A stretch of DNA of 64,000 nt from Akkermansiaceae bacterium (GTDB lineage: Bacteria; Verrucomicrobiota; Verrucomicrobiia; Verrucomicrobiales; Akkermansiaceae), in contig CP059069.1 in assembly GCA_017798145.1 (NCBI GenBank), positions 2,899,226-2,963,225 on the forward strand, written 5' to 3'. Of the stretch, positions 1 to 64,000 are shown one piece after another. Under the pieces are notes generated by a model. It saw only the letters and a program-made list of their open reading frames with translations, had not been told where the DNA came from and ran no database searches. Every line of letters starts with the position of its first letter. Within the stretch, counting starts at the first letter, position 1. Position numbers and translations under genes: made by a program.

Positions 1-1
1 C

Positions 2-430
2 CGGGACATCCGTTTCATCGGCCTTCACCTGAAGTCCAAGCGCAGCGTCCAGGAATTCGACGAGGCGCTGCTGCGCGTCCAGGAAGCGGGCCATGCCAGG
101 AGGCACATCGATTCCATCCTCGCGGAAAACCCGGATGCGATGCTCGTCGCCTACGGGGATTTCAACGACACCACGCGCAGCCTTTCGACGCGGACGATCT
201 GCGGCGGATATCGCACTCCCGGCTATCTCAGCCCCGTGCACGTGAAGGACAGCCGGGGCGAGACCTGGACGCACCGCTACGCGGTGGAGGACAGCTACAC
301 GAGGATCGACTACGTGACGGTGTCCGCCGCACTCAGGCGGCATGTGAAATCCGCCACCTCCCGCATCATCGACGATGGCCCGTGGGAGGCCGCCTCCGAC
401 CACCGTCCGGTTCTTGTCCGCTTCGAGTGA
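2..430 (+). CDS. Endonuclease/exonuclease/phosphatase family protein, C-terminal part
   Basis: The reading frame is already open at the left edge, so only the last 142 residues are seen. It carries two hallmarks of the endonuclease/exonuclease/phosphatase fold: GDFND, the metal-binding Asn/Asp segment, and a C-terminal SDHRPV motif that supplies the catalytic Asp-His pair, followed directly by the end of the domain. Members hydrolyse phosphodiester bonds in nucleic acids, phosphoinositides or sphingomyelin; the substrate cannot be told from this fragment. The gene converges on the penicillin-binding protein gene with only 1 nt between the two stops and no visible terminator between them. Confidence 0.8.
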   Translation, partial: RDIRFIGLHLKSKRSVQEFDEALLRVQEAGHARRHIDSILAENPDAMLVAYGDFNDTTRSLSTRTICGGYRTPGYLSPVHVKDSRGETWTHRYAVEDSYTRIDYVTVSAALRRHVKSATSRIIDDGPWEAASDHRPVLVRFE

Positions 431-431
431 T

Positions 432-2474
432 TCAATCGCCGATGAAGCCCTCGCTGACCTCCTCGTCCTCGTCGATCGGGATGGCCCGGAGGATTTCATC
501 CGGCTCCCCAAGGATTTCCTCCTCCTCCTCGATGGGGATGGCCTTGAGGACTTCATCGCCCCCGTCTCCCGCTGCCTCATCGCCCTCCGGCACCACGATG
601 ACGGCTTTCATCGGCGGGGCGATGATCTCTTTGATGTCATCCTCAAGCGGCTCGAAGAAGCTCCTCACCATCGGCGCGGCCATGCGCCCGCCGGAAACGG
701 TTTGACCCGGCTTGCCCTCATAGAGGACAGCGAAGGCGTAGCGCGGATTGTCATGCGGCAGGAAGCCGGCGAACCACGCGAGCCGCTGGTTGAGCCGCGG
801 CGGCCCCCACTGGGCGGTGCCGGTCTTCCCCGCGAGGGTCGTGTAGGTGAGGTTTCCGCTTCTGCCGGTGCCATAGCCTTTGCCCACCACATCCCTCATC
901 CCGTCGCGGACGATCGCCACGGCCATCTCGTCCACGCCGAGCCAGTTCCTGCGCTCCGGGGTCATCGCCTTGGTCACGCGCCCGCGGGAATCCTGTATTT
1001 GGCTGACGAGGGAAAGCTTTGGCAGCGCCCCGCCGTTGCCTATCCCCGCCATCATCTGCGCCACCTGCAGGGGCGAGGCGAGCAGGCTGCCCTGGCCGAT
1101 GGACATGTTCGCGGTGTCTCCGTCGAGAATGCGGCGGCCTTCGTTCTTGAGCATCCAGTCATTGGTCGGCACCAGCCCCGGGGTCTCGCCGATGAGCGGC
1201 AGGCCGCTCCTGTCCCCCATGCCAAGCCGCCGCGCCAGCCCGAGGAAAACCCCCGGCCCGGTGTCGATGCCGACCTGGTAGAACCAGGTGTTGCACGACC
1301 GCGCGATCGCCCGCTTCACATCGATGGGCCCTTCCGGGGTTTTCGACCAGTTGCGGAAGGTGTGGTTGCCGATGCGGATCGAGGCGGGGGAATTGACCGT
1401 GGAAAACTCCGTGACCGTTCCGGCGTTGAGCGCCGCGAGGGCGACGACGGGCTTGAAGGCGGATGCGGGAGGATAGGCGGATTGGAAGGCACGCCCGAAG
1501 AGCGGATTGCCCGGCGCCTCTTGCAGCGCGGTGTATGCCTCGGTGCTGATGCCGGGAATGAAGGCGTTTAGGTCAAAGGTGGGCCGCGAGGCCATCACCA
1601 GCACCTCGCCGGTGACGGCGTCGATCACCACGAAGGCTCCGCGCTCGCAGCCCTTGGCGAGGACTTTTTCGGCCAGTTTCTGCCACTTGAGGTTGAGCGT
1701 CGTGACTATGGTGCCGCCAGGTACGGGGCGTTTCGACTGTTCCTCGAGGAGCTTGTTTCCGTTCTCATCGAAGAGCAGGCGCTTGGTGCCGGGCTGGCCG
1801 GAAAGCTCGCGGTCGAAGATTTTCTCAAGCCCGGCGCGCCCCTCGCTTTCCTCCCAGAGCGGCTCATTGTAATTGATCGGGCCGGTGGGAAGCTTGCCGA
1901 CCATGCCGGTGTAGCCGAGGATGTGGGCGGCGAGGCCTTTCTCCGGGTAGATCCTGCGGTAAACAGGATGCAGCACCAGACCGGAAACGAGCCGGGATTC
2001 GATGGCCTTTGCCTCTTCCGCGCCAAGCTGGCTGCTGACGTAGAGCGGGAGCCAGCGGCGGTGGCGGTAGTGATCGTAGAGCTCGTCATCGCTCTTGTTC
2101 GAAAAGCCTTTCACCGCCCCCTCCAATCCGGCGAGGCGGCTGCGCGCCCAATCGACAACGTATTGCCTGTCCACATCCTGGAACTGCTCGAACTGGAGCG
2201 CCACCTGGTAGGCCACCTCGTTCTGCACGATGGGCTCGCCGCTGCGATCCACGATCTGACCCCTGGGGGCGGGGATTTTCAGGGTGATCGTCCTCGCGTC
2301 CTTGCGGGTGAGGATGGATCCCTCGTCGGCGGAACGGGGGCGTCCCGCATCAGCGGGGGTAGCCGCAGGCAGATCCGATTTCACCGGTTCCACGGCGACC
2401 GATTCGAGGTTCTGGGCAGAAACGGAGCAAGCAAACAACAGGCTTGTCATCAGGTGTGCCGTGGCTCCGTGCAT
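432..2474 (-). CDS. mrdA: Class B penicillin-binding protein 2 (peptidoglycan D,D-transpeptidase)
   Basis: Cross-links peptidoglycan during cell elongation. The N-terminal dimerisation domain begins with the PBP2-type PRGQIVDRSG motif. The transpeptidase domain has all three active-site motifs: SAFK (nucleophile Ser, about residue 337), SCN, and KTGT at about residue 548. I start at the ATG at 2474, giving MHGATAHLMTSLLFACSVSA, which resembles a cleavable signal peptide rather than the usual uncleaved membrane anchor; an in-frame TTG at 2516 and an ATG at 2450 are alternatives. The C-terminus is a strongly acidic tail with two related segments, AIPIEEEEEI and AIPIDEDEEV. No mreC or rodA is nearby. 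Family assignment is firm; PBP2 versus another class B PBP is likely but not certain. Confidence 0.88.
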   Translation of the reverse strand: MHGATAHLMTSLLFACSVSAQNLESVAVEPVKSDLPAATPADAGRPRSADEGSILTRKDARTITLKIPAPRGQIVDRSGEPIVQNEVAYQVALQFEQFQDVDRQYVVDWARSRLAGLEGAVKGFSNKSDDELYDHYRHRRWLPLYVSSQLGAEEAKAIESRLVSGLVLHPVYRRIYPEKGLAAHILGYTGMVGKLPTGPINYNEPLWEESEGRAGLEKIFDRELSGQPGTKRLLFDENGNKLLEEQSKRPVPGGTIVTTLNLKWQKLAEKVLAKGCERGAFVVIDAVTGEVLVMASRPTFDLNAFIPGISTEAYTALQEAPGNPLFGRAFQSAYPPASAFKPVVALAALNAGTVTEFSTVNSPASIRIGNHTFRNWSKTPEGPIDVKRAIARSCNTWFYQVGIDTGPGVFLGLARRLGMGDRSGLPLIGETPGLVPTNDWMLKNEGRRILDGDTANMSIGQGSLLASPLQVAQMMAGIGNGGALPKLSLVSQIQDSRGRVTKAMTPERRNWLGVDEMAVAIVRDGMRDVVGKGYGTGRSGNLTYTTLAGKTGTAQWGPPRLNQRLAWFAGFLPHDNPRYAFAVLYEGKPGQTVSGGRMAAPMVRSFFEPLEDDIKEIIAPPMKAVIVVPEGDEAAGDGGDEVLKAIPIEEEEEILGEPDEILRAIPIDEDEEVSEGFIGD

Positions 2475-2600
2475 TCCGGAGCCTATCCGGCGCTCCTTGC
2501 CATGGCAACCTCGCAATGCGCCGGGGACGATTCACCTCCCGGAGGGCGACGGAAGGTTGGGAAGCGCAGATTGCTAAGGATTTGCTGAATGTCGGGAATA

Positions 2601-2628
2601 ATTATTTTCCAGGAAGACCTCGATACAA
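2601..2628 (-). promoter_or_regulatory. Candidate sigma-70-type promoter for the PBP2 gene
   Basis: Read on the minus strand there is a TTGTAT (3 of 6 matches to the -35 consensus), a 16-nt spacer and AATAAT (5 of 6 matches to the -10 consensus), in the AT-rich part of the gap and about 130 nt upstream of the chosen start. The -35 match is weak and this is only a candidate. Confidence 0.25.
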
Positions 2629-2950
2629 GGAGAGTGCGATGGATTTCGCAAGTGACTCATTATCAGTGCCCTGTGATATCATCCGTGAAGACTCGGTGGA
2701 TGAAATCACCTTACGTAATCGCGTAATATGATCAGGAAATATTGAGTTTCAGGGAAATCCAGCCATTTTGGAAACGTGCCTGCGGGCACCCGCTGTCACC
2801 CACGGCGGCAAGACTGTTCACCCCCCACCCCCAACAAACGTGCAAGAGATCGTGAAAACGACCACTCCACCCATCCCCGCCCGGGGATGCCTGGGATTGC
2901 GAAATTGCAAGGGGATCAGGGGAAGCTGCTGATTTCCCCCCGGAAGCACC

Positions 2951-3016
2951 GGAATGACCCCGGATGAGCCTATCTCCCCCCTATGGTTCACCCTCCCCCC
3001 GATCCGGGGTCATTCC
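2951..3016 (-). repeat. Perfect 15-bp inverted repeat downstream of Na/Pi transporter gene
   Basis: GGAATGACCCCGGAT at 2951-2965 and its exact reverse complement at 3002-3016 enclose a 36-nt pyrimidine-rich loop. It lies 30 nt past the stop of the minus-strand transporter gene, so a transcript-end hairpin is the simplest reading. No T-run follows on the minus strand, so it is not a standard intrinsic terminator and may instead protect the 3' end or be an unrelated repeat. Confidence 0.6.
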
Positions 3017-3046
3017 CCTTTCCCGGAGTGCCTGAGGGCCACCCGC

Positions 3047-4813
3047 TCAGTCCGCGCGGATCTCGCGCCGCCCTGCCTGGATGACATTGAGCAAGTGGTT
3101 GGCAATGGCCTCCATGTGGTTGTTCAGGTCGATGAAGATCATTTCCGTCTGCACCGCCGCACCTTCCTGCATCCGCTTCGCCGCTGCCTTGTTGTTGCGC
3201 TTGCGCAGTCGGTCCACCCGTCCCTCGATCTCGTGGGCGCGCTCGTAGGTGGTGCCGTCGATGCCGGTGAGCGAGTTCCTGGCGACATCGAGGAGCATCC
3301 TCACCTGCGCACCGCTGGAAATGAGCTCCTCGTGCTGGATCTCCGAAAAATCCCGGCCCTTCTCATATTTCCTCTGCACCACCTTGACCATGCGGTAGAT
3401 CCGGTCGGTGGCCTCCTCAAGCTCGGCGACGACGCGGAGGCTCGAGGTGATGCGCATGGCGTTTCCCGAGCCGATCTCATGGGTGGAGCACTGGATGAGG
3501 TAGCTGGTGATGTCATGCAGCATGTCATCGCAGGTGTCCTCCATCGCCTTGAGCTCCGCCACTCGGGCCGAAAGGTCTTCCGTCGGCCGGTTGAAAACCT
3601 CCACCATGCCATCGAACATCTCGGAGGTCAGGGCAGCCATCCGCTTGATCGCGCCGTCGGCCTCCGCGAGGCTCAGCTCGCCGATGTCCACGAGGGAGCT
3701 GCCGATGTAGCGGAGCTTGGCCACGGTGCCGGCCTTCCCTTCCTTCACCCACCATGTCACCAGGCGGGCGATCTGCGGGACGAACCACACAAGCAGCAGG
3801 ATGTTGGCGAGGTTGAAGGTGCTGTGGAAAATGGCCGTCGAGAAGGCGATCTCCGAAGATGACATGCTCTTGTTGGCGGAGCGGAGGGCATATGGCAGGT
3901 CATCGGCCAGCGACCACACGAGGGAGGTGAACGGATAGAACAGCGCAAGGCACCATATCACGCCGATGACATTGAAGGAGAAGTGCGCCCGCGCCGCGCG
4001 TTTGGCGTTCGTGTTCGCGCCTGCGGAGGCGAGCCAGGCGGTGACCGTGGTGCCGATGTTCTCGCCGAGCACGATCGCCGCCGAGCACCGGAAGACCCCC
4101 AGCGGATCGACCGCCACATCGCCGAACCAGCCGTTGAGGGCGCAGGTGATGGTGATCGCCATCGCCGCCGATGAGGACTGGACGATCAGGGTAAGGAGTA
4201 TCCCCGCAACCATGAACAGGATCACCGAGCCGAAGCCGTGGCCGCCGAGCATGCTGATGATGTTCTCGATGGAGTGCGCCATGCCCGGATCGGTCTCAAG
4301 CATGGCCTTGAGATCCGGCACGGAATCCTTGAGAAGCCCAAGCCCGAGGAACACCAGGCCGAAGCCGATGGCCGCCTCACCCCAGTTCCTGGCCTTGTCC
4401 TTGCCGATGAAAAAGAGCGGCAGGCCGATACCTATCATCGGCAGCGCGATCTTGGAGACGGCGAACTTCCCGATCAGGGCGACGATCCAGGCCGTGGTTG
4501 TGGTGCCGAGGTTCGCGCCCATGATGACCCCGATCGCCTGGATGAGCGTCAGCAGCCCGGCGTTGACAAAGGAGACCACGAGCACCGTCGAGGCGGAGGA
4601 CGACTGGACCAGTGTGGTCGTCACGAAACCGGTCATGACGCCCCGGAAGCGGGTGCTTGTCATCCCGGAAAGCGCCGCCCGCATCCTGTCCCCCGCGACC
4701 TTCTGCACCCCTTCCGACATGATTTTCATGCCGTAGAGGAAGATGCCGAGGGATCCGAGAACCTGCAGCAGCGCAACGGCGGACGACCAGATGGATATGG
4801 ATGAAAGGAACAT
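3047..4813 (-). CDS. Na/Pi cotransporter family protein with C-terminal PhoU-like domain
   Basis: Predicted sodium-dependent phosphate transporter of the inner membrane (588 residues). The N-terminal half opens with LGIFLYGMKIMSEGVQ and has the two inverted-topology NptA/PNaS repeats, each with the diagnostic QSSSA motif (TTLVQSSSAST and LIVQSSSAAM), separated by hydrophobic helices. The last 200 or so residues are charged and helical like PhoU, as in the bacterial NptA-PhoU fusions that combine transport with regulation. It starts with ATG 101 nt downstream of argF on the same strand, but a terminator lies between them, so it is probably transcribed separately. A substrate other than phosphate cannot be excluded. 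Confidence 0.9.
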   Translation of the reverse strand: MFLSSISIWSSAVALLQVLGSLGIFLYGMKIMSEGVQKVAGDRMRAALSGMTSTRFRGVMTGFVTTTLVQSSSASTVLVVSFVNAGLLTLIQAIGVIMGANLGTTTTAWIVALIGKFAVSKIALPMIGIGLPLFFIGKDKARNWGEAAIGFGLVFLGLGLLKDSVPDLKAMLETDPGMAHSIENIISMLGGHGFGSVILFMVAGILLTLIVQSSSAAMAITITCALNGWFGDVAVDPLGVFRCSAAIVLGENIGTTVTAWLASAGANTNAKRAARAHFSFNVIGVIWCLALFYPFTSLVWSLADDLPYALRSANKSMSSSEIAFSTAIFHSTFNLANILLLVWFVPQIARLVTWWVKEGKAGTVAKLRYIGSSLVDIGELSLAEADGAIKRMAALTSEMFDGMVEVFNRPTEDLSARVAELKAMEDTCDDMLHDITSYLIQCSTHEIGSGNAMRITSSLRVVAELEEATDRIYRMVKVVQRKYEKGRDFSEIQHEELISSGAQVRMLLDVARNSLTGIDGTTYERAHEIEGRVDRLRKRNNKAAAKRMQEGAAVQTEMIFIDLNNHMEAIANHLLNVIQAGRREIRAD

Positions 4814-4852
4814 TCGTGTGACGAATTCGTCACCATCAGGGGCTTTACGGCG

Positions 4853-4913
4853 AGAAAAAAATCCTAACCGCCCCCGGCCGCAGGCTCAGCCGTCGGTGAG
4901 CCGTACGCCGGGG
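4853..4913 (-). terminator. Intrinsic-type terminator after argF
   Basis: Directly after the argF stop, an outer 7-bp stem (CCCCGGC at 4872-4878 with GCCGGGG at 4907-4913) encloses a 4+4 nt internal loop and an inner 6-bp stem (GGCTCA at 4883-4888 with TGAGCC at 4897-4902). On the minus strand it is followed, about 10 nt later, by a run of seven T (4855-4861). The gap between stem and T-run is longer than in textbook terminators. Confidence 0.6.
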
Positions 4914-4914
4914 A

Positions 4915-5814
4915 TCAACCGCGCGACAGCTCCACCAGCACCGCTTTCTGGGCATGGAGCCGGTTCTCGGCCTGCTGGAAAATCACATCGGCATGGCGTT
5001 CCAGGGTTTCCTCGCTGATTTCCTTGCCCCGGTAGGCGGGCAGGCAATGCAGCACGATGTGGCCTTGCGCCGCGTCGGCAAGGAGGGCGGAATTGAGCTG
5101 GAATCCGGAGAATTCCGCCTCCTTTTCCTTCTGGTCCTCCTGCCCCATGGAGAGCCAGACATCGGTGTTGATCACGTCCGCCCCCTTCACCGCCTCGGCG
5201 GGATCCTCGCTGATATCCACCAGATCGCAGTCCAGCTGCGCGAGGAAATCCGCAGGCGGATGGCAGGACTTCGGCGAGGCCACATGGAGGCGGAAATTGA
5301 GTTTTTTCGCCGCCCACATCCAGGAGCGGGTCATGTTCGAGTAACCATCGCCGATGAAGGCGAAGGTCTTGCCCTCCCAGCCACCCAGCTTTTCCTGCAC
5401 GGTGAGCAGGTCGGCGAGGATCTGGCAGGGATGCTCGTCGTCGGTCAGTGCGTTGATCGTGGGGATGCCGGAAAACTTCGCGAAATCGACAACGTCGGAC
5501 TGCGCGAAGGTGCGGATGATCGCTCCGTGCACCATGCGGCCGAGGACGCGGGCGGTGTCCTTGATCGGCTCGCCCCTGCCGAGCTGGATGTCATTTCCGG
5601 AGAGAAACATCGGGAAGCCGCCCAATTCGCGCACGCCGACCTCGAAGGAGACGCGCGTACGGGTGGATGATTTGGTGAAAATCATCGCCCATGTCTGGCC
5701 TGCCAGTGGCTGGGAGGAATGCCCGCCGCGCTCTGCTTTCAGCCCCGCGGCCTCGTTGACCAGGATCGCGATCTCGGCGGCGCTGAGTTCCTCGATGGAA
5801 AGGAGATGTTTCAT
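4915..5814 (-). CDS. argF: Ornithine carbamoyltransferase
   Basis: Makes citrulline from ornithine and carbamoyl phosphate in arginine biosynthesis, in the cytosol. It has the carbamoyl-phosphate-binding STRTR motif at residues 50-54, HPCQ at 128-131, and HCLPAYRG near residue 260, whose Cys distinguishes ornithine from aspartate carbamoyltransferases. The length of 299 residues is normal for the anabolic enzyme. It lies 12 nt downstream of argD on the same strand and is followed at once by a terminator hairpin, so argD-argF is a two-gene operon. Confidence 0.96.
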   Translation of the reverse strand: MKHLLSIEELSAAEIAILVNEAAGLKAERGGHSSQPLAGQTWAMIFTKSSTRTRVSFEVGVRELGGFPMFLSGNDIQLGRGEPIKDTARVLGRMVHGAIIRTFAQSDVVDFAKFSGIPTINALTDDEHPCQILADLLTVQEKLGGWEGKTFAFIGDGYSNMTRSWMWAAKKLNFRLHVASPKSCHPPADFLAQLDCDLVDISEDPAEAVKGADVINTDVWLSMGQEDQKEKEAEFSGFQLNSALLADAAQGHIVLHCLPAYRGKEISEETLERHADVIFQQAENRLHAQKAVLVELSRG

Positions 5815-5826
5815 GGTTCGGTTGGT

Positions 5827-7077
5827 TCAGTATTGGGAAAGCACATCCCTGACGATGGCGAGCGCCTCATCGACTTCCGCATCTGTCACATTGAGCGGCG
5901 GCAGCAGCCGGAAGGTTTCCGGGCCTGCGGGGACGGTGATCAGGCCTTTGGCCATCAAGGACTTGACGAGATTCAGGGCGGCGGTTTCCCCATCCCCGGT
6001 CGGGATGAGTTTCGCATCCAGGCCCACGCCGATAAGCAATCCCAGCCCGCGGACTTCCGTGACCACCGGCAGGTCCCATGAGGTGATTGCGGAGCGGATG
6101 CGCTCGCCCTGGCGAATCGCGTTCCCGGCCAGATCCTTTTCCCGGATTTCCCGGAGCACTTCCAGCGCCGCCGCGCAGACCAGCGGATTGCCCCCATAGG
6201 TCGAGCCATGCGAGCCCGGCCCCATGAGGGAGGAGATCTTTGTGCCTGTTCCATCGGCCGCCCGGTCGCTGAGCCAGAACGCCCCGATGGGCACGCCGCC
6301 GCCCATGCCCTTGGCCCAGGAAATCCCGTCCGGGACGATCTCCGGGGCATTGACCCGCCATGCCATCGCCTCGCCGCAGCGGCCGAAGCCGGCCTGCACC
6401 TCATCGAACATCAGCAGCAGATCGTGCTTTTTGCAGAGTGCATCGAGCGCCGCGAGGAACTCCGCCGAGGCGACATGCACACCGCCCTCGCCCTGCACCG
6501 GCTCTAGCAGGAAGCCGACGGTTTCGTCCCGCACCGCGCTTCCGAGGGCGGCGATGTCGTTGTAAGGCAGATAGCGGAAGCCCGGCAGCATGGGGTCGAA
6601 GCCCTGCTGGATCTTCGCCTGGCCTGTCGCGGCCATGCTTCCGAGCGTCCTGCCGTGGAAGGATTGCTGGAAGGTGATGACCTCGAAACGCGGCTTCCCA
6701 TCGGCCTGCGGCCTGAGATGGCCATAGCGGCGTGCCGACTTGATCAGTCCGTCGTTGGCCTCGGCGCCGGAGTTCGAGAAGAAAATCTTGCCTGGCAGCT
6801 TGATGTGCCCCAGGTTCATCTCCTCGGCAAGAAGGCCTTGGTTTTCGGTGAGATACAGGTTGGAGACATGCATCAGCCTGCCTGCCTGGTCGCGGATCGC
6901 ACCGACGATGCGCGGATGGCAATGACCCAGCGAGCAGACCGCGATGCCCATGCAGAAATCGAGATATCCGCGCCCCTTGTCATCGCGGACACGCGCTCCC
7001 TGCCCCTCGACAAGCGTCAGCGGGAAGCGCCCGTAGGTGGCCATGACATGTTCGTTGAAAAGCTCGGTTGTGTTCAT
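5827..7077 (-). CDS. argD: Acetylornithine aminotransferase
   Basis: PLP enzyme of class-III aminotransferases that forms N-acetylornithine from N-acetylglutamate semialdehyde. Visible are SGAEAND (103-109), which binds the PLP phosphate, DEVQAGFGR (225-233) and the Schiff-base lysine K256 in SWAKGMGGG. Its 416 residues fit the family. It is the first gene of the argD-argF operon; the 5' region is shared with the divergent Mpv17-like gene. A bifunctional role as succinyldiaminopimelate aminotransferase is known for the family and is possible here. Confidence 0.94.
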   Translation of the reverse strand: MNTTELFNEHVMATYGRFPLTLVEGQGARVRDDKGRGYLDFCMGIAVCSLGHCHPRIVGAIRDQAGRLMHVSNLYLTENQGLLAEEMNLGHIKLPGKIFFSNSGAEANDGLIKSARRYGHLRPQADGKPRFEVITFQQSFHGRTLGSMAATGQAKIQQGFDPMLPGFRYLPYNDIAALGSAVRDETVGFLLEPVQGEGGVHVASAEFLAALDALCKKHDLLLMFDEVQAGFGRCGEAMAWRVNAPEIVPDGISWAKGMGGGVPIGAFWLSDRAADGTGTKISSLMGPGSHGSTYGGNPLVCAAALEVLREIREKDLAGNAIRQGERIRSAITSWDLPVVTEVRGLGLLIGVGLDAKLIPTGDGETAALNLVKSLMAKGLITVPAGPETFRLLPPLNVTDAEVDEALAIVRDVLSQY

Positions 7078-7302
7078 TGCTGGTCCCGGGTTTCCACCGG
7101 AAAGGGGCGGAGACTAGCGGTGATGGGCAAAATAGCAAACCACTTTCGCTGCGGGTGACTGCGGGCAAAATCGCCCCCTCCGGGGGCTCGTTGCCGCGAC
7201 CGCAACGGAAACCATCGTTCGGGATTGCGGTGGCGCGGGTTTGTCACCAGCTTCTGCGGCATGCTTGAAAGCCGGGATGCAGCGAAAAGGGAAGCCCCAT
7301 GG

Positions 7303-7980
7303 ATGGCTGGGCTGCACGCCGCGCGCGCCAACCTGCTCCCCGGCCTCATCCTCCAGGGCATCATGCTCGGCCTGCTGATCGCCTACTACTTCTACCCGCC
7401 GACCACCCGCTGGCTCAACCTGCTCGCCGCGCTCAAGGGCGAGTGGGGCTACGCCTACTCCGCCATCGCCTCGGTCATCGCCGGCGCACTGATCCCGGAA
7501 ACCATGCGCGTCCTCGTCCTCCAGAAAGGCCGGGCGCTCCGCGCAAACGCCGCCAACCTCGTTTTCACCATCCCCTTCTGGTGCATGATGGGTCTCATCG
7601 TCGATGCGTTCTACCGGGGCCAGGCGCTCGTCTTCGGCGCGCAGCCCAGCTTCCGGGTGGTCGCCGCTAAAGCCCTTGTCGATCAGCTCCTCTACGCCCC
7701 CTTCGTTTCCGTGCCTTTGACCTGCTGGCTCTATGATTGGAAAAACTCCGGCTACCGCCTCCACGGTTTGCGGCGCTTCTTCTCGGCCGCATACTGCCGG
7801 GATGTGATGGTTCCCGTGCTCTTTGCGAACTGGAGCGTGTGGATCCCCGTCGTCTGCATCCTCTACTCGCTGCCCTCTCTCCTTCAGATCCCTCTTTTCG
7901 CACTTGCGGTTTCTCTCTGGGTCATCATCTACACTTGGATCAGCGAGCAGCGCACGCCGGCGCGGTCGCCCCTTCCCTGA
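7303..7980 (+). CDS. Mpv17/PMP22-like integral membrane protein
   Basis: About 225 residues with four hydrophobic segments. Several positions match the Mpv17/PMP22 family, otherwise best known from peroxisomal and mitochondrial membranes: a KALVDQLLYAP segment resembling the family's K-x3-DQ-x3-AP, and a closing NWSVWIPV...YSLPSLLQIPLF block like the family's NWKIWPPVQ...VP signature. Function in bacteria is unknown; eukaryotic members form or regulate small-solute channels. I chose the ATG at 7303 because AAAGGGAAG sits 8 nt before it; ATG at 7261 and TTG at 7225 are in frame too. Divergent from argD. Family assignment rests on motif memory, not a search. Confidence 0.62.
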   Translation: MAGLHAARANLLPGLILQGIMLGLLIAYYFYPPTTRWLNLLAALKGEWGYAYSAIASVIAGALIPETMRVLVLQKGRALRANAANLVFTIPFWCMMGLIVDAFYRGQALVFGAQPSFRVVAAKALVDQLLYAPFVSVPLTCWLYDWKNSGYRLHGLRRFFSAAYCRDVMVPVLFANWSVWIPVVCILYSLPSLLQIPLFALAVSLWVIIYTWISEQRTPARSPLP

Positions 7981-8110
7981 CGCAAATCAACGAGATTCAT
8001 CCGCATTTCCACCGTCAAATGTAACCCCGCAGCGAAAGAAATTGCGCCAAGCCCATGTAGTTCCCACGCTGCCCATACATACTTCGCATTCCCCACCCCT
8101 TATTTCCGCA

Positions 8111-9838
8111 ATGAACATGACCCCTCGGATCTTCACCCGGCTCGGCCTGACGGCTCTCCTGGCGTTTTCCCAACCCTGCCTGGCCGCCGAGGAAATCACC
8201 TACCCTGGCGAGGCCTTCGCCAAGCTCGACACCTTCGAGGGGCTCAACCTTGAGGATGCGGACAAGCTTTTCGCCAAGGCCGACTACAAGGGCGCCTACG
8301 CAGCCTACAAGGCCTACTCCTTCGAGTTCGCGAAGAGCAAAGCCCTGCCCTACGTCCTCCTCCGCATGGGCCGCTGCCTCCACAAGCTGGAGAAGCGCAA
8401 CGCCGCGATCACCGCCTATCAGGATGTGGTCGATTATTTCCCGGACGATGTCCGCAACGCGGCCGCCGCCCTATATCACATCGGCGAGTGCCATGGCGAA
8501 AACGGCGAGGAAGCCAAGCAGACCGCCACCTGGGCGCGCATGGTCAAGGACGACGGTTACGTCACCCAGCCGAATTCCGGCACCGCCCTCACCTTCCTCG
8601 GCACGGCCATGGAGAAGCTCGGGAAATTCGACGAGGCCGCGCAATACCACTGGCGCACCGCCGTCGCCTTCCTCAAAACCAACCCCAAGGCCGCCCAATC
8701 CGCACGCGCCGCCGTCCTCGCGCACCACGCCCTGCGCAGCCCGAACCATGACAAGCTCGCGGAATTCTACATCGCCGCCAGCGGCTTCGACGGCCAGGGC
8801 CGCGATACCGGCAAGCCGGAGGAGGACGCACGCTATTGGTCCGCCGTTTTCGACACGATCCTCAGGGCTTCCGGCGAGTCCCAGCTCCGCGAAAAAGCCG
8901 CCGTCTATTGGGGCGCGAAATTCGGAGACCGCCTCCCGGACAACGACCCCCTCCGCAAGCAGTGGGCCGATGTGCAGGCGGTCCACGAAAAGGACCGGGC
9001 AAGCTGGCTCGCGCGGATGGAAAAGCAGTTCGCCAGCAAGCCGGCCACACTCGACCGTGTGCTGCAGTGGTGCGAGTGGTTCAAGCCGGATCCCGACATG
9101 CGCTCGAAATTTTTCGCGAAGCAGTCCGCACCGTTCCTGGCCGCCCTGAAAACACCGGAGAAAATGGCCCTCATGAACCGGCTGCGCCAGCCGCTCGACA
9201 TGCACGCGGAGGCGCAGACCGTGATGCGCTCGGTGCGCACCGACGGCATGACCGACGAGGAGTTCAAGGACTACGCGATGTTCCTCGCCAACTACCAGCC
9301 GGAGGAAGAGGTGCTGCGCCTCATCTCACGGATGAAGGACAGGCTCTTCGCCACCAAGGCGCGCTACGACTACTACATTTCCCGTAGCTCCCGCAACCCT
9401 CCCTACATGGAGAAAGCCCTGGCCGAGATCCCGGAGCTCCTGAAATCCCCGAAATACGCGGAAGGCCTGCCCATCATCCAGGCACGGCTGTTGCAAAACC
9501 TCGGCCGCCACGAGGAGGCCATCAAGGCCTACAACGCCGCCAACGTGCAGCCGGAATCGACCTGGGGCGTCGCAGATTCCCAGACAGCGCTCAAGCAATA
9601 CGACCAGGCGGTCAAGACCGTCAAGGAGCTGGAGGCCGTCGGCGGCGCCGTCGCCGCGAGAGCCAGCCTCAAGGCCGCCGATATCTACCGCATCTCCGGC
9701 GACAAGGGCCGCGAGGTCACCCAGCTCCGCCAGGTTCTCAAGCGCTACCCGAAGAGCGGCGAGTCCAGCGAGGCCCACAACCGTCTCGAAAGCTACGGCG
9801 TCGCCCTCAGCGGCGGCGAGGCGGAAGCGGAGGACTGA
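8111..9838 (+). CDS. Secreted tetratricopeptide-repeat protein, first gene of the giant-TPR/ExbBD cluster
   Basis: 575 residues. A clear signal peptide (MNMTPRIFTRLGLTALLAFS, cleavage after CLAA) is followed almost entirely by helical TPR-like repeats, for example LPYVLLRMGRCLHKLEKRNA, ALYHIGECHGENGEEAKQTA and a final block of KAADIYRISGDKGREVTQLR type. The open frame extends upstream into the previous gene, but the signal peptide sets the start at 8111. It lies 24 nt before a second TPR gene and probably acts in the periplasm as a scaffold for the same system. No enzymatic motif is visible. No Shine-Dalgarno sequence is evident. Confidence 0.85.
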   Translation: MNMTPRIFTRLGLTALLAFSQPCLAAEEITYPGEAFAKLDTFEGLNLEDADKLFAKADYKGAYAAYKAYSFEFAKSKALPYVLLRMGRCLHKLEKRNAAITAYQDVVDYFPDDVRNAAAALYHIGECHGENGEEAKQTATWARMVKDDGYVTQPNSGTALTFLGTAMEKLGKFDEAAQYHWRTAVAFLKTNPKAAQSARAAVLAHHALRSPNHDKLAEFYIAASGFDGQGRDTGKPEEDARYWSAVFDTILRASGESQLREKAAVYWGAKFGDRLPDNDPLRKQWADVQAVHEKDRASWLARMEKQFASKPATLDRVLQWCEWFKPDPDMRSKFFAKQSAPFLAALKTPEKMALMNRLRQPLDMHAEAQTVMRSVRTDGMTDEEFKDYAMFLANYQPEEEVLRLISRMKDRLFATKARYDYYISRSSRNPPYMEKALAEIPELLKSPKYAEGLPIIQARLLQNLGRHEEAIKAYNAANVQPESTWGVADSQTALKQYDQAVKTVKELEAVGGAVAARASLKAADIYRISGDKGREVTQLRQVLKRYPKSGESSEAHNRLESYGVALSGGEAEAED

Positions 9839-9862
9839 AAACTCACCAACACCAAAGCCCGA

Positions 9863-12211
9863 ATGAAAAACAACTCTGCGATCAAAAACTCCGGCTTAGG
9901 CCTCCTATGGGTCTTCGGCTCCCTGGGCATTTCGTCGTTTTCCCCGGCGCAGGAAGAACCCGCCGCCGAGCCCCGCGCCCGCGTCTCCGCCGAGATCGAC
10001 CGCGAGGCGAAGCATCTCTACGACAAGGCCGTGGAGCTCATGGAATACAAGCAATACGAGCGCGGCCTCGCCATGCTCAACACCGTGGTGCGCGACAACC
10101 AGGGCACCCTCCTCGCCCACATGGCTCACATGGCGATGGGCAGGCATTTCCTCGAACAGCGCGACACCAAGGAAGCCCTCGGTCATTTCATGCTGCTCAC
10201 CCGCCTGCTCGCACCGGTGCCGGGCGAAAAGCAATCGGCGGAAGTCGAGGAGCTTTACCATGAGTCGCTCTTCCAGGCCGGGTTCAGCCAATACCAGGCC
10301 GGCCAATATGCCGCCGGTTTCCCGCTCTTCCGACAGCTCACCGAGGTAGCCGGCCGCACGAAATGGGCGAACATGGCCTACTTCTACATCGGCATGAGCC
10401 ACTACAACCTGAAGAACTGGAACAAGGCCATCGACTCCCTCTCCCTCGTCGGCACCGAGGTCGAGGACGCCTCCGGCGAATCCGGCGACGAGCTGGGCCG
10501 CATCGAGATCGGCCAGCGTTTCTACTCCAAGATCGAGGACGCCGACATCCCCATCATGCGCAAGCTCAACATCCCGGTCACCGCCGAGGTGAAGGTCAGC
10601 AGCGGCGATTCGGAAACAATCACCGGCGTGGCCGTCCCCGGAAAGCCCAACGAAATGCTCGCTTCCGCGCCCACCATCCTCGGCGATCCCAAGCCCGGCG
10701 ACGGCGTCCTCCAGATGGTCGGCGGTGACACCCTCACCGTCACCTACATCGACGAGAGCACGCTCGACGGCCAGAAGGGCATCAAGCGCACCGGCCAGGT
10801 TCGCGCCGTCAGCACCGGCACGGTCGGGTTTTTCCTCGGAGATTACTCCACCCCGGCCTACATCGCCTACCCCGGCCAGCCGCAGGTCGTCATGCTCCGC
10901 GATGCGGATCTCGATAAATCCCCGCAGGCGGAAACCCTCACCCTCACCGTCACCTCCCGCTACAAGGTCGAGGCCAAGGAAGCCGCCGAGTCCGATGAAA
11001 TGTTAGACATCTTCGCCCTTGAGGATGAGCAAAAGGACGTCTGGAAAGACCGCGACAGCGTCACCGTGCAGCTAACAGAAACTGGCGAAGGCCCACAGAT
11101 CCGCACCGGAGCATTTGCCGGAAGGATACAGCTCGCACCCATCGCGGATGGCGTTGAGCCGGTTGCCACAGACAACGTCCTGAGCTGCGACGAGCTCGAC
11201 GAACTTGTCGTCCGCTACACGGATGAAGTGCATCTCTACGGGGATGAACCGCGTGAAAGCGAGGCGAAGATCAAGGTCTCCGGCTCCGTGAACTCCGGCG
11301 TCACCGCAGACCAGTACGTCGTTTTCGAGGAGCTCCTGAAAGCCCGCAAAAGCTCGGTCGAGGCGGAAGCGCTCGTCGGCCTCGGAGACATCTACAAGGA
11401 CATGGGCCTCGACCAGCGCGCCGCCATGCGTGCCAAGGAAGCCCTCGACAAGGTCGATCCAATCATCGTCAACCGCGCCAAGCTCCCCGGTGATCTCGTC
11501 GAGGCCGCCTTCAAGCTCAAGTGGGAGGGCGAGCTGCTCAAAGACGATTTCGATGCCGCCACCGCCACCTGCCTCGCCTTCAACCGCCTCTACCCCGAGT
11601 CCGTCCTCGCCGACCAGGCGCTCATGACCCTCGGCCGCAGCCTCACCGACAGCGGCGAATACGAACGCGCCGTCGAGGTCTATGGCCGCGTCCTCCAGCT
11701 GGAAAATCCCATTTCCGGAGCCGAGGCGCAGTTCCGCATCGGCGAGGCCTTGCAGAAGGAGGCGGAGGAAATCACCGAAGCCTCCGACGAGACAAACAGC
11801 AAGTGGGGCAGGGCCGGCCTGAGCAAGGAAACCGCCCTGCAGAACCGCATGAGCGCCTCGATCCAGGCATACCGCAAGACCTACGAGACCTATCCGGAAA
11901 GCTCCTTCGCCGCCGAGGCGCTTGGCCGCGTCGTCCGCCACTACGTGGACACCGAGGATTTCGCCCAAGCCGCCGATCTCCTCGAAAGCGTCTTCAACGA
12001 CTACCCCGACGCCGCCTTCCTCGATGAGATGCTCATGCTCTGGGCCAACGTCGGCTTCCGCATGGGCGACACCGAAACCGCCAAGGCAAAGCTCCAGCAG
12101 CTAGTCTTCGACTATCCTTCTAGTGGTTTGGTTGCCGAAGCGCAGAAAAAACTCGCCGGCCTGCAGGCGGAGGCAGGCACGCCAGCAAATACGGAAGGGA
12201 CAGGGGAATGA
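9863..12211 (+). CDS. Secreted TPR protein with central beta-rich insert
   Basis: 782 residues. Signal peptide (start MKNNSAIKNSGLGLLWVFGS), N-terminal TPR-like helices up to about residue 230, then a central non-helical region and a second TPR array from about residue 500 to the end. The central region contains RDADLDKSPQAETLTLTV (about residue 350) and LTETGEG...TGAFAGRI (about residue 405). These are the same paired motifs found three times in each giant protein downstream, so this looks like a shorter relative with one module. It also has SGDSETITGV and GDPKPGDGVLQMVGGDTL segments like those of the giants. The stop overlaps the next start by ATGA, implying translational coupling. Confidence 0.82.
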   Translation: MKNNSAIKNSGLGLLWVFGSLGISSFSPAQEEPAAEPRARVSAEIDREAKHLYDKAVELMEYKQYERGLAMLNTVVRDNQGTLLAHMAHMAMGRHFLEQRDTKEALGHFMLLTRLLAPVPGEKQSAEVEELYHESLFQAGFSQYQAGQYAAGFPLFRQLTEVAGRTKWANMAYFYIGMSHYNLKNWNKAIDSLSLVGTEVEDASGESGDELGRIEIGQRFYSKIEDADIPIMRKLNIPVTAEVKVSSGDSETITGVAVPGKPNEMLASAPTILGDPKPGDGVLQMVGGDTLTVTYIDESTLDGQKGIKRTGQVRAVSTGTVGFFLGDYSTPAYIAYPGQPQVVMLRDADLDKSPQAETLTLTVTSRYKVEAKEAAESDEMLDIFALEDEQKDVWKDRDSVTVQLTETGEGPQIRTGAFAGRIQLAPIADGVEPVATDNVLSCDELDELVVRYTDEVHLYGDEPRESEAKIKVSGSVNSGVTADQYVVFEELLKARKSSVEAEALVGLGDIYKDMGLDQRAAMRAKEALDKVDPIIVNRAKLPGDLVEAAFKLKWEGELLKDDFDAATATCLAFNRLYPESVLADQALMTLGRSLTDSGEYERAVEVYGRVLQLENPISGAEAQFRIGEALQKEAEEITEASDETNSKWGRAGLSKETALQNRMSASIQAYRKTYETYPESSFAAEALGRVVRHYVDTEDFAQAADLLESVFNDYPDAAFLDEMLMLWANVGFRMGDTETAKAKLQQLVFDYPSSGLVAEAQKKLAGLQAEAGTPANTEGTGE

Positions 12212-15200
12212 CGAAACACCCAATGACCAAAACATCCAGGGCTGGTTTGCCAGGAACCGTTGGCCTTGAAGGGCGGGGCTTGGCAGGACTTCGTGCAGCG
12301 GCGGCACGGCCCCTCGTTTTCGCGTCGCTATTGCTCACGGCCAACGCATCCTTGGCCGCCGGCTTCGACGAGCAGCGCGCCACCATCTCCGCCTCCCCCG
12401 CGACCCAGCCGGAGGCCGCCATCCTATCCCTCCTGAAATCCGGCATCGAGGAAGCCAAGCCGGCCCAAGCCATCGCCGAGGCGGAGAAATGGCTGCGCCA
12501 AAACCTTCCGAAAGACGCGATGCTCCTCTTCCACGCCGCACGCGCCGCCGAGCTCAGCGGCGATGCCCCCGGCGCCGCCGCGCTCTACGAACAATTCCTC
12601 CGCAAGGCGGATCCAACGGCCACGGAGACCGGCCAGGCCATCATCGCCGTCCACTCGCTTTTCCGCGACCAGCTCAACGATCCCGGCGCCGCCTATTCGT
12701 TCAACCGCAGCAACGGCGACCGCCTCGCCACAAACACGACCGCCCGCCAGTTCGACGCATGGTTCCTGAATGAGGCCGCCACCCGCAAGGACGTGATCGC
12801 CGTCGCCAACCGCCTCCACGCCATCGCCAAGGCCGGCATCCCCGCCGATCTGTGGGTCACCTCGTACGAGCGCCATTTGCGCTGGCTGCTAGCGGAGTCG
12901 GAAGTCTATTGCGAGCAGCCCGGTGTCGCCCCATCCACCGACGAATCCGTTGCCGCCGGCAAGCAGCTCGCCAATGCCGCCATGTCCTTCAACGAGGAGC
13001 TTGCCCTGCGCCTCGATTGGGCGGTCTCCGTCCGCGCCTACAACCTCGCAAAAATCGCCGACCAAAACCCCGCACCTCCCCTCGCCGAGGCGAAAGCCCT
13101 GCTCGCGAAATTCCCGCACCACGCCGCACTTGTCCAGAACGGCTGGGCTGGCGGTGGCAACGGGCAACACTACCGCAACGACCCCGCGAAATACTGGCCG
13201 CACGAATCCGATGCCAAGATGGCTCCCATCGTCGGGGCCGCCGCGAAACTCAACCCCCTCGATCTCGCCGACCTCATGGCCACCTGGCGCAACGGATATT
13301 TCAGCGACAGGGTCGTGCGCCCGCTCGCGGTGAAATCGGTGCGCGATTTCCTGGCCGCCAAGCCGGACGCAACCAACTCCCGCACCGGCCTCCTGCTTTC
13401 CGAAAAACCATGGAACGAGCTCACCCCCGCCGAGGCCGCCGCACTCGCCCCGAAGTGCGCAGCACTTGCCGATCCGGAAGCGTCCCTCATCCGCGCTGTG
13501 GCCGCAGGCGGTGAGGCGAAGGATCTCGAAAAAATGATCGCCGCCCTCCTCGGCCCGGAGTCATGGAGACTGGGAGCCGCCGAGCTGGATGGCCGCTCCG
13601 CCGACCAGCTCTGGCACTACGCCGGACGCCCCGGTGCCAACCAGGTGCGCGATGCCAAGATCGCGGAAAGCAAGGCGCTCGCCGCGCAAGTCAAAGCCGC
13701 CGCCCTCAAGAAGGATGCCCCCGCGCCGCAGAGGCTCGCTCAGTTCACGAAGCTCTGGGCAGATTACAAATCCCCCCAGCCGAAGATCCCCGCTGTCGTC
13801 TCACGCCTCAGGTCCGCCCTGCTCATCACCCCGGAGGCCATGCCGGAATTGCTCAAGGATCGCAGTGTCGACGCCCGGCTCCTTGCCAGGAATGCAATCG
13901 CCGAGGGCATCGCCGGGCCGGAAAAAATTTGGACTGATCTCGAGATCGGCAGGATGAACCTTTCCAAATACGAGCCTTGGATCCAGGCGCTCGCCGATCG
14001 GCGTGCAGGCCGCAGCTTGAGCGAACTCAAAAAGCGCAATCCTGAGAAATATGTGCCACACCCGCTTGAGCCGGTGTTGCGCGAATCCGTCGCCACCGGG
14101 CTCAAGCAGAACAGCCTCGATCCATGGCAGCTGATCGCATGGGTCAACATGCAATACCCGGAGGACAACGCCGCACAGATCTCGCTTGCACAGGAAATCG
14201 CGAAATCCCCTGCCTGGAAAACGCTCAACTTCGAGGCCCGCTTCGCCCTGCGCGAGTGGTTCGGGAAATCCGTCGCCTCACCCGGCGAGCTTGGGTGGCT
14301 CAGCGCCGCAGACCCGGCGCTGGTTTGCAAGGATCTCCTTGCCCTGACGAAAGAGTCCGATGCTGCCTCCGCCGTCACCGCACTCACCAAGGCGATTGAT
14401 GGCATCGGGAAATCTCCGATCCGCATGGAGGTGAACGCAGCGCAGCAAATCGCAAGCCTGGACGCAGCCGTTTTCTCCGACCCCAAGGTCTTCGCCTTGA
14501 TCCTCGGGATTGCGGAATACATCCCGGAAACCAACGAGGGCAATGAGCTGTTCAAGCGCGTCTTCGCACAGGTGCGGGAGCTGCGCGACCCGGTCATGAT
14601 CCAGCAGACGGCCAGCATCATCTGGCCCTACGTCAGCGAGCGGGAGCCACGTTCTCAGTTCGCGCCCATGACGGAGTTCATCGAATCCCTGATGGATGAG
14701 CACCCCAATACGGCCTACGCCCTCGCCCGCAGGGGCGTTGACTCCCTCACCCGCGCCCGCGACAGCTATGGTTTCGAGCCCAGGAAGAATATCACCGGGG
14801 TGAAAGCGCAGATGGGCAAGTCGGCCATGCAGCTGGGCTTGGTTACCATCCCGGTCGCGAAGAACCACCCCGCCTATCCGGTTTACCAATCGCAGGGCGA
14901 TTGGCTGATGGGCAACGAGGACAGCGCATGGGCTCTTCTCGACGAGAACTGGGACTCCTTCCTTCCCGTTTACCGCGAGCTCACCGTCCCCTTCCTGAAG
15001 TGGATACTCCAGCGCACGATCTACGGCCGCGACGAGGAGCGGCAGGAAACCCTCATCAAAGCCCTCCTCGGCTGGGCCGGTGAGGCCGGCAGCCCGCTCA
15101 CCCCGCTTGAAAAAGCGGAGTTCGACATCGCCTACGGTGACATCGCCATGCAGCGCGGCCAGCTCCGCCAAGCTCACGAGATCTACGCCCGTGCCCAGAC

Positions 15201-18200
15201 CAACGAAGCCTATGCGGAGCTTTCCATCCGCCACCAGGCCGCCCTCCGCAAGGCCGCCGCCGAGCGCATCGCCAGGAACTTCGACGGCGCACTCCAGACG
15301 CTCAACGACCTCGAGCTCGAGCGCATTCCCGAGATCTGGACCGAGATCCGCTATGCCCGCGCCGAGGTTTATTACGACATGGAGGAATTCGACGACGCCA
15401 AGGACGATATCGACTCCATCCTCTCCCGCGAGCCGAACCATGCGGATTCGAAAATCCTGTTGGGTAAAGTCCAGCTCAAGCGCCAGAAACTCATGGAGGC
15501 CACCGAGGTCGAGCTTGGCTCCGCCGCCAGCCAGAAGACGCTTTTCCCCGGCGAGAAACTGAAAGTCACCCTCGTCGATCCCACCCTCGCCGTCTCCGGC
15601 GCAGGCACCGAGATCGAGGTCGTCGTATGGGCCACCTCCGGCGACAAGGAACAGTTTTTCCTCCGCCAGTTCGGGGACCAGAAAACGAAATTCCGCGGCG
15701 AGGTGCCTACCGCCCTCGGCGCCCCCGCGCCCGGCGACAATATCCTCCAGGTCATCGGCGACGACGAGGTCTTCTACGCCTACTCCGAGCGTTTCCGGGA
15801 AAAGATGAACAACATCGCGGAGAAACGCGGCGGCCCGATCACGGTTGCCTCGGATGCGATCCTCATGGCCTCCGCGAGAAAACTCCTCACCGAAGCCGAG
15901 CAGCGCACCGCCGACATGCAGGCGACGATGGACGCGATCAAGGGCAAGGTGTCCGGCGATGTCACCGCCGCCGCCAGGGCGGAAATGGCGGCCAAGTCGC
16001 TGAGCGCCGAGGCGCGCAAGGAAGGCGGCGGCATTTCCGAGGAAGAACTCGGCCGCTACCTGACGGATGTCGCCAAGCCCGGCAACCCCATCCACGTCCG
16101 CGTCATCGACCCCGACCGCAGCCGCACCGGGGAAATCGACGAGCTCACGGTCAGCGTCAGCAGTTCCAGCGGCGATTCCGTTTCCCAGGTCACCCTCAGG
16201 GAAACGGGCACCCACAGCGGATGGTTCGAGGGCAGCATCCCCACCACCGGCGCGCAGGCACTCGCCTTCGCCAAGGACTCCGAACCGGGCCGCAACCCGA
16301 ACATGGTCATCAGCCCGGCGGCGGACACCTACCCGGCATGGCGCCCCGTCGCCGGTCAGGAAGCCCCGGATTTCCGCATCGATCTCAACGACAACAGCGC
16401 GCTCGGCGAGATGACGATCACCGCCAGGGAAAAGGGAGCCGCCCTGAAATCCTTCATGCTCCAGACCGGCATGAACGACGGCGACATGACAACCGTCGCC
16501 GTTTTCCCGAGGGAGATGATCGCCCCGAAAAGCCCATGGGCACCCTCCGTTACCGTGATGAACGACGCGGACTCACATCACAACCGCGACGCCCGGTCGG
16601 TTTACGACATCCATGAGATACGCGAGCACATGGAGCGCGGCTGGATCACCCAGAAATTCCCGGCAGGCATCGCCGAAAACGTCGCCGGCCCCTCGCAGGC
16701 CATGACCGGATCGATCCCCGGCAAGGTCAAGTGGCAGCGCGAAGGCCGCCACCACAATTCCCACGTGATCTACCGCTTCCGCGGATACTTTTACGAGCGC
16801 AGCGATGTGGTTCGGCGCTTCAAGCTTGAGCTCGGCAATTACCAGGTTCCCAAAGGCACCCATCCATCGGTCTCCAATCCCCCCCAATTCATGCTGGCGG
16901 TGAACGGCCGCCCGATCACCAACCCGGAAATGCCGAACCGCCTGGAAGGCGAAGCGGAACTCCGCCCCGGCCTCCACTCCTTCGAAATCTGGGCCACCGG
17001 ATGGGATTGCGCGATCGGGTTCGGGCGCAGCATCAAGCTGCTTGCAAACCTGGAGGACGCCGAAACCCTGGTCGATTGCCCGGACGCGTTCTTCGATCCC
17101 ACCACTTTCCCCGAGGGCACCCTCGACCAGCGCAACAGCCCGGCCACCATCACCGCAAACGGCGATGGAACCGAATTCAAGGTCGCCTTCGCGCCGGATT
17201 CCCGCGCACGCTTGCTGCGCCTGGTGTTCCTCGATAACGAGGGCAAGGTGCCCGCCCTCAACAAGCTGGCCCTCACCAACCCGGAAGGGAAAGCCATCCT
17301 GCCGGTTGCAGAGGATTTCGCCGAGCTCAACAAGAACGACACGCTTGAGATGCTCACCGGCGACAAGATCGCCGTCCGCTACGTGGACGACCGTTTTGTC
17401 ACCAAGGCCAAGGAGCGCCAGGAGCGCTCGCTCAGCGTTTCTTTCACCAACGCCTACGCGGAGTTCGCCGATATGAAGCCGCGCTTCGACAGCCGCCTGG
17501 GCGAGGACAAGCCTTACTACGAGAAACTACTACGTTTCCAGTATGACAAGCCCCTCAGCCTCGCCGTCCACGATGCGGACATGGATGTCTCGGTGCAGCC
17601 GGACAAGGTCAAGGTGAAGGTCGGTGGCCGCGAGTTCGAGGCCACCGAGACAGGCGACTCCACCGGCGTCTTCGAGCTGGTCGTCACCCCCGTTTCCGGA
17701 ACGGCGACGGGAAACCAGGTCCAGGTGGCCGAGGGCGGGACCATCACCGCCAGCTACACGGACCAGGAAAACAACCGCCCCGGCGTCCCGACGGAGCGCA
17801 TCGCCACCATAGCCCATGCCGTTTTCACCGCACCACAGATCAAGCTTTCCCATGCCACCGTAGCACCCGCCGAGGGCGAGGCATGGCGGACCCTCATCCA
17901 TGGCTTCGAGCGCCGGACTTACATGACTGAAGAGAAACCGGATCTCGCCAGCGAGGCAGTCCGCCCGCGTTGGCTCGTGGAGAACAGGATGGTGGCCTCG
18001 TCCCAGCCACCCGAAGGTGGGATCGAGGCGGTGCTTGGCCGCAGGATGTATCTGGAACTCATCGTCCCCCATCTCGCCCTGGGCACTTCATCCGATGTCA
18101 CGGTCTATGCCCAGGCCGATTCCGGCCGCGCGCGCGCTGCCGCATCAGCCGGAGGCTTCGACATTTCCGTGCCGGGCACCATCGCCCTCACCGCCACGAC

Positions 18201-19917
18201 CGGGCAGCCTTTCGTGACACCCGGGTTATGGAGCGAGGTGCCCTCGCTGGAAATCTACGAGGGCGGCACCGTTGCAAATTCCGCCGAGCCGCAATATGAC
18301 CGCTTCAAATTGAGCGTTCCGCTCGTCGCCGGCCTGCTGCCGCCCTACGGCGCACTCAGCCACGAGGAACGCAATGAGCTCAGGAAGCAGGCGAAAACCT
18401 CCCGCGCCGCAGCCGATGCGCTGGAGCGGGGAACGCAAGGCCTCATCACAAGCGTTGGTGAAAAGATCCATTTCGGTTTCCAATATACGGATGCGGCAGG
18501 TGAAAAGCAGTGGCTGACCGCTTCCGCAAAGGTCATCGCGCATCCCGTTTTCGATGTCTTGCAGGAGGATTACCGCTCGCCGATGACCAGCGCCTACGTC
18601 GGCGAAAACCTCAACCTCCGCGTCGTCGATCTCGGCGCGGATGTCAGCGATGCGGCCGATACGGTCAGCGTCCTCGTCCAGTCCAAGGCCGGTGAGAAAC
18701 ATCCCGTCGAGCTCCGCGAGAGCGGGCCGCACACCGGCATTTTCAAAGCCGCCTACCAGCTTTCCTATGCCGGTGCGAAGAGGGAAGTGCCCGCCCCAAC
18801 CGAAGGCGAACCGGCTCCCTACGACGTCCGCCGTGAGGGCTTTCCCGTCGCCTACGGCGATACCGTCGCCGCCCGCTACACGGATGCCAACGGGGTGAAA
18901 ACCGAAACCGCGATGGTCACCATCAGCAAGGGCGCGGACGGTTCCATCCGGCCTTTCTCCAAAACCTACGACGATGCGGAGATCGCGATGCGCACCCAGT
19001 TCTCCCTCGCCGAGGCCTACCTTGAGATGGCCAAGCGCCACCGCCTGCTCGGCCAGACGGAGATGGCGGAAATCGAGTACGCCAGCGCCAAGCAGCTCCT
19101 CTCCAAGGCCATGGATCAGTTCACCGATCCGGACACCCGCGCCCATGCCGAGTATCTGTTAGGAAACCTCACCATGGAGGAGGCCGACACCACGGAGGAG
19201 GCCGATCTCAAGGAAACCCGCTACCGCGCCGCCCTCTCCCGTTTCCTCAGCGTGACCGGCAGCTACCCGCAGACGCTCCACGCATCCAAGGCGCAATACA
19301 GGATCGCCACGCTCTACGAGCGCCTCGGGGAGCCGGATATCGCCGCCCAGGAATACGTCAAGCTCGCCTACAAGTATCCGGACTCCGAATACCTCGCCAC
19401 CTCCATGGCCCGGCTGGGCAGCCATTTCCTCAAGGCCGCCGCCGCCTACGAGGCGCAGGCCAAGCCGCTGCTCGCCAAGGAGGACGACAAGGACGCGGTG
19501 TTCGAGGGCGAGGCCTTGCAGAAAATGGCGGTGCGCGAGTACCTCAAGACCGCCCAGATCTTCGGCCGCCTCCAGGAACGTTTCCCCAGCGACGAACTCG
19601 CCGGGCAGGCCGGCCTGCGCTGCGGCCAGGCATACATGCGCGCCGACAAAAAACAGGAAGCCGTCGCCGCCTTCCAGCGCGTCATCGCCGAGGAATCCTA
19701 CGACGGCCCCGAGATCCGCGCCCAGGCGATCTACTGGACCGGCATGTGCTACCTCGATCTCAGCCAGCAGATGGCCGCCTATTCCTCCTTCAAGCGCCTC
19801 ACCTACGACTTCCCGGAAAGCAAATGGGCCGCCTACGCCCGCGGCCAGCTTTCCCAGGAAAGCCTGCTCAACCTCGAGAGCAAGCTGGAACTCGAACGAT
19901 TGGAAAACGAGCAATGA
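12208..19917 (+). CDS. Giant secreted TPR/beta-sandwich protein A
   Basis: 2569 residues. A signal peptide lies unusually far in (hydrophobic core about residues 38-50, cleavage near ANASLAA), which leaves room for a later start. Layout: about 1100 residues of helical TPR-like repeats, then beta-rich modules, then about 300 residues of CpoB/BamD-like TPRs at the C-terminus. Three modules pair an acidic motif (DPDRSRTGEIDE, DADMDVSVQPD) with an ET/ES-x-HSG-x-F motif (LRETGTHSGWFEG about 1331, ATETGDSTGVFE about 1812, LRESGPHTGIFKA about 2168). A region around 1500-1650 (YRFRGYFYERSDVVRRFKL ... RPGLHSFEIW) resembles a PA14-like barrel. It is a paralogue of the next gene and overlaps both neighbours by ATGA. 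Probably periplasmic or surface; role unknown. Confidence 0.85.
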   Translation: MTKHPMTKTSRAGLPGTVGLEGRGLAGLRAAAARPLVFASLLLTANASLAAGFDEQRATISASPATQPEAAILSLLKSGIEEAKPAQAIAEAEKWLRQNLPKDAMLLFHAARAAELSGDAPGAAALYEQFLRKADPTATETGQAIIAVHSLFRDQLNDPGAAYSFNRSNGDRLATNTTARQFDAWFLNEAATRKDVIAVANRLHAIAKAGIPADLWVTSYERHLRWLLAESEVYCEQPGVAPSTDESVAAGKQLANAAMSFNEELALRLDWAVSVRAYNLAKIADQNPAPPLAEAKALLAKFPHHAALVQNGWAGGGNGQHYRNDPAKYWPHESDAKMAPIVGAAAKLNPLDLADLMATWRNGYFSDRVVRPLAVKSVRDFLAAKPDATNSRTGLLLSEKPWNELTPAEAAALAPKCAALADPEASLIRAVAAGGEAKDLEKMIAALLGPESWRLGAAELDGRSADQLWHYAGRPGANQVRDAKIAESKALAAQVKAAALKKDAPAPQRLAQFTKLWADYKSPQPKIPAVVSRLRSALLITPEAMPELLKDRSVDARLLARNAIAEGIAGPEKIWTDLEIGRMNLSKYEPWIQALADRRAGRSLSELKKRNPEKYVPHPLEPVLRESVATGLKQNSLDPWQLIAWVNMQYPEDNAAQISLAQEIAKSPAWKTLNFEARFALREWFGKSVASPGELGWLSAADPALVCKDLLALTKESDAASAVTALTKAIDGIGKSPIRMEVNAAQQIASLDAAVFSDPKVFALILGIAEYIPETNEGNELFKRVFAQVRELRDPVMIQQTASIIWPYVSEREPRSQFAPMTEFIESLMDEHPNTAYALARRGVDSLTRARDSYGFEPRKNITGVKAQMGKSAMQLGLVTIPVAKNHPAYPVYQSQGDWLMGNEDSAWALLDENWDSFLPVYRELTVPFLKWILQRTIYGRDEERQETLIKALLGWAGEAGSPLTPLEKAEFDIAYGDIAMQRGQLRQAHEIYARAQTNEAYAELSIRHQAALRKAAAERIARNFDGALQTLNDLELERIPEIWTEIRYARAEVYYDMEEFDDAKDDIDSILSREPNHADSKILLGKVQLKRQKLMEATEVELGSAASQKTLFPGEKLKVTLVDPTLAVSGAGTEIEVVVWATSGDKEQFFLRQFGDQKTKFRGEVPTALGAPAPGDNILQVIGDDEVFYAYSERFREKMNNIAEKRGGPITVASDAILMASARKLLTEAEQRTADMQATMDAIKGKVSGDVTAAARAEMAAKSLSAEARKEGGGISEEELGRYLTDVAKPGNPIHVRVIDPDRSRTGEIDELTVSVSSSSGDSVSQVTLRETGTHSGWFEGSIPTTGAQALAFAKDSEPGRNPNMVISPAADTYPAWRPVAGQEAPDFRIDLNDNSALGEMTITAREKGAALKSFMLQTGMNDGDMTTVAVFPREMIAPKSPWAPSVTVMNDADSHHNRDARSVYDIHEIREHMERGWITQKFPAGIAENVAGPSQAMTGSIPGKVKWQREGRHHNSHVIYRFRGYFYERSDVVRRFKLELGNYQVPKGTHPSVSNPPQFMLAVNGRPITNPEMPNRLEGEAELRPGLHSFEIWATGWDCAIGFGRSIKLLANLEDAETLVDCPDAFFDPTTFPEGTLDQRNSPATITANGDGTEFKVAFAPDSRARLLRLVFLDNEGKVPALNKLALTNPEGKAILPVAEDFAELNKNDTLEMLTGDKIAVRYVDDRFVTKAKERQERSLSVSFTNAYAEFADMKPRFDSRLGEDKPYYEKLLRFQYDKPLSLAVHDADMDVSVQPDKVKVKVGGREFEATETGDSTGVFELVVTPVSGTATGNQVQVAEGGTITASYTDQENNRPGVPTERIATIAHAVFTAPQIKLSHATVAPAEGEAWRTLIHGFERRTYMTEEKPDLASEAVRPRWLVENRMVASSQPPEGGIEAVLGRRMYLELIVPHLALGTSSDVTVYAQADSGRARAAASAGGFDISVPGTIALTATTGQPFVTPGLWSEVPSLEIYEGGTVANSAEPQYDRFKLSVPLVAGLLPPYGALSHEERNELRKQAKTSRAAADALERGTQGLITSVGEKIHFGFQYTDAAGEKQWLTASAKVIAHPVFDVLQEDYRSPMTSAYVGENLNLRVVDLGADVSDAADTVSVLVQSKAGEKHPVELRESGPHTGIFKAAYQLSYAGAKREVPAPTEGEPAPYDVRREGFPVAYGDTVAARYTDANGVKTETAMVTISKGADGSIRPFSKTYDDAEIAMRTQFSLAEAYLEMAKRHRLLGQTEMAEIEYASAKQLLSKAMDQFTDPDTRAHAEYLLGNLTMEEADTTEEADLKETRYRAALSRFLSVTGSYPQTLHASKAQYRIATLYERLGEPDIAAQEYVKLAYKYPDSEYLATSMARLGSHFLKAAAAYEAQAKPLLAKEDDKDAVFEGEALQKMAVREYLKTAQIFGRLQERFPSDELAGQAGLRCGQAYMRADKKQEAVAAFQRVIAEESYDGPEIRAQAIYWTGMCYLDLSQQMAAYSSFKRLTYDFPESKWAAYARGQLSQESLLNLESKLELERLENEQ

Positions 19918-22900
19918 TGGGAACCCAAACAACTCCACGCAGGCCAACCACCTCACCCATGCCAGCCCACGGCCATGATCCGAAGATACCGTGCAAGCCG
20001 AAAGCTTGCCGCATGATCCGCACAATGCCCCGGCCTGGCGTGCGGAAAACCCTAGGGCTCCTGGCGGCTTCATTGCTCGCCTCCGGCATCGCGGCGGCTT
20101 CGCCTCTCGACGACCGGATCGCCGCCTTCAAATCGGCACCCGTCCAGAACGAGTCGGAGGTTGCGGCCATCCTCGACACCGGTCTGAAGGAAAACCGTTC
20201 CGCCCTCGCCTTCGCGGCCGCGAAGCCATGGCTCGCGGCGAACCAATCCGATTCCCAGCCACTGCTTTTCGCCGCCGCACAATCCGCGGAGCGGGCGGGC
20301 GATTGGCAGGCGGCCGCAAGCTTCTACCGCAAGCTCCTCAAGAATCCCGCGCCCGATGCCGGGATCGCGGCCGAGGCGGTGCCATCCGCTTACCGCCTTC
20401 TGATCAATCACCTCGCGGATCCCGAGGCCGCCTACCTTTTCATGAAGGAGGACGGCGCACGGCTGCGTTCCTTCGGGCGGGCACGGCAGTTCGACGAATG
20501 GTTCCTCAAACAGGCCGCGGAGCGCGGCGACCTCACCACCTCCGCCAATTTCCTCACGGCGATCTATGAGGACAGCGAAGCGCCCGCCCATCTAGGTGCA
20601 CTCCTCGCCGAGATTGAGACATTCAACCACGGCGATGAAAAACTCTTCGACGCATTGAAAAAACTTTCCGCCGCAAAACGGACAAGCGCGGAGACGAAAG
20701 CCCGCCTTGCCTGGGTGATGGCCACCGTGCCGGCCGCCGCGAAAGTGGCGGAGCTTGTCGGTGCCAAGATCGAAGTGCGCGACGGGATCTACACGGAGCC
20801 CCTGAAAGCCGCCGGGGAACTGATCGCACTCATGCCTTACGAAGGCTCCATCCTCGCCGCGAAGGGCTGGATGCATTTCAACGCCGGCGACTCCGGGGTG
20901 TTCTCCCGCTTCGTCAACCCGCAGCGCGAGGCCAAGGTCGCGCCCATCCTCGCCGCCCTCGCCGCGATGCCTGTCGAGCAGGGTCGCAAGGTGCTATGGC
21001 TGGAGGTCAGGGGCGGGAAGAACCGCAAGGTGAAGGATTTCCTTTTCACGAAGGAAGAGCTTCAGGCGCTCGCGGCAAAGGTGCCGGGCATCATGGATGC
21101 CCCGAAGCCGGAGCCCGCCGTAAAGCAACAACCCGTGGTCGCCGACACCACAGGCAGCCGCGAACTACTAGACTTGCCGGAGAATGCCGCCCCGGCCGCC
21201 GTGGAGACCGCTTTCAAGGTGGTCATGGATAGGGCGGCAAGCGCGCCAAGCCCGATGGCAGTCAACGGATTGCAAAAGGTCGCCGCGTTGCCGGAATGGT
21301 CGCCGCAGGTGCGCGCGATGGTGCTCTCGCTGTTCAGGGAAAACTCCCCGCTCGGCGATTTCCCCACACGGCAGGGCTATGAGCAACTCTCGCTCCGCCT
21401 GACCAGGGATTTCCAGGACCAGAAGCAGTGGGGCGCCATCGAGCCCTACGCCGCCGGCCTCTGGCAGGCCGCGCGCAACACCGACGACGACCGCCATTAC
21501 CGTGGCGCAGACGCCCTCGCGAAATACGCGCAGGCGGCACTGGAAGACGGTGCCCCATCCATCGCCATGACCCTCGCCCGCAGCGGCGTGAAAAGCCGCG
21601 CCGGGGTTGTGCTCGCCATGCACACCGCGCCGAACCTCGCACAGATCAACGGGATGCTCCGCCAGGTCGCGGGCAAGGCGGCGGTGGAGGTCGGTGCGGT
21701 GGAAATCCCGGTCGATGAAAGCGATCCCGCCTTCCCCATCTATAAATCGAACTCCGAATTCGTGCAGGGCAATACCGACTCCGCATGGGAGCTTTACCTG
21801 CAAAATTCCGACAAGCTCCAGCCGGTGCTGCGTGAGCTTTCCGTGGAATACGGTTTCTGGCTGCTCCAGCGCAATACCGAGACGAACCGAACCGACGAGG
21901 CCGAGGAGCTGGTGAAGGAGCTGACCATATGGTCGCGCCAGGCGGAAGGCACGTTCAGCATGGAGCAGGAGGCGCGCTTGAAAATCGCATACGCGGATCT
22001 CGCATTCCGAAAAGGCGCTTTGCCGACCTCCCGCGCATGGTATCGCAAGGTCGCGGAAGCCGCCGAATACGAGGGCACCGAGATGCAGCTCATCTCCGCG
22101 CTCGGCTCGGTCACGGTAGACCGCGTTTCCAAGGATTTCGGCGCAGCCATGACGGAGCTCGACAAGCTCATGCGGATGAAGAACCCGGAATTCCGGATGC
22201 GTGTCCGCTACGCCCGCGCGGAGGTTTTCATGGATCAGGAAAGCTATGCGGAGGCGCTCGCCGAGATCGATGACGTCCTGCGCCAGCAGCCGAAACATCC
22301 CGATGCCCTCATCCTGCGCGGCAAGATCCAGTATGAGATGCGCAAGCTCGTCGAGGCCAGCGAGATCGAGCTCGGCCCCTCGCAGGACGATACGGTCATC
22401 GTCCCCGGTGAGGCGGTCAAAATCAACCTGCGCGACCCCACCCTCAGCGTCTCGGGCATCGGCGCGGATATCGAGGTGGAGATCTGGGCGAAATCCGGCG
22501 ACAGTGAACGCGTGCTTCTCTATCAGCTCGGCGATAGCAAGGAACGCTTCCGCGCCGAGGTGCCCACCGCCCTCGGCCCGCCGACTCCGGGCGACAAGGT
22601 CTTGCAGATCCTCGGCGAGGATGAGATCCGCTTCGGTTACTCCAAGCGCTTCCGCGAGAAAATGGACGATCTTCCCGCCGATCCGGATCTCGCGATCGGC
22701 GTTGCATCGGACGCCCACCTTTCGTTTTCCGCAGGCGCCTTCGCCCCGCGCGAAGGCGAGCGCCGCCTCGACATCGAGGAGCTCGGGCTTTCCACCTCGC
22801 AGGCCGCTCTCGGCACCCGCGCGGTGCGCCCGGGCAATCCCGTTTACCTCCGCGTCTCCGATCCCGACCGCAGCCTGACCCCCGGCATCGACGAGATCAC

Positions 22901-25900
22901 CGTCAGCCTCCAGGCATCCAGCGGCGATGAGATCCGCCAGCTCGTTCTGAAGGAGACCAACCCCTTCAGCGGCGAGTTCGAGGCCATCGTCCCGACCACC
23001 GGCGCGCAGGCGCTGGCCTTCGCATCCGAGAGCGCTCCCGGCCGCGATCCGAACATGGCGATCAGCTCGCAGGACTATCCCGGCTGGCAGGGCGAGGTGG
23101 GCGATAAGTTCGCCGCGCGCACCTTCGGGATCGACATGAACGACAATGTACCGCTCGGGAAAATGACCATCGCCACCGGCGGCGAGGGGCAGGGACTGAC
23201 GCATTTCGTCCTCCAGACATCGATGAACGGCACGGACTGGACAACCCGCTCCCGCTTCCCGAAGGACGCCGCCCCGTGGGATGGACGCCCGCATGTTTCC
23301 TCTTTCCCGACCTACCGCGGCGGCATGCCGGTCTCCGATCCGGAAAGCCGCAAGCTGCCGGAGGACTGGGCGGAAATCATGGAGCTCACCTCCGCGCGCG
23401 AATCCGTCGCCTATCTGTCCGCAAACGTCACCGGCCTTTCCGCGGAGAACCTTCCCATGGTGGAAACCGGCCACCCCGGATACTCCGGCCTGATCCGTTA
23501 CCGCGCCCTTTTCTACCAACCCACCGCCGCGATCCGCCGCTTCAAGCTCACCGGCTACCCCGCCGCCAACGCGGAAGGGAAAATCCAGACCATTTTCCTC
23601 CTCGATGGGAAACCGGCCGGCGAGGACTCCGAAGACCCGCTATTCATCGAGCGCGAGCTTGCCCCGGGCCTCCACGAGATCCAGGTCTGGCGCCACGAAG
23701 GCCGCGACAGCCTTCTCAAGCGCAAGCCCGTCCTGCTTTGCGACGAGCCGGGCAAGGAAGAACTCGTGCCTTGCCCAGATGCGATGTTCGATCCCGGGAA
23801 ATTTCCCGAAGGCATCCGCGCCATGATCCCACAGCCGGCGGAGATCACGAAATCCGATGCCGGCCTCGATGTCGCCTTCGGGGACAAAACCCAGGCGCGC
23901 CTCGTCCGGCTGGTGATCCAGGGCTTCGAGGGCGTAGCCCCGACGATCAGCAAGCTCACCCTGACCAACCGCGAAGGCACCCCCCTCCTGCCTGTCGCGC
24001 AGGACTACAAGGCGCTGCGCGAAAACACCCAGCTCGAGGTCTTGCCCGGCGACCAGATCACCGCCCGCTACGAGGATCCCGTCACCGCCACGCCGAGCCG
24101 CAACCGCCACGAGCAGCGCCTGACCGTCGCGTTCAACAACGGCGCGATCTCCGCATCTTTCCTCAACTACGAGCTCAACGAGGAGGGCGAGCGCGTGCTC
24201 GTGCTTGAGCCGATCCGCCGCTTCCGATTCGACGATGCCATCGGGATCGTCATCGACGATGCGGATCTCGATGGCAGCCCGCAGCGCGACACCATCCAGT
24301 TCACCGTCACCTCCAGCGATGGTGCGGTAGCTACTATGGAAGCCGTAGAAACCGAGGAGCATAGCGGCCGGTTCATCGGGCGGGTCTTCCCGGTCGAGGG
24401 CGAGCCATCGCGGAATTCCGAGATCAGGATGGCCAAGGGCGGCACGATCACCGCCGTCTATCGGGACATCGAAAACCTCGATCCAGGCATCCCAGCAGAC
24501 CGCACCGTCACGATCGGCCACGCGCAGTATGCCGTGCCGACCCTCAGCGCCTACGCGGTGGGCGGCGAGGAATTGCCCGCCCCGAAAGCGGAGCCGAAAC
24601 AGGCCGATGCAACCACCAGGCGCACCCCGGGCCCGGAGATCGTTGTGCCGCGCCGGACTTTGTCCTACACGCATGTGGTCGAGGATATCCACTCCGGCGA
24701 GAAAATCGATTCCCTCATCGGCGCACCGCTGCGCTTTGACGTGGTCGTGCCCCACCTCGCCCTCGCGAAGAGCAGCGAGATCCGCGCCTACGTCCAGACG
24801 GATGCCGCCCGCAAGGCCGCGAAGCTGGAAGGCACCGGCTTCAACGTCGCCGTTCCCGGCACGCTCAAGCTCACCGGGACTCTCACGGCGGAAGGCGTCG
24901 AGGCCCCGCCCGGCTACACGCTCTCCGGCACGCCCACCGCGCCGACCAACGAGCCGCCGCTTGAGGAAGGCCGCTTCTCCTTTTCCGTCCCCCTCATCCT
25001 CGGCGATCCGCCGGAGCGCAGCTTCGCCACGAAAGACGCGGAAGATCTCCCGAGCTCCTCCCTCCCCGAAGGCCTCGCGGTCAAGGCCGGCGACATCATC
25101 CACGTCGGCTACCCGTGGCAGGACGAGGACAAGGAAGTCCATTGGAAAACCGCCACCTTCACCGTCGGCAGCCACGCTTTCCTCGATGTGATGGAAAACG
25201 GCTATGCCGAGATGCTGACCAGCGCCTTCGTCGGCGAGAAAGTCTATCTCCGCCTCATCGCGCCGGGGCTCGACAAGGGCCCGGACCGTGATGTCACCGA
25301 GGTTTCGCTGAAAGGCACCGGCGGTGCATCCGCCGGCTACCAGCTAAAGGAAACCGAAGCCCACTCCGGTGTCTTCAAGGGTGTTTTCACCATCAGCTAC
25401 GCGGATGTGAAACCGCCCGCCAAGCTGCCCCCGGTCGAGCTCAACGGCTTTCCCGTCCGCTACGGGGATGACATCACCGTCTCCTTCGGGGAACAGTCCA
25501 GCAAGGTCACCGTGAACAAGGGGGCGGATGGTGCGATCGAGCCGTTCAGCAAGCGCTTCACCGGAGACGAGATGGCCGTGCGCACCGGCTTCACCCTTGC
25601 GGAATGCTATTTCGAGCTGGCCAAGAAGCACCGCGAGATGGAGCAGGAAAGCCTCGCCCGCCGCGAGATCGGCCAGGCGCAGAAACTCCTTGCCGAGGCG
25701 CTCGCCACCCACCGCGATCCCGAGCTCAAGGCGCAGGCGGAATATCTTTTGGGGAACCTCTCGCAGGAATACGCGGATCTCGCCAAGAACGAGGAATCGA
25801 AGCTCCCGCTCTATCAGGATGCGCTTGCCCGTTTCTCGAAAATCCCCGGCGACTACCCGGACACAGAGTTCGCATCCAAGGCCCAGTTCAAGACCGCGCT

Positions 25901-26561
25901 GGTCTATGAGAAGATGGGCGAGATCGAGAACTCCGTGGAGGAATACGTGAAGCTCGCCTACAAGTATCCCGACGACGAACTGATCCCCACGGTCATGGCT
26001 CGCCTCGGCGGATATTTCCAGACCAAGGGCATGGCCTTCAAGAAAATGGGCGATCCGTTCCGCGAGAAGGAGGACGAGGCTTCGCAGGCGGAAGTCCTCA
26101 AGTACGACGAGATGAGCTACCCTGAATTCCTCAACGCGGCGATGGTCTTCTCAAAGCTCCAGGAACGTTTCCCGGACGACCCCCTGGCCGGACTCTCCGG
26201 CCTCCGGGCGGCACAGAATTTCATGCGCGCCCACCAATATGAAAAAGCCATCCAGGGCTTCCAGCGGGTCGTGGACAAGGAGGATTACGATGACAAGGAC
26301 GTCCGCTCCCAGGCGCTCTACTGGATGGGGCTCAGCTACGAGCGGACGCCAACGTCTGGCTGGAGAGACAGCGGCCAGAACACCCGCTCCGCCTACGCCC
26401 TCTACCGCCGCGTCACCTTCGATTTCCCCGACAGCAAATGGGCGAAATACGCCCGCGGCCGCCTTGCCGATCCGGTCTTTGCCCGCATCATCCAAGAGGA
26501 GAACAAGGAGCGCGAACGCATGATCGAGTCCCTCAAGGAAAGCCAAAAGAAACGGAGATGA
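19914..26561 (+). CDS. Giant secreted TPR/beta-sandwich protein B, paralogue of A
   Basis: 2215 residues from the ATG that overlaps the previous stop; an ATG at 20013 would give a more normal signal peptide (MIRTMPRPGVRKTLGLLAAS, cleavage near IAAA). Same architecture as protein A: N-terminal TPRs, VASDAHLSFS block, three acidic/HSG modules (LKETNPFSGEFEA about 1011, DDADLDGSPQRD about 1446 with VETEEHSGRFIG, LKETEAHSGVFKG about 1810), a PA14-like stretch (YRALFYQPTAAIRRFKL) and C-terminal TPRs ending in a charged tail. Near-identical phrases such as DPTLSVSG, VPTALGPPTPGDKVLQ and PTTGAQALAFA show that A and B arose by duplication. The stop overlaps the next start by ATGA. Confidence 0.85.
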   Translation: MMGTQTTPRRPTTSPMPAHGHDPKIPCKPKACRMIRTMPRPGVRKTLGLLAASLLASGIAAASPLDDRIAAFKSAPVQNESEVAAILDTGLKENRSALAFAAAKPWLAANQSDSQPLLFAAAQSAERAGDWQAAASFYRKLLKNPAPDAGIAAEAVPSAYRLLINHLADPEAAYLFMKEDGARLRSFGRARQFDEWFLKQAAERGDLTTSANFLTAIYEDSEAPAHLGALLAEIETFNHGDEKLFDALKKLSAAKRTSAETKARLAWVMATVPAAAKVAELVGAKIEVRDGIYTEPLKAAGELIALMPYEGSILAAKGWMHFNAGDSGVFSRFVNPQREAKVAPILAALAAMPVEQGRKVLWLEVRGGKNRKVKDFLFTKEELQALAAKVPGIMDAPKPEPAVKQQPVVADTTGSRELLDLPENAAPAAVETAFKVVMDRAASAPSPMAVNGLQKVAALPEWSPQVRAMVLSLFRENSPLGDFPTRQGYEQLSLRLTRDFQDQKQWGAIEPYAAGLWQAARNTDDDRHYRGADALAKYAQAALEDGAPSIAMTLARSGVKSRAGVVLAMHTAPNLAQINGMLRQVAGKAAVEVGAVEIPVDESDPAFPIYKSNSEFVQGNTDSAWELYLQNSDKLQPVLRELSVEYGFWLLQRNTETNRTDEAEELVKELTIWSRQAEGTFSMEQEARLKIAYADLAFRKGALPTSRAWYRKVAEAAEYEGTEMQLISALGSVTVDRVSKDFGAAMTELDKLMRMKNPEFRMRVRYARAEVFMDQESYAEALAEIDDVLRQQPKHPDALILRGKIQYEMRKLVEASEIELGPSQDDTVIVPGEAVKINLRDPTLSVSGIGADIEVEIWAKSGDSERVLLYQLGDSKERFRAEVPTALGPPTPGDKVLQILGEDEIRFGYSKRFREKMDDLPADPDLAIGVASDAHLSFSAGAFAPREGERRLDIEELGLSTSQAALGTRAVRPGNPVYLRVSDPDRSLTPGIDEITVSLQASSGDEIRQLVLKETNPFSGEFEAIVPTTGAQALAFASESAPGRDPNMAISSQDYPGWQGEVGDKFAARTFGIDMNDNVPLGKMTIATGGEGQGLTHFVLQTSMNGTDWTTRSRFPKDAAPWDGRPHVSSFPTYRGGMPVSDPESRKLPEDWAEIMELTSARESVAYLSANVTGLSAENLPMVETGHPGYSGLIRYRALFYQPTAAIRRFKLTGYPAANAEGKIQTIFLLDGKPAGEDSEDPLFIERELAPGLHEIQVWRHEGRDSLLKRKPVLLCDEPGKEELVPCPDAMFDPGKFPEGIRAMIPQPAEITKSDAGLDVAFGDKTQARLVRLVIQGFEGVAPTISKLTLTNREGTPLLPVAQDYKALRENTQLEVLPGDQITARYEDPVTATPSRNRHEQRLTVAFNNGAISASFLNYELNEEGERVLVLEPIRRFRFDDAIGIVIDDADLDGSPQRDTIQFTVTSSDGAVATMEAVETEEHSGRFIGRVFPVEGEPSRNSEIRMAKGGTITAVYRDIENLDPGIPADRTVTIGHAQYAVPTLSAYAVGGEELPAPKAEPKQADATTRRTPGPEIVVPRRTLSYTHVVEDIHSGEKIDSLIGAPLRFDVVVPHLALAKSSEIRAYVQTDAARKAAKLEGTGFNVAVPGTLKLTGTLTAEGVEAPPGYTLSGTPTAPTNEPPLEEGRFSFSVPLILGDPPERSFATKDAEDLPSSSLPEGLAVKAGDIIHVGYPWQDEDKEVHWKTATFTVGSHAFLDVMENGYAEMLTSAFVGEKVYLRLIAPGLDKGPDRDVTEVSLKGTGGASAGYQLKETEAHSGVFKGVFTISYADVKPPAKLPPVELNGFPVRYGDDITVSFGEQSSKVTVNKGADGAIEPFSKRFTGDEMAVRTGFTLAECYFELAKKHREMEQESLARREIGQAQKLLAEALATHRDPELKAQAEYLLGNLSQEYADLAKNEESKLPLYQDALARFSKIPGDYPDTEFASKAQFKTALVYEKMGEIENSVEEYVKLAYKYPDDELIPTVMARLGGYFQTKGMAFKKMGDPFREKEDEASQAEVLKYDEMSYPEFLNAAMVFSKLQERFPDDPLAGLSGLRAAQNFMRAHQYEKAIQGFQRVVDKEDYDDKDVRSQALYWMGLSYERTPTSGWRDSGQNTRSAYALYRRVTFDFPDSKWAKYARGRLADPVFARIIQEENKERERMIESLKESQKKRR

Positions 26562-26914
26562 ACGAAATCGAGAAACAGCTCCTGCGCGAAACCGCCGGAA
26601 ACGCGGAGCCCAAGCTCAGCATACGCAGCTGCGAGGGCATCGACGCCGGCCGCTGGTGGCGCCGCACCCCCCTTTGGCTCTGCGTCACCGGCGCGGACCT
26701 CGTCATCCTCGCCGTCGCCCGCCGCCGCCATGCGGAAAAAACCCCGCTCGCCACCTGCACCTCCAGCCATTACAACCATTCCACCGGCGAATTGGTCATC
26801 GCCCCCGTGGAAAACCTCCGTTTCAATCGCTTCCGCATGCCTCTCCGCGAGGCGATCCGGCTTTTGGAAATCCTCAACCCGGCCTCATTGGGCCACAAGC
26901 TCCAGAACCAATAA
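26558..26914 (+). CDS. Small uncharacterised soluble protein of the ExbBD cluster
   Basis: 118 residues with no signal peptide or membrane segment, so presumably cytosolic. It starts with ATG overlapping the stop of giant protein B (ATGA) and ends 12 nt before exbB. The middle (TPLWLCVTGADLVILAVA, then GELVIAPVENLRFNRFRM) alternates short hydrophobic strands and basic residues in a way that could be a small PH-like beta fold followed by a C-terminal helix (REAIRLLEIL); this is only an impression. I do not recognise the family. Its position suggests a cytosolic partner of the ExbB channel. Confidence 0.72.
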   Translation: MNEIEKQLLRETAGNAEPKLSIRSCEGIDAGRWWRRTPLWLCVTGADLVILAVARRRHAEKTPLATCTSSHYNHSTGELVIAPVENLRFNRFRMPLREAIRLLEILNPASLGHKLQNQ

Positions 26915-26926
26915 CCATACCCACAC

Positions 26927-27568
26927 ATGTTAGAACAGATACTGAAAGGCGGGCCGCTGATGATCCCGCTGATGCTTTGCAGCATGGTCAGCCTCGCCGT
27001 TGTCTATGACCGCTGGATGGCCTTCCGCGAGAACCGCAAGATCGACACGCGGTCGTTGCGCTCCAAGGTTCTCGCCCGCCTCCGCGAAAACAACATCCCT
27101 GCCGCGATCACCGAGTGCGAGACCGCACGCGGGCCCATCGCCTCGGTGCTGCTTGCGGGCCTGCGCTCCTACCAGCAGCTCCACGGGAAAAAGGAAAGCT
27201 CGGAGACCATGCGCCTTGTCGTCGGGCAGGTGATGGAAGACTACAGCGCCCAGGCGATGAGCGTGGTCAACCGCCGCCTCGATGTCCTCACCATCATCGG
27301 GGTCGCCGCACCCCTGCTCGGCATGACCGGCACCGTCACCGGCATGATCGCCTCCTTCGCCGGCCTCGCCGAGGCGGGCAATGTCGGCGGCGGCGGAGCC
27401 GTCGCGGACGGCATCGCCGAAGCCCTGGTGACCACCGCCGTCGGCCTCATCGTCGCCCTTACCGCCGTCATCCCCCAAAGCGTCTACAACCGCTGGAGCG
27501 ACGAGATCGAGCTGGAGATCGAGGAAGCGAACAGCGAGTTCGTGGAGTTCATCCTGACGCATCATTGA
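26927..27568 (+). CDS. exbB: MotA/TolQ/ExbB proton channel family protein
   Basis: 213 residues, three membrane helices as in ExbB/TolQ: one at the N-terminus (LMIPLMLCSMVSLAVV), and two after a cytoplasmic domain, in the conserved block GVAAPLLGMTGTVTGMIASF and in TTAVGLIVALTAVIP. With ExbD it forms the proton-driven motor that powers TonB- or Tol-like transducers. Two exbD genes follow, but separated by a 586-nt insertion-like cassette. The gene sits in the middle of the giant-TPR cluster, which argues that the motor works on those proteins rather than on TonB-dependent receptors, none of which occur here. Confidence 0.93.
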   Translation: MLEQILKGGPLMIPLMLCSMVSLAVVYDRWMAFRENRKIDTRSLRSKVLARLRENNIPAAITECETARGPIASVLLAGLRSYQQLHGKKESSETMRLVVGQVMEDYSAQAMSVVNRRLDVLTIIGVAAPLLGMTGTVTGMIASFAGLAEAGNVGGGGAVADGIAEALVTTAVGLIVALTAVIPQSVYNRWSDEIELEIEEANSEFVEFILTHH

Positions 27569-27585
27569 TGGATCATAAATTTAAC

Positions 27586-27680
27586 CACGGATGACACGGA
27601 TGACACGGATGACACGGATGACACGGATGACACGGATGATCACGGATGATCACGGATGATCACGGATGATCACGGATCAT
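27586..27680 (+). repeat. Short tandem repeat array of CACGGATGA units
   Basis: Five 9-bp units CACGGATGA (27586-27630) are followed by four 10-bp units CACGGATGAT (27631-27670) and one diverged unit CACGGATCAT (27671-27680). The change of unit length by one T partway suggests two rounds of slippage amplification from the left cassette end. There are no spacers, so it is not a CRISPR array. Confidence 0.95.
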
Positions 27681-27720
27681 AAAAGGATTCTGGGTTGTCC
27701 TCAAATCTGACATTCAATCC

Positions 27721-28089
27721 ATGCTCACCAACGACAGCGAGATAACCGAACTCATAATCGGCGCAGCGATGAAAATTCTCAACACTCTCAAGTCCGGTCT
27801 CGATGAAAAGCTCTATGAACGAGCTCTCATTATAGAGTTAGCCAAGCAAGGCCTCACCTGTGATCAGCAGAAAAACTTCCCTGTTCACTATGATGGACAA
27901 CACATCGGCACCTTGATCCCAGACCTCGTGGTAAATGAACGGGTCATCGCAGACCCGAAAGTTGTCACCGCCTTCACGGACACCCATATTTCCTAGATGT
28001 TAGGCTACTTGAATATCACCGGTCTTAGAACCGCCCTACTCCTCAATTTCAAACACGCCAAACTTCAGATCAAACGCGTCTCTATCTGA
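27721..28089 (+). pseudogene. GxxExxY family protein gene with in-frame amber stop
   Basis: The frame starts MLTNDSEITELIIGAAMKIL and has the family pattern GLDEKLYERAL (G-x2-E-x2-Y), then a conserved QQKNFPVHYDG segment. At 27994 a TAG interrupts the frame after FTDTHIS; the same frame continues as MLGYLNITGLRTALLLNF...LQIKRVSI to TGA at 28087. Other family members have a Gln at this kind of position (...Q-x-L-NYL...), so a single CAG-to-TAG change explains it. Without the stop the product would be 122 residues, a normal length. The usual conserved Val-Glu in VIVELK also reads VIADPK, a second sign of decay. Function of the family is not established. Confidence 0.8.
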
Positions 28090-28100
28090 ACCAACAGTAT

Positions 28101-28137
28101 CCATCCGTGCCCATCCGTGAAATCCGTGGTTAAAAAT
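28101..28137 (-). repeat. Right inverted end of the GxxExxY cassette
   Basis: On the minus strand it reads AACCACGGATTTCACGGATG followed by GGCACGGATGG: the same core as the left array, in opposite orientation. It ends 18 nt before the first exbD start. Confidence 0.8.
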
Positions 28138-28154
28138 AACCGCAACCCCAGCCC

Positions 28155-28568
28155 ATGAGAAAGAAATACAGCAAGGAAAAGAAGCATCGCAGCGGCGAGA
28201 TCCCCACGGGATCTTTCTCCGATATTGCGTTCCTTCTGATCATCTATTTCCTCGTGGCGACGACTCTCGTAAAAGTGAAAACCATCACCGCCGACCTCCC
28301 GTCTGGTGAGAAATCCGCACAGACGGAATCCGAAAAAACCCCCATCGTGAACCTGCGCGGCGCTGAAATTTTCCTGAATGACAAGAAGCTAACGATGGAC
28401 GAGCTGGAGGATCGGCTTGCGGCGCTGGAGCTTGGCGCCAAGGAACCCTCGGATCGGGTTGTGATGCTGGAGTCCGCGAAGGGCACCCCGTACGGAAATT
28501 ACTTCCAGGCACTCGCCGCGATCAGCGCGAACGAGGGTGTGGTCGCCATCGTGGAGGAGGGGAACTGA
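28155..28568 (+). CDS. exbD: ExbD/TolR-type biopolymer transport protein, first copy
   Basis: 137 residues: short basic cytosolic N-terminus, one membrane helix, periplasmic domain. The helix begins SFSDIAFLLIIYFLV, with the proton-carrying Asp at residue 23, the essential residue of the family. The periplasmic part ends NYFQALAAISANEGVVAIVE, matching the ExbD fold's last strand. It is 2 nt upstream of a second exbD. ExbD works as a dimer in the ExbB pentamer pore; two different genes suggest a heterodimer, which is inference. Confidence 0.92.
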   Translation: MRKKYSKEKKHRSGEIPTGSFSDIAFLLIIYFLVATTLVKVKTITADLPSGEKSAQTESEKTPIVNLRGAEIFLNDKKLTMDELEDRLAALELGAKEPSDRVVMLESAKGTPYGNYFQALAAISANEGVVAIVEEGN

Positions 28569-28570
28569 CC

Positions 28571-28990
28571 ATGAGACGCTCCCGCAAAAAGAGAAGGAAA
28601 CCAATTCCCGTGCCGATCGCGAGCATGGGCGATATCGCGTTCCTTCTCATCATCTTCTTCCTGGTGTGCAGCGAGGTTTCCAAGGAAAAGAGCAATCTCC
28701 AGGTGGAGCTGCCGCTTTCACAGCATGTCGAAAAAATGAAGGCGCAGGTGGTGGCGCGGGTGGCCGTCGATGAAACCGGCGTGATCTATTTCGACGGCGA
28801 AGAGGTGGACAGCGCGAAGGACGTGGAGTGGGGCGTGCGGGCTTTGCTGACGAACACCGTCGCCGACGAGCAGAGGCATGTGCAGTTCAAGTGCGACAGC
28901 GCCCTGCCCAAGGAAATTTTCGAGCCTGTCATCCAGGCCATCGCCGCGGCCGGCGGCATCATAGAGGCGGTCGGCGAGCTCGACCAATGA
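28571..28990 (+). CDS. exbD: ExbD/TolR-type biopolymer transport protein, second copy
   Basis: 139 residues. Highly basic start (MRRSRKKRRKP), then SMGDIAFLLIIFFLV with the functional Asp at residue 21 and a periplasmic domain (DETGVIYFDGEEV ... IFEPVIQAIAAAGGIIEAVGE). It differs from the first copy over most of its length, so the pair is old. It is followed after 19 nt by the TonB-like gene. Paired, non-identical ExbD genes behind one ExbB are common in bacterial Ton-like loci. Confidence 0.92.
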   Translation: MRRSRKKRRKPIPVPIASMGDIAFLLIIFFLVCSEVSKEKSNLQVELPLSQHVEKMKAQVVARVAVDETGVIYFDGEEVDSAKDVEWGVRALLTNTVADEQRHVQFKCDSALPKEIFEPVIQAIAAAGGIIEAVGELDQ

Positions 28991-29009
28991 ACAAGAACCC
29001 GAACAATCA

Positions 29010-29453
29010 ATGACAACGACAAAGAGCGAACAAACAACCCCCGCCGAGCTGCTGGAGACCTTCAAGGGACGAAGCCTCAAATCCATCGTGATCTTCACCG
29101 TGGCGGTGCACCTCGTGGTGCTGGTCGCGACGAGTGCATCCTACTTTTTCAAATCCGGGGGCGAGGACACCTCGAAGCTCGGCGAGAGCGAGCGGATGGA
29201 CATCGCGGTGCGCGAGGCCACGGCCTCCCTGCGCGAGATCGCGGAGAAACACGGCGTGAAGGCGCAGGATCTCGGCAGCCGTTTCGCCGACGGGAAACCG
29301 AAGCCCGCCGCCTCGCCCGCGCCCGTGGAGGCTCCCGCCGATACGGAACCCGCCGCCCCGGAGCCGGAGAAATCAGCCATCGAGAAGGATATCGAGAAAG
29401 TCGAGCCCGGCCCGGCGCTGCCGAGCGTGGAGGACGAGGATCTTTTCAAATAA
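29010..29453 (+). CDS. TonB-like single-pass protein lacking a TonB C-terminal domain
   Basis: 147 residues. A cytosolic tail of about 22 residues leads into one helix (about 23-46, SIVIFTVAVHLVVLVATSAS). The helix has Thr30 and His34 spaced like Ser16 and His20 of E. coli TonB, the pair through which ExbB/ExbD act. After it come a charged helical part and a Pro/Ala/Glu-rich stretch (KPKPAASPAPVEAPAD... EPEKS), as in the TonB spacer. The protein then stops at EDEDLFK; no C-terminal receptor-binding domain is present. Known: S-x3-H is a TonB signature. Inferred: this protein transmits motion from the neighbouring ExbB/ExbD to a periplasmic partner. Could also be a simple stator-associated protein. 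Confidence 0.75.
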   Translation: MTTTKSEQTTPAELLETFKGRSLKSIVIFTVAVHLVVLVATSASYFFKSGGEDTSKLGESERMDIAVREATASLREIAEKHGVKAQDLGSRFADGKPKPAASPAPVEAPADTEPAAPEPEKSAIEKDIEKVEPGPALPSVEDEDLFK

Positions 29454-29471
29454 GCGCCTCGGAAAGCAAGC

Positions 29472-31088
29472 ATGAGCCCCAACATACGAGCAGAGATCCC
29501 CGCAGTGAGGGTTGATGAGATCCCTACGGATCCATCCACCTTCAAGGCTCGGCTTGTCAGTGCCGCGGTGCTCATGCTCACCGGGCTTGCCGCCGCCGCA
29601 TGGGCGTGGGGCCCGGATGTTCTTGCCGCTTTCCTTTCCCGCAACGGCGAGATCGCCATCCTGTTTTCCGGCAACAATACAAGCGCCTCCCTAAATCTCT
29701 GCATCCAGTCATTCGGCATTCTCGCCGCCATCTGCGCGGTGGCCGGAGGGATGGGCTTCTGGCGGAACCGCAGCACCTACCACCTGCTCCGCATCGCGCT
29801 GCTGGCGGTTTATCTGGTCGTGGCGTTTTACGTTTTCACCGTCTGGCAGGGCGTGTTCGCCATCCTCAGGGAAGAGATCGCTGTCGATGGCTCGAAGCAG
29901 GACAAGGCCACCACCATCCTGCTCTGGTGGGGCGCCTGCTGGCCCGCGTTGGCCGTGGCGGGTTATGCCGCATGGTGCCATGTGATGCTCCGCAGCCGCT
30001 CGGTGTTCGCCGCCTTTTCCGGGAAGACCGGAGATGCCATGGAGGGCGACCGCTTGCTTGAGGATGTTCGCACCCATGGCCGCGACCCGCGCCACCGCCG
30101 CAGCCTCTACGCAAGTATCCTGACCCACCTGCTCATCATCGTCATCATCCCTTACATCCTCAGCCTCGGCGGATGTGTGGAGGCCTACAAGGTGCCTCAG
30201 GGCAGCGGAAATCCGGTGGTTGCCATGGTGAAAATGGTGCAGCCGAAGAAGAAAAAGAAGCAGACCCTCACTCTGCGCCCAAACTCAGCGATCATCTTCG
30301 ACCAGCCGGATCTCGACAACACCGAGGTCGATCAGGTCATGGAGCAGAAAACCCAGGTGACCTACGAGGCATCCGCCAATGCGAAGGCCGGGAAAATGGG
30401 CAAGGGCGGCGGCACCAAAGGCGGCTGGCCGGAGGGGATGGAGGATTACAAGATCCGCTTCATCCGCCTTGAGCATTCCGGCGCGGGCTGGGATGACGGC
30501 ATGGATCAAACCGATGCGGACATCAATTTCCTCCGCGCCTTCGCACAGTCCACAGGCTTCAGGAAAATCGCCAGCAAGGGCGAGAGCCACTCCATCGCCC
30601 TCCTGCGGAAGTATCCTGACGACGGCTTCCCTCCCTTCGTCTATCTAACAGGAAACTCCGACATGGGCCGCATCAGCTCCGAGGATGCGAAGACGTTGCG
30701 CGAGTATTGCCTGAAAGGAGGGATGCTCATCGCGGATGCGGGCAGTGCGCGTTTCCACCAGTCTTTCCTGCACTTCATGCGCCAGGTGTTCCCGGACAAG
30801 CCGCTGCTCGACATCGCCGACGACGACATGATCTATCAGCTCCCCTACGGCTTCCCGGACGGCGCACCCGCCTTCTGGGGCCATGGCGGCAGGCGCGCGC
30901 TCGGCGTGAAACACGAAGGCCGCTGGTGCGTCTTCTACCACCCCGGTGATATGAACGACGCATGGAAATCCCAGGGCTACACCGATGTGTCGCCCGAGAT
31001 GCGCGAGGCCGCCATGAACCTCGGCATCAACCTGGTTTACTACTCCTTCAACCAGTGGAATGACGCGATTTCCAAGAAGAAGAAATGA
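29472..31088 (+). CDS. Multi-TM DUF4159 protein with TonB-like helix
   Basis: 538 residues. The N-terminal 200 residues hold about four membrane helices (VSAAVLMLTGLAAAAWAW, then FGILAAICAVAGGMGFW, LLRIALLAVYLVVAFYVF and others). A further helix follows a basic stretch and reads SLYASILTHLLIIVIIPYIL, with Ser215 and His219 in the TonB S-x3-H spacing. A polybasic QPKKKKKQ segment links it to the C-terminal DUF4159 domain (about 320-530: IRFIRLEHSGAGWDDGM, PPFVYLTGNSDM, LKGGMLIADAG, NLVYYSFNQW), a glutamine-amidotransferase-like fold of unknown role. The end overlaps the next gene by ATGA. Likely a second energy-coupled component of the cluster. Confidence 0.82.
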   Translation: MSPNIRAEIPAVRVDEIPTDPSTFKARLVSAAVLMLTGLAAAAWAWGPDVLAAFLSRNGEIAILFSGNNTSASLNLCIQSFGILAAICAVAGGMGFWRNRSTYHLLRIALLAVYLVVAFYVFTVWQGVFAILREEIAVDGSKQDKATTILLWWGACWPALAVAGYAAWCHVMLRSRSVFAAFSGKTGDAMEGDRLLEDVRTHGRDPRHRRSLYASILTHLLIIVIIPYILSLGGCVEAYKVPQGSGNPVVAMVKMVQPKKKKKQTLTLRPNSAIIFDQPDLDNTEVDQVMEQKTQVTYEASANAKAGKMGKGGGTKGGWPEGMEDYKIRFIRLEHSGAGWDDGMDQTDADINFLRAFAQSTGFRKIASKGESHSIALLRKYPDDGFPPFVYLTGNSDMGRISSEDAKTLREYCLKGGMLIADAGSARFHQSFLHFMRQVFPDKPLLDIADDDMIYQLPYGFPDGAPAFWGHGGRRALGVKHEGRWCVFYHPGDMNDAWKSQGYTDVSPEMREAAMNLGINLVYYSFNQWNDAISKKKK

Positions 31089-32245
31089 TGAACTGGAACT
31101 CCTTCAACATCCTAGGCTACCTCAGCGTGCTCCTCTGGATCGCGATGCCTGTGCTGTGGCTGCTCCACTCCCGGATGCGCCCGCGCCGCTGGCTATGCCA
31201 CATCGCCCTTCTGTTAGGAATCGCGGCCCTGGTGCTTGCGAAGCTGAATTCCGAAAACCACGTGAACCGCATCCAGCCCGATCGCACCGAGCTGATCGCC
31301 GCCAAGGAAGCCGAGCAGGAGGCGAAGCGCCAGGCCGCGATCGACAGCCGTGGCGATGAGGTGGCGGACATCCGCTTCGCCGAGGACGGCGCGGACGATT
31401 TCATGGATCGCGCGGGCATGGACGAGGCGGATCTGAAATACATGGACAAGCAACTGGGCAAGCCCGGCGAGCCCGCCTGGAAACAGGGCAAGCGCGAGCG
31501 CAGCGGCGGCACGGCGGATGGCGATGATCTCGAAAGCGCGATCGGCGCCAACGAGAAGCGCGAGGATCTCGCCACCGAGGGCTTGGAAGGCGTCGTGGAG
31601 GAGGAGCCGATCACGATGAACGCGAAGGATCTCGTTCTGGCCAACCGGCTTGATCTTTTCAACATTAGGGCGATACAGGCCCTGCTGCTCATCGGGATTG
31701 CCATCGTCATCGCCGACTACCTCCGCCGCGCGAATTCCTACCGCGAGGCCTACCTGCCGCTGCCGCTTCCCAGCGGTTGGCTGAACTCGCTGACCCCGCA
31801 GGAAGCCGTTTTCACAAGGCCGGAGCCTGCCCGCCGCAGCATCATCCAGGAGCTTTCGTGGATGGCGAAACGTGGCGACGCCTTCCTCTACCTCACCGAA
31901 GATCCGGCGAAAGCGGCGCAGCTTCCCGACTCGTTCCAAAGCCTCGGGAAAATGGATGTCATCCGCCTCGGCGGGGATATGGAGTTGGGCGACAGCTTTG
32001 TTTTCGAGGCGCTCTGGTTCGGACGGAGCTCCTTCGCGGTCGGCTCCGCAACACGCGCCAAGACGATGCTCGGCACTTTCCTCAAAATCCTGGCCGAGCG
32101 CCGCGAGACCCGTTCCCGCGTCGCCCAGACCGTCCACATCGTCTGGGATCTCAATGAGCCGGTCCCGGAAAACATTCGCAATGGCTTCGCCACCCTCGGC
32201 CGCGATGCCGGCCTGTCTCTCTTCATTTCCAATCCGCCCAGATAA
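31085..32245 (+). CDS. Uncharacterised membrane protein of the cluster
   Basis: 386 residues. Two N-terminal helices (about 8-30 and 38-55) precede a long, charged, acidic extracytoplasmic or cytosolic segment. A third helix follows near residue 200 (AIQALLLIGIAIVIADYL), and then a soluble C-terminal domain of about 170 residues (SIIQELSWMAKRGDAFLYLT ... VHIVWDLNEPVP) with alternating strands and helices. No family recognised. It overlaps the DUF4159 gene by ATGA and lies 15 nt before the PDZ/HEAT gene, so it belongs to the same transcription unit. The topology makes it a candidate partner of the DUF4159 protein. Confidence 0.78.
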   Translation: MMNWNSFNILGYLSVLLWIAMPVLWLLHSRMRPRRWLCHIALLLGIAALVLAKLNSENHVNRIQPDRTELIAAKEAEQEAKRQAAIDSRGDEVADIRFAEDGADDFMDRAGMDEADLKYMDKQLGKPGEPAWKQGKRERSGGTADGDDLESAIGANEKREDLATEGLEGVVEEEPITMNAKDLVLANRLDLFNIRAIQALLLIGIAIVIADYLRRANSYREAYLPLPLPSGWLNSLTPQEAVFTRPEPARRSIIQELSWMAKRGDAFLYLTEDPAKAAQLPDSFQSLGKMDVIRLGGDMELGDSFVFEALWFGRSSFAVGSATRAKTMLGTFLKILAERRETRSRVAQTVHIVWDLNEPVPENIRNGFATLGRDAGLSLFISNPPR

Positions 32246-32260
32246 GAAACCTCATCCACC

Positions 32261-35200
32261 ATGAAATCCCTCGCATTCTCCGCCGCCCTTCTAACAGCGA
32301 TTCTCGCCTTGCCCGCCGCCGCCGAGGAGCGCACCCACACCCAGGAGGAGATGGACGCGCTCCTCAGGGACGGCGACCTTGGCGCCGAGGAAGTGGAGCG
32401 CCCGGCAAACCTCCCTGATCTCACCAAGGGCGAGCTCATCCCCCCTGCAAAGAAGAAGGAGCCGAAGCCATGGTATTACGGGCCGACCGGGATCGTGGGA
32501 TTGATGGTCGGTGATTTCGTAGGGGATCAGATCCAGGTGCAGAGCACGCTCAATGGCTCCCCCGCCCATGGGAAATTCATGTGGGGCGATGTGATCACCG
32601 GAATGAACGGGAAAAAGTTCGAGCCCGGCGGGCACCTTGGTATCCTGATTGGCAATGCGATCATCGAGGCCGAGAAAGAGGAGAACGGCGGCAAGATCAC
32701 CTTCCAGGTTTGGCGCGACAAGAACTACGCCGCGCGCTTCGGCAAGCAGGATGTCGCTGGGGTCGATGTGGACAAGCTCTTCGACGAGGTTCGCGATGAC
32801 AATTCGCTCTACGACTGGAAGCCCGAGGAGGAGCGCACCAAGGAAGTCACCAAGCTGGGCTTCGACAAGTTTCCCATCGTCCCGGAGACATTCGAGGTGG
32901 AGCTGAAGCTGCGCACCATGCCCGCCTACAGCGATACTGCTCCCTACGATTGCCCGAAGACGCAGCAGATCCTCGAGGACGCATGGAAGGTGCTGGAGAA
33001 AAAATTCGTCGCAGACCCGAAGGATCCGCGCAGCGGCAAGGGCGGCATCATCGAGGCGATGGCATTGGTCGCATCCGGCAAGCCGGAGCACCGCAAGATC
33101 GTGCATGACTGGGTGCGCGGCCCGAACTCGCCATGGCGTCCACCCACGGAGCCCCCCGGAGCGATGTTCGAGCCCGGCTACAAGGGCTACAAGGGCTACC
33201 AGAGCTGGCATCATGGTTTCGGCGGGCTCTATTGCGCACTCTATTACGATGCCACCGGCGATGACTTCGTCCTCCCCGCCCTCCGCAAATACGCCATCGA
33301 CACCGCCATGGGCCAGAGCGGCGGCGGCAGCTGGGGGCACACCTTCGCCTACCCGTCCTTCAACGGCGGCGAGCTGCACAGGATGAACCCCGGATACGGC
33401 GCGCTCAACGCCGCCGGGAACCGCTGTTTCTTCCTCATCACACTTGCACAGAAGCTTGGCATCAAGGATCCGGAAATCGATGCCGCCGTGATCCGGGCGC
33501 AGAAATTTTTCAGCTCATTCATCGACCAGGGAGCCCTGCCCTACGGCGATCACGGAGCAGCCGGCACCGATGACAGCAACGGCAAGAACACCGGCATCGC
33601 CTTCTCCCTGAAACTCCTGGGGGACAAATACGGCGCGAAATATTTCTCGCAGATGTCCACCCACGCCTCCTTCACCCCGCGCGGCGGGCACGCCCACGAC
33701 TACCACACCCAATGGTCTGCCTGGGGAGCCACGCTGTGCGGCCCCGAGGGGCGCATCGCCGCGGAGCGCAACATGCGCTGGAGCCGCACGCTTGCACGAA
33801 TGTTCGACGGCAGCTTCGTCTATCACTCGCCCGGCGGCTACAGCGCGCTGCGCGATCCGACCGCCACCCAGGTCTTCAACCAGGCCGTCATTTACAAACA
33901 GACCCTCATCACCGGCAAGGACGAGGACAAGGAGCTGTGGACGACCGAGCGCGAGATGAAGCAGTTGCTCACCAGCGCGCGCGGACAGCTCAACGACCCT
34001 GCCCTCATCGCGCGTTCCGGAAAGCCATGGCAGGAGCGCAGCACCGATGAGATCTTCGACCTGCTCGACATCTTCTTTCCGAAAGCGCGCGGAGCCTACG
34101 CAGATGAACTGGGCAAGCGCTACCAGGCCGGCGAAAAGGAAATCCTGCCCCGACTCGTGGAGTTGCTCGGCAGCGATGAGCCGCGCCTCCGCGAGGGCGC
34201 CTGCCGCGGCCTGCTCGCCTGCGGTAATGATGCCGTGTTGGAAAACCTTTCCAAACTCACCAAGCTCCTCGACGACCCCAAGGACTTCGTGCGCATCAGC
34301 GCGGTCAATGTGATCTCGAAGAGCACCGAGACCGAGGAAACCCAGCTCGCGATGCTGGAAGCCACGGCCGCGCCGCAGCAGGCGGTCGCGCCAAACAGCG
34401 TCCGAAACGCCACCCAAGTTCCGCTTTTCGGCGATGACAGCCCGCTCGCGAAATCGCCCTTCGAGGCCGGCTTCGACGAGGATCTCGTTTACCGCGCCTT
34501 GGAAAAACTGATTGAGCTCGATCCCGTCGGCAAGGGTTTCATCGCTTCCAGAAACGGCGTATGGGACAAGGAAACCGTCGTCAGGCTCGCCGGGCCGCTG
34601 ACCTTCGCGGCCGAGGAGGAACAGATCGGGGACCAGATGTTCGCCAACCGCGCTGCGCCGGCGAGGGAGTTGCTCCGCAAGTTCGGATACCGCGAGGCTT
34701 ATGAGGCGTCCGCTCACCTGTTGCGCAAAAAGGCGGGCGTACCGCGCGACATCCGCGCCAAGGTCACGTTCAAGGATCCGCTGATCGACCCGCCCATCGT
34801 TCTGGGCAGTCCGGGCGCTTTCAGGGACTTTGCGGGCTTCCTCAGAACCGTCCTGACCGACGACCCGAACCTCTCGGTCACGACCAAGGACGAGAGAAAC
34901 AAATGGGTGGAGGTGACAACCAACCTCGACACGCTCCTTGCCAGGATCGAGGCGGCGAAACCCGTGCCCAATCTACCCAGCATCGCCGATGAGGCGGGCT
35001 CGTTTTTTCGGAAAAACCTGGATGCGGCCGACGGCACGGGGGCGAAGCTGAAACTCTGCCGAGCCACCCTCGCCGATCCAGACCGCAAGGATTACTTCCG
35101 CAAGATGGCGGCGATGGATTACCTCGCCGAGACCCTCGGGCCGGATGCGTTGGAGGATTTCGCGCCGTATCTGAGCCATCCTTACTGGAGGCTGCGCGAG

Positions 35201-36238
35201 CACAGCCGCAAGCTAGCCCCCGGACTCGTTGCGGGCAGCGGAAACCTGCTCAACGACCTGTTTGCGAAAACCAAGGATCCGCGCGCCGCCTCCGGCATCC
35301 TCGATACGCTCGCGCTCTGCAAGGTGGAGTCCGGCCTTTCCACCGCGAAGCAGGCGATGTCCCACGAAGAGCCGCTTGTCCGCCAATCCGCGATCCGTGC
35401 GACCATGGCCCTCGGGGGAAATGCGGTGATCCCGGAAGTCGTCGCCCACCTGAAGGCGTCAACTTCGAAGGAAGACCTGCGCGGCTGCGAGGAAGCGCTC
35501 GATCCACTCATCGGCGATCCCGCGTTCGATGCGGCCTTGCGCGACGCTCTGATCGCCATGCTTCCGGATGCCGAGCCATCCGCCCGGCCCATCGCTTACT
35601 ACCTCATTGCCCGCATCGGCGACGCGCCATCCATCGATGTGCTCAAAAAAGCCGCGCAGACCGACAGCCTAACGGAATTCGAGGAGATTTGCTACGCGCT
35701 CTCCTACTCTCCGAGCCGGGCTGCGGACAAGCTCATGCTCGAGCTCGCAGCCACGGACAAGCGCAGCGCGGAGATCGTCGGCGCCCATTCCGTCCGCCGC
35801 ATGGTCATCGGCCCCAAGGGCTATGGCGATGTCACGGTTGCCGAGAAAATGGATTTCGCCGAGGCGATGCTCAAGCTCGCGCTCGACAGGCAGCTCATCA
35901 CCCAACTCAGCCACATCCCGGAAGCCCGCGCCATGCGCGCCCTGATGTTCTGCCTTGAAAAGGGAGTGGAAAGCGCCGCCGGGAACCTCATCACCTGCGC
36001 CGAGGGCATGGGCAAGCTTTCCCCGGCCGATTCCGAAATCGCCGCCAAGGCGCTTCAGGATGTCATCGAGTACATCGAGGTCACCAGGCTACGGGGAGGC
36101 ATCCAGGCGCACATGAGCAAGGATGACAAATACGTCGAGTGGAAGGAGCTCCAGGCGCGTGCCGGGAAAGTCCTGCTCAGGATCCACAAACCCGGCGAGG
36201 CTCCCATCCCCGAGTTCGACACCCTGGAATTCGAATGA
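32261..36238 (+). CDS. Secreted PDZ/HEAT-repeat protein (DUF6288-like)
   Basis: 1325 residues. Signal peptide MKSLAFSAALLTAILALPAA with cleavage before EERTH. Residues about 65-160 look like a PDZ domain (GPTGIVGLMVGDFVGDQIQV, SPAHGKFMWGDVITGMNGKK). Residues about 240-580 form an alpha/alpha-barrel-like region with repeated Gly/His-rich turns (KGYQSWHHGFGGLYCALYYD, GQSGGGSWGHTFAYPSFNGG, TPRGGHAHDYHTQW), and the rest is HEAT-type helices. The PDZ plus barrel combination resembles DUF6288 proteins known from Planctomycetes and Verrucomicrobia; I could not check. Last gene of the cluster, followed by a hairpin and a convergent galK. A periplasmic quality-control or scaffold role is a guess. Confidence 0.78.
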   Translation: MKSLAFSAALLTAILALPAAAEERTHTQEEMDALLRDGDLGAEEVERPANLPDLTKGELIPPAKKKEPKPWYYGPTGIVGLMVGDFVGDQIQVQSTLNGSPAHGKFMWGDVITGMNGKKFEPGGHLGILIGNAIIEAEKEENGGKITFQVWRDKNYAARFGKQDVAGVDVDKLFDEVRDDNSLYDWKPEEERTKEVTKLGFDKFPIVPETFEVELKLRTMPAYSDTAPYDCPKTQQILEDAWKVLEKKFVADPKDPRSGKGGIIEAMALVASGKPEHRKIVHDWVRGPNSPWRPPTEPPGAMFEPGYKGYKGYQSWHHGFGGLYCALYYDATGDDFVLPALRKYAIDTAMGQSGGGSWGHTFAYPSFNGGELHRMNPGYGALNAAGNRCFFLITLAQKLGIKDPEIDAAVIRAQKFFSSFIDQGALPYGDHGAAGTDDSNGKNTGIAFSLKLLGDKYGAKYFSQMSTHASFTPRGGHAHDYHTQWSAWGATLCGPEGRIAAERNMRWSRTLARMFDGSFVYHSPGGYSALRDPTATQVFNQAVIYKQTLITGKDEDKELWTTEREMKQLLTSARGQLNDPALIARSGKPWQERSTDEIFDLLDIFFPKARGAYADELGKRYQAGEKEILPRLVELLGSDEPRLREGACRGLLACGNDAVLENLSKLTKLLDDPKDFVRISAVNVISKSTETEETQLAMLEATAAPQQAVAPNSVRNATQVPLFGDDSPLAKSPFEAGFDEDLVYRALEKLIELDPVGKGFIASRNGVWDKETVVRLAGPLTFAAEEEQIGDQMFANRAAPARELLRKFGYREAYEASAHLLRKKAGVPRDIRAKVTFKDPLIDPPIVLGSPGAFRDFAGFLRTVLTDDPNLSVTTKDERNKWVEVTTNLDTLLARIEAAKPVPNLPSIADEAGSFFRKNLDAADGTGAKLKLCRATLADPDRKDYFRKMAAMDYLAETLGPDALEDFAPYLSHPYWRLREHSRKLAPGLVAGSGNLLNDLFAKTKDPRAASGILDTLALCKVESGLSTAKQAMSHEEPLVRQSAIRATMALGGNAVIPEVVAHLKASTSKEDLRGCEEALDPLIGDPAFDAALRDALIAMLPDAEPSARPIAYYLIARIGDAPSIDVLKKAAQTDSLTEFEEICYALSYSPSRAADKLMLELAATDKRSAEIVGAHSVRRMVIGPKGYGDVTVAEKMDFAEAMLKLALDRQLITQLSHIPEARAMRALMFCLEKGVESAAGNLITCAEGMGKLSPADSEIAAKALQDVIEYIEVTRLRGGIQAHMSKDDKYVEWKELQARAGKVLLRIHKPGEAPIPEFDTLEFE

Positions 36239-36257
36239 GCGATCGGCGGAGGAAAAG

Positions 36258-36276
36258 CCCGGCAAGCCAAGCCGGG
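36258..36276 (-). terminator. Hairpin between convergent DUF6288-like and galK genes
   Basis: CCCGGC and GCCGGG form a perfect 6-bp stem with a 7-nt loop; on the minus strand it is followed by CTTTTCC. This fits a short intrinsic terminator for galK and may also slow transcripts from the other side. Confidence 0.5.
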
Positions 36277-36287
36277 GACGCCCGACA

Positions 36288-37463
36288 TCAGGTGGCCGCA
36301 AGCAGCCTCGCGCCCTCGGCAGGGCGGCTTGCGAAGATTTCCGGAGCGAAGCCGAAGCTCGCCCCGTAGGATTCCGCGAGGGCGGCGGCGATCGCTTCCG
36401 CCTTGCCGGCCTCGCAGAGGGTGACGGTGGAGCCCCCGAAGCCGCCGCCAGTCATTCGCGCCCCGATGACCCCATCGATTCCGGAAGCCGTCTCCACGAG
36501 ATGGTCCAGCTCCGGGCATGAGACCGAGAAGTCGTCGCGAAGGGAGTTGTGGCTTTCATACATGAGGCGTCCGAGTTCCTGGAAATCACCGCCTTTGAGG
36601 GCTTCGACCGCGGCCATGGTGCGGGCGATCTCGCCGACGACATGGCGCGAGCGGCGGTAGGTGGTTTCATCCATGTGCCCTTCTGCCGCAACGAGATCCG
36701 CCTGGGAAACATCGCGCCAGCTTGGCTTGCCGATGGCGGCCAGCCCGTCCTCGGTGCTTTTCCTGCGGGCTGCATAGCCTCCGTCGGAGAGCTCGTGGGA
36801 GACTTTCGTGTTGGAGACGAGGATGGTCAGCGAGGGGTCTGCGAAAGGCACCATTTCCGGCTCGCCGGAGCGGCAGTCGATGAGGATGAGCTGGTCCTCC
36901 TTTCCGAAGGCGGATGCGAACTGATCCATGATGCCGCAGGGCACGCCCGCGAAATCATGCTCGGCTTTTTGCGCGAGCAAGGCTTTTTCACGGGTGCCCA
37001 AGGTGGTGCCGGTGAGCGCCTCCAGCAGGGTAGCGGCGGCGCACTCAAGCGCGGCGGATGAGGAAAGCCCCGCCCCGCCCGGCAGGCTGGAGACGATGAA
37101 GGCATCGAAGCCCGGGATGGCTATGCCGCGCCGGTGGAAACCGTGGATCACGCCACGCAGGTAGTTGGCCCATTTCGGCGAGCCTTTTTGCTGTGCGCCG
37201 GATGCCGGGAACACGGCGGGTTCGGAGTCGAAGGCGGTCGCCACCCTTGCCTCGTCGCTCCCGTTCGGCGCGGCGGCGATGAGAACCGTCCGCTCGATGG
37301 CGAATGGCAGGACGAAGCCATCGCAGTAATCGATGTGCTCGCCGATGAGGTTCACGCGGCCGGGGGCGGCGGCAAGGATCGTGGCCTCGCAGCCGAAGCG
37401 CGAGCGGAGCTCGTTTCTCGCTTCGGAAACGAGCGTGGCGATGGGAGGGTTGGGGGTCAGCAT
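36288..37463 (-). CDS. galK: Galactokinase
   Basis: Phosphorylates D-galactose to galactose 1-phosphate, first step of the Leloir pathway. All GHMP kinase motifs are present: the galactokinase signature GRVNLIGEHIDYCDGFVLPF near the N-terminus, the ATP-binding loop LPGGAGLSSSAALE, and MTGGGFGGSTVTL near the C-terminus. The ATG at 37463 is chosen because it starts 4 nt after the stop of the symporter gene; a start at 37505 would lie inside that gene. Length 391 residues, normal. It shares an operon with the sugar symporter, which points to galactose uptake and use; galT and galE are not in the window. Confidence 0.94.
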   Translation of the reverse strand: MLTPNPPIATLVSEARNELRSRFGCEATILAAAPGRVNLIGEHIDYCDGFVLPFAIERTVLIAAAPNGSDEARVATAFDSEPAVFPASGAQQKGSPKWANYLRGVIHGFHRRGIAIPGFDAFIVSSLPGGAGLSSSAALECAAATLLEALTGTTLGTREKALLAQKAEHDFAGVPCGIMDQFASAFGKEDQLILIDCRSGEPEMVPFADPSLTILVSNTKVSHELSDGGYAARRKSTEDGLAAIGKPSWRDVSQADLVAAEGHMDETTYRRSRHVVGEIARTMAAVEALKGGDFQELGRLMYESHNSLRDDFSVSCPELDHLVETASGIDGVIGARMTGGGFGGSTVTLCEAGKAEAIAAALAESYGASFGFAPEIFASRPAEGARLLAAT

Positions 37464-37467
37464 GGGT

Positions 37468-39060
37468 TCAGCCTGCAAAGGCGGCGTAAATGCCGATGAC
37501 GACAAGTATCAGAAGGGCGCTGGCGAGTTTCGCCCCCTTCCACGGGGTGAGGTCGATGTCGTTTGAGGTCGAGATCTTCCATGCCTCCGCCCGTGGGGCG
37601 ACCTTCCCGACGATGAGCAGGAAGATGACGAGGATGGCGAAGACGATACCGATGAAATGGAAGCCGTGGAGGCCTGCGTCCTTCATGGCGGTGTCGAAGG
37701 CGGGGACGAAGTATCCGAGCGAGATCATCAGGATCCCGGCGAGCATCGCGATGGAAGCGGCCCATGCGGGGACGCGGGGATGGAGCATCCCGACGACGAC
37801 GACCGAGAAGATGGGGATGAAGTAGATCGCGTTCATCTTCTGCAGGTATCCGAAGATCGTGTCCTGGCCGGCGAGGAGCGGGGCGCCGACCATCGCGGCG
37901 ATGGCCACGATCACCACGAACCATTTCGCGGCGCGGACGGTTTGCTTTTCCGTGCCGGATGGATTGAGGACATGCTTGTAGAGGCCGATGGAGAAGAGGG
38001 CGGAGGTGCTGTTGAGCGCCGCGTTGAAGGAACTGAGGATGGCTCCGATCATGACCGCCGCGAAAAATCCGGTGAGCGGGCCGGGAAGGAGGTCGCGGAC
38101 GAGGGTGCCGTATGCCTGGTCGTTGGAAATTCCCTTGCCCGCGTAGAGCTGGAAGGCGACGAGACCCGGGAGAACGAGGTAGAGCGGCCCGAGGAGTTTC
38201 AGGGCTCCGGTGAGCAGCACGCCCTTCTGGCCTTCCGCAAGGCTGGATGCGCCGAAGGTGCGCTGGATGATCTGCTGGTTCGTGCACCAGTAGAAGAGGT
38301 TTAGCAGGGCGACGCCGGTGAAGAGGGTGGAGAAGGGGACTTCGGAACCCTCGGCACCCATCGAGTTCATGCGTGCGGGCTGGGCTTCCTTGAGCGAGGC
38401 CCATCCGGCCGAGATGCCTTCGCCGGCGCCTGCGGCATTGAGGGCGAAATACGCGACGAGCATTCCGCCGACGAGCAGGCCGATGCCGTTGATCGTATCG
38501 AGCACGGCGAGCGTGCGCAGGCCGCCGAAGCGGGAGTAGAGCATTCCCATGACACCGATGAGGACGACGGTGCCGCGCAGCAGGGTGGTTTCGTTCTCGA
38601 TCCCGGTGAGGCCTTTCAGGTCGACGATGCTGATGAGGCCGATCGCGCCCGTGTAGAGGATGAGCGGGATGAGGAGGAAGGTGTAGGCCAGGAGGAAAAT
38701 GGTGTTGGCGATGGACTGGGTGGTGCGGTCGTAGCGGAGCTCAAGGAACTGCGGGACGGTGGTGATGCCGGTGCGGAGGAAGCGCGGCAGGAAGAAGATC
38801 GCCATCAGGACGAGGGCGACGACAGCGACGACCTCCCATGCCATCACGCTCAGGCCGTGGGCGAAGGCGGCGCCGTTCAGGCCGACCATCTGCTCGGTGG
38901 AGAGATTGGTCAGCAGCAGGGAGCCGGCGATGATGGGGAAGGTGAGCGAGCGGCCGCCGAGGAAGAAACCTTCCGAGCTTTCCTTTTCATCCTTGCGGGT
39001 GATGAACCAGGTGAGGCCTGCCGCGAAGGCGGTGAACAGGATGAGGGAGATAATGGTCAT
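37468..39060 (-). CDS. Sodium:solute symporter (SSS family), probably galactose/glucose
   Basis: 530 residues with about 14 hydrophobic helices. The start (TRKDEKESSEGFFLGGRSLTFPIIAGSLLLTNLSTEQMVGLNG) is the SSS family signature at the first core helices, and the whole resembles SglT/YidK-type Na+/sugar symporters, including FYWCTNQQIIQRTF in the middle. It is directly upstream of galK with a 4-nt gap, so galactose is the likely substrate. No regulator gene is adjacent. The 208-nt gap upstream is shared with the divergent rpiB-glyA gene and would contain both promoters. Confidence 0.9.
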   Translation of the reverse strand: MTIISLILFTAFAAGLTWFITRKDEKESSEGFFLGGRSLTFPIIAGSLLLTNLSTEQMVGLNGAAFAHGLSVMAWEVVAVVALVLMAIFFLPRFLRTGITTVPQFLELRYDRTTQSIANTIFLLAYTFLLIPLILYTGAIGLISIVDLKGLTGIENETTLLRGTVVLIGVMGMLYSRFGGLRTLAVLDTINGIGLLVGGMLVAYFALNAAGAGEGISAGWASLKEAQPARMNSMGAEGSEVPFSTLFTGVALLNLFYWCTNQQIIQRTFGASSLAEGQKGVLLTGALKLLGPLYLVLPGLVAFQLYAGKGISNDQAYGTLVRDLLPGPLTGFFAAVMIGAILSSFNAALNSTSALFSIGLYKHVLNPSGTEKQTVRAAKWFVVIVAIAAMVGAPLLAGQDTIFGYLQKMNAIYFIPIFSVVVVGMLHPRVPAWAASIAMLAGILMISLGYFVPAFDTAMKDAGLHGFHFIGIVFAILVIFLLIVGKVAPRAEAWKISTSNDIDLTPWKGAKLASALLILVVIGIYAAFAG

Positions 39061-39268
39061 TTTGGGTTTTCGGTTGGTGGGTTGTGGGGATGTTTTTAAG
39101 CGTGTATGGCGCTAGGCCGGAAGCACAAACATTGGGAGATCATGAAGGGGTTCAATTTCCCCCCTGTCACTGGATAGGCCGCGAATCCGGAAGTCTTGCG
39201 GATTTTCCCGAAGTTTCCGGTTTCCAATCAGGGATTGCCGTCGTTGAATGCCCGCACGTCCCCGACCC

Positions 39269-40942
39269 ATGAGCCAATCCCCACTCCGCATCGCCGTCGG
39301 CGCCGATCATGGCGCCTTTGAAATGAAGAACGCCATTGTCGCCAGACTCCGTGAGAGCGGCCATGAGGTGGAGGATTTCGGGACGGACAAGGCGGATTCG
39401 GTGGACTACCCGGATTTCGGGAATGCGGTTTCCAGGAATGTTGCGGACGGCACCTTCGATTTCGGCATCCTTGCCTGCACCTCGGGGGTGGGCATGAGCA
39501 TCGCCGCGAACCGCCATCGCCATGTCCGCGCCGCCAATGTGCGCACGGTTGAGGAGACGGTCATCACCCGCCGGCACAACGATGCGAACATCCTCTGCCT
39601 TGCCGGGAAATACACCGATATCCCGACCGCGCAGGAGATGGTGGATGCCTTCCTGGCCACGGAATTCGAGGGTGGCCGCCACGAGAGGCGTGTCTGCAAG
39701 TCCTCCGGCAGTGCCATCGCCGTTTCCGATCCCGAGCTCTACGCGGCCATCGTCGGCGAGGAGCACCGCCAGCGGAACCACATCGAGCTCATCGCCTCGG
39801 AAAACTTCGCCTCGCCCGCCGTGATGGAGGCGCAGGGCTCGCTGCTGACCAACAAGTACGCCGAGGGTTATCCCGGGAAGCGCTGGTACGGCGGCTGTGA
39901 ATACGTCGATGTGGCCGAGCAGCTTGCCATCGACCGCGCGAAGCAGCTTTTCGGAGCCGAGCATGCCAACGTCCAGCCGCACTCCGGTTCGCAGGCGAAC
40001 ACCGCGGTGTATTTTTCCGTGCTCAAGCCGGGAGACAAGATTTTCACCATGGATCTCGCCCACGGCGGCCACCTCACCCATGGGCACAAGGCGAACTTTT
40101 CCGGCCGTTTCTACGATGTCACCCACTACGGGGTCTCGCCGGAAGACGAGCGAATCGATTACGAGGAGCTGGAAAAGACCGCCCGCGAGCTCAAGCCCGC
40201 CCTGATCACCGTGGGAGCCTCCGCCTATTCCCGAGTCATCGATTTCGAGCGCATGGGGAAACTGGCAAAAGAGGTGGGGGCCTACCTTTTCGTGGATATG
40301 GCGCACATCGCCGGACTCGTTGCCGCCGGGGTGCATCCATCGCCGGTGCCGCACGCGGATTTCGTCACCTCCACCACCCACAAGTCCCTGCGCGGCCCGC
40401 GCGGCGGGATCATCCTCTGCAAGGAGGAGTTCGCGAAGAAAATCGACTCCCAGGTTTTCCCCGGCATCCAGGGTGGGCCGCTGATGCATGTGATCGCCGC
40501 GAAGGCCACGTGTTTCCACGAGGCGCTCCAGCCCGGCTTCCGGGAATATCAGGAGCAGGTTGTGAAAAACGCCCGGGCCATCGCCGCGCGCATGACCCAC
40601 CATGGTTTCCGCATCTGCTCCGGCGGCACCGACAACCACGTGATGCTCGTCGATCTCCGCCCCAAAGGCCTCAACGGGGCGGAAGCCTCGCACGCCCTCG
40701 ACGAGGCGGGGATCACGGTCAACAAGAACGGGATCCCCTTCGACACGGGCAGCCCGATGAAGCCCAGCGGCATCCGCATCGGCACCCCCGCCGTGACCAC
40801 ACGCGGCATGAAGGAAAAGGATGTCGAGCAGGTGGCCGACTTCATCGCCGAAGCGTTGGCGGATCACACCAACGAAGCCAAGCTGCACGCGATCCGCGAC
40901 AAGGTTTTTGCCTTCAACCGGGCGTTCCCGCTGCCTTGGTGA
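39269..40942 (+). CDS. Fusion: ribose-5-phosphate isomerase B and serine hydroxymethyltransferase
   Basis: 557 residues in one uninterrupted frame. Residues about 1-145 are a complete Rpi[12 protein letters not shown], catalytic Cys70 in [14 protein letters not shown] and His103 in [14 protein letters not shown]. Residues about 150-557 are a complete Gly[37 protein letters not shown], and PLP lysine K372 in [14 protein letters not shown]. RpiB interconverts ribose 5- and ribulose 5-phosphate; GlyA makes glycine and methylene-THF from serine. Both feed purine synthesis, a plausible reason for joining them. Start at 39269 because it begins the RpiB fold; 39248 is also in frame. I have some memory of similar fusions in Verrucomicrobiota annotations but cannot verify. 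Confidence 0.93.
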
Positions 40943-40950
40943 GATCCGCG

Positions 40951-40992
40951 CCTGGCCTGCAAGGGGCGATGGATATGCCCTTTGCGCCCAGG
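40951..40992. terminator. Bidirectional hairpin between convergent genes
   Basis: A 9-bp stem (GCAAGGGGC at 40959-40967 with GCCCTTTGC at 40977-40985, one G-U pair) is extended by an outer 5-bp stem CCTGG/CCAGG. It fills the 56-nt gap between the rpiB-glyA stop and the convergent isomerase-like gene. No clear T-run on either strand. Confidence 0.4.
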
Positions 40993-40998
40993 TGATGC

Positions 40999-41832
40999 CT
41001 ACTTCGGGTGGGATTTGACGAAATCGATGTTCGCCCTGACCTGGGGGACGTTGTCCTTCCAGTCGTTCTCGTGCTCGATGGAGATGTGGCCGTCGAATTC
41101 CTGCTTTTTGAGTTCCTCGAGGCAGGCGGCGACATCGACGACACCTTTGCCGGCGGGGACGACCTCGGAGGCTCCGAAATCGGCCTTGTCCTTGAGGTGG
41201 ACGCTGACGATGCGGCCGTCGAGGATGCGGAGGCACTCGACGGGCTTGAGGTTGGAGGTGCACCAGTGGCCAAGATCGGCGCAGGCTCCGACGCGCTTGT
41301 CGCGGCTCTCGACCACGCCGAGGATGTAGAGCGGGTGCCAGACCTTGTATTTCGGGTTGCTCATGGAGCCGCCGTGCTCGTGGAAGGCGACCTTGATGTC
41401 GGTGCGGATGGCGGCCTTTTCCCAGGCGACGATCTGCTCGGTGGATTCGGAACAGACTGCGTAGAGTCCCATTTTCTTGGCGAAATCCATGATTTTATCG
41501 ACCTCCTCGGCGTTCTGTGCGGGGACGACCCCGTAGTTGACGGCGTGGACGCCGAGGCGCTTGCACTCGGCGAGAAGCTCGTTCATCGCCTCCTCCGGCA
41601 TGGTGTGGTGGACCTTCACATCGGAGCCGGGCTTGAGCTTCTGGCCGGGGTAGAACTCGATCATGTTGCCACCGGCCTCCTTGGTCTTGGCGATGGCCTC
41701 GAAGGCGGTGTAGTTCCGGAACGTGTATGCCTGTGCGCCGATGAACCAGCCTTCCTGGCGGAGGTTTTCCGGGATGGGGTTTGCATGGAGGGTTGCGGAA
41801 AGTGCGATGGCGATGGCGGCGATGCGTTTCAT
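40999..41832 (-). CDS. Exported sugar phosphate isomerase/epimerase-like TIM-barrel protein
   Basis: 277 residues. A signal peptide (MKRIAAIAIALSATLHANP) precedes a xylose-isomerase-like TIM barrel: GAQAYTFRNYTAFEAIAKTKEAGGNMIEFY at the start, KVAFHEHG, ACADLGHWCTS and VSVHLKDK in the middle, and DGHISIEHENDW at the end. The Glu/Asp/His residues in these strands match the metal site of this superfamily. Exported members are common in Verrucomicrobiota and Planctomycetes and are linked to breakdown of sugars and inositols; the substrate is unknown here. Confidence 0.85.
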   Translation of the reverse strand: MKRIAAIAIALSATLHANPIPENLRQEGWFIGAQAYTFRNYTAFEAIAKTKEAGGNMIEFYPGQKLKPGSDVKVHHTMPEEAMNELLAECKRLGVHAVNYGVVPAQNAEEVDKIMDFAKKMGLYAVCSESTEQIVAWEKAAIRTDIKVAFHEHGGSMSNPKYKVWHPLYILGVVESRDKRVGACADLGHWCTSNLKPVECLRILDGRIVSVHLKDKADFGASEVVPAGKGVVDVAACLEELKKQEFDGHISIEHENDWKDNVPQVRANIDFVKSHPK

Positions 41833-41889
41833 GGGATTGTCGAAAGTCTGGAGGTCTGATGTCGGAACGTCAATTGCGGGCGGGAACTT

Positions 41890-42525
41890 TCAGACGAGGC
41901 CGGCGGCAAGGGCTTCCATGGTGTCCGCGATCAGATCTGCGGCGGAGAGGCGGTCGCGGTCATGGTAGCCCCAGGTGACGGCGATGGATTTCATGCCGGC
42001 GTTTTTTGCGGTGTCGAGATCCATGGTGGAGTCTCCGATGAGGGTGCAGTGCTGCGGGGAGAGGCAGAGCGCGGCGGCGATTTCGAGGGCTCCGGCGGGG
42101 TCGGGCTTGTGGGGGAGTCCTTCGCGGTTTCCGAGGACGGCGGCGAAAGTGTTTTCCGGAAAAAGTTTCGCGACGATCTCGGCGGTGAAGGGGTGGGGCT
42201 TGTTGGAAAGGACGGCGAGCGGGATTTGTTCCGCGCGCAGACCGGCGAGGAGCTCCGGGATGCCGGGGTAGGTGGCGGTGCCGGAGGGCCATGTGGCGGC
42301 GTAGTCCGCGGCGAAGGCATTCAGGATGGATGCGCGGGTTTCTTCGGGGGTTCCGGGGGTGGCGCGCTGGACGAGCATTTTCGCGCCGTCGCCGATGAAC
42401 CCTCGGACGGCGGCGTGGCTGTGGCCGGGGAGACCGTGGAGGGAAAGGGAGCGGTTCAGCGAGGCGGCGATGCCGGGGAGCGATTCCACCAGGGTGCCGT
42501 CGAGATCAAAGATGATGGCTTTCAC
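41890..42525 (-). CDS. HAD-family phosphatase, phosphoglycolate phosphatase-like
   Basis: 211 residues. HAD motif I is FDLDGTLVES at the N-terminus with the nucleophile Asp; motif II is LSNKPH; the Lys and the acidic motif III/IV are in LPHKPDP and IGDSTMDLDTAKNAG. The helical cap and overall pattern (LPGIAASLNRSLSLHGLP) resemble Gph, which removes phosphate from 2-phosphoglycolate. The start overlaps the stop of the upstream gene by ATGA. Substrate not certain. Confidence 0.86.
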   Translation of the reverse strand: MKAIIFDLDGTLVESLPGIAASLNRSLSLHGLPGHSHAAVRGFIGDGAKMLVQRATPGTPEETRASILNAFAADYAATWPSGTATYPGIPELLAGLRAEQIPLAVLSNKPHPFTAEIVAKLFPENTFAAVLGNREGLPHKPDPAGALEIAAALCLSPQHCTLIGDSTMDLDTAKNAGMKSIAVTWGYHDRDRLSAADLIADTMEALAAGLV

Positions 42526-44066
42526 TCGGGGGAGGGTAGCACGGATTCCCCCGCTCCGGTCACTTCCATTTGCTTTCTGACTTCGATCGCGATCGCTTCG
42601 GCACGTCCGAGGCCGATGTTCCAGCCAGCCCGGAAATATTGGTCTGGAATGTAGTGCCCCAGCGTCACCGGAGCGCCCGGGGGCTTGTCCGGCAGGCGTT
42701 CGTCGTTCGAGTAGGTAGCCATCGCCGCATAAAAGCCGGCTTTCCCGAGCTCCCGGGGCAGTCCCGATTTTGCAAGGATCGTATCAGCCATGTTCTGTTC
42801 GGCGAGCAAGGTCCCGTCGTGGAGTCCTTGCTTGATCCGTTGTCCGACAGTGGCGGCCAACGCTGTTGCGGCTTCCCCGTCTGGCTTGGGATCTCGGATA
42901 CGGGATATCCAAAGACTTCCTTTTCTCTCCACAAGGGGCACGGATCCTTTGGTGAGTTTCTTCCCGGATCCGTCCCATGCGAACTCGCATGTCAGGGTAA
43001 TGTTACTCTTGCTGTGTTTGGTTTCCTTCCATCCGGGGGCGCCTCGGAACGCGGGAAAGCTCGCAAGATTGTATTCCTCGAGCCGGATCGTCACGGTCAG
43101 GGTTTTTCCCCGGTGGGTTGGGGCCGCGATCACAAGCGCAAGGATTTCCGCCGCCAAGGTGGCTTCCTGAACGTGAGGAATCCCTATGGTGAAGGAATCA
43201 CCGGCCTCGGTTCGCCCGACATCGAAGTAATGGGAACCGCCCCCCGCGAGGAACGAGTTCGCTTCCGTGACACCCCGGGATTTGTAGGCGGAGTAGAGCA
43301 GTGGGGCGGACCAGGTGCCCAAGGCGAGGGGATCGATTTTTCCGCTTCCCCAGACCGGGAGCAGATGCCAGCCGTGATTTCCGTCGCCTTCGTATTCCAT
43401 GATGGCAAAGCCGGGCGAAGGTGCCTTCGACTCGCCGTTCCGGGGAACACCTGGGAAAACCACCCATGTGATCCCGCGTGCATCCTCCTCCAGGATCGTT
43501 CCGGCCACCTTGGTTGGCTGGACTTCCTTGTCGCCATGATCGGGGTGGGTGACGTATTTCCCCGAATATTTCGCTTCGAGGTGCTTGTCCTCCCTGGCCT
43601 CCGCAAGCACCCGGATTTCAAGCGGCCTTTTCGGGGTCCCGCCTGCGCTTCGCACCACGCACCAGAGGGTGGCCGCGAGAACCTGATCCTTCGTGTAGGG
43701 GCTGTATCCTGGCGGCTTCCAGGGCTTCACATTCAGGATCACGGGAGTCCCCGGAACATTGGTGGAATCCTCGGGGTTCACCGAGATGCCGAACACGCTG
43801 GCAAGATTCTGGTCGAACTCCGAGCCGCCGTCCCATTTCATCGCACCATCTGGGAAAGCCCGGGCTTCGCCGATCATGCGGTGGATGCCGTAGTTGTAGT
43901 TGCTGGTCACCCCGACCTTTCCGAGGGGGATGCGGGCAGGATCGGAATCCGCGCCCAGATTGACCGGTTGCTCGATGGTTGCGAGATCGACGTTCGTGGC
44001 CATGCCAGCGGTCACCGACAAGCCGGCCATCAGCATGGCGATGGGGGAAAGGCGGGATGCGCTCAT
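42522..44066 (-). CDS. Uncharacterised secreted protein coupled to the HAD phosphatase
   Basis: 514 residues; a hydrophobic N-terminus (MSASRLSPIAMLMAGLSVTAG) looks like a signal peptide. The body is rich in Gly, Trp and aromatic residues with many short strands (FVVRV-free in this frame; ITWVVFPGVPRNGESKAP, GNHGWHLLPVWGSGKI, SFLAGGGSHYFDVGRTEAGD), as in extracellular beta proteins. I recognise no family. An equally long frame exists on the opposite strand, but only this one has a signal peptide and joins the next gene by an ATGA overlap. Confidence 0.72.
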   Translation of the reverse strand: MSASRLSPIAMLMAGLSVTAGMATNVDLATIEQPVNLGADSDPARIPLGKVGVTSNYNYGIHRMIGEARAFPDGAMKWDGGSEFDQNLASVFGISVNPEDSTNVPGTPVILNVKPWKPPGYSPYTKDQVLAATLWCVVRSAGGTPKRPLEIRVLAEAREDKHLEAKYSGKYVTHPDHGDKEVQPTKVAGTILEEDARGITWVVFPGVPRNGESKAPSPGFAIMEYEGDGNHGWHLLPVWGSGKIDPLALGTWSAPLLYSAYKSRGVTEANSFLAGGGSHYFDVGRTEAGDSFTIGIPHVQEATLAAEILALVIAAPTHRGKTLTVTIRLEEYNLASFPAFRGAPGWKETKHSKSNITLTCEFAWDGSGKKLTKGSVPLVERKGSLWISRIRDPKPDGEAATALAATVGQRIKQGLHDGTLLAEQNMADTILAKSGLPRELGKAGFYAAMATYSNDERLPDKPPGAPVTLGHYIPDQYFRAGWNIGLGRAEAIAIEVRKQMEVTGAGESVLPSPE

Positions 44067-44153
44067 GGCACTCCGATACCGGGCATGGCCGAGAGGGCTT
44101 TCATCCCGAAAAAAATACTCTTCATCTGCGGCGGGAGCATTTAGCTTCCCGGC

Positions 44154-45101
44154 GTGGCAAACAAAGCAGAGAAATCGCAGGGCAGTTCCCTATGGAAAGA
44201 TGCGTGGCACAGGCTGTCCCGGAACAAGCCGGCGCTGGTGAGCCTGGCTTTCCTCGCGCTCATCCTGTTCGCCTGTTTCGTGTTGCCCTTCATGCCTTTC
44301 GTGAAAAACCCGACGGTGATCAACCTCTCCAACACGGTGGCGGAGCCCGGCATGCAGCATTGGTTCGGGACGGATCAGCTGGGGCGCGACCTGTTCTCGC
44401 GGGTGCTCTACGGCGGGCAGGTCTCGCTGCTTGTCGGGCTGGTGGCGACGGCGGTGGCGGTGCTCATCGGCGTGGTCTATGGGGCGGTCTCAGGCTATGT
44501 CGGCGGGATGGTGGATTCCGTGATGATGCGCTTCGTGGACATTCTCTTCGCGCTGCCTTTCCTGGTGCTGGTGATCCTTTTCGCGCTGGTGGCGGACGAG
44601 CCTTCCTCGGAGTTCACCACGTGGGTGATCGAGACGACAGGCTGGCCGCGCGACCGGGTGGCGCCGATCACGACGCTCATCCCGCTGTTCATCGCGATCG
44701 GTGCGATCGGCTGGCTGACCATTGCGCGCATCGTCAGGGCGCAGGTGATGAGCGTGAAAAAGCTGGAGTTTGTCGAGGCGGCGGTGTCGCTGGGGCTGAG
44801 CCGCCCGCGCATCCTGTTCCGCCACATCCTGCCGAACGTGATCGGCCCCATCATCATCTACACGACGCTGGCGGTGCCGGGCATCATGCTTCTGGAAAGC
44901 GTGCTGTCCTTCCTGGGGCTCGGGGTGAAGCCGCCGAATTCCTCGTGGGGCATCCTCATCAAGGAGGGGGCGGACAGGATGGAGATCTCGCCCTATCTCC
45001 TGCTTTTCCCCTCGCTGTTTTTTGCGACAACGCTGTTTGCGCTGAACTTCCTCGGCGACGGTTTGCGGGATGCCTTGGATCCGAAGTCGTCCAAGGATTG
45101 A
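44154..45101 (+). CDS. ABC transporter permease, OppC/DppC type
   Basis: 315 residues with a GTG start. N-terminal helix preceded by a basic tail, the OppC-type segment HWFGTDQLGRDLFSRVLYGGQVSLLVG, five further helices and the EAA loop EAAVSLGLSRPRILFRHILPN that contacts the ATPase; the C-terminus LSFLGLGVKPPNSSWGILI is typical of the OppC/DppC family. Substrate is probably a peptide or oligosaccharide. The usual partners (OppB, ATPases, binding protein) are absent from both sides, so it either works with genes elsewhere or is a leftover. Confidence 0.9.
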   Translation: MANKAEKSQGSSLWKDAWHRLSRNKPALVSLAFLALILFACFVLPFMPFVKNPTVINLSNTVAEPGMQHWFGTDQLGRDLFSRVLYGGQVSLLVGLVATAVAVLIGVVYGAVSGYVGGMVDSVMMRFVDILFALPFLVLVILFALVADEPSSEFTTWVIETTGWPRDRVAPITTLIPLFIAIGAIGWLTIARIVRAQVMSVKKLEFVEAAVSLGLSRPRILFRHILPNVIGPIIIYTTLAVPGIMLLESVLSFLGLGVKPPNSSWGILIKEGADRMEISPYLLLFPSLFFATTLFALNFLGDGLRDALDPKSSKD

Positions 45102-45251
45102 GCGGGATTCCCGCATGTGGCGGCGCTGACGGAAAATCCACGGTGTTTGTCTTCCTTCCGCTGCCCATTGGGCCTGCGGGCAAAAAAACCTTGGCATGTC
45201 TGCCCTGATGAATACGATGGAAGCCCATTTATTAAACCCAAAAAATTCGAA

Positions 45252-45953
45252 ATGCGGAAATCACCCAAGCACCATACCGTTCCCGGCGGAAAAGCAGCCC
45301 TTGGCTTCGTGGCAGTTGCCCTTGCCCACGCCGGATTCGCATCCGCCGCGACCACGGTCAACGCAGCGCAGGATTTCACCGTTAGACGCAATACTGGCAC
45401 TGCCACGGTCGAAGGCGGTCTCCATGCCAAGCAATCAGCTACCAACTCGACGGATCGCTACCTGATGCTTCGTTTTGATTCTTCCATTTTCGGTGCTGGC
45501 GTTACTGCGGTTACCTTCCACATCACGGCAAACCCGGACACCGTAACCCAGTTTCAGGGCACCTACGACTACCGGATCTACGGAATTCCGGACTTGACCG
45601 CCAACGACGAGTTGGCTGCCGAAAGCGGCTATGACCCCAATTCGGGAGCTGTCTTCGATAACAGCGCAGACATGGTCGATGACACCAAGCTCACTCTCCT
45701 CGGTGACGTCACCGGCGTGAATGCCGGGGACACCATCAATTTCAGCAATTCGAATCTTTTGTCGTTCCTCCAAGCCGACACCAATGGTGTCGCGACTCTG
45801 GTTTTCACCCGCGTGACGAATGGCGGAAACTCCACCTTCCTTGACCGGAACTCTGCATCCCCGCCAAATCTGGTGATCGAAGCGATCCCAGAACCCGGAT
45901 CCGCGGCTTTGCTGGGTCTTTCCTGCCTGCTGATTCTGCGCCGGCGCCGTTAG
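45252..45953 (+). CDS. PEP-CTERM-anchored exported protein, DNRLRE-like
   Basis: 233 residues. The ATG at 45252 precedes a signal peptide (KAALGFVAVALAHAGFASAA). The C-terminus IPEPGSAALLGLSCLLILRRRR has all parts of the PEP-CTERM sorting signal: Pro-Glu-Pro, a hydrophobic helix and an Arg cluster, processed by exosortase and usually leading to exopolysaccharide-associated surface display. The body (VNAAQDFTVRRN ... DRYLMLRFDSS ... VTAVTFHITANP ... PNLVIEAI) follows the strand pattern of DNRLRE-type beta-sandwich domains. No exosortase gene is in the window. Confidence 0.84.
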   Translation: MRKSPKHHTVPGGKAALGFVAVALAHAGFASAATTVNAAQDFTVRRNTGTATVEGGLHAKQSATNSTDRYLMLRFDSSIFGAGVTAVTFHITANPDTVTQFQGTYDYRIYGIPDLTANDELAAESGYDPNSGAVFDNSADMVDDTKLTLLGDVTGVNAGDTINFSNSNLLSFLQADTNGVATLVFTRVTNGGNSTFLDRNSASPPNLVIEAIPEPGSAALLGLSCLLILRRRR

Positions 45954-46011
45954 TGCAGCCGCTCTCAAGGCGCGCATTGCCACATGGCGCGGATTGTGAC
46001 AAAAAACATCC

Positions 46012-47025
46012 GTGCGAATTTCCGCGATCGGCGATGTTCTGAAGGTTTGGGTCTGGGCGGTCGGCTCGCTGGTCGTAGGGCTGTGGCTGACGCCGGTGGC
46101 CTACAACGGCGGCAAGGCGCTTTCCGAGCTTTCCGCGACGAAGGATTTCAGCGGAGTGGTCAACAAGCTGGCGGCGTGGAGCGGCGCGGCGCGGCTGGAG
46201 GATTTCTTCAAGGTCTGCTGGCCGGTGGCCGCTCTGGTTTCGCTTTTCCCGCTCATCGAGTGGCTGCGGCTGGGTGGTGGCGGCGCGGTGAAAGGGTCGT
46301 GGTCGGTGAGGCTCCCGCACATGGCATCCCACGGGAACGGGGAGGGCCAGGCGATACGCCCGAACCGATGGGGGCCGCTGCAGGGGCTGGTCGGTTTCCT
46401 GATGACCTTCGGCGCCTTTGTGCTCATCGGGTATATGATGGTGAGGGCGGGCGCGTTCCGCTGGGAGGCGGATGGCGCGGCATGGCAGAGGGATCTGGTG
46501 TTCGACATAGGCTGGACGCTCGCGCTCGCTGCGGTGGTGGAAATCTTTTTCCGCTGCGTGGTGCTCGGGATTTTCCTGCGGGCGATGCGGACAGCCATGG
46601 CGATAGGGCTGGCGGCGCTGATGTTCGGCGGGATCCGGTTCATACTGGGTGGCTTCGGGAATGCGGAGGCCTTCGATGGGGAGACGCTTTCCGCAGTGCA
46701 TCTGACGGGAGTTGTCTTCGGCGGCGGGGATTTCGTTGGGCGGGTTGTGACGGTTCTCATCCCGTGGTTCGCCTTCGGCTGCGTGTTGGGCTGGGCGCGG
46801 TGGCGCACGGCATCGGTATGGCTTCCCGGCGGGCTGCTGATGGGCTGGCTGCTGGCTGAACGGATTTTCTCGAAGGCGGCGCATCCGGTTGAGGTCGCCG
46901 ACAGGGTGGCGGGCTACCTTTTCTCAGGCTCGGTGCAGGCCGGGATCATTCCCCTGATCGGGGTGCTCGCGATGGGCGGGCTGGTGCATCTATTTACCCA
47001 CGGATCCCGCAATGCCTGCCATTGA
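46012..47025 (+). CDS. CPBP-like membrane protein with a degraded active site
   Basis: 337 residues, GTG start, about eight hydrophobic helices. The arrangement and N-terminus (GLWLTPVAYNGGKALSELS ... FFKVCWPVAALVSLFPLI) parallel the intact CPBP protein encoded at 48342-49319, and a VVEIFFRCVVLGIFLRAM segment stands where that one has VIEELVFRGLLLGLWLRA. The second Glu of the EE pair is replaced by Ile, and the expected His after the next helix (MFGGIRFI here, MFAFMHFL there) is Arg. So it is probably inactive as a protease. The 3' end overlaps comF by 14 nt. Confidence 0.75.
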   Translation: MRISAIGDVLKVWVWAVGSLVVGLWLTPVAYNGGKALSELSATKDFSGVVNKLAAWSGAARLEDFFKVCWPVAALVSLFPLIEWLRLGGGGAVKGSWSVRLPHMASHGNGEGQAIRPNRWGPLQGLVGFLMTFGAFVLIGYMMVRAGAFRWEADGAAWQRDLVFDIGWTLALAAVVEIFFRCVVLGIFLRAMRTAMAIGLAALMFGGIRFILGGFGNAEAFDGETLSAVHLTGVVFGGGDFVGRVVTVLIPWFAFGCVLGWARWRTASVWLPGGLLMGWLLAERIFSKAAHPVEVADRVAGYLFSGSVQAGIIPLIGVLAMGGLVHLFTHGSRNACH

Positions 47026-47749
47026 TTTCCTGGACTGGGTTTATCCGCCTGTCTGCGCGCTGTGCGGGGACGGGCTTTCGCAGGGAAGCGCGCTCTGTGG
47101 CGATTGCCGCGAAGGGCTGCCACGGGTTTCGCCGCCCTGCTGCGAGACTTGCAGCGAGCCTTTCCAAGGGCAGATCGACGGGGCTTTCTCCTGCCCGAAC
47201 TGCAGTGGGCTGTCCTTTCACTTTGAGTTCGCAAGGGCGGCGATGGATAGGTCCGAGGGGACGTTGGAACTGGTTCACCGGCTGAAATACGGCAGGGAAA
47301 TCCATCTTGCGGGAGAGCTTGGGAGGCTGGCCTGCGCGGCTTTTTCCTCGGACAGGAGGCTGGCCGTGGCGCTGGAAGAAAGGTGGCCGCTGGTGCCGGT
47401 GCCGCTACACCGCATGAGGCAGATGGAAAGGCAGTTCAACCAGGCGGAGGAGATTTCCCGCGCGATCTCCATGGAAACGGGGCTGCGGGTGATGCGGCTG
47501 CTGAAGCGCGTGCGGAAGACGGAAACCCAGACACGGCTGAGCCGGAGGCAGCGGATGGAGAATCTCAAGGGGGCGTTTGCGATACGGAGAGCTTGGTGGC
47601 GGAAAGATCCGGTGGCCTTGCTGGATGCCCCGGGGCTCATCCTGGTGGACGATGTCTTCACTACGGGATCCACCGTAGATGAGTGCGCGAAGGTGCTCAG
47701 GAAAGCCGGCGCGCGCCGGGTGGTCGTGGTGACCGTGATGCGGGGGTGA
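47012..47749 (+). CDS. comF: ComF family phosphoribosyltransferase-like protein
   Basis: 245 residues. An N-terminal zinc-binding part has paired cysteines (YPPVCALCGDGLS, CGDCREGLP, CCETCSEPF, CPNCSG), and the C-terminal phosphoribosyltransferase fold has the PRPP loop LILVDDVFTTGSTVDEC. ComF/GntX proteins take part in DNA uptake in competent bacteria or are uncharacterised in others. The start lies within the last codons of the preceding gene, so translation may be coupled. No other competence genes are nearby. Confidence 0.9.
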   Translation: MPAIDFLDWVYPPVCALCGDGLSQGSALCGDCREGLPRVSPPCCETCSEPFQGQIDGAFSCPNCSGLSFHFEFARAAMDRSEGTLELVHRLKYGREIHLAGELGRLACAAFSSDRRLAVALEERWPLVPVPLHRMRQMERQFNQAEEISRAISMETGLRVMRLLKRVRKTETQTRLSRRQRMENLKGAFAIRRAWWRKDPVALLDAPGLILVDDVFTTGSTVDECAKVLRKAGARRVVVVTVMRG

Positions 47750-47762
47750 GCGGGCCGTCCCT

Positions 47763-48332
47763 TTACCGTGGGGCGACCGTGATGTTGCGGAAGTCGATGG
47801 CCATCTTCACGCCGGCGTGCACCTGCAGGCCGATGGGGCCCTTGTCTTTCGCTGTGTCCGAGGTGTAGTCCATGACGTGCTTGCCGTTGAGCACGACGCC
47901 ATATGCATTGCCTTTTACGGTGATTTCCATGGTGTTCCATTCGCCTTCCTTTAGGAGTTCTGCCACGCCCTTGGCCTCGACCGGGTATTTCCCGATCTTG
48001 CTGATGTAGGGTGAGGCGGTCATATCCCGTTTCAGTGAACCCGAGATTCCGATCTGGATCTGGTCGGTCTCGTGGCGGAGGAAGACCCCTGAATCGATCC
48101 TTCCCTCGAACTTGAATTCGCATTGGAAAACGAAGTCCCCGTATTCCTTTTCCGTCCAGAGGATGGAGCCCTGCTTTTTCTCGTTGCTGGTGCCGGTGAG
48201 GATGCCGTCCTTCGCGGCCCAGACTTCGGAGCCTTTGATCTTCCATCCGTCCAGGGATTTTCCGTCGAAGATGGCTTCCGGGGCGGCGTGGGAAATGAGC
48301 GTGGCGGCGAGGAGGCAGGCGATGGTTTTCAT
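47763..48332 (-). CDS. Exported DUF1080 (3-keto-disaccharide hydrolase-like) protein
   Basis: 189 residues with a signal peptide (MKTIACLLAATLISHAAP). The domain starts at IFDGKSLDGWKIKGSEVWAA, the standard DUF1080 opening (F-x-G-x-L-x-G-W), and continues with DFVFQCEFKFEG, DSGVFLRHE, GEWNTMEITVKGN and GPIGLQVHAG, a concanavalin-like sandwich. Members of the family occur in great numbers in Verrucomicrobiota/Planctomycetes; some hydrolyse 3-keto-glycosides. It converges with comF 13 nt away. Confidence 0.92.
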   Translation of the reverse strand: MKTIACLLAATLISHAAPEAIFDGKSLDGWKIKGSEVWAAKDGILTGTSNEKKQGSILWTEKEYGDFVFQCEFKFEGRIDSGVFLRHETDQIQIGISGSLKRDMTASPYISKIGKYPVEAKGVAELLKEGEWNTMEITVKGNAYGVVLNGKHVMDYTSDTAKDKGPIGLQVHAGVKMAIDFRNITVAPR

Positions 48333-48341
48333 AGGTTTATT

Positions 48342-49319
48342 TTACCCGGCGGACGGGCGCTTTGTTTCAGGAAGAAACCGGGTGATGCCAATGCAGGCGG
48401 CGAAGCAGATGCCGAGCGCGGCGAGGGGGAGGATGCCGGACTTCAGGTCGCCGCCGATGAACCATGGGTTGAGCGGGGACTCCGGATCGAGCGTCATGGT
48501 CATGGAGAATGTTTTCAGGGCGAAGACGAGCCCCGCGTGGATGCCGATGGGCAGCCATAAGGAGAATGTGCGGACGCGGCAGTATGCGAGCAGCAGTCCC
48601 AGCAGCGTGAGCGTGGCGAACTCGGTCACGAAGAATGCGGGGTTTGTGAAATGGCCGAGGGTGGAGCCGAGGATCTGGAATCCTGCGTGCCATGCGCGGG
48701 GATCGGCGATGATGATGCCATCCGGCGGGCTGAGGAAATGCATGAATGCAAACATCAATGCGCTGCCGATGCAGGCGCTGCGCAGCGAGCAGGCGCGCAG
48801 CCAGAGGCCGAGCAGGAGACCCCGGAAAACCAGTTCCTCGATCACGCCTGCTCCAAGTGCGGGCAGAAAGGCTTTGGAGAAAAATTTCCCGATGGAGAGC
48901 GCGGCATCCTTCGGGGATGCGGCATCTGTTAGAGCCAGGGCGGTGGCGAGGATTCCGAGGCACATCGCGCCGGTGAGCATGCCGACGGAAAGCTGGGTGA
49001 GGCGCTGTGGCCAGCTGAGCTTGCGGAGCTTGTAGTTATCCGCTCCATCTCTTGCGGGGATTTTTTTCACCCTCCGGATCAGGGCCGGCAGAAGGGCGAG
49101 GGCAGAGATGAGAAGGGCGCGGCTGAAGAAGCGATCCGGCTTCGCGCGGCCTGCGGAAGCGGCGACTCCCTCAAGGACGGAAGGGTATTCCGCCGTCTCC
49201 GCATTGTGGGCGAGGGTTTTGCCTGCATCGTATAGATATGGCATCAGCAGGGCGGCGGCGAACAGCGAAGCGGCAAGCCACAGGATGATCGCACCGGCTT
49301 CTGACTTCAGGAAACGCAT
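48342..49319 (-). CDS. CPBP family intramembrane metalloprotease
   Basis: 325 residues, about eight helices. The CPBP/ABI motifs are complete: EELVFRG (EE-x3-R), MHFL with the metal-binding His two helices on, and IGIHAG as the third. Family members cleave prenylated or other small substrates, or process bacteriocins. The start is the ATG at 49319 (MRFLKSEAGAIILWLAASLF); a longer frame upstream has no matching protein pattern. It is a paralogue of the degraded copy encoded at 46012-47025. A copy of the ACCACGGAT repeat lies just upstream. Confidence 0.88.
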   Translation of the reverse strand: MRFLKSEAGAIILWLAASLFAAALLMPYLYDAGKTLAHNAETAEYPSVLEGVAASAGRAKPDRFFSRALLISALALLPALIRRVKKIPARDGADNYKLRKLSWPQRLTQLSVGMLTGAMCLGILATALALTDAASPKDAALSIGKFFSKAFLPALGAGVIEELVFRGLLLGLWLRACSLRSACIGSALMFAFMHFLSPPDGIIIADPRAWHAGFQILGSTLGHFTNPAFFVTEFATLTLLGLLLAYCRVRTFSLWLPIGIHAGLVFALKTFSMTMTLDPESPLNPWFIGGDLKSGILPLAALGICFAACIGITRFLPETKRPSAG

Positions 49320-49334
49320 TTCAGGACGGGGAGG

Positions 49335-49354
49335 AACCACGGATGGACACGGAT
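49335..49354 (+). repeat. Solo copy of the ACCACGGAT repeat
   Basis: AACCACGGATGGACACGGAT matches the ends of the GxxExxY cassette near 27580 and 28137. It stands alone in a 56-nt intergenic gap without an open frame, which suggests a dispersed repeat family of which only the other copy carries a gene. Confidence 0.75.
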
Positions 49355-49375
49355 CGGATCCCATGGGTAATTGAA

Positions 49376-50116
49376 TTATTTCGTTTGGGCGAAGAGCCAG
49401 CGGATCACTTCCTCGTCGCGGTAGGTCTGTGTCCAGGAGTTGTGGCCGACGCCGGGGTATAGGGTGAGCTCCGCCCTGGAACCGGCTTCTTTGAGCGCGT
49501 CGAACATGCGCTGGCTGCCGGAAGGGGGGACGATGTTGTCCGCATCGCCATGGAAGATCCGTATGGGCATTTCCTTGAAACGGGCAGCTGTCCTGGGATC
49601 GCCGCCGCCGCAGATCGGGATCGCGGCGGCGAACATTTCCGGCTTCCGGGCGATGGCCGCCCATGTGCCGAAACCGCCCATCGACAGGCCGGTGATGTAG
49701 ATGCGCTTGGGGTCAACGGGATGATTGGCGCAGGTTTCGCCGACGAGTTCCAGCACCGCATCGAGGAGCGGGTTTTCCGCCTTTCCGTCGGCGGGGCTGC
49801 TGGGATCGATGCGGTAGGGAGCCCATGTCTTGTCTGCCGGGCACTGCGGTGCGATGAGGAAAATGGCCTGCCCTTGCTTTTCCGCGTTCGCGAGGATTTC
49901 GTCCACGCCGTGCTTGAGCTGCGATTTGTTGTCGTTGCCGCGCTCGCCGGAGCCGTGGAGGAAAAGGACGAGCGGGTGGGTTTTTCCCTCCTCGGTTTTT
50001 CCCGGTGTGGCGAATCGGTAAAGCACCTCCGTCCCATCCGTGGCCTCGAACGACTTCGGTTCCGGATCGGCGGCGGCATATGCCATGGTGAGCACGAGGG
50101 CGGGAAGGGTTTTCAT
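49376..50116 (-). CDS. Secreted alpha/beta-hydrolase (prolyl-oligopeptidase/esterase type)
   Basis: 246 residues with signal peptide MKTLPALVLTMAYAAADP. Catalytic triad is visible: Ser in ITGLSMGGFG, Asp in FHGDADNIVPPSGSQ and His in GVGHNSWTQ; LFLHGSGERGNDN forms the oxyanion loop. This is the dienelactone hydrolase/PHB depolymerase-like group found with carbohydrate esterases; the substrate is unknown. The start overlaps the serS stop by ATGA, so it is translated from the serS transcript, which is an odd partner for a secreted enzyme. Confidence 0.86.
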   Translation of the reverse strand: MKTLPALVLTMAYAAADPEPKSFEATDGTEVLYRFATPGKTEEGKTHPLVLFLHGSGERGNDNKSQLKHGVDEILANAEKQGQAIFLIAPQCPADKTWAPYRIDPSSPADGKAENPLLDAVLELVGETCANHPVDPKRIYITGLSMGGFGTWAAIARKPEMFAAAIPICGGGDPRTAARFKEMPIRIFHGDADNIVPPSGSQRMFDALKEAGSRAELTLYPGVGHNSWTQTYRDEEVIRWLFAQTK

Positions 50117-51393
50117 ATCGTTTCGCAGCCGAGATACGGCACCAGTGCGGGGGGGATCCTGATTGAACCGTCGGGCTGCTGGCATTGCTCTAACAGAGCG
50201 ACGTAGAGCCGCGGCAAAGCGGTGCCGGAGCCGTTGAGGGTGTGTGGGAAACGGTTTTTCCCTTCCTTGTCCTTGAAGCGCAGCTTCATCCGGCGCGCCT
50301 GGTAATCGCCGAAGCAGGAGCAGGAGGAAACCTCCAGGTATTTCCCGTGGCCGGGTGCCCAGACCTCGATGTCGTAGGTTTTCGCGGAGGACTGGCCGAT
50401 GTCGCCGGTGCAGAGCTCGATCACGCGGTAGTGCAGGCCTAGCTTTTGCAGGATGCTTTCGGCATCGGCGGTGAGCTGTTCCAAAACCTCAAAACCCGTC
50501 TCCGGATCGACCACCTGCACGAGCTCGACCTTGTCGAACTGGTGCATGCGGATGATGCCCTTGTTGTCGCGGCCCGCGGAGCCGGCCTCGCGGCGGAAGC
50601 AGGGGGTGTAGGCGACGAGCTTGATCGGCAGGTCGGCCTCCGGGACGATGGTGTCGCGGTAGAGGTTCGTGACGGGAACCTCGGCGGTCGGCGCCAGGAA
50701 AAGGGTGTTGCGGCCGTCGCTTTCCGCAGGCTCGGTTCCATACATGTCGTCCTCGAACTTAGGCAGCTGGCCGGTGCCCTCCATGCACTCGCGCAGGACG
50801 AGGTGGGGGACATTGACCTCCTCGTAGCCGTTGTCCGACTGGGTGTCTAACAGGAAATTGATCAGCGCCCGCTCCAGCCGTGCGCCTTTTCCGCGATACA
50901 CCGCGAAGCCGGAGCCGGAGATGCGGATCGCATCGTCCCAGGAAATGAGGCCGTGCCGGGTGGCGAGCTCGACGTGGTCTTTCGGGTCGGAAATGGAGGG
51001 CTTGCCGCCCCACTCGCGGACGACGGGGTTCGCCTCCTCGCTGTCTCCGACCGGGCAGGCCTCATGGGGGAGGTTGGGGATGTTGAGCAGCAGGTCGCTC
51101 TGCTTCGCGGAGGCCTCCTCGGCGAGGCTGTCGAATTTGGCGATCCCCTCGTTGATTGCGCGCACCTCCGCCTCGATGGCGGAGCTGTCCTCGCCCTTGG
51201 ATTTCATCATCCCGATCTGCTTGGAGATCGTCTTGCGCTGGTTCTGGAGTTCCTGCTTGGAGGTTTCCGCCGCACGGCGCGATTCGTCGCAAGCAAGCAC
51301 CTGGTCGATGAGCTTCCAGTGCTCGCCGCCGCGCGCCTTGAGGCGGGTTTTCACGTCGTCCGCCGATTCCCTGATGATCCGTATGTCCAGCAT
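50113..51393 (-). CDS. serS: Serine--tRNA ligase
   Basis: 426 residues. Starts at MLDIRIIRESADDVKTRLKA, the standard SerRS N-terminus; the long antiparallel coiled coil is seen at about 30-100 and is followed by the class-II catalytic core: motif 2 TPCFRREAGSAGRDNKGIIRMHQF and motif 3 NGSGTALPRLYVALLE. It charges tRNA-Ser and, via the same step, feeds tRNA-Sec where present. Operon with the hydrolase downstream. Confidence 0.96.
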   Translation of the reverse strand: MLDIRIIRESADDVKTRLKARGGEHWKLIDQVLACDESRRAAETSKQELQNQRKTISKQIGMMKSKGEDSSAIEAEVRAINEGIAKFDSLAEEASAKQSDLLLNIPNLPHEACPVGDSEEANPVVREWGGKPSISDPKDHVELATRHGLISWDDAIRISGSGFAVYRGKGARLERALINFLLDTQSDNGYEEVNVPHLVLRECMEGTGQLPKFEDDMYGTEPAESDGRNTLFLAPTAEVPVTNLYRDTIVPEADLPIKLVAYTPCFRREAGSAGRDNKGIIRMHQFDKVELVQVVDPETGFEVLEQLTADAESILQKLGLHYRVIELCTGDIGQSSAKTYDIEVWAPGHGKYLEVSSCSCFGDYQARRMKLRFKDKEGKNRFPHTLNGSGTALPRLYVALLEQCQQPDGSIRIPPALVPYLGCETI

Positions 51394-51497
51394 TGCGGGC
51401 GGAGTTTCACGGATGGCGGGGCGGGAAAGCAAGGGAAACCCTGAGGCAGCCGCATCACCGCTTCCCCCGCTTCATGTTTTCTGCTATCTATCCACGC

Positions 51498-52601
51498 ATG
51501 AATGTTACGGATCTGACGGTTTTGAAAGGCAAGGATCTTGTCGCCGCCCTGGATTTCAGAAAAATCCCCAAAGTCCTCCTCCACGAGCATCTCGATGGCG
51601 GGCTGCGGCCGGCGACAGTGATTGAGCTGGCCAGGGAAAACGGATACGACGGCCTGCCGACCTCGGATGCGGGCGAGCTGGCGGCGTGGTTTCACCGAGG
51701 AGCGCAGAAGGGAAATCTCCCTGAATACCTGGAAGGCTTCGCCCACACTTCAGGTGTGATGCAGACCAAGGACGCGCTGGGGCGGGTCGCCTACGAGTTC
51801 ATGGAAGACATGAAAAACGACGGCGTCGTGTATGCGGAAGTCCGCTTCGCGCCGCTGCTCCACACCAATTCCGGACTGACACAGGACGAGGTGGTGCAGG
51901 CTGTTCTCGAAGGCTTGCGCCGGGGCGAAAGAGACTTCGGCGTGAAATGGGGGCTCATCATCTGCGCCCTCCGCCACCTGAATACCTCCCTGGAGGCCGC
52001 CGAGCTCGCGATCCGCTGGCGCGAGGCGGGCGTGGTCGGCTTCGATCTCGCGGGCGGAGAATCCGGCTTCCCTCCGAAAAAACACATCGATGCCTTCCAC
52101 GCCATCGAGCGCGCGAATTTCTACATCACCATCCACGCCGGCGAGGCCTACGGGCAGGAGTCGATCTGGCAGGCGCTCCAATACTGCGGCGCTCACCGCC
52201 TCGGCCACGCCACCCGGTTGCGCGATGATATCCATATCAACTCCGACGGCACCCTGAAAGCCGGCACCCTCGCCCAATACGTCCTCGACCGCCGCATCCC
52301 GTTGGAAATGTGCCTTTACTCAAATCTCCACACCGGCGCCTGCAAGGATCTCGCCGAGCATCCCTTCGGCGTGTTTTTCCGAAACGGCTTCCGCGTCTGC
52401 CTCAACACCGACGACCGCCTGATGAGCGACACCACCATGACCAAGGAAACCATCCTCGCCACCGAGCTCTTCGACCTCTCACTCGCCGATCTCGAGCGCC
52501 TCAGCATGAACGCGATCAAAAGCGCCTTCGCCCCCTTCGGCGCCCGCACGGACATCATTTTCAACGTGATCAAACCGGGATTCGCGGCATTGCGGGGATG
52601 A
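51498..52601 (+). CDS. add: Adenosine deaminase
   Basis: 367 residues. Hydrolytic deamination of adenosine (or adenine) to inosine (hypoxanthine), zinc-dependent. Visible are the metal-binding HEHLDG near the N-terminus, the catalytic Glu in HAGEAY, HRLGHATRL and the Asp pair in LNTDDRLMSD. The last motif differs slightly from the common NTDDP. Start at 51498 (MNVTDLTVLKGKDL); the upstream part of the frame is antisense to serS. It is divergent from serS with a gap of about 100 nt. Confidence 0.92.
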   Translation: MNVTDLTVLKGKDLVAALDFRKIPKVLLHEHLDGGLRPATVIELARENGYDGLPTSDAGELAAWFHRGAQKGNLPEYLEGFAHTSGVMQTKDALGRVAYEFMEDMKNDGVVYAEVRFAPLLHTNSGLTQDEVVQAVLEGLRRGERDFGVKWGLIICALRHLNTSLEAAELAIRWREAGVVGFDLAGGESGFPPKKHIDAFHAIERANFYITIHAGEAYGQESIWQALQYCGAHRLGHATRLRDDIHINSDGTLKAGTLAQYVLDRRIPLEMCLYSNLHTGACKDLAEHPFGVFFRNGFRVCLNTDDRLMSDTTMTKETILATELFDLSLADLERLSMNAIKSAFAPFGARTDIIFNVIKPGFAALRG

Positions 52602-52602
52602 A

Positions 52603-52638
52603 TGAAAGCTGACACACGTATCTCCGGTCAGGCTTTCA
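52603..52638 (+). terminator. Hairpin after add
   Basis: TGAAAGCTGA at 52603-52612 pairs with TCAGGCTTTCA at 52628-52638 with one bulged G and a 15-nt loop, beginning 2 nt after the add stop. There is no T-run, so it is a weak candidate. Confidence 0.35.
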
Positions 52639-52755
52639 AACTGCGTTGATTCCCTCTCAGGGACTGCCTGGAAATAGCATCCTCATCTCGGCCATCCGCA
52701 CCACCGCAACGGATTCGCCTTGGCAAACATCCTTGCGATGGGGAAACATCCGGAT

Positions 52756-53544
52756 ATGTCCACAACAGCCTATCTCAAGGAACTTTTCGATCTCACCGGC
52801 AAAACCGCAGTCGTCATCGGCGGGACCGGCGAACTCTGCGGCACCATGGCCGTCGGCCTCGCCCGCGCGGGGGCAACCGTCGTCCTCGGGGGCCGCATCA
52901 AGGAGAAAGCGGAGAAACGCCTCGCGGAGATCGGATCCCACGGCGGCAAGGGTTACTTCGTCCCCGTTGACGTCACCTCCCGCCAGTCGCTCCACGATAT
53001 GCTCGACACGGTTCTGGAAAAATCCGGAGGCGTGGACATCCTCATCAACGGCGCAGGCACGAACTCGCCCACCCCATTCCTCGAAATCCCCGAGGAGGAA
53101 TATGCCCGCATTCTCGATACGAACCTCACCGCCATCTTCCGCGCGTGCCAGGTCTTCGGCCAGTATTTCGTCGATGAGATGCGCCCCGCCTCCATCATCA
53201 ACCTCGGCTCCATCTCCGGCCTGAACCCGCTCTCGCGCGTGTTCACCTACTCCGCCTCCAAGGCGGCGGTCCACAACCTCACCCGCAACCTCGCCCGCGA
53301 ATGGGCGGACAAGGACATCCGCGTCAACACCCTCGTGCCCGGCTTCTTCCCCGCCGAGCAGAACCGCAAGGTGCTCGACGAATCGCGAGTCCTTGACATC
53401 CTCCGCCAGACCCCCGCCTCCCGCTTCGGCAACGCCGAGGAGCTCATCGGTGCCACCCTCCTCCTCGCCTCCGCCAAAGCCGGCTCCTTCATCACCGGCA
53501 CGGAGTTGATCGTCGATGGTGGTTTCAATGCGATGAGCCTTTGA
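52756..53544 (+). CDS. SDR family oxidoreductase, possibly mannonate/fructuronate reductase
   Basis: 262 residues. Rossmann cofactor loop [13 protein letters not shown] (a G-x-x-G-x-x-x-G variant), NINGAGTN-like NAG (LINGAGT), catalytic Ser in NLGSISG and YSASKAA with the Tyr-Lys pair. The sequence from [17 protein letters not shown] and the ending [17 protein letters not shown] fit the SDR subgroup of UxuB-like D-mannonate oxidoreductases and gluconate 5-dehydrogenases, which is as far as can be said. ATG at 52756 is the most natural start; ATG 52738 and TTG 52720 are in frame. A strong terminator follows. Confidence 0.86.
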
Positions 53545-53574
53545 GGGCATGCGCCCGCACGGGCGGGCCCCTTC

Positions 53575-53606
53575 GCGCAGAGGTGGCGATTTCGTCACCT
53601 CTGCGC
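53575..53606 (+). terminator. Intrinsic terminator after the SDR gene
   Basis: GCGCAGAGGTG at 53575-53585 and CACCTCTGCGC at 53596-53606 form a perfect 11-bp stem with a 10-nt loop that can pair further. It is followed by TGCTGTTTTCC. It starts 31 nt after the SDR stop and separates it from the glycosyltransferase gene. Confidence 0.72.
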
Positions 53607-53671
53607 TGCTGTTTTCCACCGCTGAAACGGGTTTCTTGGAAGCAGGGTTTCGCGTTGGCTGCCCGCTATCC

Positions 53672-55762
53672 ATGAAAATCGACATCGTTACGGACACCTT
53701 TGCGCCGGATGTGAACGGGGTCGCGATGACCCTCGGGCGCCTGTGCGACGGGCTGCGCTTGCGCGGGCACCGCGTCCACGTGATCCGCACGGGCGATGGC
53801 AAGCGCGGGGAGACCATCGCCGCATCGATCCCGCTGCCGGGATACAAGGAAGTCCGCGTCGGCCTGCCGGGGCCCTTCAAGCTCCGCAAGAGATGGCTCA
53901 AGCGCAGGCCGGATGCGATCTACGTCGCCACGGAAAGCCCGCTGGGGAAATCCGCCGTGAAGGCCGCCAAGGCGCTGGGCATACCCGTCGCGACCGGTTT
54001 CCACACGAATTTCCACGAATACATGCAGCGCTACAGCCTCGGCGGCCTGAAGCCGCTCGCGATGGCCTACCTCAGGCGCTTCCATGACCGTGCGGACTGC
54101 ACGCTCGCCCCATCGCCCGAGCTTGTCGATAAGCTCAAGGCGGAGGGCTTCGGGGCGGTGCATCTGCTGGGGCGCGGGGTGGACACGAAGCTCTTCAATC
54201 CCGCGAAACGGTGCGAAACCCTGCGCGGCGGCTGGGGCGCAAGGCCGGGCGCGCCGGTGGCGATGGTCGTCGGGCGGGTTGCGGCGGAGAAAAACCTGGA
54301 TCTCGCGATGGCGGCGTTTTCGGAAATGCGGGATGCCGTCCCGGACCTGCAATGCGTCGTCGTCGGCGACGGGCCGATCCGCGAGAGGCTCGCCGCAAGG
54401 CATCCCTGGGTGCATTTCGCCGGCATGAAGCTCGGCGAGGAACTCGCAAGGCACTATGCCTCGGCGGACATATTGCTTTTCCCGAGCGAGACGGAAACCT
54501 TCGGGAACGTCGTTCTCGAAGGGATGGCCAGCGGGCTGGTCACGGTTTCCTACGATTACGCCGCCGCCGCGCGCTTCGTGAAACACGGGGAAAACGGGCT
54601 GAAGGCCGAGAAGGGCGATGCGGAGAACTTCATCGCACACGCCAAGGCGGCGCTCGCCATCCGCCACGGCCACGGCCTGCGCACCGCCGCCCGCGAGCTC
54701 GCAGAGACGCAGGGCTGGCCGCATGTCGTCGCGGATTTCGAAAAAAGGCTGGAAGAGATCTCCGGAGCAGCGGATCCGGCCCGCAAGCCCTATGTGAAAC
54801 TCCCGGAAAACGGCAGGCGCGGGAAAGTCCGCCTCCGCACCGTTTTCCTCTCCGACATCCACCTCGGCACGGCCGACAGCAAGGCGGCGGAGGTCGTCGA
54901 TTTCCTCAAGCAGATCCGCTGCGACAAGCTCGTCCTCAACGGCGACATCATCGACGGCTGGGCGCTCAGGCGCGGCTCGAAATGGCTGCCCCGCCACAGC
55001 CGCGTCATCCGGAAAATCCTGAAAATGTCGGAGAAGGACAAGACCGAGGTCATCTACCTTCGCGGCAACCACGATGACATACTTGAGCGCTTCCTTCCGC
55101 TCGCCTTCGGCAAGATCCGTTTCGCCAAGGAGCACATCCACAAGGCCGCGAACGCGAAAAGATACCTCGTCGTCCACGGCGACGGCTTCGACAGCGTGTC
55201 CACGAACCACAGGTGGCTGGCCTCGCTCGGTGCGGTCGGCTACGACACCCTGCTGCATGTCAACCGATGGTACAACCGCTGGCGCGCCTGGCAGGGAAAG
55301 GAATACTTTTCCGTCAGCAAGCGCGTGAAGGCGAAGGTGAAATCCGCAGTCAGTTTCATCGACAAGTACGAGCAGTTGCTCCAGGAGCTCGCCCTCCACA
55401 AAAAATGCGACGGCATCATCTGCGGCCATATCCACACCCCCGAGGACAAGCAGGTCGGGGAGATCCACTACCTCAATTCCGGGGACTGGGTGGAGAGCCT
55501 CACCGCCATCATCGAGCACCACGACGGGCGCATGGAGCTCGTCGGCTTCGCGGATTTCATGGCGCGCCGCGATCCCGCGGGATCCCCTCAATACCCCGCC
55601 TTGGCCGCCATCCCCGCGTACTCCCCGGCAAGCAGCAGCGCATCGCTGCGGCACAGCTGTGTTTCCGGAACCGAGCGGGCGGCGGATGGCAGCGAGAACT
55701 GCCGGAAGAACTCGCGGTCGTCGAAGCCGATCCCGGCAGCGTCGTCGATACTAAACCCATAG
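53672..55762 (+). CDS. Fusion: GT4 glycosyltransferase and LpxH-like metallophosphoesterase
   Basis: 696 residues. About 1-370 is a GT-B glycosyltransferase of family 4: TDTFAPDVNGVAMTLGRL at the start and the donor-site motif SETETFGNVVLEGMASG. About 390-640 is a calcineurin-like phosphoesterase with all metal motifs: SDIHLG, NGDIIDGW, RGNHDD, VVHGDGFD and CGHIHTP, closest to UDP-2,3-diacylglucosamine diphosphatase-like enzymes. Both activities suggest envelope glycolipid synthesis. The start at 53672 opens the GT domain. The last 58 or so residues have no domain character and run antisense through the end of the deaminase gene, as if the original stop had been lost. Confidence 0.9.
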   Translation: MKIDIVTDTFAPDVNGVAMTLGRLCDGLRLRGHRVHVIRTGDGKRGETIAASIPLPGYKEVRVGLPGPFKLRKRWLKRRPDAIYVATESPLGKSAVKAAKALGIPVATGFHTNFHEYMQRYSLGGLKPLAMAYLRRFHDRADCTLAPSPELVDKLKAEGFGAVHLLGRGVDTKLFNPAKRCETLRGGWGARPGAPVAMVVGRVAAEKNLDLAMAAFSEMRDAVPDLQCVVVGDGPIRERLAARHPWVHFAGMKLGEELARHYASADILLFPSETETFGNVVLEGMASGLVTVSYDYAAAARFVKHGENGLKAEKGDAENFIAHAKAALAIRHGHGLRTAARELAETQGWPHVVADFEKRLEEISGAADPARKPYVKLPENGRRGKVRLRTVFLSDIHLGTADSKAAEVVDFLKQIRCDKLVLNGDIIDGWALRRGSKWLPRHSRVIRKILKMSEKDKTEVIYLRGNHDDILERFLPLAFGKIRFAKEHIHKAANAKRYLVVHGDGFDSVSTNHRWLASLGAVGYDTLLHVNRWYNRWRAWQGKEYFSVSKRVKAKVKSAVSFIDKYEQLLQELALHKKCDGIICGHIHTPEDKQVGEIHYLNSGDWVESLTAIIEHHDGRMELVGFADFMARRDPAGSPQYPALAAIPAYSPASSSASLRHSCVSGTERAADGSENCRKNSRSSKPIPAASSILNP

Positions 55763-56055
55763 TAGATCGCGCCTATCCTGGCCCAATGGATCGCGCCCAG
55801 GCACATCGGGCAGGGCTGGCCTGTCGTGTAGATCTCGCAGCCGGCCAGGGAAAAATCCGCCTGTTTCGCGCATGCATCGCGGATCGCCACGACCTCGCCG
55901 TGAGCCGTCGGGTCATTGGTGGCCAGCACCCTGTTCCAGCCTTCGCCGATGATTTCCCCGTCCCTCACCACCACCGCCCCGAAGGGCCCGCCCTCCCCGC
56001 GCAGCATCCCGCCACGCGCCAGCTCGATGGCCTTTCCCATGAATTCCTCTTTCAT
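55588..56055 (-). CDS. Nucleoside/guanine deaminase-like CDA-fold protein
   Basis: 155 residues. Zinc site: AHGEV (His and catalytic Glu) and PCPMCLGAIHWA (two Cys). The overall pattern (MGKAIELARGG ... GGPFGAVVV ... IYYGFSIDDAAGIGFDD ... RSVPETQLCR) matches GuaD-type deaminases. Start at 56055 has AGGGGCGG upstream. The last 175 nt overlap the tail of the convergent fusion gene. Confidence 0.88.
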   Translation of the reverse strand: MKEEFMGKAIELARGGMLRGEGGPFGAVVVRDGEIIGEGWNRVLATNDPTAHGEVVAIRDACAKQADFSLAGCEIYTTGQPCPMCLGAIHWARIGAIYYGFSIDDAAGIGFDDREFFRQFSLPSAARSVPETQLCRSDALLLAGEYAGMAAKAGY

Positions 56056-56108
56056 CGCCGCCCCTGATACCATGCCAGGCCGGGGGTGGATAGATGGAAT
56101 CGGGTTGG

Positions 56109-56129
56109 TTTTCCTGAAATTCAGGAAAA
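56109..56129. promoter_or_regulatory. Perfect 10-bp palindrome between divergent genes
   Basis: TTTTCCTGAA, one A, then TTCAGGAAAA. It lies 54 nt upstream of the deaminase start and next to the start region of the divergent CPBP gene, a place for an operator. It shares the TTTTC...GAAAA frame with the palindrome at 59573-59596. Confidence 0.45.
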
Positions 56130-56284
56130 GATGACAATCACGGCAGGCTTGCCTTTCTCCGGGGATAACACGATTCTCCGGCATCGCCGCACATTCCCAC
56201 ATCCCCAACCCCTACCGCGCCATCCTGCGCCGGGATATCCCCGAGCCCCTCATCGCCCTGCTCTGCTTCGTCCTCGGGATCTGG

Positions 56285-57451
56285 ATGTGGGATCACTACT
56301 TCGGGGAAACGGCGGGCTATGCTCCGGGCACCGAGGAAATCGTGCTCATCCGCATCGACCGCGACATGCAGCTTGCCGAGGCGATGGCGGAAGACCCGCC
56401 GCTGCTGCGCTGGCTTGCACACGCGCATGTGCTGGAGGAAGTCGTGCATGACGGCATCAAGTCGCTGGAAATGCTCTCGGAGGAGCAGGTTCTGAGCGAA
56501 GAGGCGGCCCGTGCACTGGCGACGCTGCATCTGGAGCGTGATGATGTGATTGTTGCCATCATCCCCGGAGCGGACAGGTTTTCCCGCACTTGGTGGAATC
56601 TCAAGCTCGCCTCCTCGGATTTCACATTTCCCCAGGGCGCCCGCACGGAAGCCCTGCGCTCGCGGGCGCTTGCCGTCGGCTCCATCATCTGGGGGCTCGG
56701 AGCCATCGGCCTGATCTTCATCCCCTCCGCCATCCGCTGCCTGCGCGGAGCCTTCCGGGAAAAACCCCGCGGCTATGCGGCGGCATGGCAGCCATCGCTG
56801 GGCATCACCATTTTCCTTTTGGCCACACTCGCATGGATCGGCTTCAGCATGGTCGTCGAGCTCGGCATCATGCAGTTTTCCGGCATCCACCCGGTGCTGG
56901 CCATCCTGCTGGACACCGCCGCCCGCATCCTTCCCACCCTCATCGCCCTCGCCCTGCTTTTCCGCAAAGCCTCCCACATCCCCCGCGCCATCGGCCTGGA
57001 CGGGCACATCCACCCGCCGCTGCTGCTCGGCCTGTTCTCCCTCCTCGTCCTCACCGACCAACCCCTGCGCTGGGCCCTCGGCAGGTTCACCCCCGCCGAT
57101 CCCACCGGCGGGCTTTCCTACGCGGATGCCGGGATTTCCGGCCTCATCTTCCTCATCGTCTCCGCCTGCCTCTTCGCACCCATCGCCGAGGAAATCCTTT
57201 ATCGCGGCATACTCCACCGCTCCCTTGCGAACCGAATCGGCGTCCTCGGTGGCGCCATCATCTCCTCGGCCATTTTCGCCTCGCTTCATTTCTACGATTG
57301 GTATGGGCTGGCAAGCGTCGCGATTTTCGGCTTTGTTTGCGCACTTACCTACCAGTCAACCCGCTCCCTGATCGATGTCGTCGCCCTGCACATGCTCTAC
57401 AACACCTCAATCACCCTCCCGGAGTGGACGATCTACCATGCGCCGTTCTAG
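56285..57451 (+). CDS. CPBP family intramembrane metalloprotease with N-terminal extension
   Basis: 388 residues from the first ATG. An extracytoplasmic-like region (about 1-120) precedes eight or so helices. CPBP motifs: IAEEILYRG (EE-x3-R), SLHFYDW (His) and HMLYN (His/Asn). The coding pattern clearly extends upstream of this ATG: codons from about 56204 encode NPYRAILRRDIPEPLIALLC and a membrane helix, but no ATG, GTG or TTG occurs before the in-frame TGA at 56132. The true start may be a rare codon or the 5' end may contain a frameshift. It ends 75 nt before the kinase gene. Confidence 0.82.
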   Translation: MWDHYFGETAGYAPGTEEIVLIRIDRDMQLAEAMAEDPPLLRWLAHAHVLEEVVHDGIKSLEMLSEEQVLSEEAARALATLHLERDDVIVAIIPGADRFSRTWWNLKLASSDFTFPQGARTEALRSRALAVGSIIWGLGAIGLIFIPSAIRCLRGAFREKPRGYAAAWQPSLGITIFLLATLAWIGFSMVVELGIMQFSGIHPVLAILLDTAARILPTLIALALLFRKASHIPRAIGLDGHIHPPLLLGLFSLLVLTDQPLRWALGRFTPADPTGGLSYADAGISGLIFLIVSACLFAPIAEEILYRGILHRSLANRIGVLGGAIISSAIFASLHFYDWYGLASVAIFGFVCALTYQSTRSLIDVVALHMLYNTSITLPEWTIYHAPF

Positions 57452-57526
57452 AAAAACCCGGTTCCCGGCAATAACGGGCCGACCCGCAGCGTATGGGGGG
57501 GCACCCCCGCCGACAGCCTTTTCCCG

Positions 57527-59023
57527 ATGAGCGAGCCCACCCACCAACCGGCCTTCCAGGCTCCCGAGATCGGCGAGGTCGCCCGGCTTTTCCCCGCCTA
57601 TGACATCCACACCCTCATTGCCTGCGGCGGCATGGGAGCGGTCTATCAGGCCACCCAGCGCTCGCTGGACCGCACTGTCGCCATCAAGATCCTGCCCCGC
57701 GAGTTCTCCACGGACTCCGCCTTCCGTGCAGGCTTCGAGGCCGAGGCCAAGGCCATGGCCAAGCTCAACCACCCCAACCTCATCGGCGTCTATGACTTCG
57801 GCGAGGCTGGCGGCATGCTCTACATCGTCATGGAGTATGTCGCGGGGAAATCGCTGTTCCACTCCGCCCATGGCTTCGCGGTGGACCAGGCGGAAGCCCT
57901 CGCCATCGTCATCGGCGTCTGCGAGGGGCTTGCCAACGCCCATGAGAACGGCGTGCTCCACCGGGATATCAAGCCCTCCAACATCCTCCTCGACGCCAAT
58001 GCCAACCCGAAGATCGGCGATTTCGGGCTAGCCCGCGCCCTGGAGCGGGAGATCGAGGAGGGGGAGCAGATCTTCGGCACCCCCGGTTACACAGCCCCGG
58101 AGGTTCTCACCCCGCCCTACGCCATCGACCAGCGCGCGGACATCTACTCGGTCGGCGTCATGCTCCATGAGCTGCTGACCGGAAAGCTCCCTGATGCCGA
58201 CCCGCGCCCAACATCCCAGATCTGCGGCTGCAACCAGCGCCTCGACGCCATCATCTTCCGCGCCCTCCACCCGGATCCCAAATACCGCTACGCCTCCGCA
58301 GCCGAGCTTGCGGAAGACCTCGGTAAGATCTCAACCTCCCCGTCCCGGGCGCTCCTCACCTCGAACGCCCCTCCCTCCACCGGGAAAGCGCCGGCCGCCC
58401 CCGCCCTGCGCCGCCCCGCCCTCGTGCCCGCCAGACCCCCGTCGGCGCTTTCCTCCTCCGGCAATCCCAAAGCCCTCGCAGCACGCCCCGCCCTCGGTGC
58501 ACAGCGCCCGCTCAGCACCCGACCCGCCACCAAGGTCTCGGCGCAGGAAAGCTACTTCGGCTCCATCATGCTGGGTGTGATCCTTGTTGTCGCGATCATC
58601 GTGGCCTTCGCCGTCCTCAGCAAGGACAAGACCCCGCCGGCACCTGCTGCCCCGCCGGCCCCGGAAGCCCCCGTTCTCCCCGGCGAGCCGGCTGCGGCTG
58701 CGGATGCGGATGCGGTGAAAGATTCCCCCGCCGATCCCGCCGCCGCACTCAACAGCGCAAAGTCCTCCATCCGCCTCCGCGTCGAGCCCCTTCTCGAGAC
58801 ACACAGGCGCGACCTGGAATCAGACCCCGGCAACAGGGCTTCCCTCGAGGGAAAACTGGATGCCGACCTCAAGTCCCTGGCCGGCATCTATGTCCTTGAG
58901 CTCCAGAACCAGATCGAGCAACTCTCGAAAGACGGCAACCAAGCCGCCGTCAACGCCCTCGAGGAGGAAGTCCGCCGAGTCCAGTCCGACCCCGGATACT
59001 TCCGCTCCGCCATGCAGAGGTGA
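57527..59023 (+). CDS. Hanks-type serine/threonine protein kinase, single-pass
   Basis: 498 residues. Kinase domain about 25-280: glycine loop ACGGMGAVYQA, ATP-binding Lys54 in VAIKIL, catalytic HRDIKPSN, metal-binding GDFGLA, and GTPGYTAPEV. Then a Pro/Ala-rich linker of about 60 residues, a membrane helix (SIMLGVILVVAIIVAFAVLS) and an extracytoplasmic helical region of about 120 residues ending in a coiled coil. No PASTA repeats. Probably a sensor of envelope state; the substrate is unknown and no partner phosphatase is adjacent. Confidence 0.93.
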   Translation: MSEPTHQPAFQAPEIGEVARLFPAYDIHTLIACGGMGAVYQATQRSLDRTVAIKILPREFSTDSAFRAGFEAEAKAMAKLNHPNLIGVYDFGEAGGMLYIVMEYVAGKSLFHSAHGFAVDQAEALAIVIGVCEGLANAHENGVLHRDIKPSNILLDANANPKIGDFGLARALEREIEEGEQIFGTPGYTAPEVLTPPYAIDQRADIYSVGVMLHELLTGKLPDADPRPTSQICGCNQRLDAIIFRALHPDPKYRYASAAELAEDLGKISTSPSRALLTSNAPPSTGKAPAAPALRRPALVPARPPSALSSSGNPKALAARPALGAQRPLSTRPATKVSAQESYFGSIMLGVILVVAIIVAFAVLSKDKTPPAPAAPPAPEAPVLPGEPAAAADADAVKDSPADPAAALNSAKSSIRLRVEPLLETHRRDLESDPGNRASLEGKLDADLKSLAGIYVLELQNQIEQLSKDGNQAAVNALEEEVRRVQSDPGYFRSAMQR

Positions 59024-59040
59024 GCCTCGCTTGCCCTGTA

Positions 59041-59442
59041 TTATGGCACCCGGGGACGCACTACCCCAAAGCCCATGCGATCATACCCGGACTCAACCGC
59101 AATTCTGTAGATCGCCAGGAAATGCCTCGCCGGCGCGTCTGCCGGGATCCTGACGCTGATGTTGGCCGTCCGTCCGAGGTCGTTGATCATTGCGCTTTCT
59201 TTTGTCAGAAGGTTCCCCAGATCACGCACGCTCATGACCCCGGCATCTCCATGGATCCACGTGCCATCGCTTGAAAGGCTCACCACCGTCGTCGCATGTC
59301 TGTGCCCGGTATTCGAGGCGGCTGGCAAACTGAGCCTCGGATAATTCGTATGGATGCCGGAAAACTGGGAACTCCAGAGGAAGCCCGTGACCGAGATCAG
59401 CGTCATTACCATCAGGCATGCCGAAAGACGGAAAGCTTGCAT
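59041..59442 (-). CDS. Orphan ExbD/TolR-like periplasmic domain protein
   Basis: 133 residues. A hydrophobic N-terminus (MQAFRLSACLMVMTLISVTG) is followed by a domain with the ExbD periplasmic pattern: VVSLSSDGTWIHGDAGVMSVRD, then NISVRIPADAPARHFLAIYR and a final strand pair VESGYDRMGFGVV. The Asp normally found at the start of the ExbD membrane helix is missing, so it cannot carry protons through an ExbB pore. No exbB is adjacent. It may act as an accessory to the ExbBD machine encoded in the centre of the window or be unrelated. Convergent with the kinase gene. Confidence 0.68.
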   Translation of the reverse strand: MQAFRLSACLMVMTLISVTGFLWSSQFSGIHTNYPRLSLPAASNTGHRHATTVVSLSSDGTWIHGDAGVMSVRDLGNLLTKESAMINDLGRTANISVRIPADAPARHFLAIYRIAVESGYDRMGFGVVRPRVP

Positions 59443-59572
59443 TCATGGGTGAACGCCCGGAGGTGGAAATCTCCTGGGTATCTCAGATGAAATGAATACC
59501 GATTGGCCAACAGTCTCCGACAACGAGCCAAACCACATCTTCGTACCCTGAAATTTCTTCTTGTCATTACTG

Positions 59573-59596
59573 TATTTTCAGATAATTCTGAAAATA
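59573..59596 (+). promoter_or_regulatory. Perfect 10-bp inverted repeat upstream of the DUF393 operon
   Basis: TATTTTCAGA, TAAT, TCTGAAAATA: a 24-nt palindrome ending 15 nt before the DUF393 start codon. A TTGTCA (5 of 6 to -35) lies 6 nt before it and GATAAT (5 of 6 to -10) overlaps its centre, but with only 14 nt between them. A repressor site over the promoter, or a leader hairpin, would fit. Confidence 0.5.
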
Positions 59597-59611
59597 AGAA
59601 AGGGAATCGCC

Positions 59612-60067
59612 ATGGAACTCAGCGAAAAGACGAAAGGGATCGAGGTGTTTTACGACGGGCGCTGCGGGATGTGCTGCAGCTTCCATGAATGGATCAACCG
59701 CCAGGCGAGGGCGCTCGGGATCGCCTTCATCCCGTATCAGGCTGCCGATGCGGAGCAGGTTTTCCCTGGGCTTGGGGCGCTTGATCCGGCGCGGGAAATG
59801 GTGGTGCGCACCGATGGTGGGGAAATTTTCCGTGGAGCCGAAGCTTGGGTCTGGTGCCTCTACAGCTGCGCGAAATACCAACAAGCCGCCCGCAAGCTGG
59901 GTGGGCCGGGCTTGTTGCCGGTCGCCGTCCGCGCCTGCCGTGTGCTGGCGGCAAACCGCCACTCGCTCAGCAAGGTTTTCTTCCGCCGCAAGGACAAGGC
60001 AGTGCGCGCGCAACTCCACAGGATGGAGCCTGTCGGGTGCGTTGGGAATTTCTGTGCAACAAAGTAA
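59612..60067 (+). CDS. Thiol-disulfide oxidoreductase DCC family (DUF393) protein
   Basis: 151 residues. The family signature is VFYDGRCGMCCSF near the N-terminus, with Asp followed by Cys-x-x-Cys, a thioredoxin-like active site. A Shine-Dalgarno-like AAGGGAA sits 6 nt before the ATG at 59612. First gene of a four-gene co-directional group. Function of the family is mostly inferred; in many genomes it stands next to membrane lipid or quinone-related genes. Confidence 0.88.
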   Translation: MELSEKTKGIEVFYDGRCGMCCSFHEWINRQARALGIAFIPYQAADAEQVFPGLGALDPAREMVVRTDGGEIFRGAEAWVWCLYSCAKYQQAARKLGGPGLLPVAVRACRVLAANRHSLSKVFFRRKDKAVRAQLHRMEPVGCVGNFCATK

Positions 60068-60079
60068 GGAACAAACGAC

Positions 60080-60478
60080 ATGAACACGATTGAAATGGCA
60101 CTTCGCGTGGCGGGACTCGCCCTGTGCGGGCTGGTGGTGGCGAATTTCGTAGCCGCGAAACGCTGGGACTACGCCGGGAACCTCACCGGGGCAGACACCA
60201 TCGTGCGGCAGATTTTCCACGTCCATTGCGCCTACATCGTCGCAATCATCTCCGCCCTGGCACTGCTCTGCCTCGGCTGGCCGCATCTTCTGTTAGGAGA
60301 TGGGATGGGTCGTGCGCTCTCCGGGTTTTTCGGCCTCTTCTGGGGCAGCCGGGTGATCGTGCAGGTGACCTATTACGACAAAAGCCTGCGCCGCAAGGAC
60401 AGGGGCTGGGATGTGTTTTTCCTGCTCGTTTTCCTGGCGCTGTCCGCCATCTTCACACTAGCCGCATTCGCATCATGA
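60080..60478 (+). CDS. Small four-helix membrane protein
   Basis: 132 residues, four hydrophobic segments (ALRVAGLALCGLVVANFVA, YIVAIISALALLCLGWPHLL, LSGFFGLFWGSRVIVQVTYY, VFFLLVFLALSAIFTLAAFA), AAGGA before the start, and His/Arg residues at helix ends. No family recognised. The stop overlaps the next start by ATGA, so the pair is translated together. Confidence 0.78.
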   Translation: MNTIEMALRVAGLALCGLVVANFVAAKRWDYAGNLTGADTIVRQIFHVHCAYIVAIISALALLCLGWPHLLLGDGMGRALSGFFGLFWGSRVIVQVTYYDKSLRRKDRGWDVFFLLVFLALSAIFTLAAFAS

Positions 60479-60912
60479 AAACTCTTTTGGAAATCGGGCT
60501 CATGATCGCCGGGTGGTCGCTGGTCATCCTGTGCATAGGCAGTTTCTGGATCCCGAAAGTGCTCTGTTGGCGCGAAAAGCTCGCGGGGCTTACCCCGCTG
60601 ATGCGGGAGCTGTGGTGGACGTATTCGCTCTATGTCTGGGGCAGCCATGTGTTCTTCGCGGTGCTTGCGCTGGGCTTCGGCGAGTTCCTGATGGGCGGCT
60701 CCGGCGCGGCGGTGGCTCTGTGCTGCTTCATGCTGCTGTGGTGGTCGGTGCGGGTGTGGCTGCAGTTCTTCGGGTTCGATTTCGATGAAATCCCGGCCAC
60801 GCCCGCGAACCGCATCGCCAAAAGCCTGCTGACCCTGCTTTTCATCGGGCTCGTCACACTCTACGCGGGCTTGGTGTGCTGGAATGCGGGATGGCTCGGA
60901 GGACTCCCCTGA
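60475..60912 (+). CDS. Small four-helix membrane protein, coupled to the previous one
   Basis: 145 residues, four hydrophobic segments with many Trp (SLVILCIGSFWIPKVLCW, LWWTYSLYVWGSHVFFAV, FMLLWWSVRVWLQFFGF, LTLLFIGLVTLYAGLVCW). It resembles the preceding protein in size and topology but not clearly in sequence. It ends 1 nt before the acyltransferase-like gene. I do not recognise it; it probably forms a membrane complex with the neighbours. Confidence 0.78.
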   Translation: MKTLLEIGLMIAGWSLVILCIGSFWIPKVLCWREKLAGLTPLMRELWWTYSLYVWGSHVFFAVLALGFGEFLMGGSGAAVALCCFMLLWWSVRVWLQFFGFDFDEIPATPANRIAKSLLTLLFIGLVTLYAGLVCWNAGWLGGLP

Positions 60913-60913
60913 C

Positions 60914-61831
60914 ATGATCTGGGCGCTCCCATTCCTCGTCCTCCTCGGCGTCCTTGCCGGTCCGGTTCTTGCGGAACTGCGGAAGGTCTGGCTGAGGCGG
61001 CTGCTCGGATGGATGGTCCTGGTTGCGGCCTTGGCCGGCGCACATCTCGCGCTGAGAGGCAGCGATCCCATCCTGCGCATGACAGGCATCTGCTGCGTCC
61101 TGCTCGGCGGGATGAAGGGTCTGGTCTATGCCGAGTGGGCGGGAAAACTCGCGCCGGGGCGCTACCTTGTGTTCGCGCTGCTTTGGTTCGGGATGGATCC
61201 GGGCAGCTTCCAAAACCGGCGCGGCGGCCTATCATGGAAGCCGGATGTGTGGGCGGGCTTGGCGCTGATGCTGGCCGGAACGCTGGCTGCATGGCTGGTG
61301 TGGGCGACGGGATGGCGGCACATTCTGGTCATGTTCGTCCCGCTCAGCGTGGGCTTCCACTTCGGGGCGCTTCGGGTGCTGAAAGGCGGCTTGCGGGCGG
61401 CGGGGTTTTCGGTGCGGACGCTGTTCCCAAATGTCCTCGAAGCACAGGGGCTCGGCGACTTCTGGAGCCGCCGATGGAATGTGGGCTACTCGCAGATGAT
61501 GCAGCGCCTCATCGGCAGGCCGGTCGAAAAAATCGCCGGCCCGGATGCCGGGCTGATGGCCATTTTCCTCGCATCCGGGCTGTTGCACGAGATGGCGATC
61601 ACGCTGCCGGTGCAGAGCGGCTACGGCCTGCCGACCCTCTACTTCGCCCTCCACGGACTGCTGGCCTTGGGCGAGAGGAAGCTGGGGCGCCCTTGCGGCA
61701 AAATCCCGGCGCTGCTCCTCGTTGCGCTGCCACTCGGCCTGCTGTTCCCGCCCGAGTTCCAAACGGAAGTCATCGCCCGTTGCCTCGGGGTGTTCGACCT
61801 GCTGGCGGGAAGCCCTCAGAACGGCTTGTAG
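60914..61831 (+). CDS. Wax synthase/MBOAT_2-like membrane O-acyltransferase
   Basis: 305 residues, about eight helices. Two features match plant/bacterial wax-synthase domain proteins: GLGDFWSRRWNVGYSQMMQR (the L-x-DFW-x-RRWN block) and FLASGLLHEMAI with the presumed catalytic His. FGMDPGSFQNRR is also typical of the family's N-terminal half. Members esterify fatty alcohols or similar acceptors with acyl-CoA; the acceptor here is unknown. The gene overlaps the convergent next gene by 16 nt. Shares a transcript with DUF393 and the two small membrane proteins. Confidence 0.78.
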   Translation: MIWALPFLVLLGVLAGPVLAELRKVWLRRLLGWMVLVAALAGAHLALRGSDPILRMTGICCVLLGGMKGLVYAEWAGKLAPGRYLVFALLWFGMDPGSFQNRRGGLSWKPDVWAGLALMLAGTLAAWLVWATGWRHILVMFVPLSVGFHFGALRVLKGGLRAAGFSVRTLFPNVLEAQGLGDFWSRRWNVGYSQMMQRLIGRPVEKIAGPDAGLMAIFLASGLLHEMAITLPVQSGYGLPTLYFALHGLLALGERKLGRPCGKIPALLLVALPLGLLFPPEFQTEVIARCLGVFDLLAGSPQNGL

Positions 61832-62148
61832 ATCCCGAGGTAGGCGGCGGCGATGGCGGCGGCAAAGCAAAGCGATAACACGATGAGCGGGTGCAGGATA
61901 TTTTTCTTCGACAGGACGGGAGCCGCCCCGATGAACAGCCACAGGCCCAGCTTTGCCATCCACCAGTGCTGATCCATGGGCGGTTTTTTGAGCATCGCGA
62001 AGCCGATCACGAGGATGAATGCCAGCGAGATGCCGTGCAACGCCGAGGCCGCCTTTTTCTGGCAGCCACCCAGCATGGTGGCACCGAGCGAAGCGAAGAG
62101 GGCGAAGGCACCGGCGAGGTGAAGGGTTTTGAGCAATAGCGGATCCAT
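61816..62148 (-). CDS. Small membrane protein
   Basis: 110 residues starting at ATG 62148 (MDPLLLKTLHLAGAFALFAS). Four hydrophobic segments; a His in the first helix, and DQHWWMAKLGLWLFIGAAPV in the middle. The pattern is somewhat like SirB/CopD-type four-helix proteins but not enough to name it. Confidence 0.68.
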   Translation of the reverse strand: MDPLLLKTLHLAGAFALFASLGATMLGGCQKKAASALHGISLAFILVIGFAMLKKPPMDQHWWMAKLGLWLFIGAAPVLSKKNILHPLIVLSLCFAAAIAAAYLGIYKPF

Positions 62149-62224
62149 GGTCGGGACGATCCTCTGCTGCGTGGCGGCTGGAATCAAGAGAAACCCGGAA
62201 AGGTGAGTTCCGCCCCCGACGTAT

Positions 62225-62488
62225 ATGCCCGTGCCAATGAAACGCAAACTCGCATGGATCGGAGCCATCGTATCGGGACTGTACCTGATCACGATCGGGC
62301 CGCTGCCATGGCCCGCGATGGACCCGCTGCCGTTCATCGACGAGGCCATCGCCTTGGCCTTTTTCCTGAAATGCACCTCCTCCCTCGGCTACGACATCCG
62401 GAAATGGTTGCCATTTTTCGGGAAATCGGCGAAACCCGGCGCCAAGCCGAAGAGCGAGAATCCCAAGGACGTCACCATCGATGTCTAA
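62225..62488 (+). CDS. Small YkvA/DUF1232-like membrane protein
   Basis: 87 residues. One or two hydrophobic segments (LAWIGAIVSGLYLITIGPLP and IDEAIALAFFLKCTSSLGYD) and a Lys-rich tail. The combination of IGPLPWPAMDPLPFIDEAIA resembles DUF1232 proteins, which have a conserved P-x-D-x-IP-D core, but this is loose. Starts at ATG 62225 or 62237; ends 27 nt before the cytochrome gene. Confidence 0.6.
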   Translation: MPVPMKRKLAWIGAIVSGLYLITIGPLPWPAMDPLPFIDEAIALAFFLKCTSSLGYDIRKWLPFFGKSAKPGAKPKSENPKDVTIDV

Positions 62489-62515
62489 GCAACCCTTACC
62501 CCACATCCCTACGAA

Positions 62516-64000
62516 ATGAGCAACGAAATCGACCTCGACGAACGCCCGGCGAAAACATCGCGCCCCTATTTCCTGACACTCGCCGGCCTCCTGACCATAG
62601 GCGGCCTGGTCGCCCTGCCGTTCCTTGCCGGTGAGCCGGATGGCGGGAAAATGCCCGATATGGTGCGTTTCCTGGGGCGCTTCCACCCTGTTATCCTGCA
62701 CCTTCCCATCGGCATTTTCGTGCTGATCCTCTGCCAGGAATTCGTGGCGATGTTCACCGGGAAAACCCAGCGCAGCATCCTGCCTGCCTTCCTTGGCGCG
62801 GCCAGCGCGGTGCTGGCGATGCTTGCCGGATTCCTGCTCTACCAGGGCGGCGGCTTCGAGGGCAGCGAGCTGGTGGAAGACCACCTCTGGGGCGGACTCG
62901 GCTTCGCTTGCCTCGCCGTGCTCTCCTTCATCGCCAAGGCATGGAGCGCCGGCCCCGGCTCCTCGCAGGCGTTCTACCGCGTCCTCGTCCTTTCCAGCGT
63001 TGGCGTGATGACCTACGCCAGCCACAACGGCGGCTCCATCACCCACGGCGAGGACTACCTGACGAAATACGCCCCCGACCCGATCCGCGAAGCCATAGGC
63101 CTGGAGCCGAAGAAGCCAAAGCAGGAGGCCAAGCCGCTCGAAGAGCAGATCGCCTACGCCGACATCGTCCACCCCATCCTTGAGAAGCGCTGCGTGCAGT
63201 GCCACAAGGAAGGGAAGTCCAAGGGCAAGTTCCGCATGGACACCTACGAGCTCCTGCTGGCCGGCGGCAAGGAAGGCGACGGCCTGGAGCCGGGCAACGC
63301 CGACGACAGCAACATCGTCTATCGCATCGAGCTGCCGGAGGACGATGAGGAGCACATGCCCCCGGATGGGAAGGAAGGCCTCGACGACAACGAGCTGGCC
63401 GTCCTGAAATGGTGGATCAACGAAGGCGCCGATCCGGTGAAAACCGTTGCTGAGCTGAACCTCACCGATGAGATCCGCGCCGCCATCGCCAAGATCGTCC
63501 CCTCCGCCGCCACATCCGGGGACGCTCCCACCGCCGCCAAGGCGGACACCGCCTCCGCAGATCTCGTCGCCATGGTGGCCAAGCTCAGCGAGGAATTCCC
63601 CGGCGGGCTGACCTTCGAGTCCCAGTCCTCCGCGAACCTCACCTTCACCGGCGTTTCCCTGCGGAAAAACCTCACCGACGAGCTATTTGAAAAACTCGCC
63701 CCCGTCCTGCCGAAGATGGTCTCCGTGGATCTTTCCGCCTCCTCGGTCACCGACGCCTCCGTGGCGCTGTTGGCCGGGTCTCCGGATCTCAAATTGATAC
63801 GCCTCGCCGAAACCGGAATCACCGACGCCTCCATCGACACCCTGGTCAAGCTCCAGAACCTGGAGTCCGTTAACCTCTATGGCACCAAGGTCACCGACGA
63901 AGGGGTGAAAAAGCTCGCCGCGCTCAAGAACCTCAGGAGCCTCTACCTCTGGCAGACCGCCGTTACCCCCGCCGCCATCGCGGAGCTGCAAAAAGCCCTC
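62516..64000 (+). CDS. Membrane-bound planctomycete-type cytochrome c protein with LRRs, 5' part
   Basis: The frame runs off the right edge after 495 codons. The N-terminal 190 or so residues form a DUF2231-like four-helix membrane domain (FHPVILHLPIGIFVLILCQE). Next comes a PSCyt1-type cytochrome domain with heme site CVQCHKEG and the typical PEDDEEHMPPDGKEGLDDNE block, then leucine-rich repeats (LESVNLYGTKVTDEGVKKLA). This layout is characteristic of Planctomycetes/Verrucomicrobiota, where it often precedes DUF1549/DUF1553 genes; none is visible because the window stops. Confidence 0.9.
   Translation, partial: MSNEIDLDERPAKTSRPYFLTLAGLLTIGGLVALPFLAGEPDGGKMPDMVRFLGRFHPVILHLPIGIFVLILCQEFVAMFTGKTQRSILPAFLGAASAVLAMLAGFLLYQGGGFEGSELVEDHLWGGLGFACLAVLSFIAKAWSAGPGSSQAFYRVLVLSSVGVMTYASHNGGSITHGEDYLTKYAPDPIREAIGLEPKKPKQEAKPLEEQIAYADIVHPILEKRCVQCHKEGKSKGKFRMDTYELLLAGGKEGDGLEPGNADDSNIVYRIELPEDDEEHMPPDGKEGLDDNELAVLKWWINEGADPVKTVAELNLTDEIRAAIAKIVPSAATSGDAPTAAKADTASADLVAMVAKLSEEFPGGLTFESQSSANLTFTGVSLRKNLTDELFEKLAPVLPKMVSVDLSASSVTDASVALLAGSPDLKLIRLAETGITDASIDTLVKLQNLESVNLYGTKVTDEGVKKLAALKNLRSLYLWQTAVTPAAIAELQKAL

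Follow-up and report, generated by a model that had tools for sequence, protein, structure and literature searches.

A conserved gene cluster with an ExbB/ExbD-type motor and giant TPR proteins as a candidate trans-envelope machine of PVC bacteria

The window, the whole stretch of DNA analysed here, comprises 64,000 nt from Akkermansiaceae bacterium (GCA_017798145.1, contig CP059069.1, positions 2,899,226-2,963,225, forward strand). Within it, positions 8111-36238 hold twelve genes, all on the + strand, with one low-GC insert between ExbB and the first ExbD. The ORF coordinates bear out the original prediction of twelve co-directional genes with a single interrupting cassette. Its products are a pair of secreted TPR proteins, a pair of giants and a small protein, followed by ExbB and two ExbD; the remaining four are a TonB-like protein with one helix, a membrane protein with DUF4159, a second membrane protein and a HEAT protein. 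It opens with T1 (8111..9838, 575 aa; TPR_6 3.9e-12), whose ATG at 8111 lies ahead of a signal-peptide-like N-terminus (judged by eye), and T2 (9863..12211, 782 aa; TPR_6 3.2e-15). No promoter was found in a scan upstream of T1. The giant secreted proteins come next. G1 (12208..19917, 2569 aa) is arranged as TPR - beta - TPR and has a YfiO/TPR C-terminus above cut-off, and its paralogue G2 (20013..26561) has 2182 aa from a start picked, by eye, by its signal peptide. Two proteins of more than 2200 residues had been predicted, which is correct for G1 and slightly too long for G2.

The second half of the block begins with s (26558..26914, 118 aa), a small conserved protein with no above-cut-off match in Pfam or NCBIfam, and contains the predicted motor genes: ExbB (26927..27568, 213 aa; PF01618 1.9e-24), ExbD1 (28155..28568, 137 aa; PF02472 9.3e-18) and ExbD2 (28571..28990, 139 aa; PF02472 1e-15). 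They are followed by TMsm (29010..29453, 147 aa), a putative minimal TonB-like transducer with no Pfam match, by D4159 (29472..31088, 538 aa; PF13709 2.7e-30) and by TM2 (31085..32245, 386 aa), a membrane protein with no above-cut-off family in Pfam or NCBIfam. The last gene, HEAT (32261..36238), encodes a secreted protein of 1325 aa that had been described as PDZ/HEAT. The HEAT part is right (HEAT_2 3.1e-19), but PDZ falls below the Pfam cut-off (13.1 vs 23.2 bits) and the main domain is DUF6288 (PF19805 7.7e-83), which the prediction did not name.

The insert (27569..28154, no strand assigned; GC 0.478) carries an ORF of the PDDEXK_3 (GxxExxY) type at 27721-27996 (PF13366 2.6e-23), together with 9-10-base tandem repeats and a 23-base inverted repeat. 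Besides the window, a gap of more than 150 bases at the ExbB/ExbD1 junction occurs only in L056, L059, L080 and L111, and the last of these reflects a missed ExbD. The insert is not part of the machine.

We compared the block with loci of relatives. Eighty loci were kept, 75 of them PVC-named and five without a phylum, and the counts in the next sentence refer to the 64 loci of relatives that extend 3 kb or more upstream of the DUF4159 gene. ExbB is found in 61 of the 64, two ExbD likewise in 61, and a giant in 57; in four loci (L096, L115, L116 and L119) the motor set occurs with no giant detected alongside. The same gene order recurs across loci named Verrucomicrobiota, Kiritimatiellota, Lentisphaerota and Planctomycetota, and this recurrence in other genera and phyla is more than chance. 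Scattering of the genes in relatives, set beforehand as grounds for giving up the prediction, was looked for; the order is kept and the claim stands. Sequence identity to the orthologues is 60-71% for T1 (six relatives) and 56-65% for G1 (seven relatives). Carriers include Verrucomicrobiaceae bacterium E54 (locus L061) and Rubritalea profundi SAORIC-165, whose assembly breaks the reading frames of the cluster. The small protein s precedes ExbB in type A and most A' loci, TM2 is present in types A and A', and the HEAT gene is confined to type A. The source genome has a second set, of type B, divided between two places. Beyond the block, the genes on its 3' side vary between loci, as judged by eye from at least 112 ORFs in 41 loci. 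Sulfatase-like ORFs occur among those listed downstream, from which we infer nothing; sulfatase genes are numerous in these phyla. In L060 and L063 the genes after the HEAT gene are presumably MoxR, DUF58 and BatA genes, an arrangement that is not general.

The motor residues are conserved with the gene order. T136 and T170 of ExbB are present in 66/66 rows, and the helix aspartate is present in 70/71 rows of ExbD1 and 69/70 of ExbD2, with one gap in each case. By its channel threonine and partner aspartate, as read from the sequence, the predicted motor is a member of the 5:2 proton motors (ExbB/ExbD, TolQ/TolR, AglRQS). The two ExbD families separate on two sides of a single branch (support 100/93, 65 rows each). 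Because these are two old lineages, the motor is probably heterodimeric in ExbD, by analogy with Myxococcus AglRQS. In a tree that left out three further ExbB matches of the source genome, the ExbB of the clusters form a group separate from seven other ExbB of that genome and from one foreign sequence (support 96/84). Thus, the kept gene order and motor residues, the two transducer-like helices described below and the separate grouping of the cluster-type ExbB uphold the view of a dedicated, energy-coupled envelope machine. A Zorya-like or other defence motor was considered and rejected, as seven proteins gave no PADLOC match at E up to 0.01.

TMsm and D4159 look like force transducers from their sequence features. 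TMsm has one helix with T-x3-H, a linker rich in Glu, Pro and Lys that varies among relatives, and a C-terminal DEDLFK. An ORF was obtainable in 64 of 70 loci tried, and the helix histidine is found in 59 of these. In type A, the helix motif and a terminal D[LI]F are present in 38/38 rows, and the eight residues that close with this D[LI]F are 54% identical, compared with 16% for a 30-residue stretch ahead of them (both ungapped). D4159 has several helices, the last with S-x3-H, followed by a linker and the DUF4159 domain, which is presumably periplasmic. Both proteins fit the prediction of two TonB-like membrane proteins. The S-x3-H motif of D4159 is found in 54/81 rows. In type B, the histidine is absent from TMsm in 6/6 rows (of the order's own type B rows, G046 alone carries it) and from D4159 in 7/7, and it is also absent from D4159 in 13 type C-like rows. 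One uniform TonB-like coupling is therefore not established. The D4159 model has a fold like that of Hoch_4089 (PDB 4i66, Z 22.5), and the next structural matches are amidotransferase, ThuA and IFT52 folds at Z of about 7 to 9, with no vWA fold among the matches listed. In the open-licence literature we found no paper on DUF4159, DUF6288, PF13709 or Hoch_4089.

The histidine in the transducer helices is shared with the Ton system (ExbBD-TonB), and it could point to a TonB-type nutrient importer that works with receptors encoded elsewhere. We consider this very improbable, as Pfam finds no TonB C-terminal domain in TMsm and other ExbB/ExbD sets of the genome could serve such receptors. The predicted absence of a TonB-dependent receptor, TolB, Pal and OmpA holds at E up to 1 for the 13 proteins scanned with Pfam.

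A Tol-like system would serve outer-membrane maintenance, as the prediction had proposed from the CpoB/BamD-like TPRs of the giants, or division; it is a stronger contender, though still improbable. The T2 C-terminus does pass the CpoB-like NCBIfam model tol_pal_ybgF (93.7 vs a cut-off of 90.1 bits), and the motor is of the TolQ/TolR type, with TolQ as the best NCBIfam model for ExbB, though below cut-off (109.3 vs 221 bits). Apart from the T2 match, a role in maintenance has little in its favour. No TolA, TolB or Pal domain was detected in the cluster by Pfam, four OmpA/Pal-type matches sit elsewhere in the genome, and only 14 of 288 genomes of the phylum are positive at E below 1e-100, a distribution too patchy for housekeeping. 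The S-layer-like and CBM32-like folds of the giant also speak against it. Membership of the cluster in either Tol or Ton was rejected because the required domains are absent from the 13 proteins in Pfam.

The giants combine TPR regions with β-domains, and T2 has a stretch resembling their beta region, in a search with which T2-type genes were also matched. We modelled the middle region of G2 (pLDDT 84.8). The model matches an S-layer protein of the archaeon Nitrosopumilus at Z 18.1 (rmsd 4.8 over 220 aligned; Foldseek E 2.3e-21) and CBM32 at Z 15.3 (rmsd 2.3 over 125 aligned), and Pfam gives a discoidin match below cut-off (17.9 vs 28.2 bits). By this resemblance of fold, G2 may bind carbohydrate. 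The S-layer match, and the fact that motor and giants form one block, could also suit an engine for secretion or assembly, which would export or construct a surface layer of giant proteins in the style of GldLM, which powers type IX secretion. This is rather unlikely, as the cluster has no outer-membrane pore by Pfam and T9SS models reach T1 and T2 only through their TPRs, far below cut-off. Neither an outer-membrane barrel nor a clear lipoprotein was found in the cluster, and the lipoprotein pattern matches 1/14 T1, 0/9 T2, 2/15 giant and 0/33 HEAT rows.

Among open-licence papers, most of the others being judged by title and the start of the abstract, the only close description is that of Williams-Jones et al. 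2025 (PMC12204202). The available part of its text reports PVC operons of unknown function with a TPR gene, tolQ, two different tolR and a vWA transducer, so the cluster is undescribed only in part. The TPR, tolQ-like and two tolR-like genes ahead of the transducer are shared, and so is the motor histidine in the transducer helix, for which only the S/T-x3-H part of SHLS was compared; this part occurs in the window as well as in loci of types A and A', and is absent from type B and from D4159 of type C. In contrast, that part of the published text has no giants, no TM2, no DUF6288/HEAT protein and no one-helix TMsm ending in a short motif. The published transducers include one from Tichowtungia. 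As the published transducer is described there as a vWA fold and the D4159 model is Hoch_4089-like, and more weakly amidotransferase-like, we do not equate the two families.

In composition the cluster also resembles the Agl-Glt/Nfs systems, as far as the available parts of PMC3169522 (including its Table 1) and PMC9389320 describe them. One ExbB with two distinct ExbD, secreted TPR proteins, a giant TPR protein and TonB-like membrane proteins are shared, and an AglR-type with two AglQ/S-type subunits is matched by subunit count and ExbD lineages. The differences from the text available are the single gene block, the TMsm with no TonB C-terminal domain by Pfam, and the CBM32-like and S-layer-like folds of the giant. 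A gliding or surface-movement machine like Myxococcus Agl-Glt, whose motor would pull adhesive giants through the envelope or along it, would suit the patchy distribution. Since no GltH- or GltK-like outer-membrane part is seen in the cluster, we regard it as somewhat unlikely.

By its predicted parts, the cluster is a richer version of a known kind, the 5:2-motor trans-envelope machine. We hold this architecture, taken alone, to be highly probable. The full statement, that PVC bacteria have a trans-envelope machine which is driven by protons and pulls glycan-bound giants, we think is probable. ExbB5-ExbD1/ExbD2 would use proton flow, and both transducers would be moved via their membrane histidines. 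TMsm could be a TonB cut down to a helix and a flexible linker that ends in a docking peptide; this peptide would most likely bind the TPR ends of the giants or of T2. The giants may extend towards the outer membrane and bind glycan by their lectin-like domain, and the most likely job would be to pull them, glycan-bound, at the outer membrane. We tentatively favour a glycan-handling role there, either uptake of large polysaccharides or adhesion and movement. In the accessible text of PMC11980603, TonB systems are credited with polysaccharide uptake in five SusCD-less Verrucomicrobiota, and that of PMC13274419 lists TonB-dependent sets for alginate products; since both point to TonB systems, polysaccharide uptake may not need the cluster machine. 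In an unlikely, more specific form of the favoured role, the cluster would be the missing energised glycan handler at the outer membrane of PVC bacteria. This SusCD-free machine would pull polysaccharide-bound giants into the periplasm by means of a motor with heterodimeric ExbD and a TonB of helix and terminal hook peptide.

To our knowledge, a job is known for only a few envelope motors driven by protons, namely those of Ton, Tol, Agl, Gld and flagella. Motors of this class shape views on how bacteria push force through the cell wall. The present one is a block kept across loci of four PVC phyla, with proteins of over 2000 residues adjoining the motor, and with a transducer whose folded end is seemingly replaced by a short terminal motif. 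For the uptake of chondroitin sulphate by planctomycetes, the authors of PMC5520146, in the text available, name a mechanism that they call analogous but unknown. The motor with its lectin-like giants is a concrete candidate for this uptake.

The cluster comprises twelve genes, all on the + strand at 8111-36238 of the window, which is one stretch of a single-contig genome of 4.39 Mb. In order, they encode two secreted TPR proteins (T1, T2), two giant secreted proteins (G1, G2), a small conserved protein (s), ExbB, two ExbD proteins (D1, D2), a small TonB-like membrane protein (TMsm), a membrane protein with a DUF4159 domain (D4159), a membrane protein of unassigned kind (TM2), and a secreted DUF6288 and HEAT-repeat protein (HEAT). 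As originally predicted, these co-directional genes are broken by one cassette, a single insert between ExbB and D1, and ExbB and both ExbD are supported by Pfam matches. Pfam also supports the TPRs in T1, T2, G1 and G2, DUF4159 and DUF6288. The last protein had been described as PDZ/HEAT; its HEAT repeats are Pfam-supported, but the PDZ match in the Pfam scan is not significant.

We suggest that the ExbD pair is an old feature of the motor. ExbB has T136 and T170 in 66/66 alignment rows, and the ExbD helix aspartate is found in 70/71 rows for D1 and 69/70 for D2, with one gap in each. When the 130 ExbD proteins of 64 loci and the window are placed in one tree, a single branch parts D1 from D2 (support 100/93). 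With the two on opposite sides of one branch, the pair seems older than the split of the locus forms, and from sequence it looks to predate the divergence of types A (the window cluster), A', B and C. A tree was also built for 75 ExbB proteins; it carried a long-branch warning and left out three of the 12 own-genome matches. One of its branches (96/84) separates the 67 cluster motors, this genome's own type B motor among them, from seven other ExbB of this genome and one foreign ExbB from locus L157.

The gene order on which the original prediction depended is conserved: the same cluster is found in related genomes, and most loci with enough upstream sequence have the motor genes and a giant. 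By a G1 search and reading of the hit loci, type A is present in 8/59 related genomes, our own counted (the others being G001, G004, G007, G013, G016, G024 and G044), several truncated at contig ends. Cluster genes unseen in this survey for G016, G044 and G004 are present on the same contigs as L108, L056 and L063, respectively. Type A' has T1, T2 and a giant preceding the motor in the upstream parts examined. Type B runs T2, giant, ExbB, D1, D2, TMsm, D4159, T1 and is carried by G001, G007, G016, G021, G032, G046 and G054, although some of these copies run off the contig or the stretch read, or have a part that escaped detection; in our genome this set lies in two places, T2 and the giant at ~0.85 Mb and the motor set at ~1.27 Mb. 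Ahead of type B T2, several Verrucomicrobiota and one Phycisphaera-titled genome have a protein with a twin-arginine-like start (L021 5560-6816, L043 2719-3984, L045 14113-15369, L042 16299-17585, L155 from 2914), which we take to be DUF1501-like.

When genomes from 84,980 species were scanned with a DUF4159 profile, 216 relatives came up, and the best 80 were analysed. Among these, 75 have PVC names and 5 have no phylum in the title; restriction to PVC stays unproven because 136 of the 216 fell outside the best 80. ExbB is present in 65 of the best 80 loci, at least two ExbD matches in 69 and a giant in 59; where 3 kb or more of sequence precedes D4159 (64 loci), the counts are 61, 61 and 57. 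Seven of these 64 are giant-less: three are DUF4159 genes standing alone (L095, L097, L114), and in four the motor set is present with no adjoining giant detected (L096, L115, L116, L119). Each of the lone genes is a second DUF4159 gene whose sequence is near that of the cluster domain and which has no motor alongside; the record series it comes from also yielded a motor cluster (L056, L059, L108). Type A is complete, with two giants, at a Phycisphaera-titled locus (L156 with L084). "Akkermansia muciniphila" and similar species names seem to have been given to these MAGs automatically. In Rubritalea profundi SAORIC-165 (L062, L159), T2 and both giants are split over at least two frames in the assembly, by either sequencing error or decay. 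Further genes directly follow HEAT in L060 (10452-14682) and L063 (13422-17601), presumably MoxR, DUF58 and BatA.

Inserts have landed more than once at the junction of ExbB and ExbD. The window insert (27569-28154) is GC-poor, contains a PDDEXK_3 (GxxExxY-type) ORF, and bears short tandem repeats and a 23-base inverted repeat. Inserts at this junction in L056 (8113-8651) and L059 (5273-5709) have an ORF unlike the window's cassette, which we assume to be four-helix-bundle-like. The right ends of the window and L056 inserts nearly match. The left-end 15-mer (window 27580) has one further genomic copy (C1:2453477-2453491, minus strand) in a search tolerating one mismatch, both sites being without mismatch.

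TMsm, the short transducer, has one helix. Its ORF was obtainable in 64/70 loci, with the helix histidine in 59/64; the exceptions (L128, L130, L131, L132, L134) are all type B, and among the type B TMsm from the order's own genomes only that of G046 has a histidine in this stretch. In all 38 type A sequences (37 loci and the window; 6187 residues), [TS]-x3-H is present with a Ser 7-9 positions further on, and the final nine residues contain D[LI]F, a motif absent elsewhere across the 6187 residues. Two acidic residues precede it in 30/38. Mean identity is 54% over the eight residues ending in the motif versus 16% over the preceding 30-residue stretch, both ungapped, which lowers the figure for the variable-length linker. 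Judged by eye, other short recurring end motifs close TMsm of types A', B and C.

In D4159, S-x3-H occurs in 54/81 rows and A-x3-H in one; the remainder are 13 type C-like, 7 type B-like and 6 without the region. In the model (pLDDT 80.6, pTM 0.50), a linker of low confidence joins helices of the membrane part to a domain whose best structural match is Hoch_4089 (4i66; Z 22.5, rmsd 1.8, 186 aligned). The next matches are amidotransferase-like folds at Z ~7 to 9, near the level the tool calls common.

A model of G2 covering its middle 1060 residues (pLDDT 84.8, pTM 0.69) aligns best with a Nitrosopumilus S-layer protein, over 220 residues (Z 18.1, rmsd 4.8; Foldseek E 2.3e-21), and with CBM32, over 125 residues (Z 15.3, rmsd 2.3). 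The CBM32-like stretch carries an insertion, because the 125 aligned residues spread over model residues 211-532. Across 41 aligned giants, of which the window supplies two, conservation is 0.56-0.68 at 841-1080 versus 0.45-0.52 at 1081-1280, which makes up most of the lectin-like stretch; this lower conservation would fit a varying ligand.

Across 288 evenly drawn genomes of the phylum, with as a rule five candidates scored per genome, the D4159 profile matched in 92, with E below 1e-100 in 14, our own counted. The other 78 have far weaker matches, among those listed mostly the DUF4159 domain alone. With strong matches in 14/288, the system is patchy and thus an accessory, not a housekeeping, trait.

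The cluster had been proposed as an undescribed energy-coupled envelope machine. The machine is real and widely kept, but it is partly published: Williams-Jones et al. (PMC12204202), on PVC motor and transducer operons, describe a system of the same kind, and the two probably overlap. They assign a vWA fold to their transducer, whereas no vWA fold is among the D4159 structural matches listed. Agl-Glt of Myxococcus (PMC3169522) has one ExbB, two ExbD, TPR proteins, a 4132-residue TPR protein and TonB-like proteins; the parts lists appear alike, a likeness of composition. Two Verrucomicrobiota papers credit TonB systems (PMC11980603, PMC13274419), which speaks against a need for a new glycan importer. 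The machine architecture is well supported. What this analysis most usefully adds is the fixed pairing of two ExbD, a hook-like transducer, and giant proteins whose folds resemble those of an S-layer protein and CBM32.
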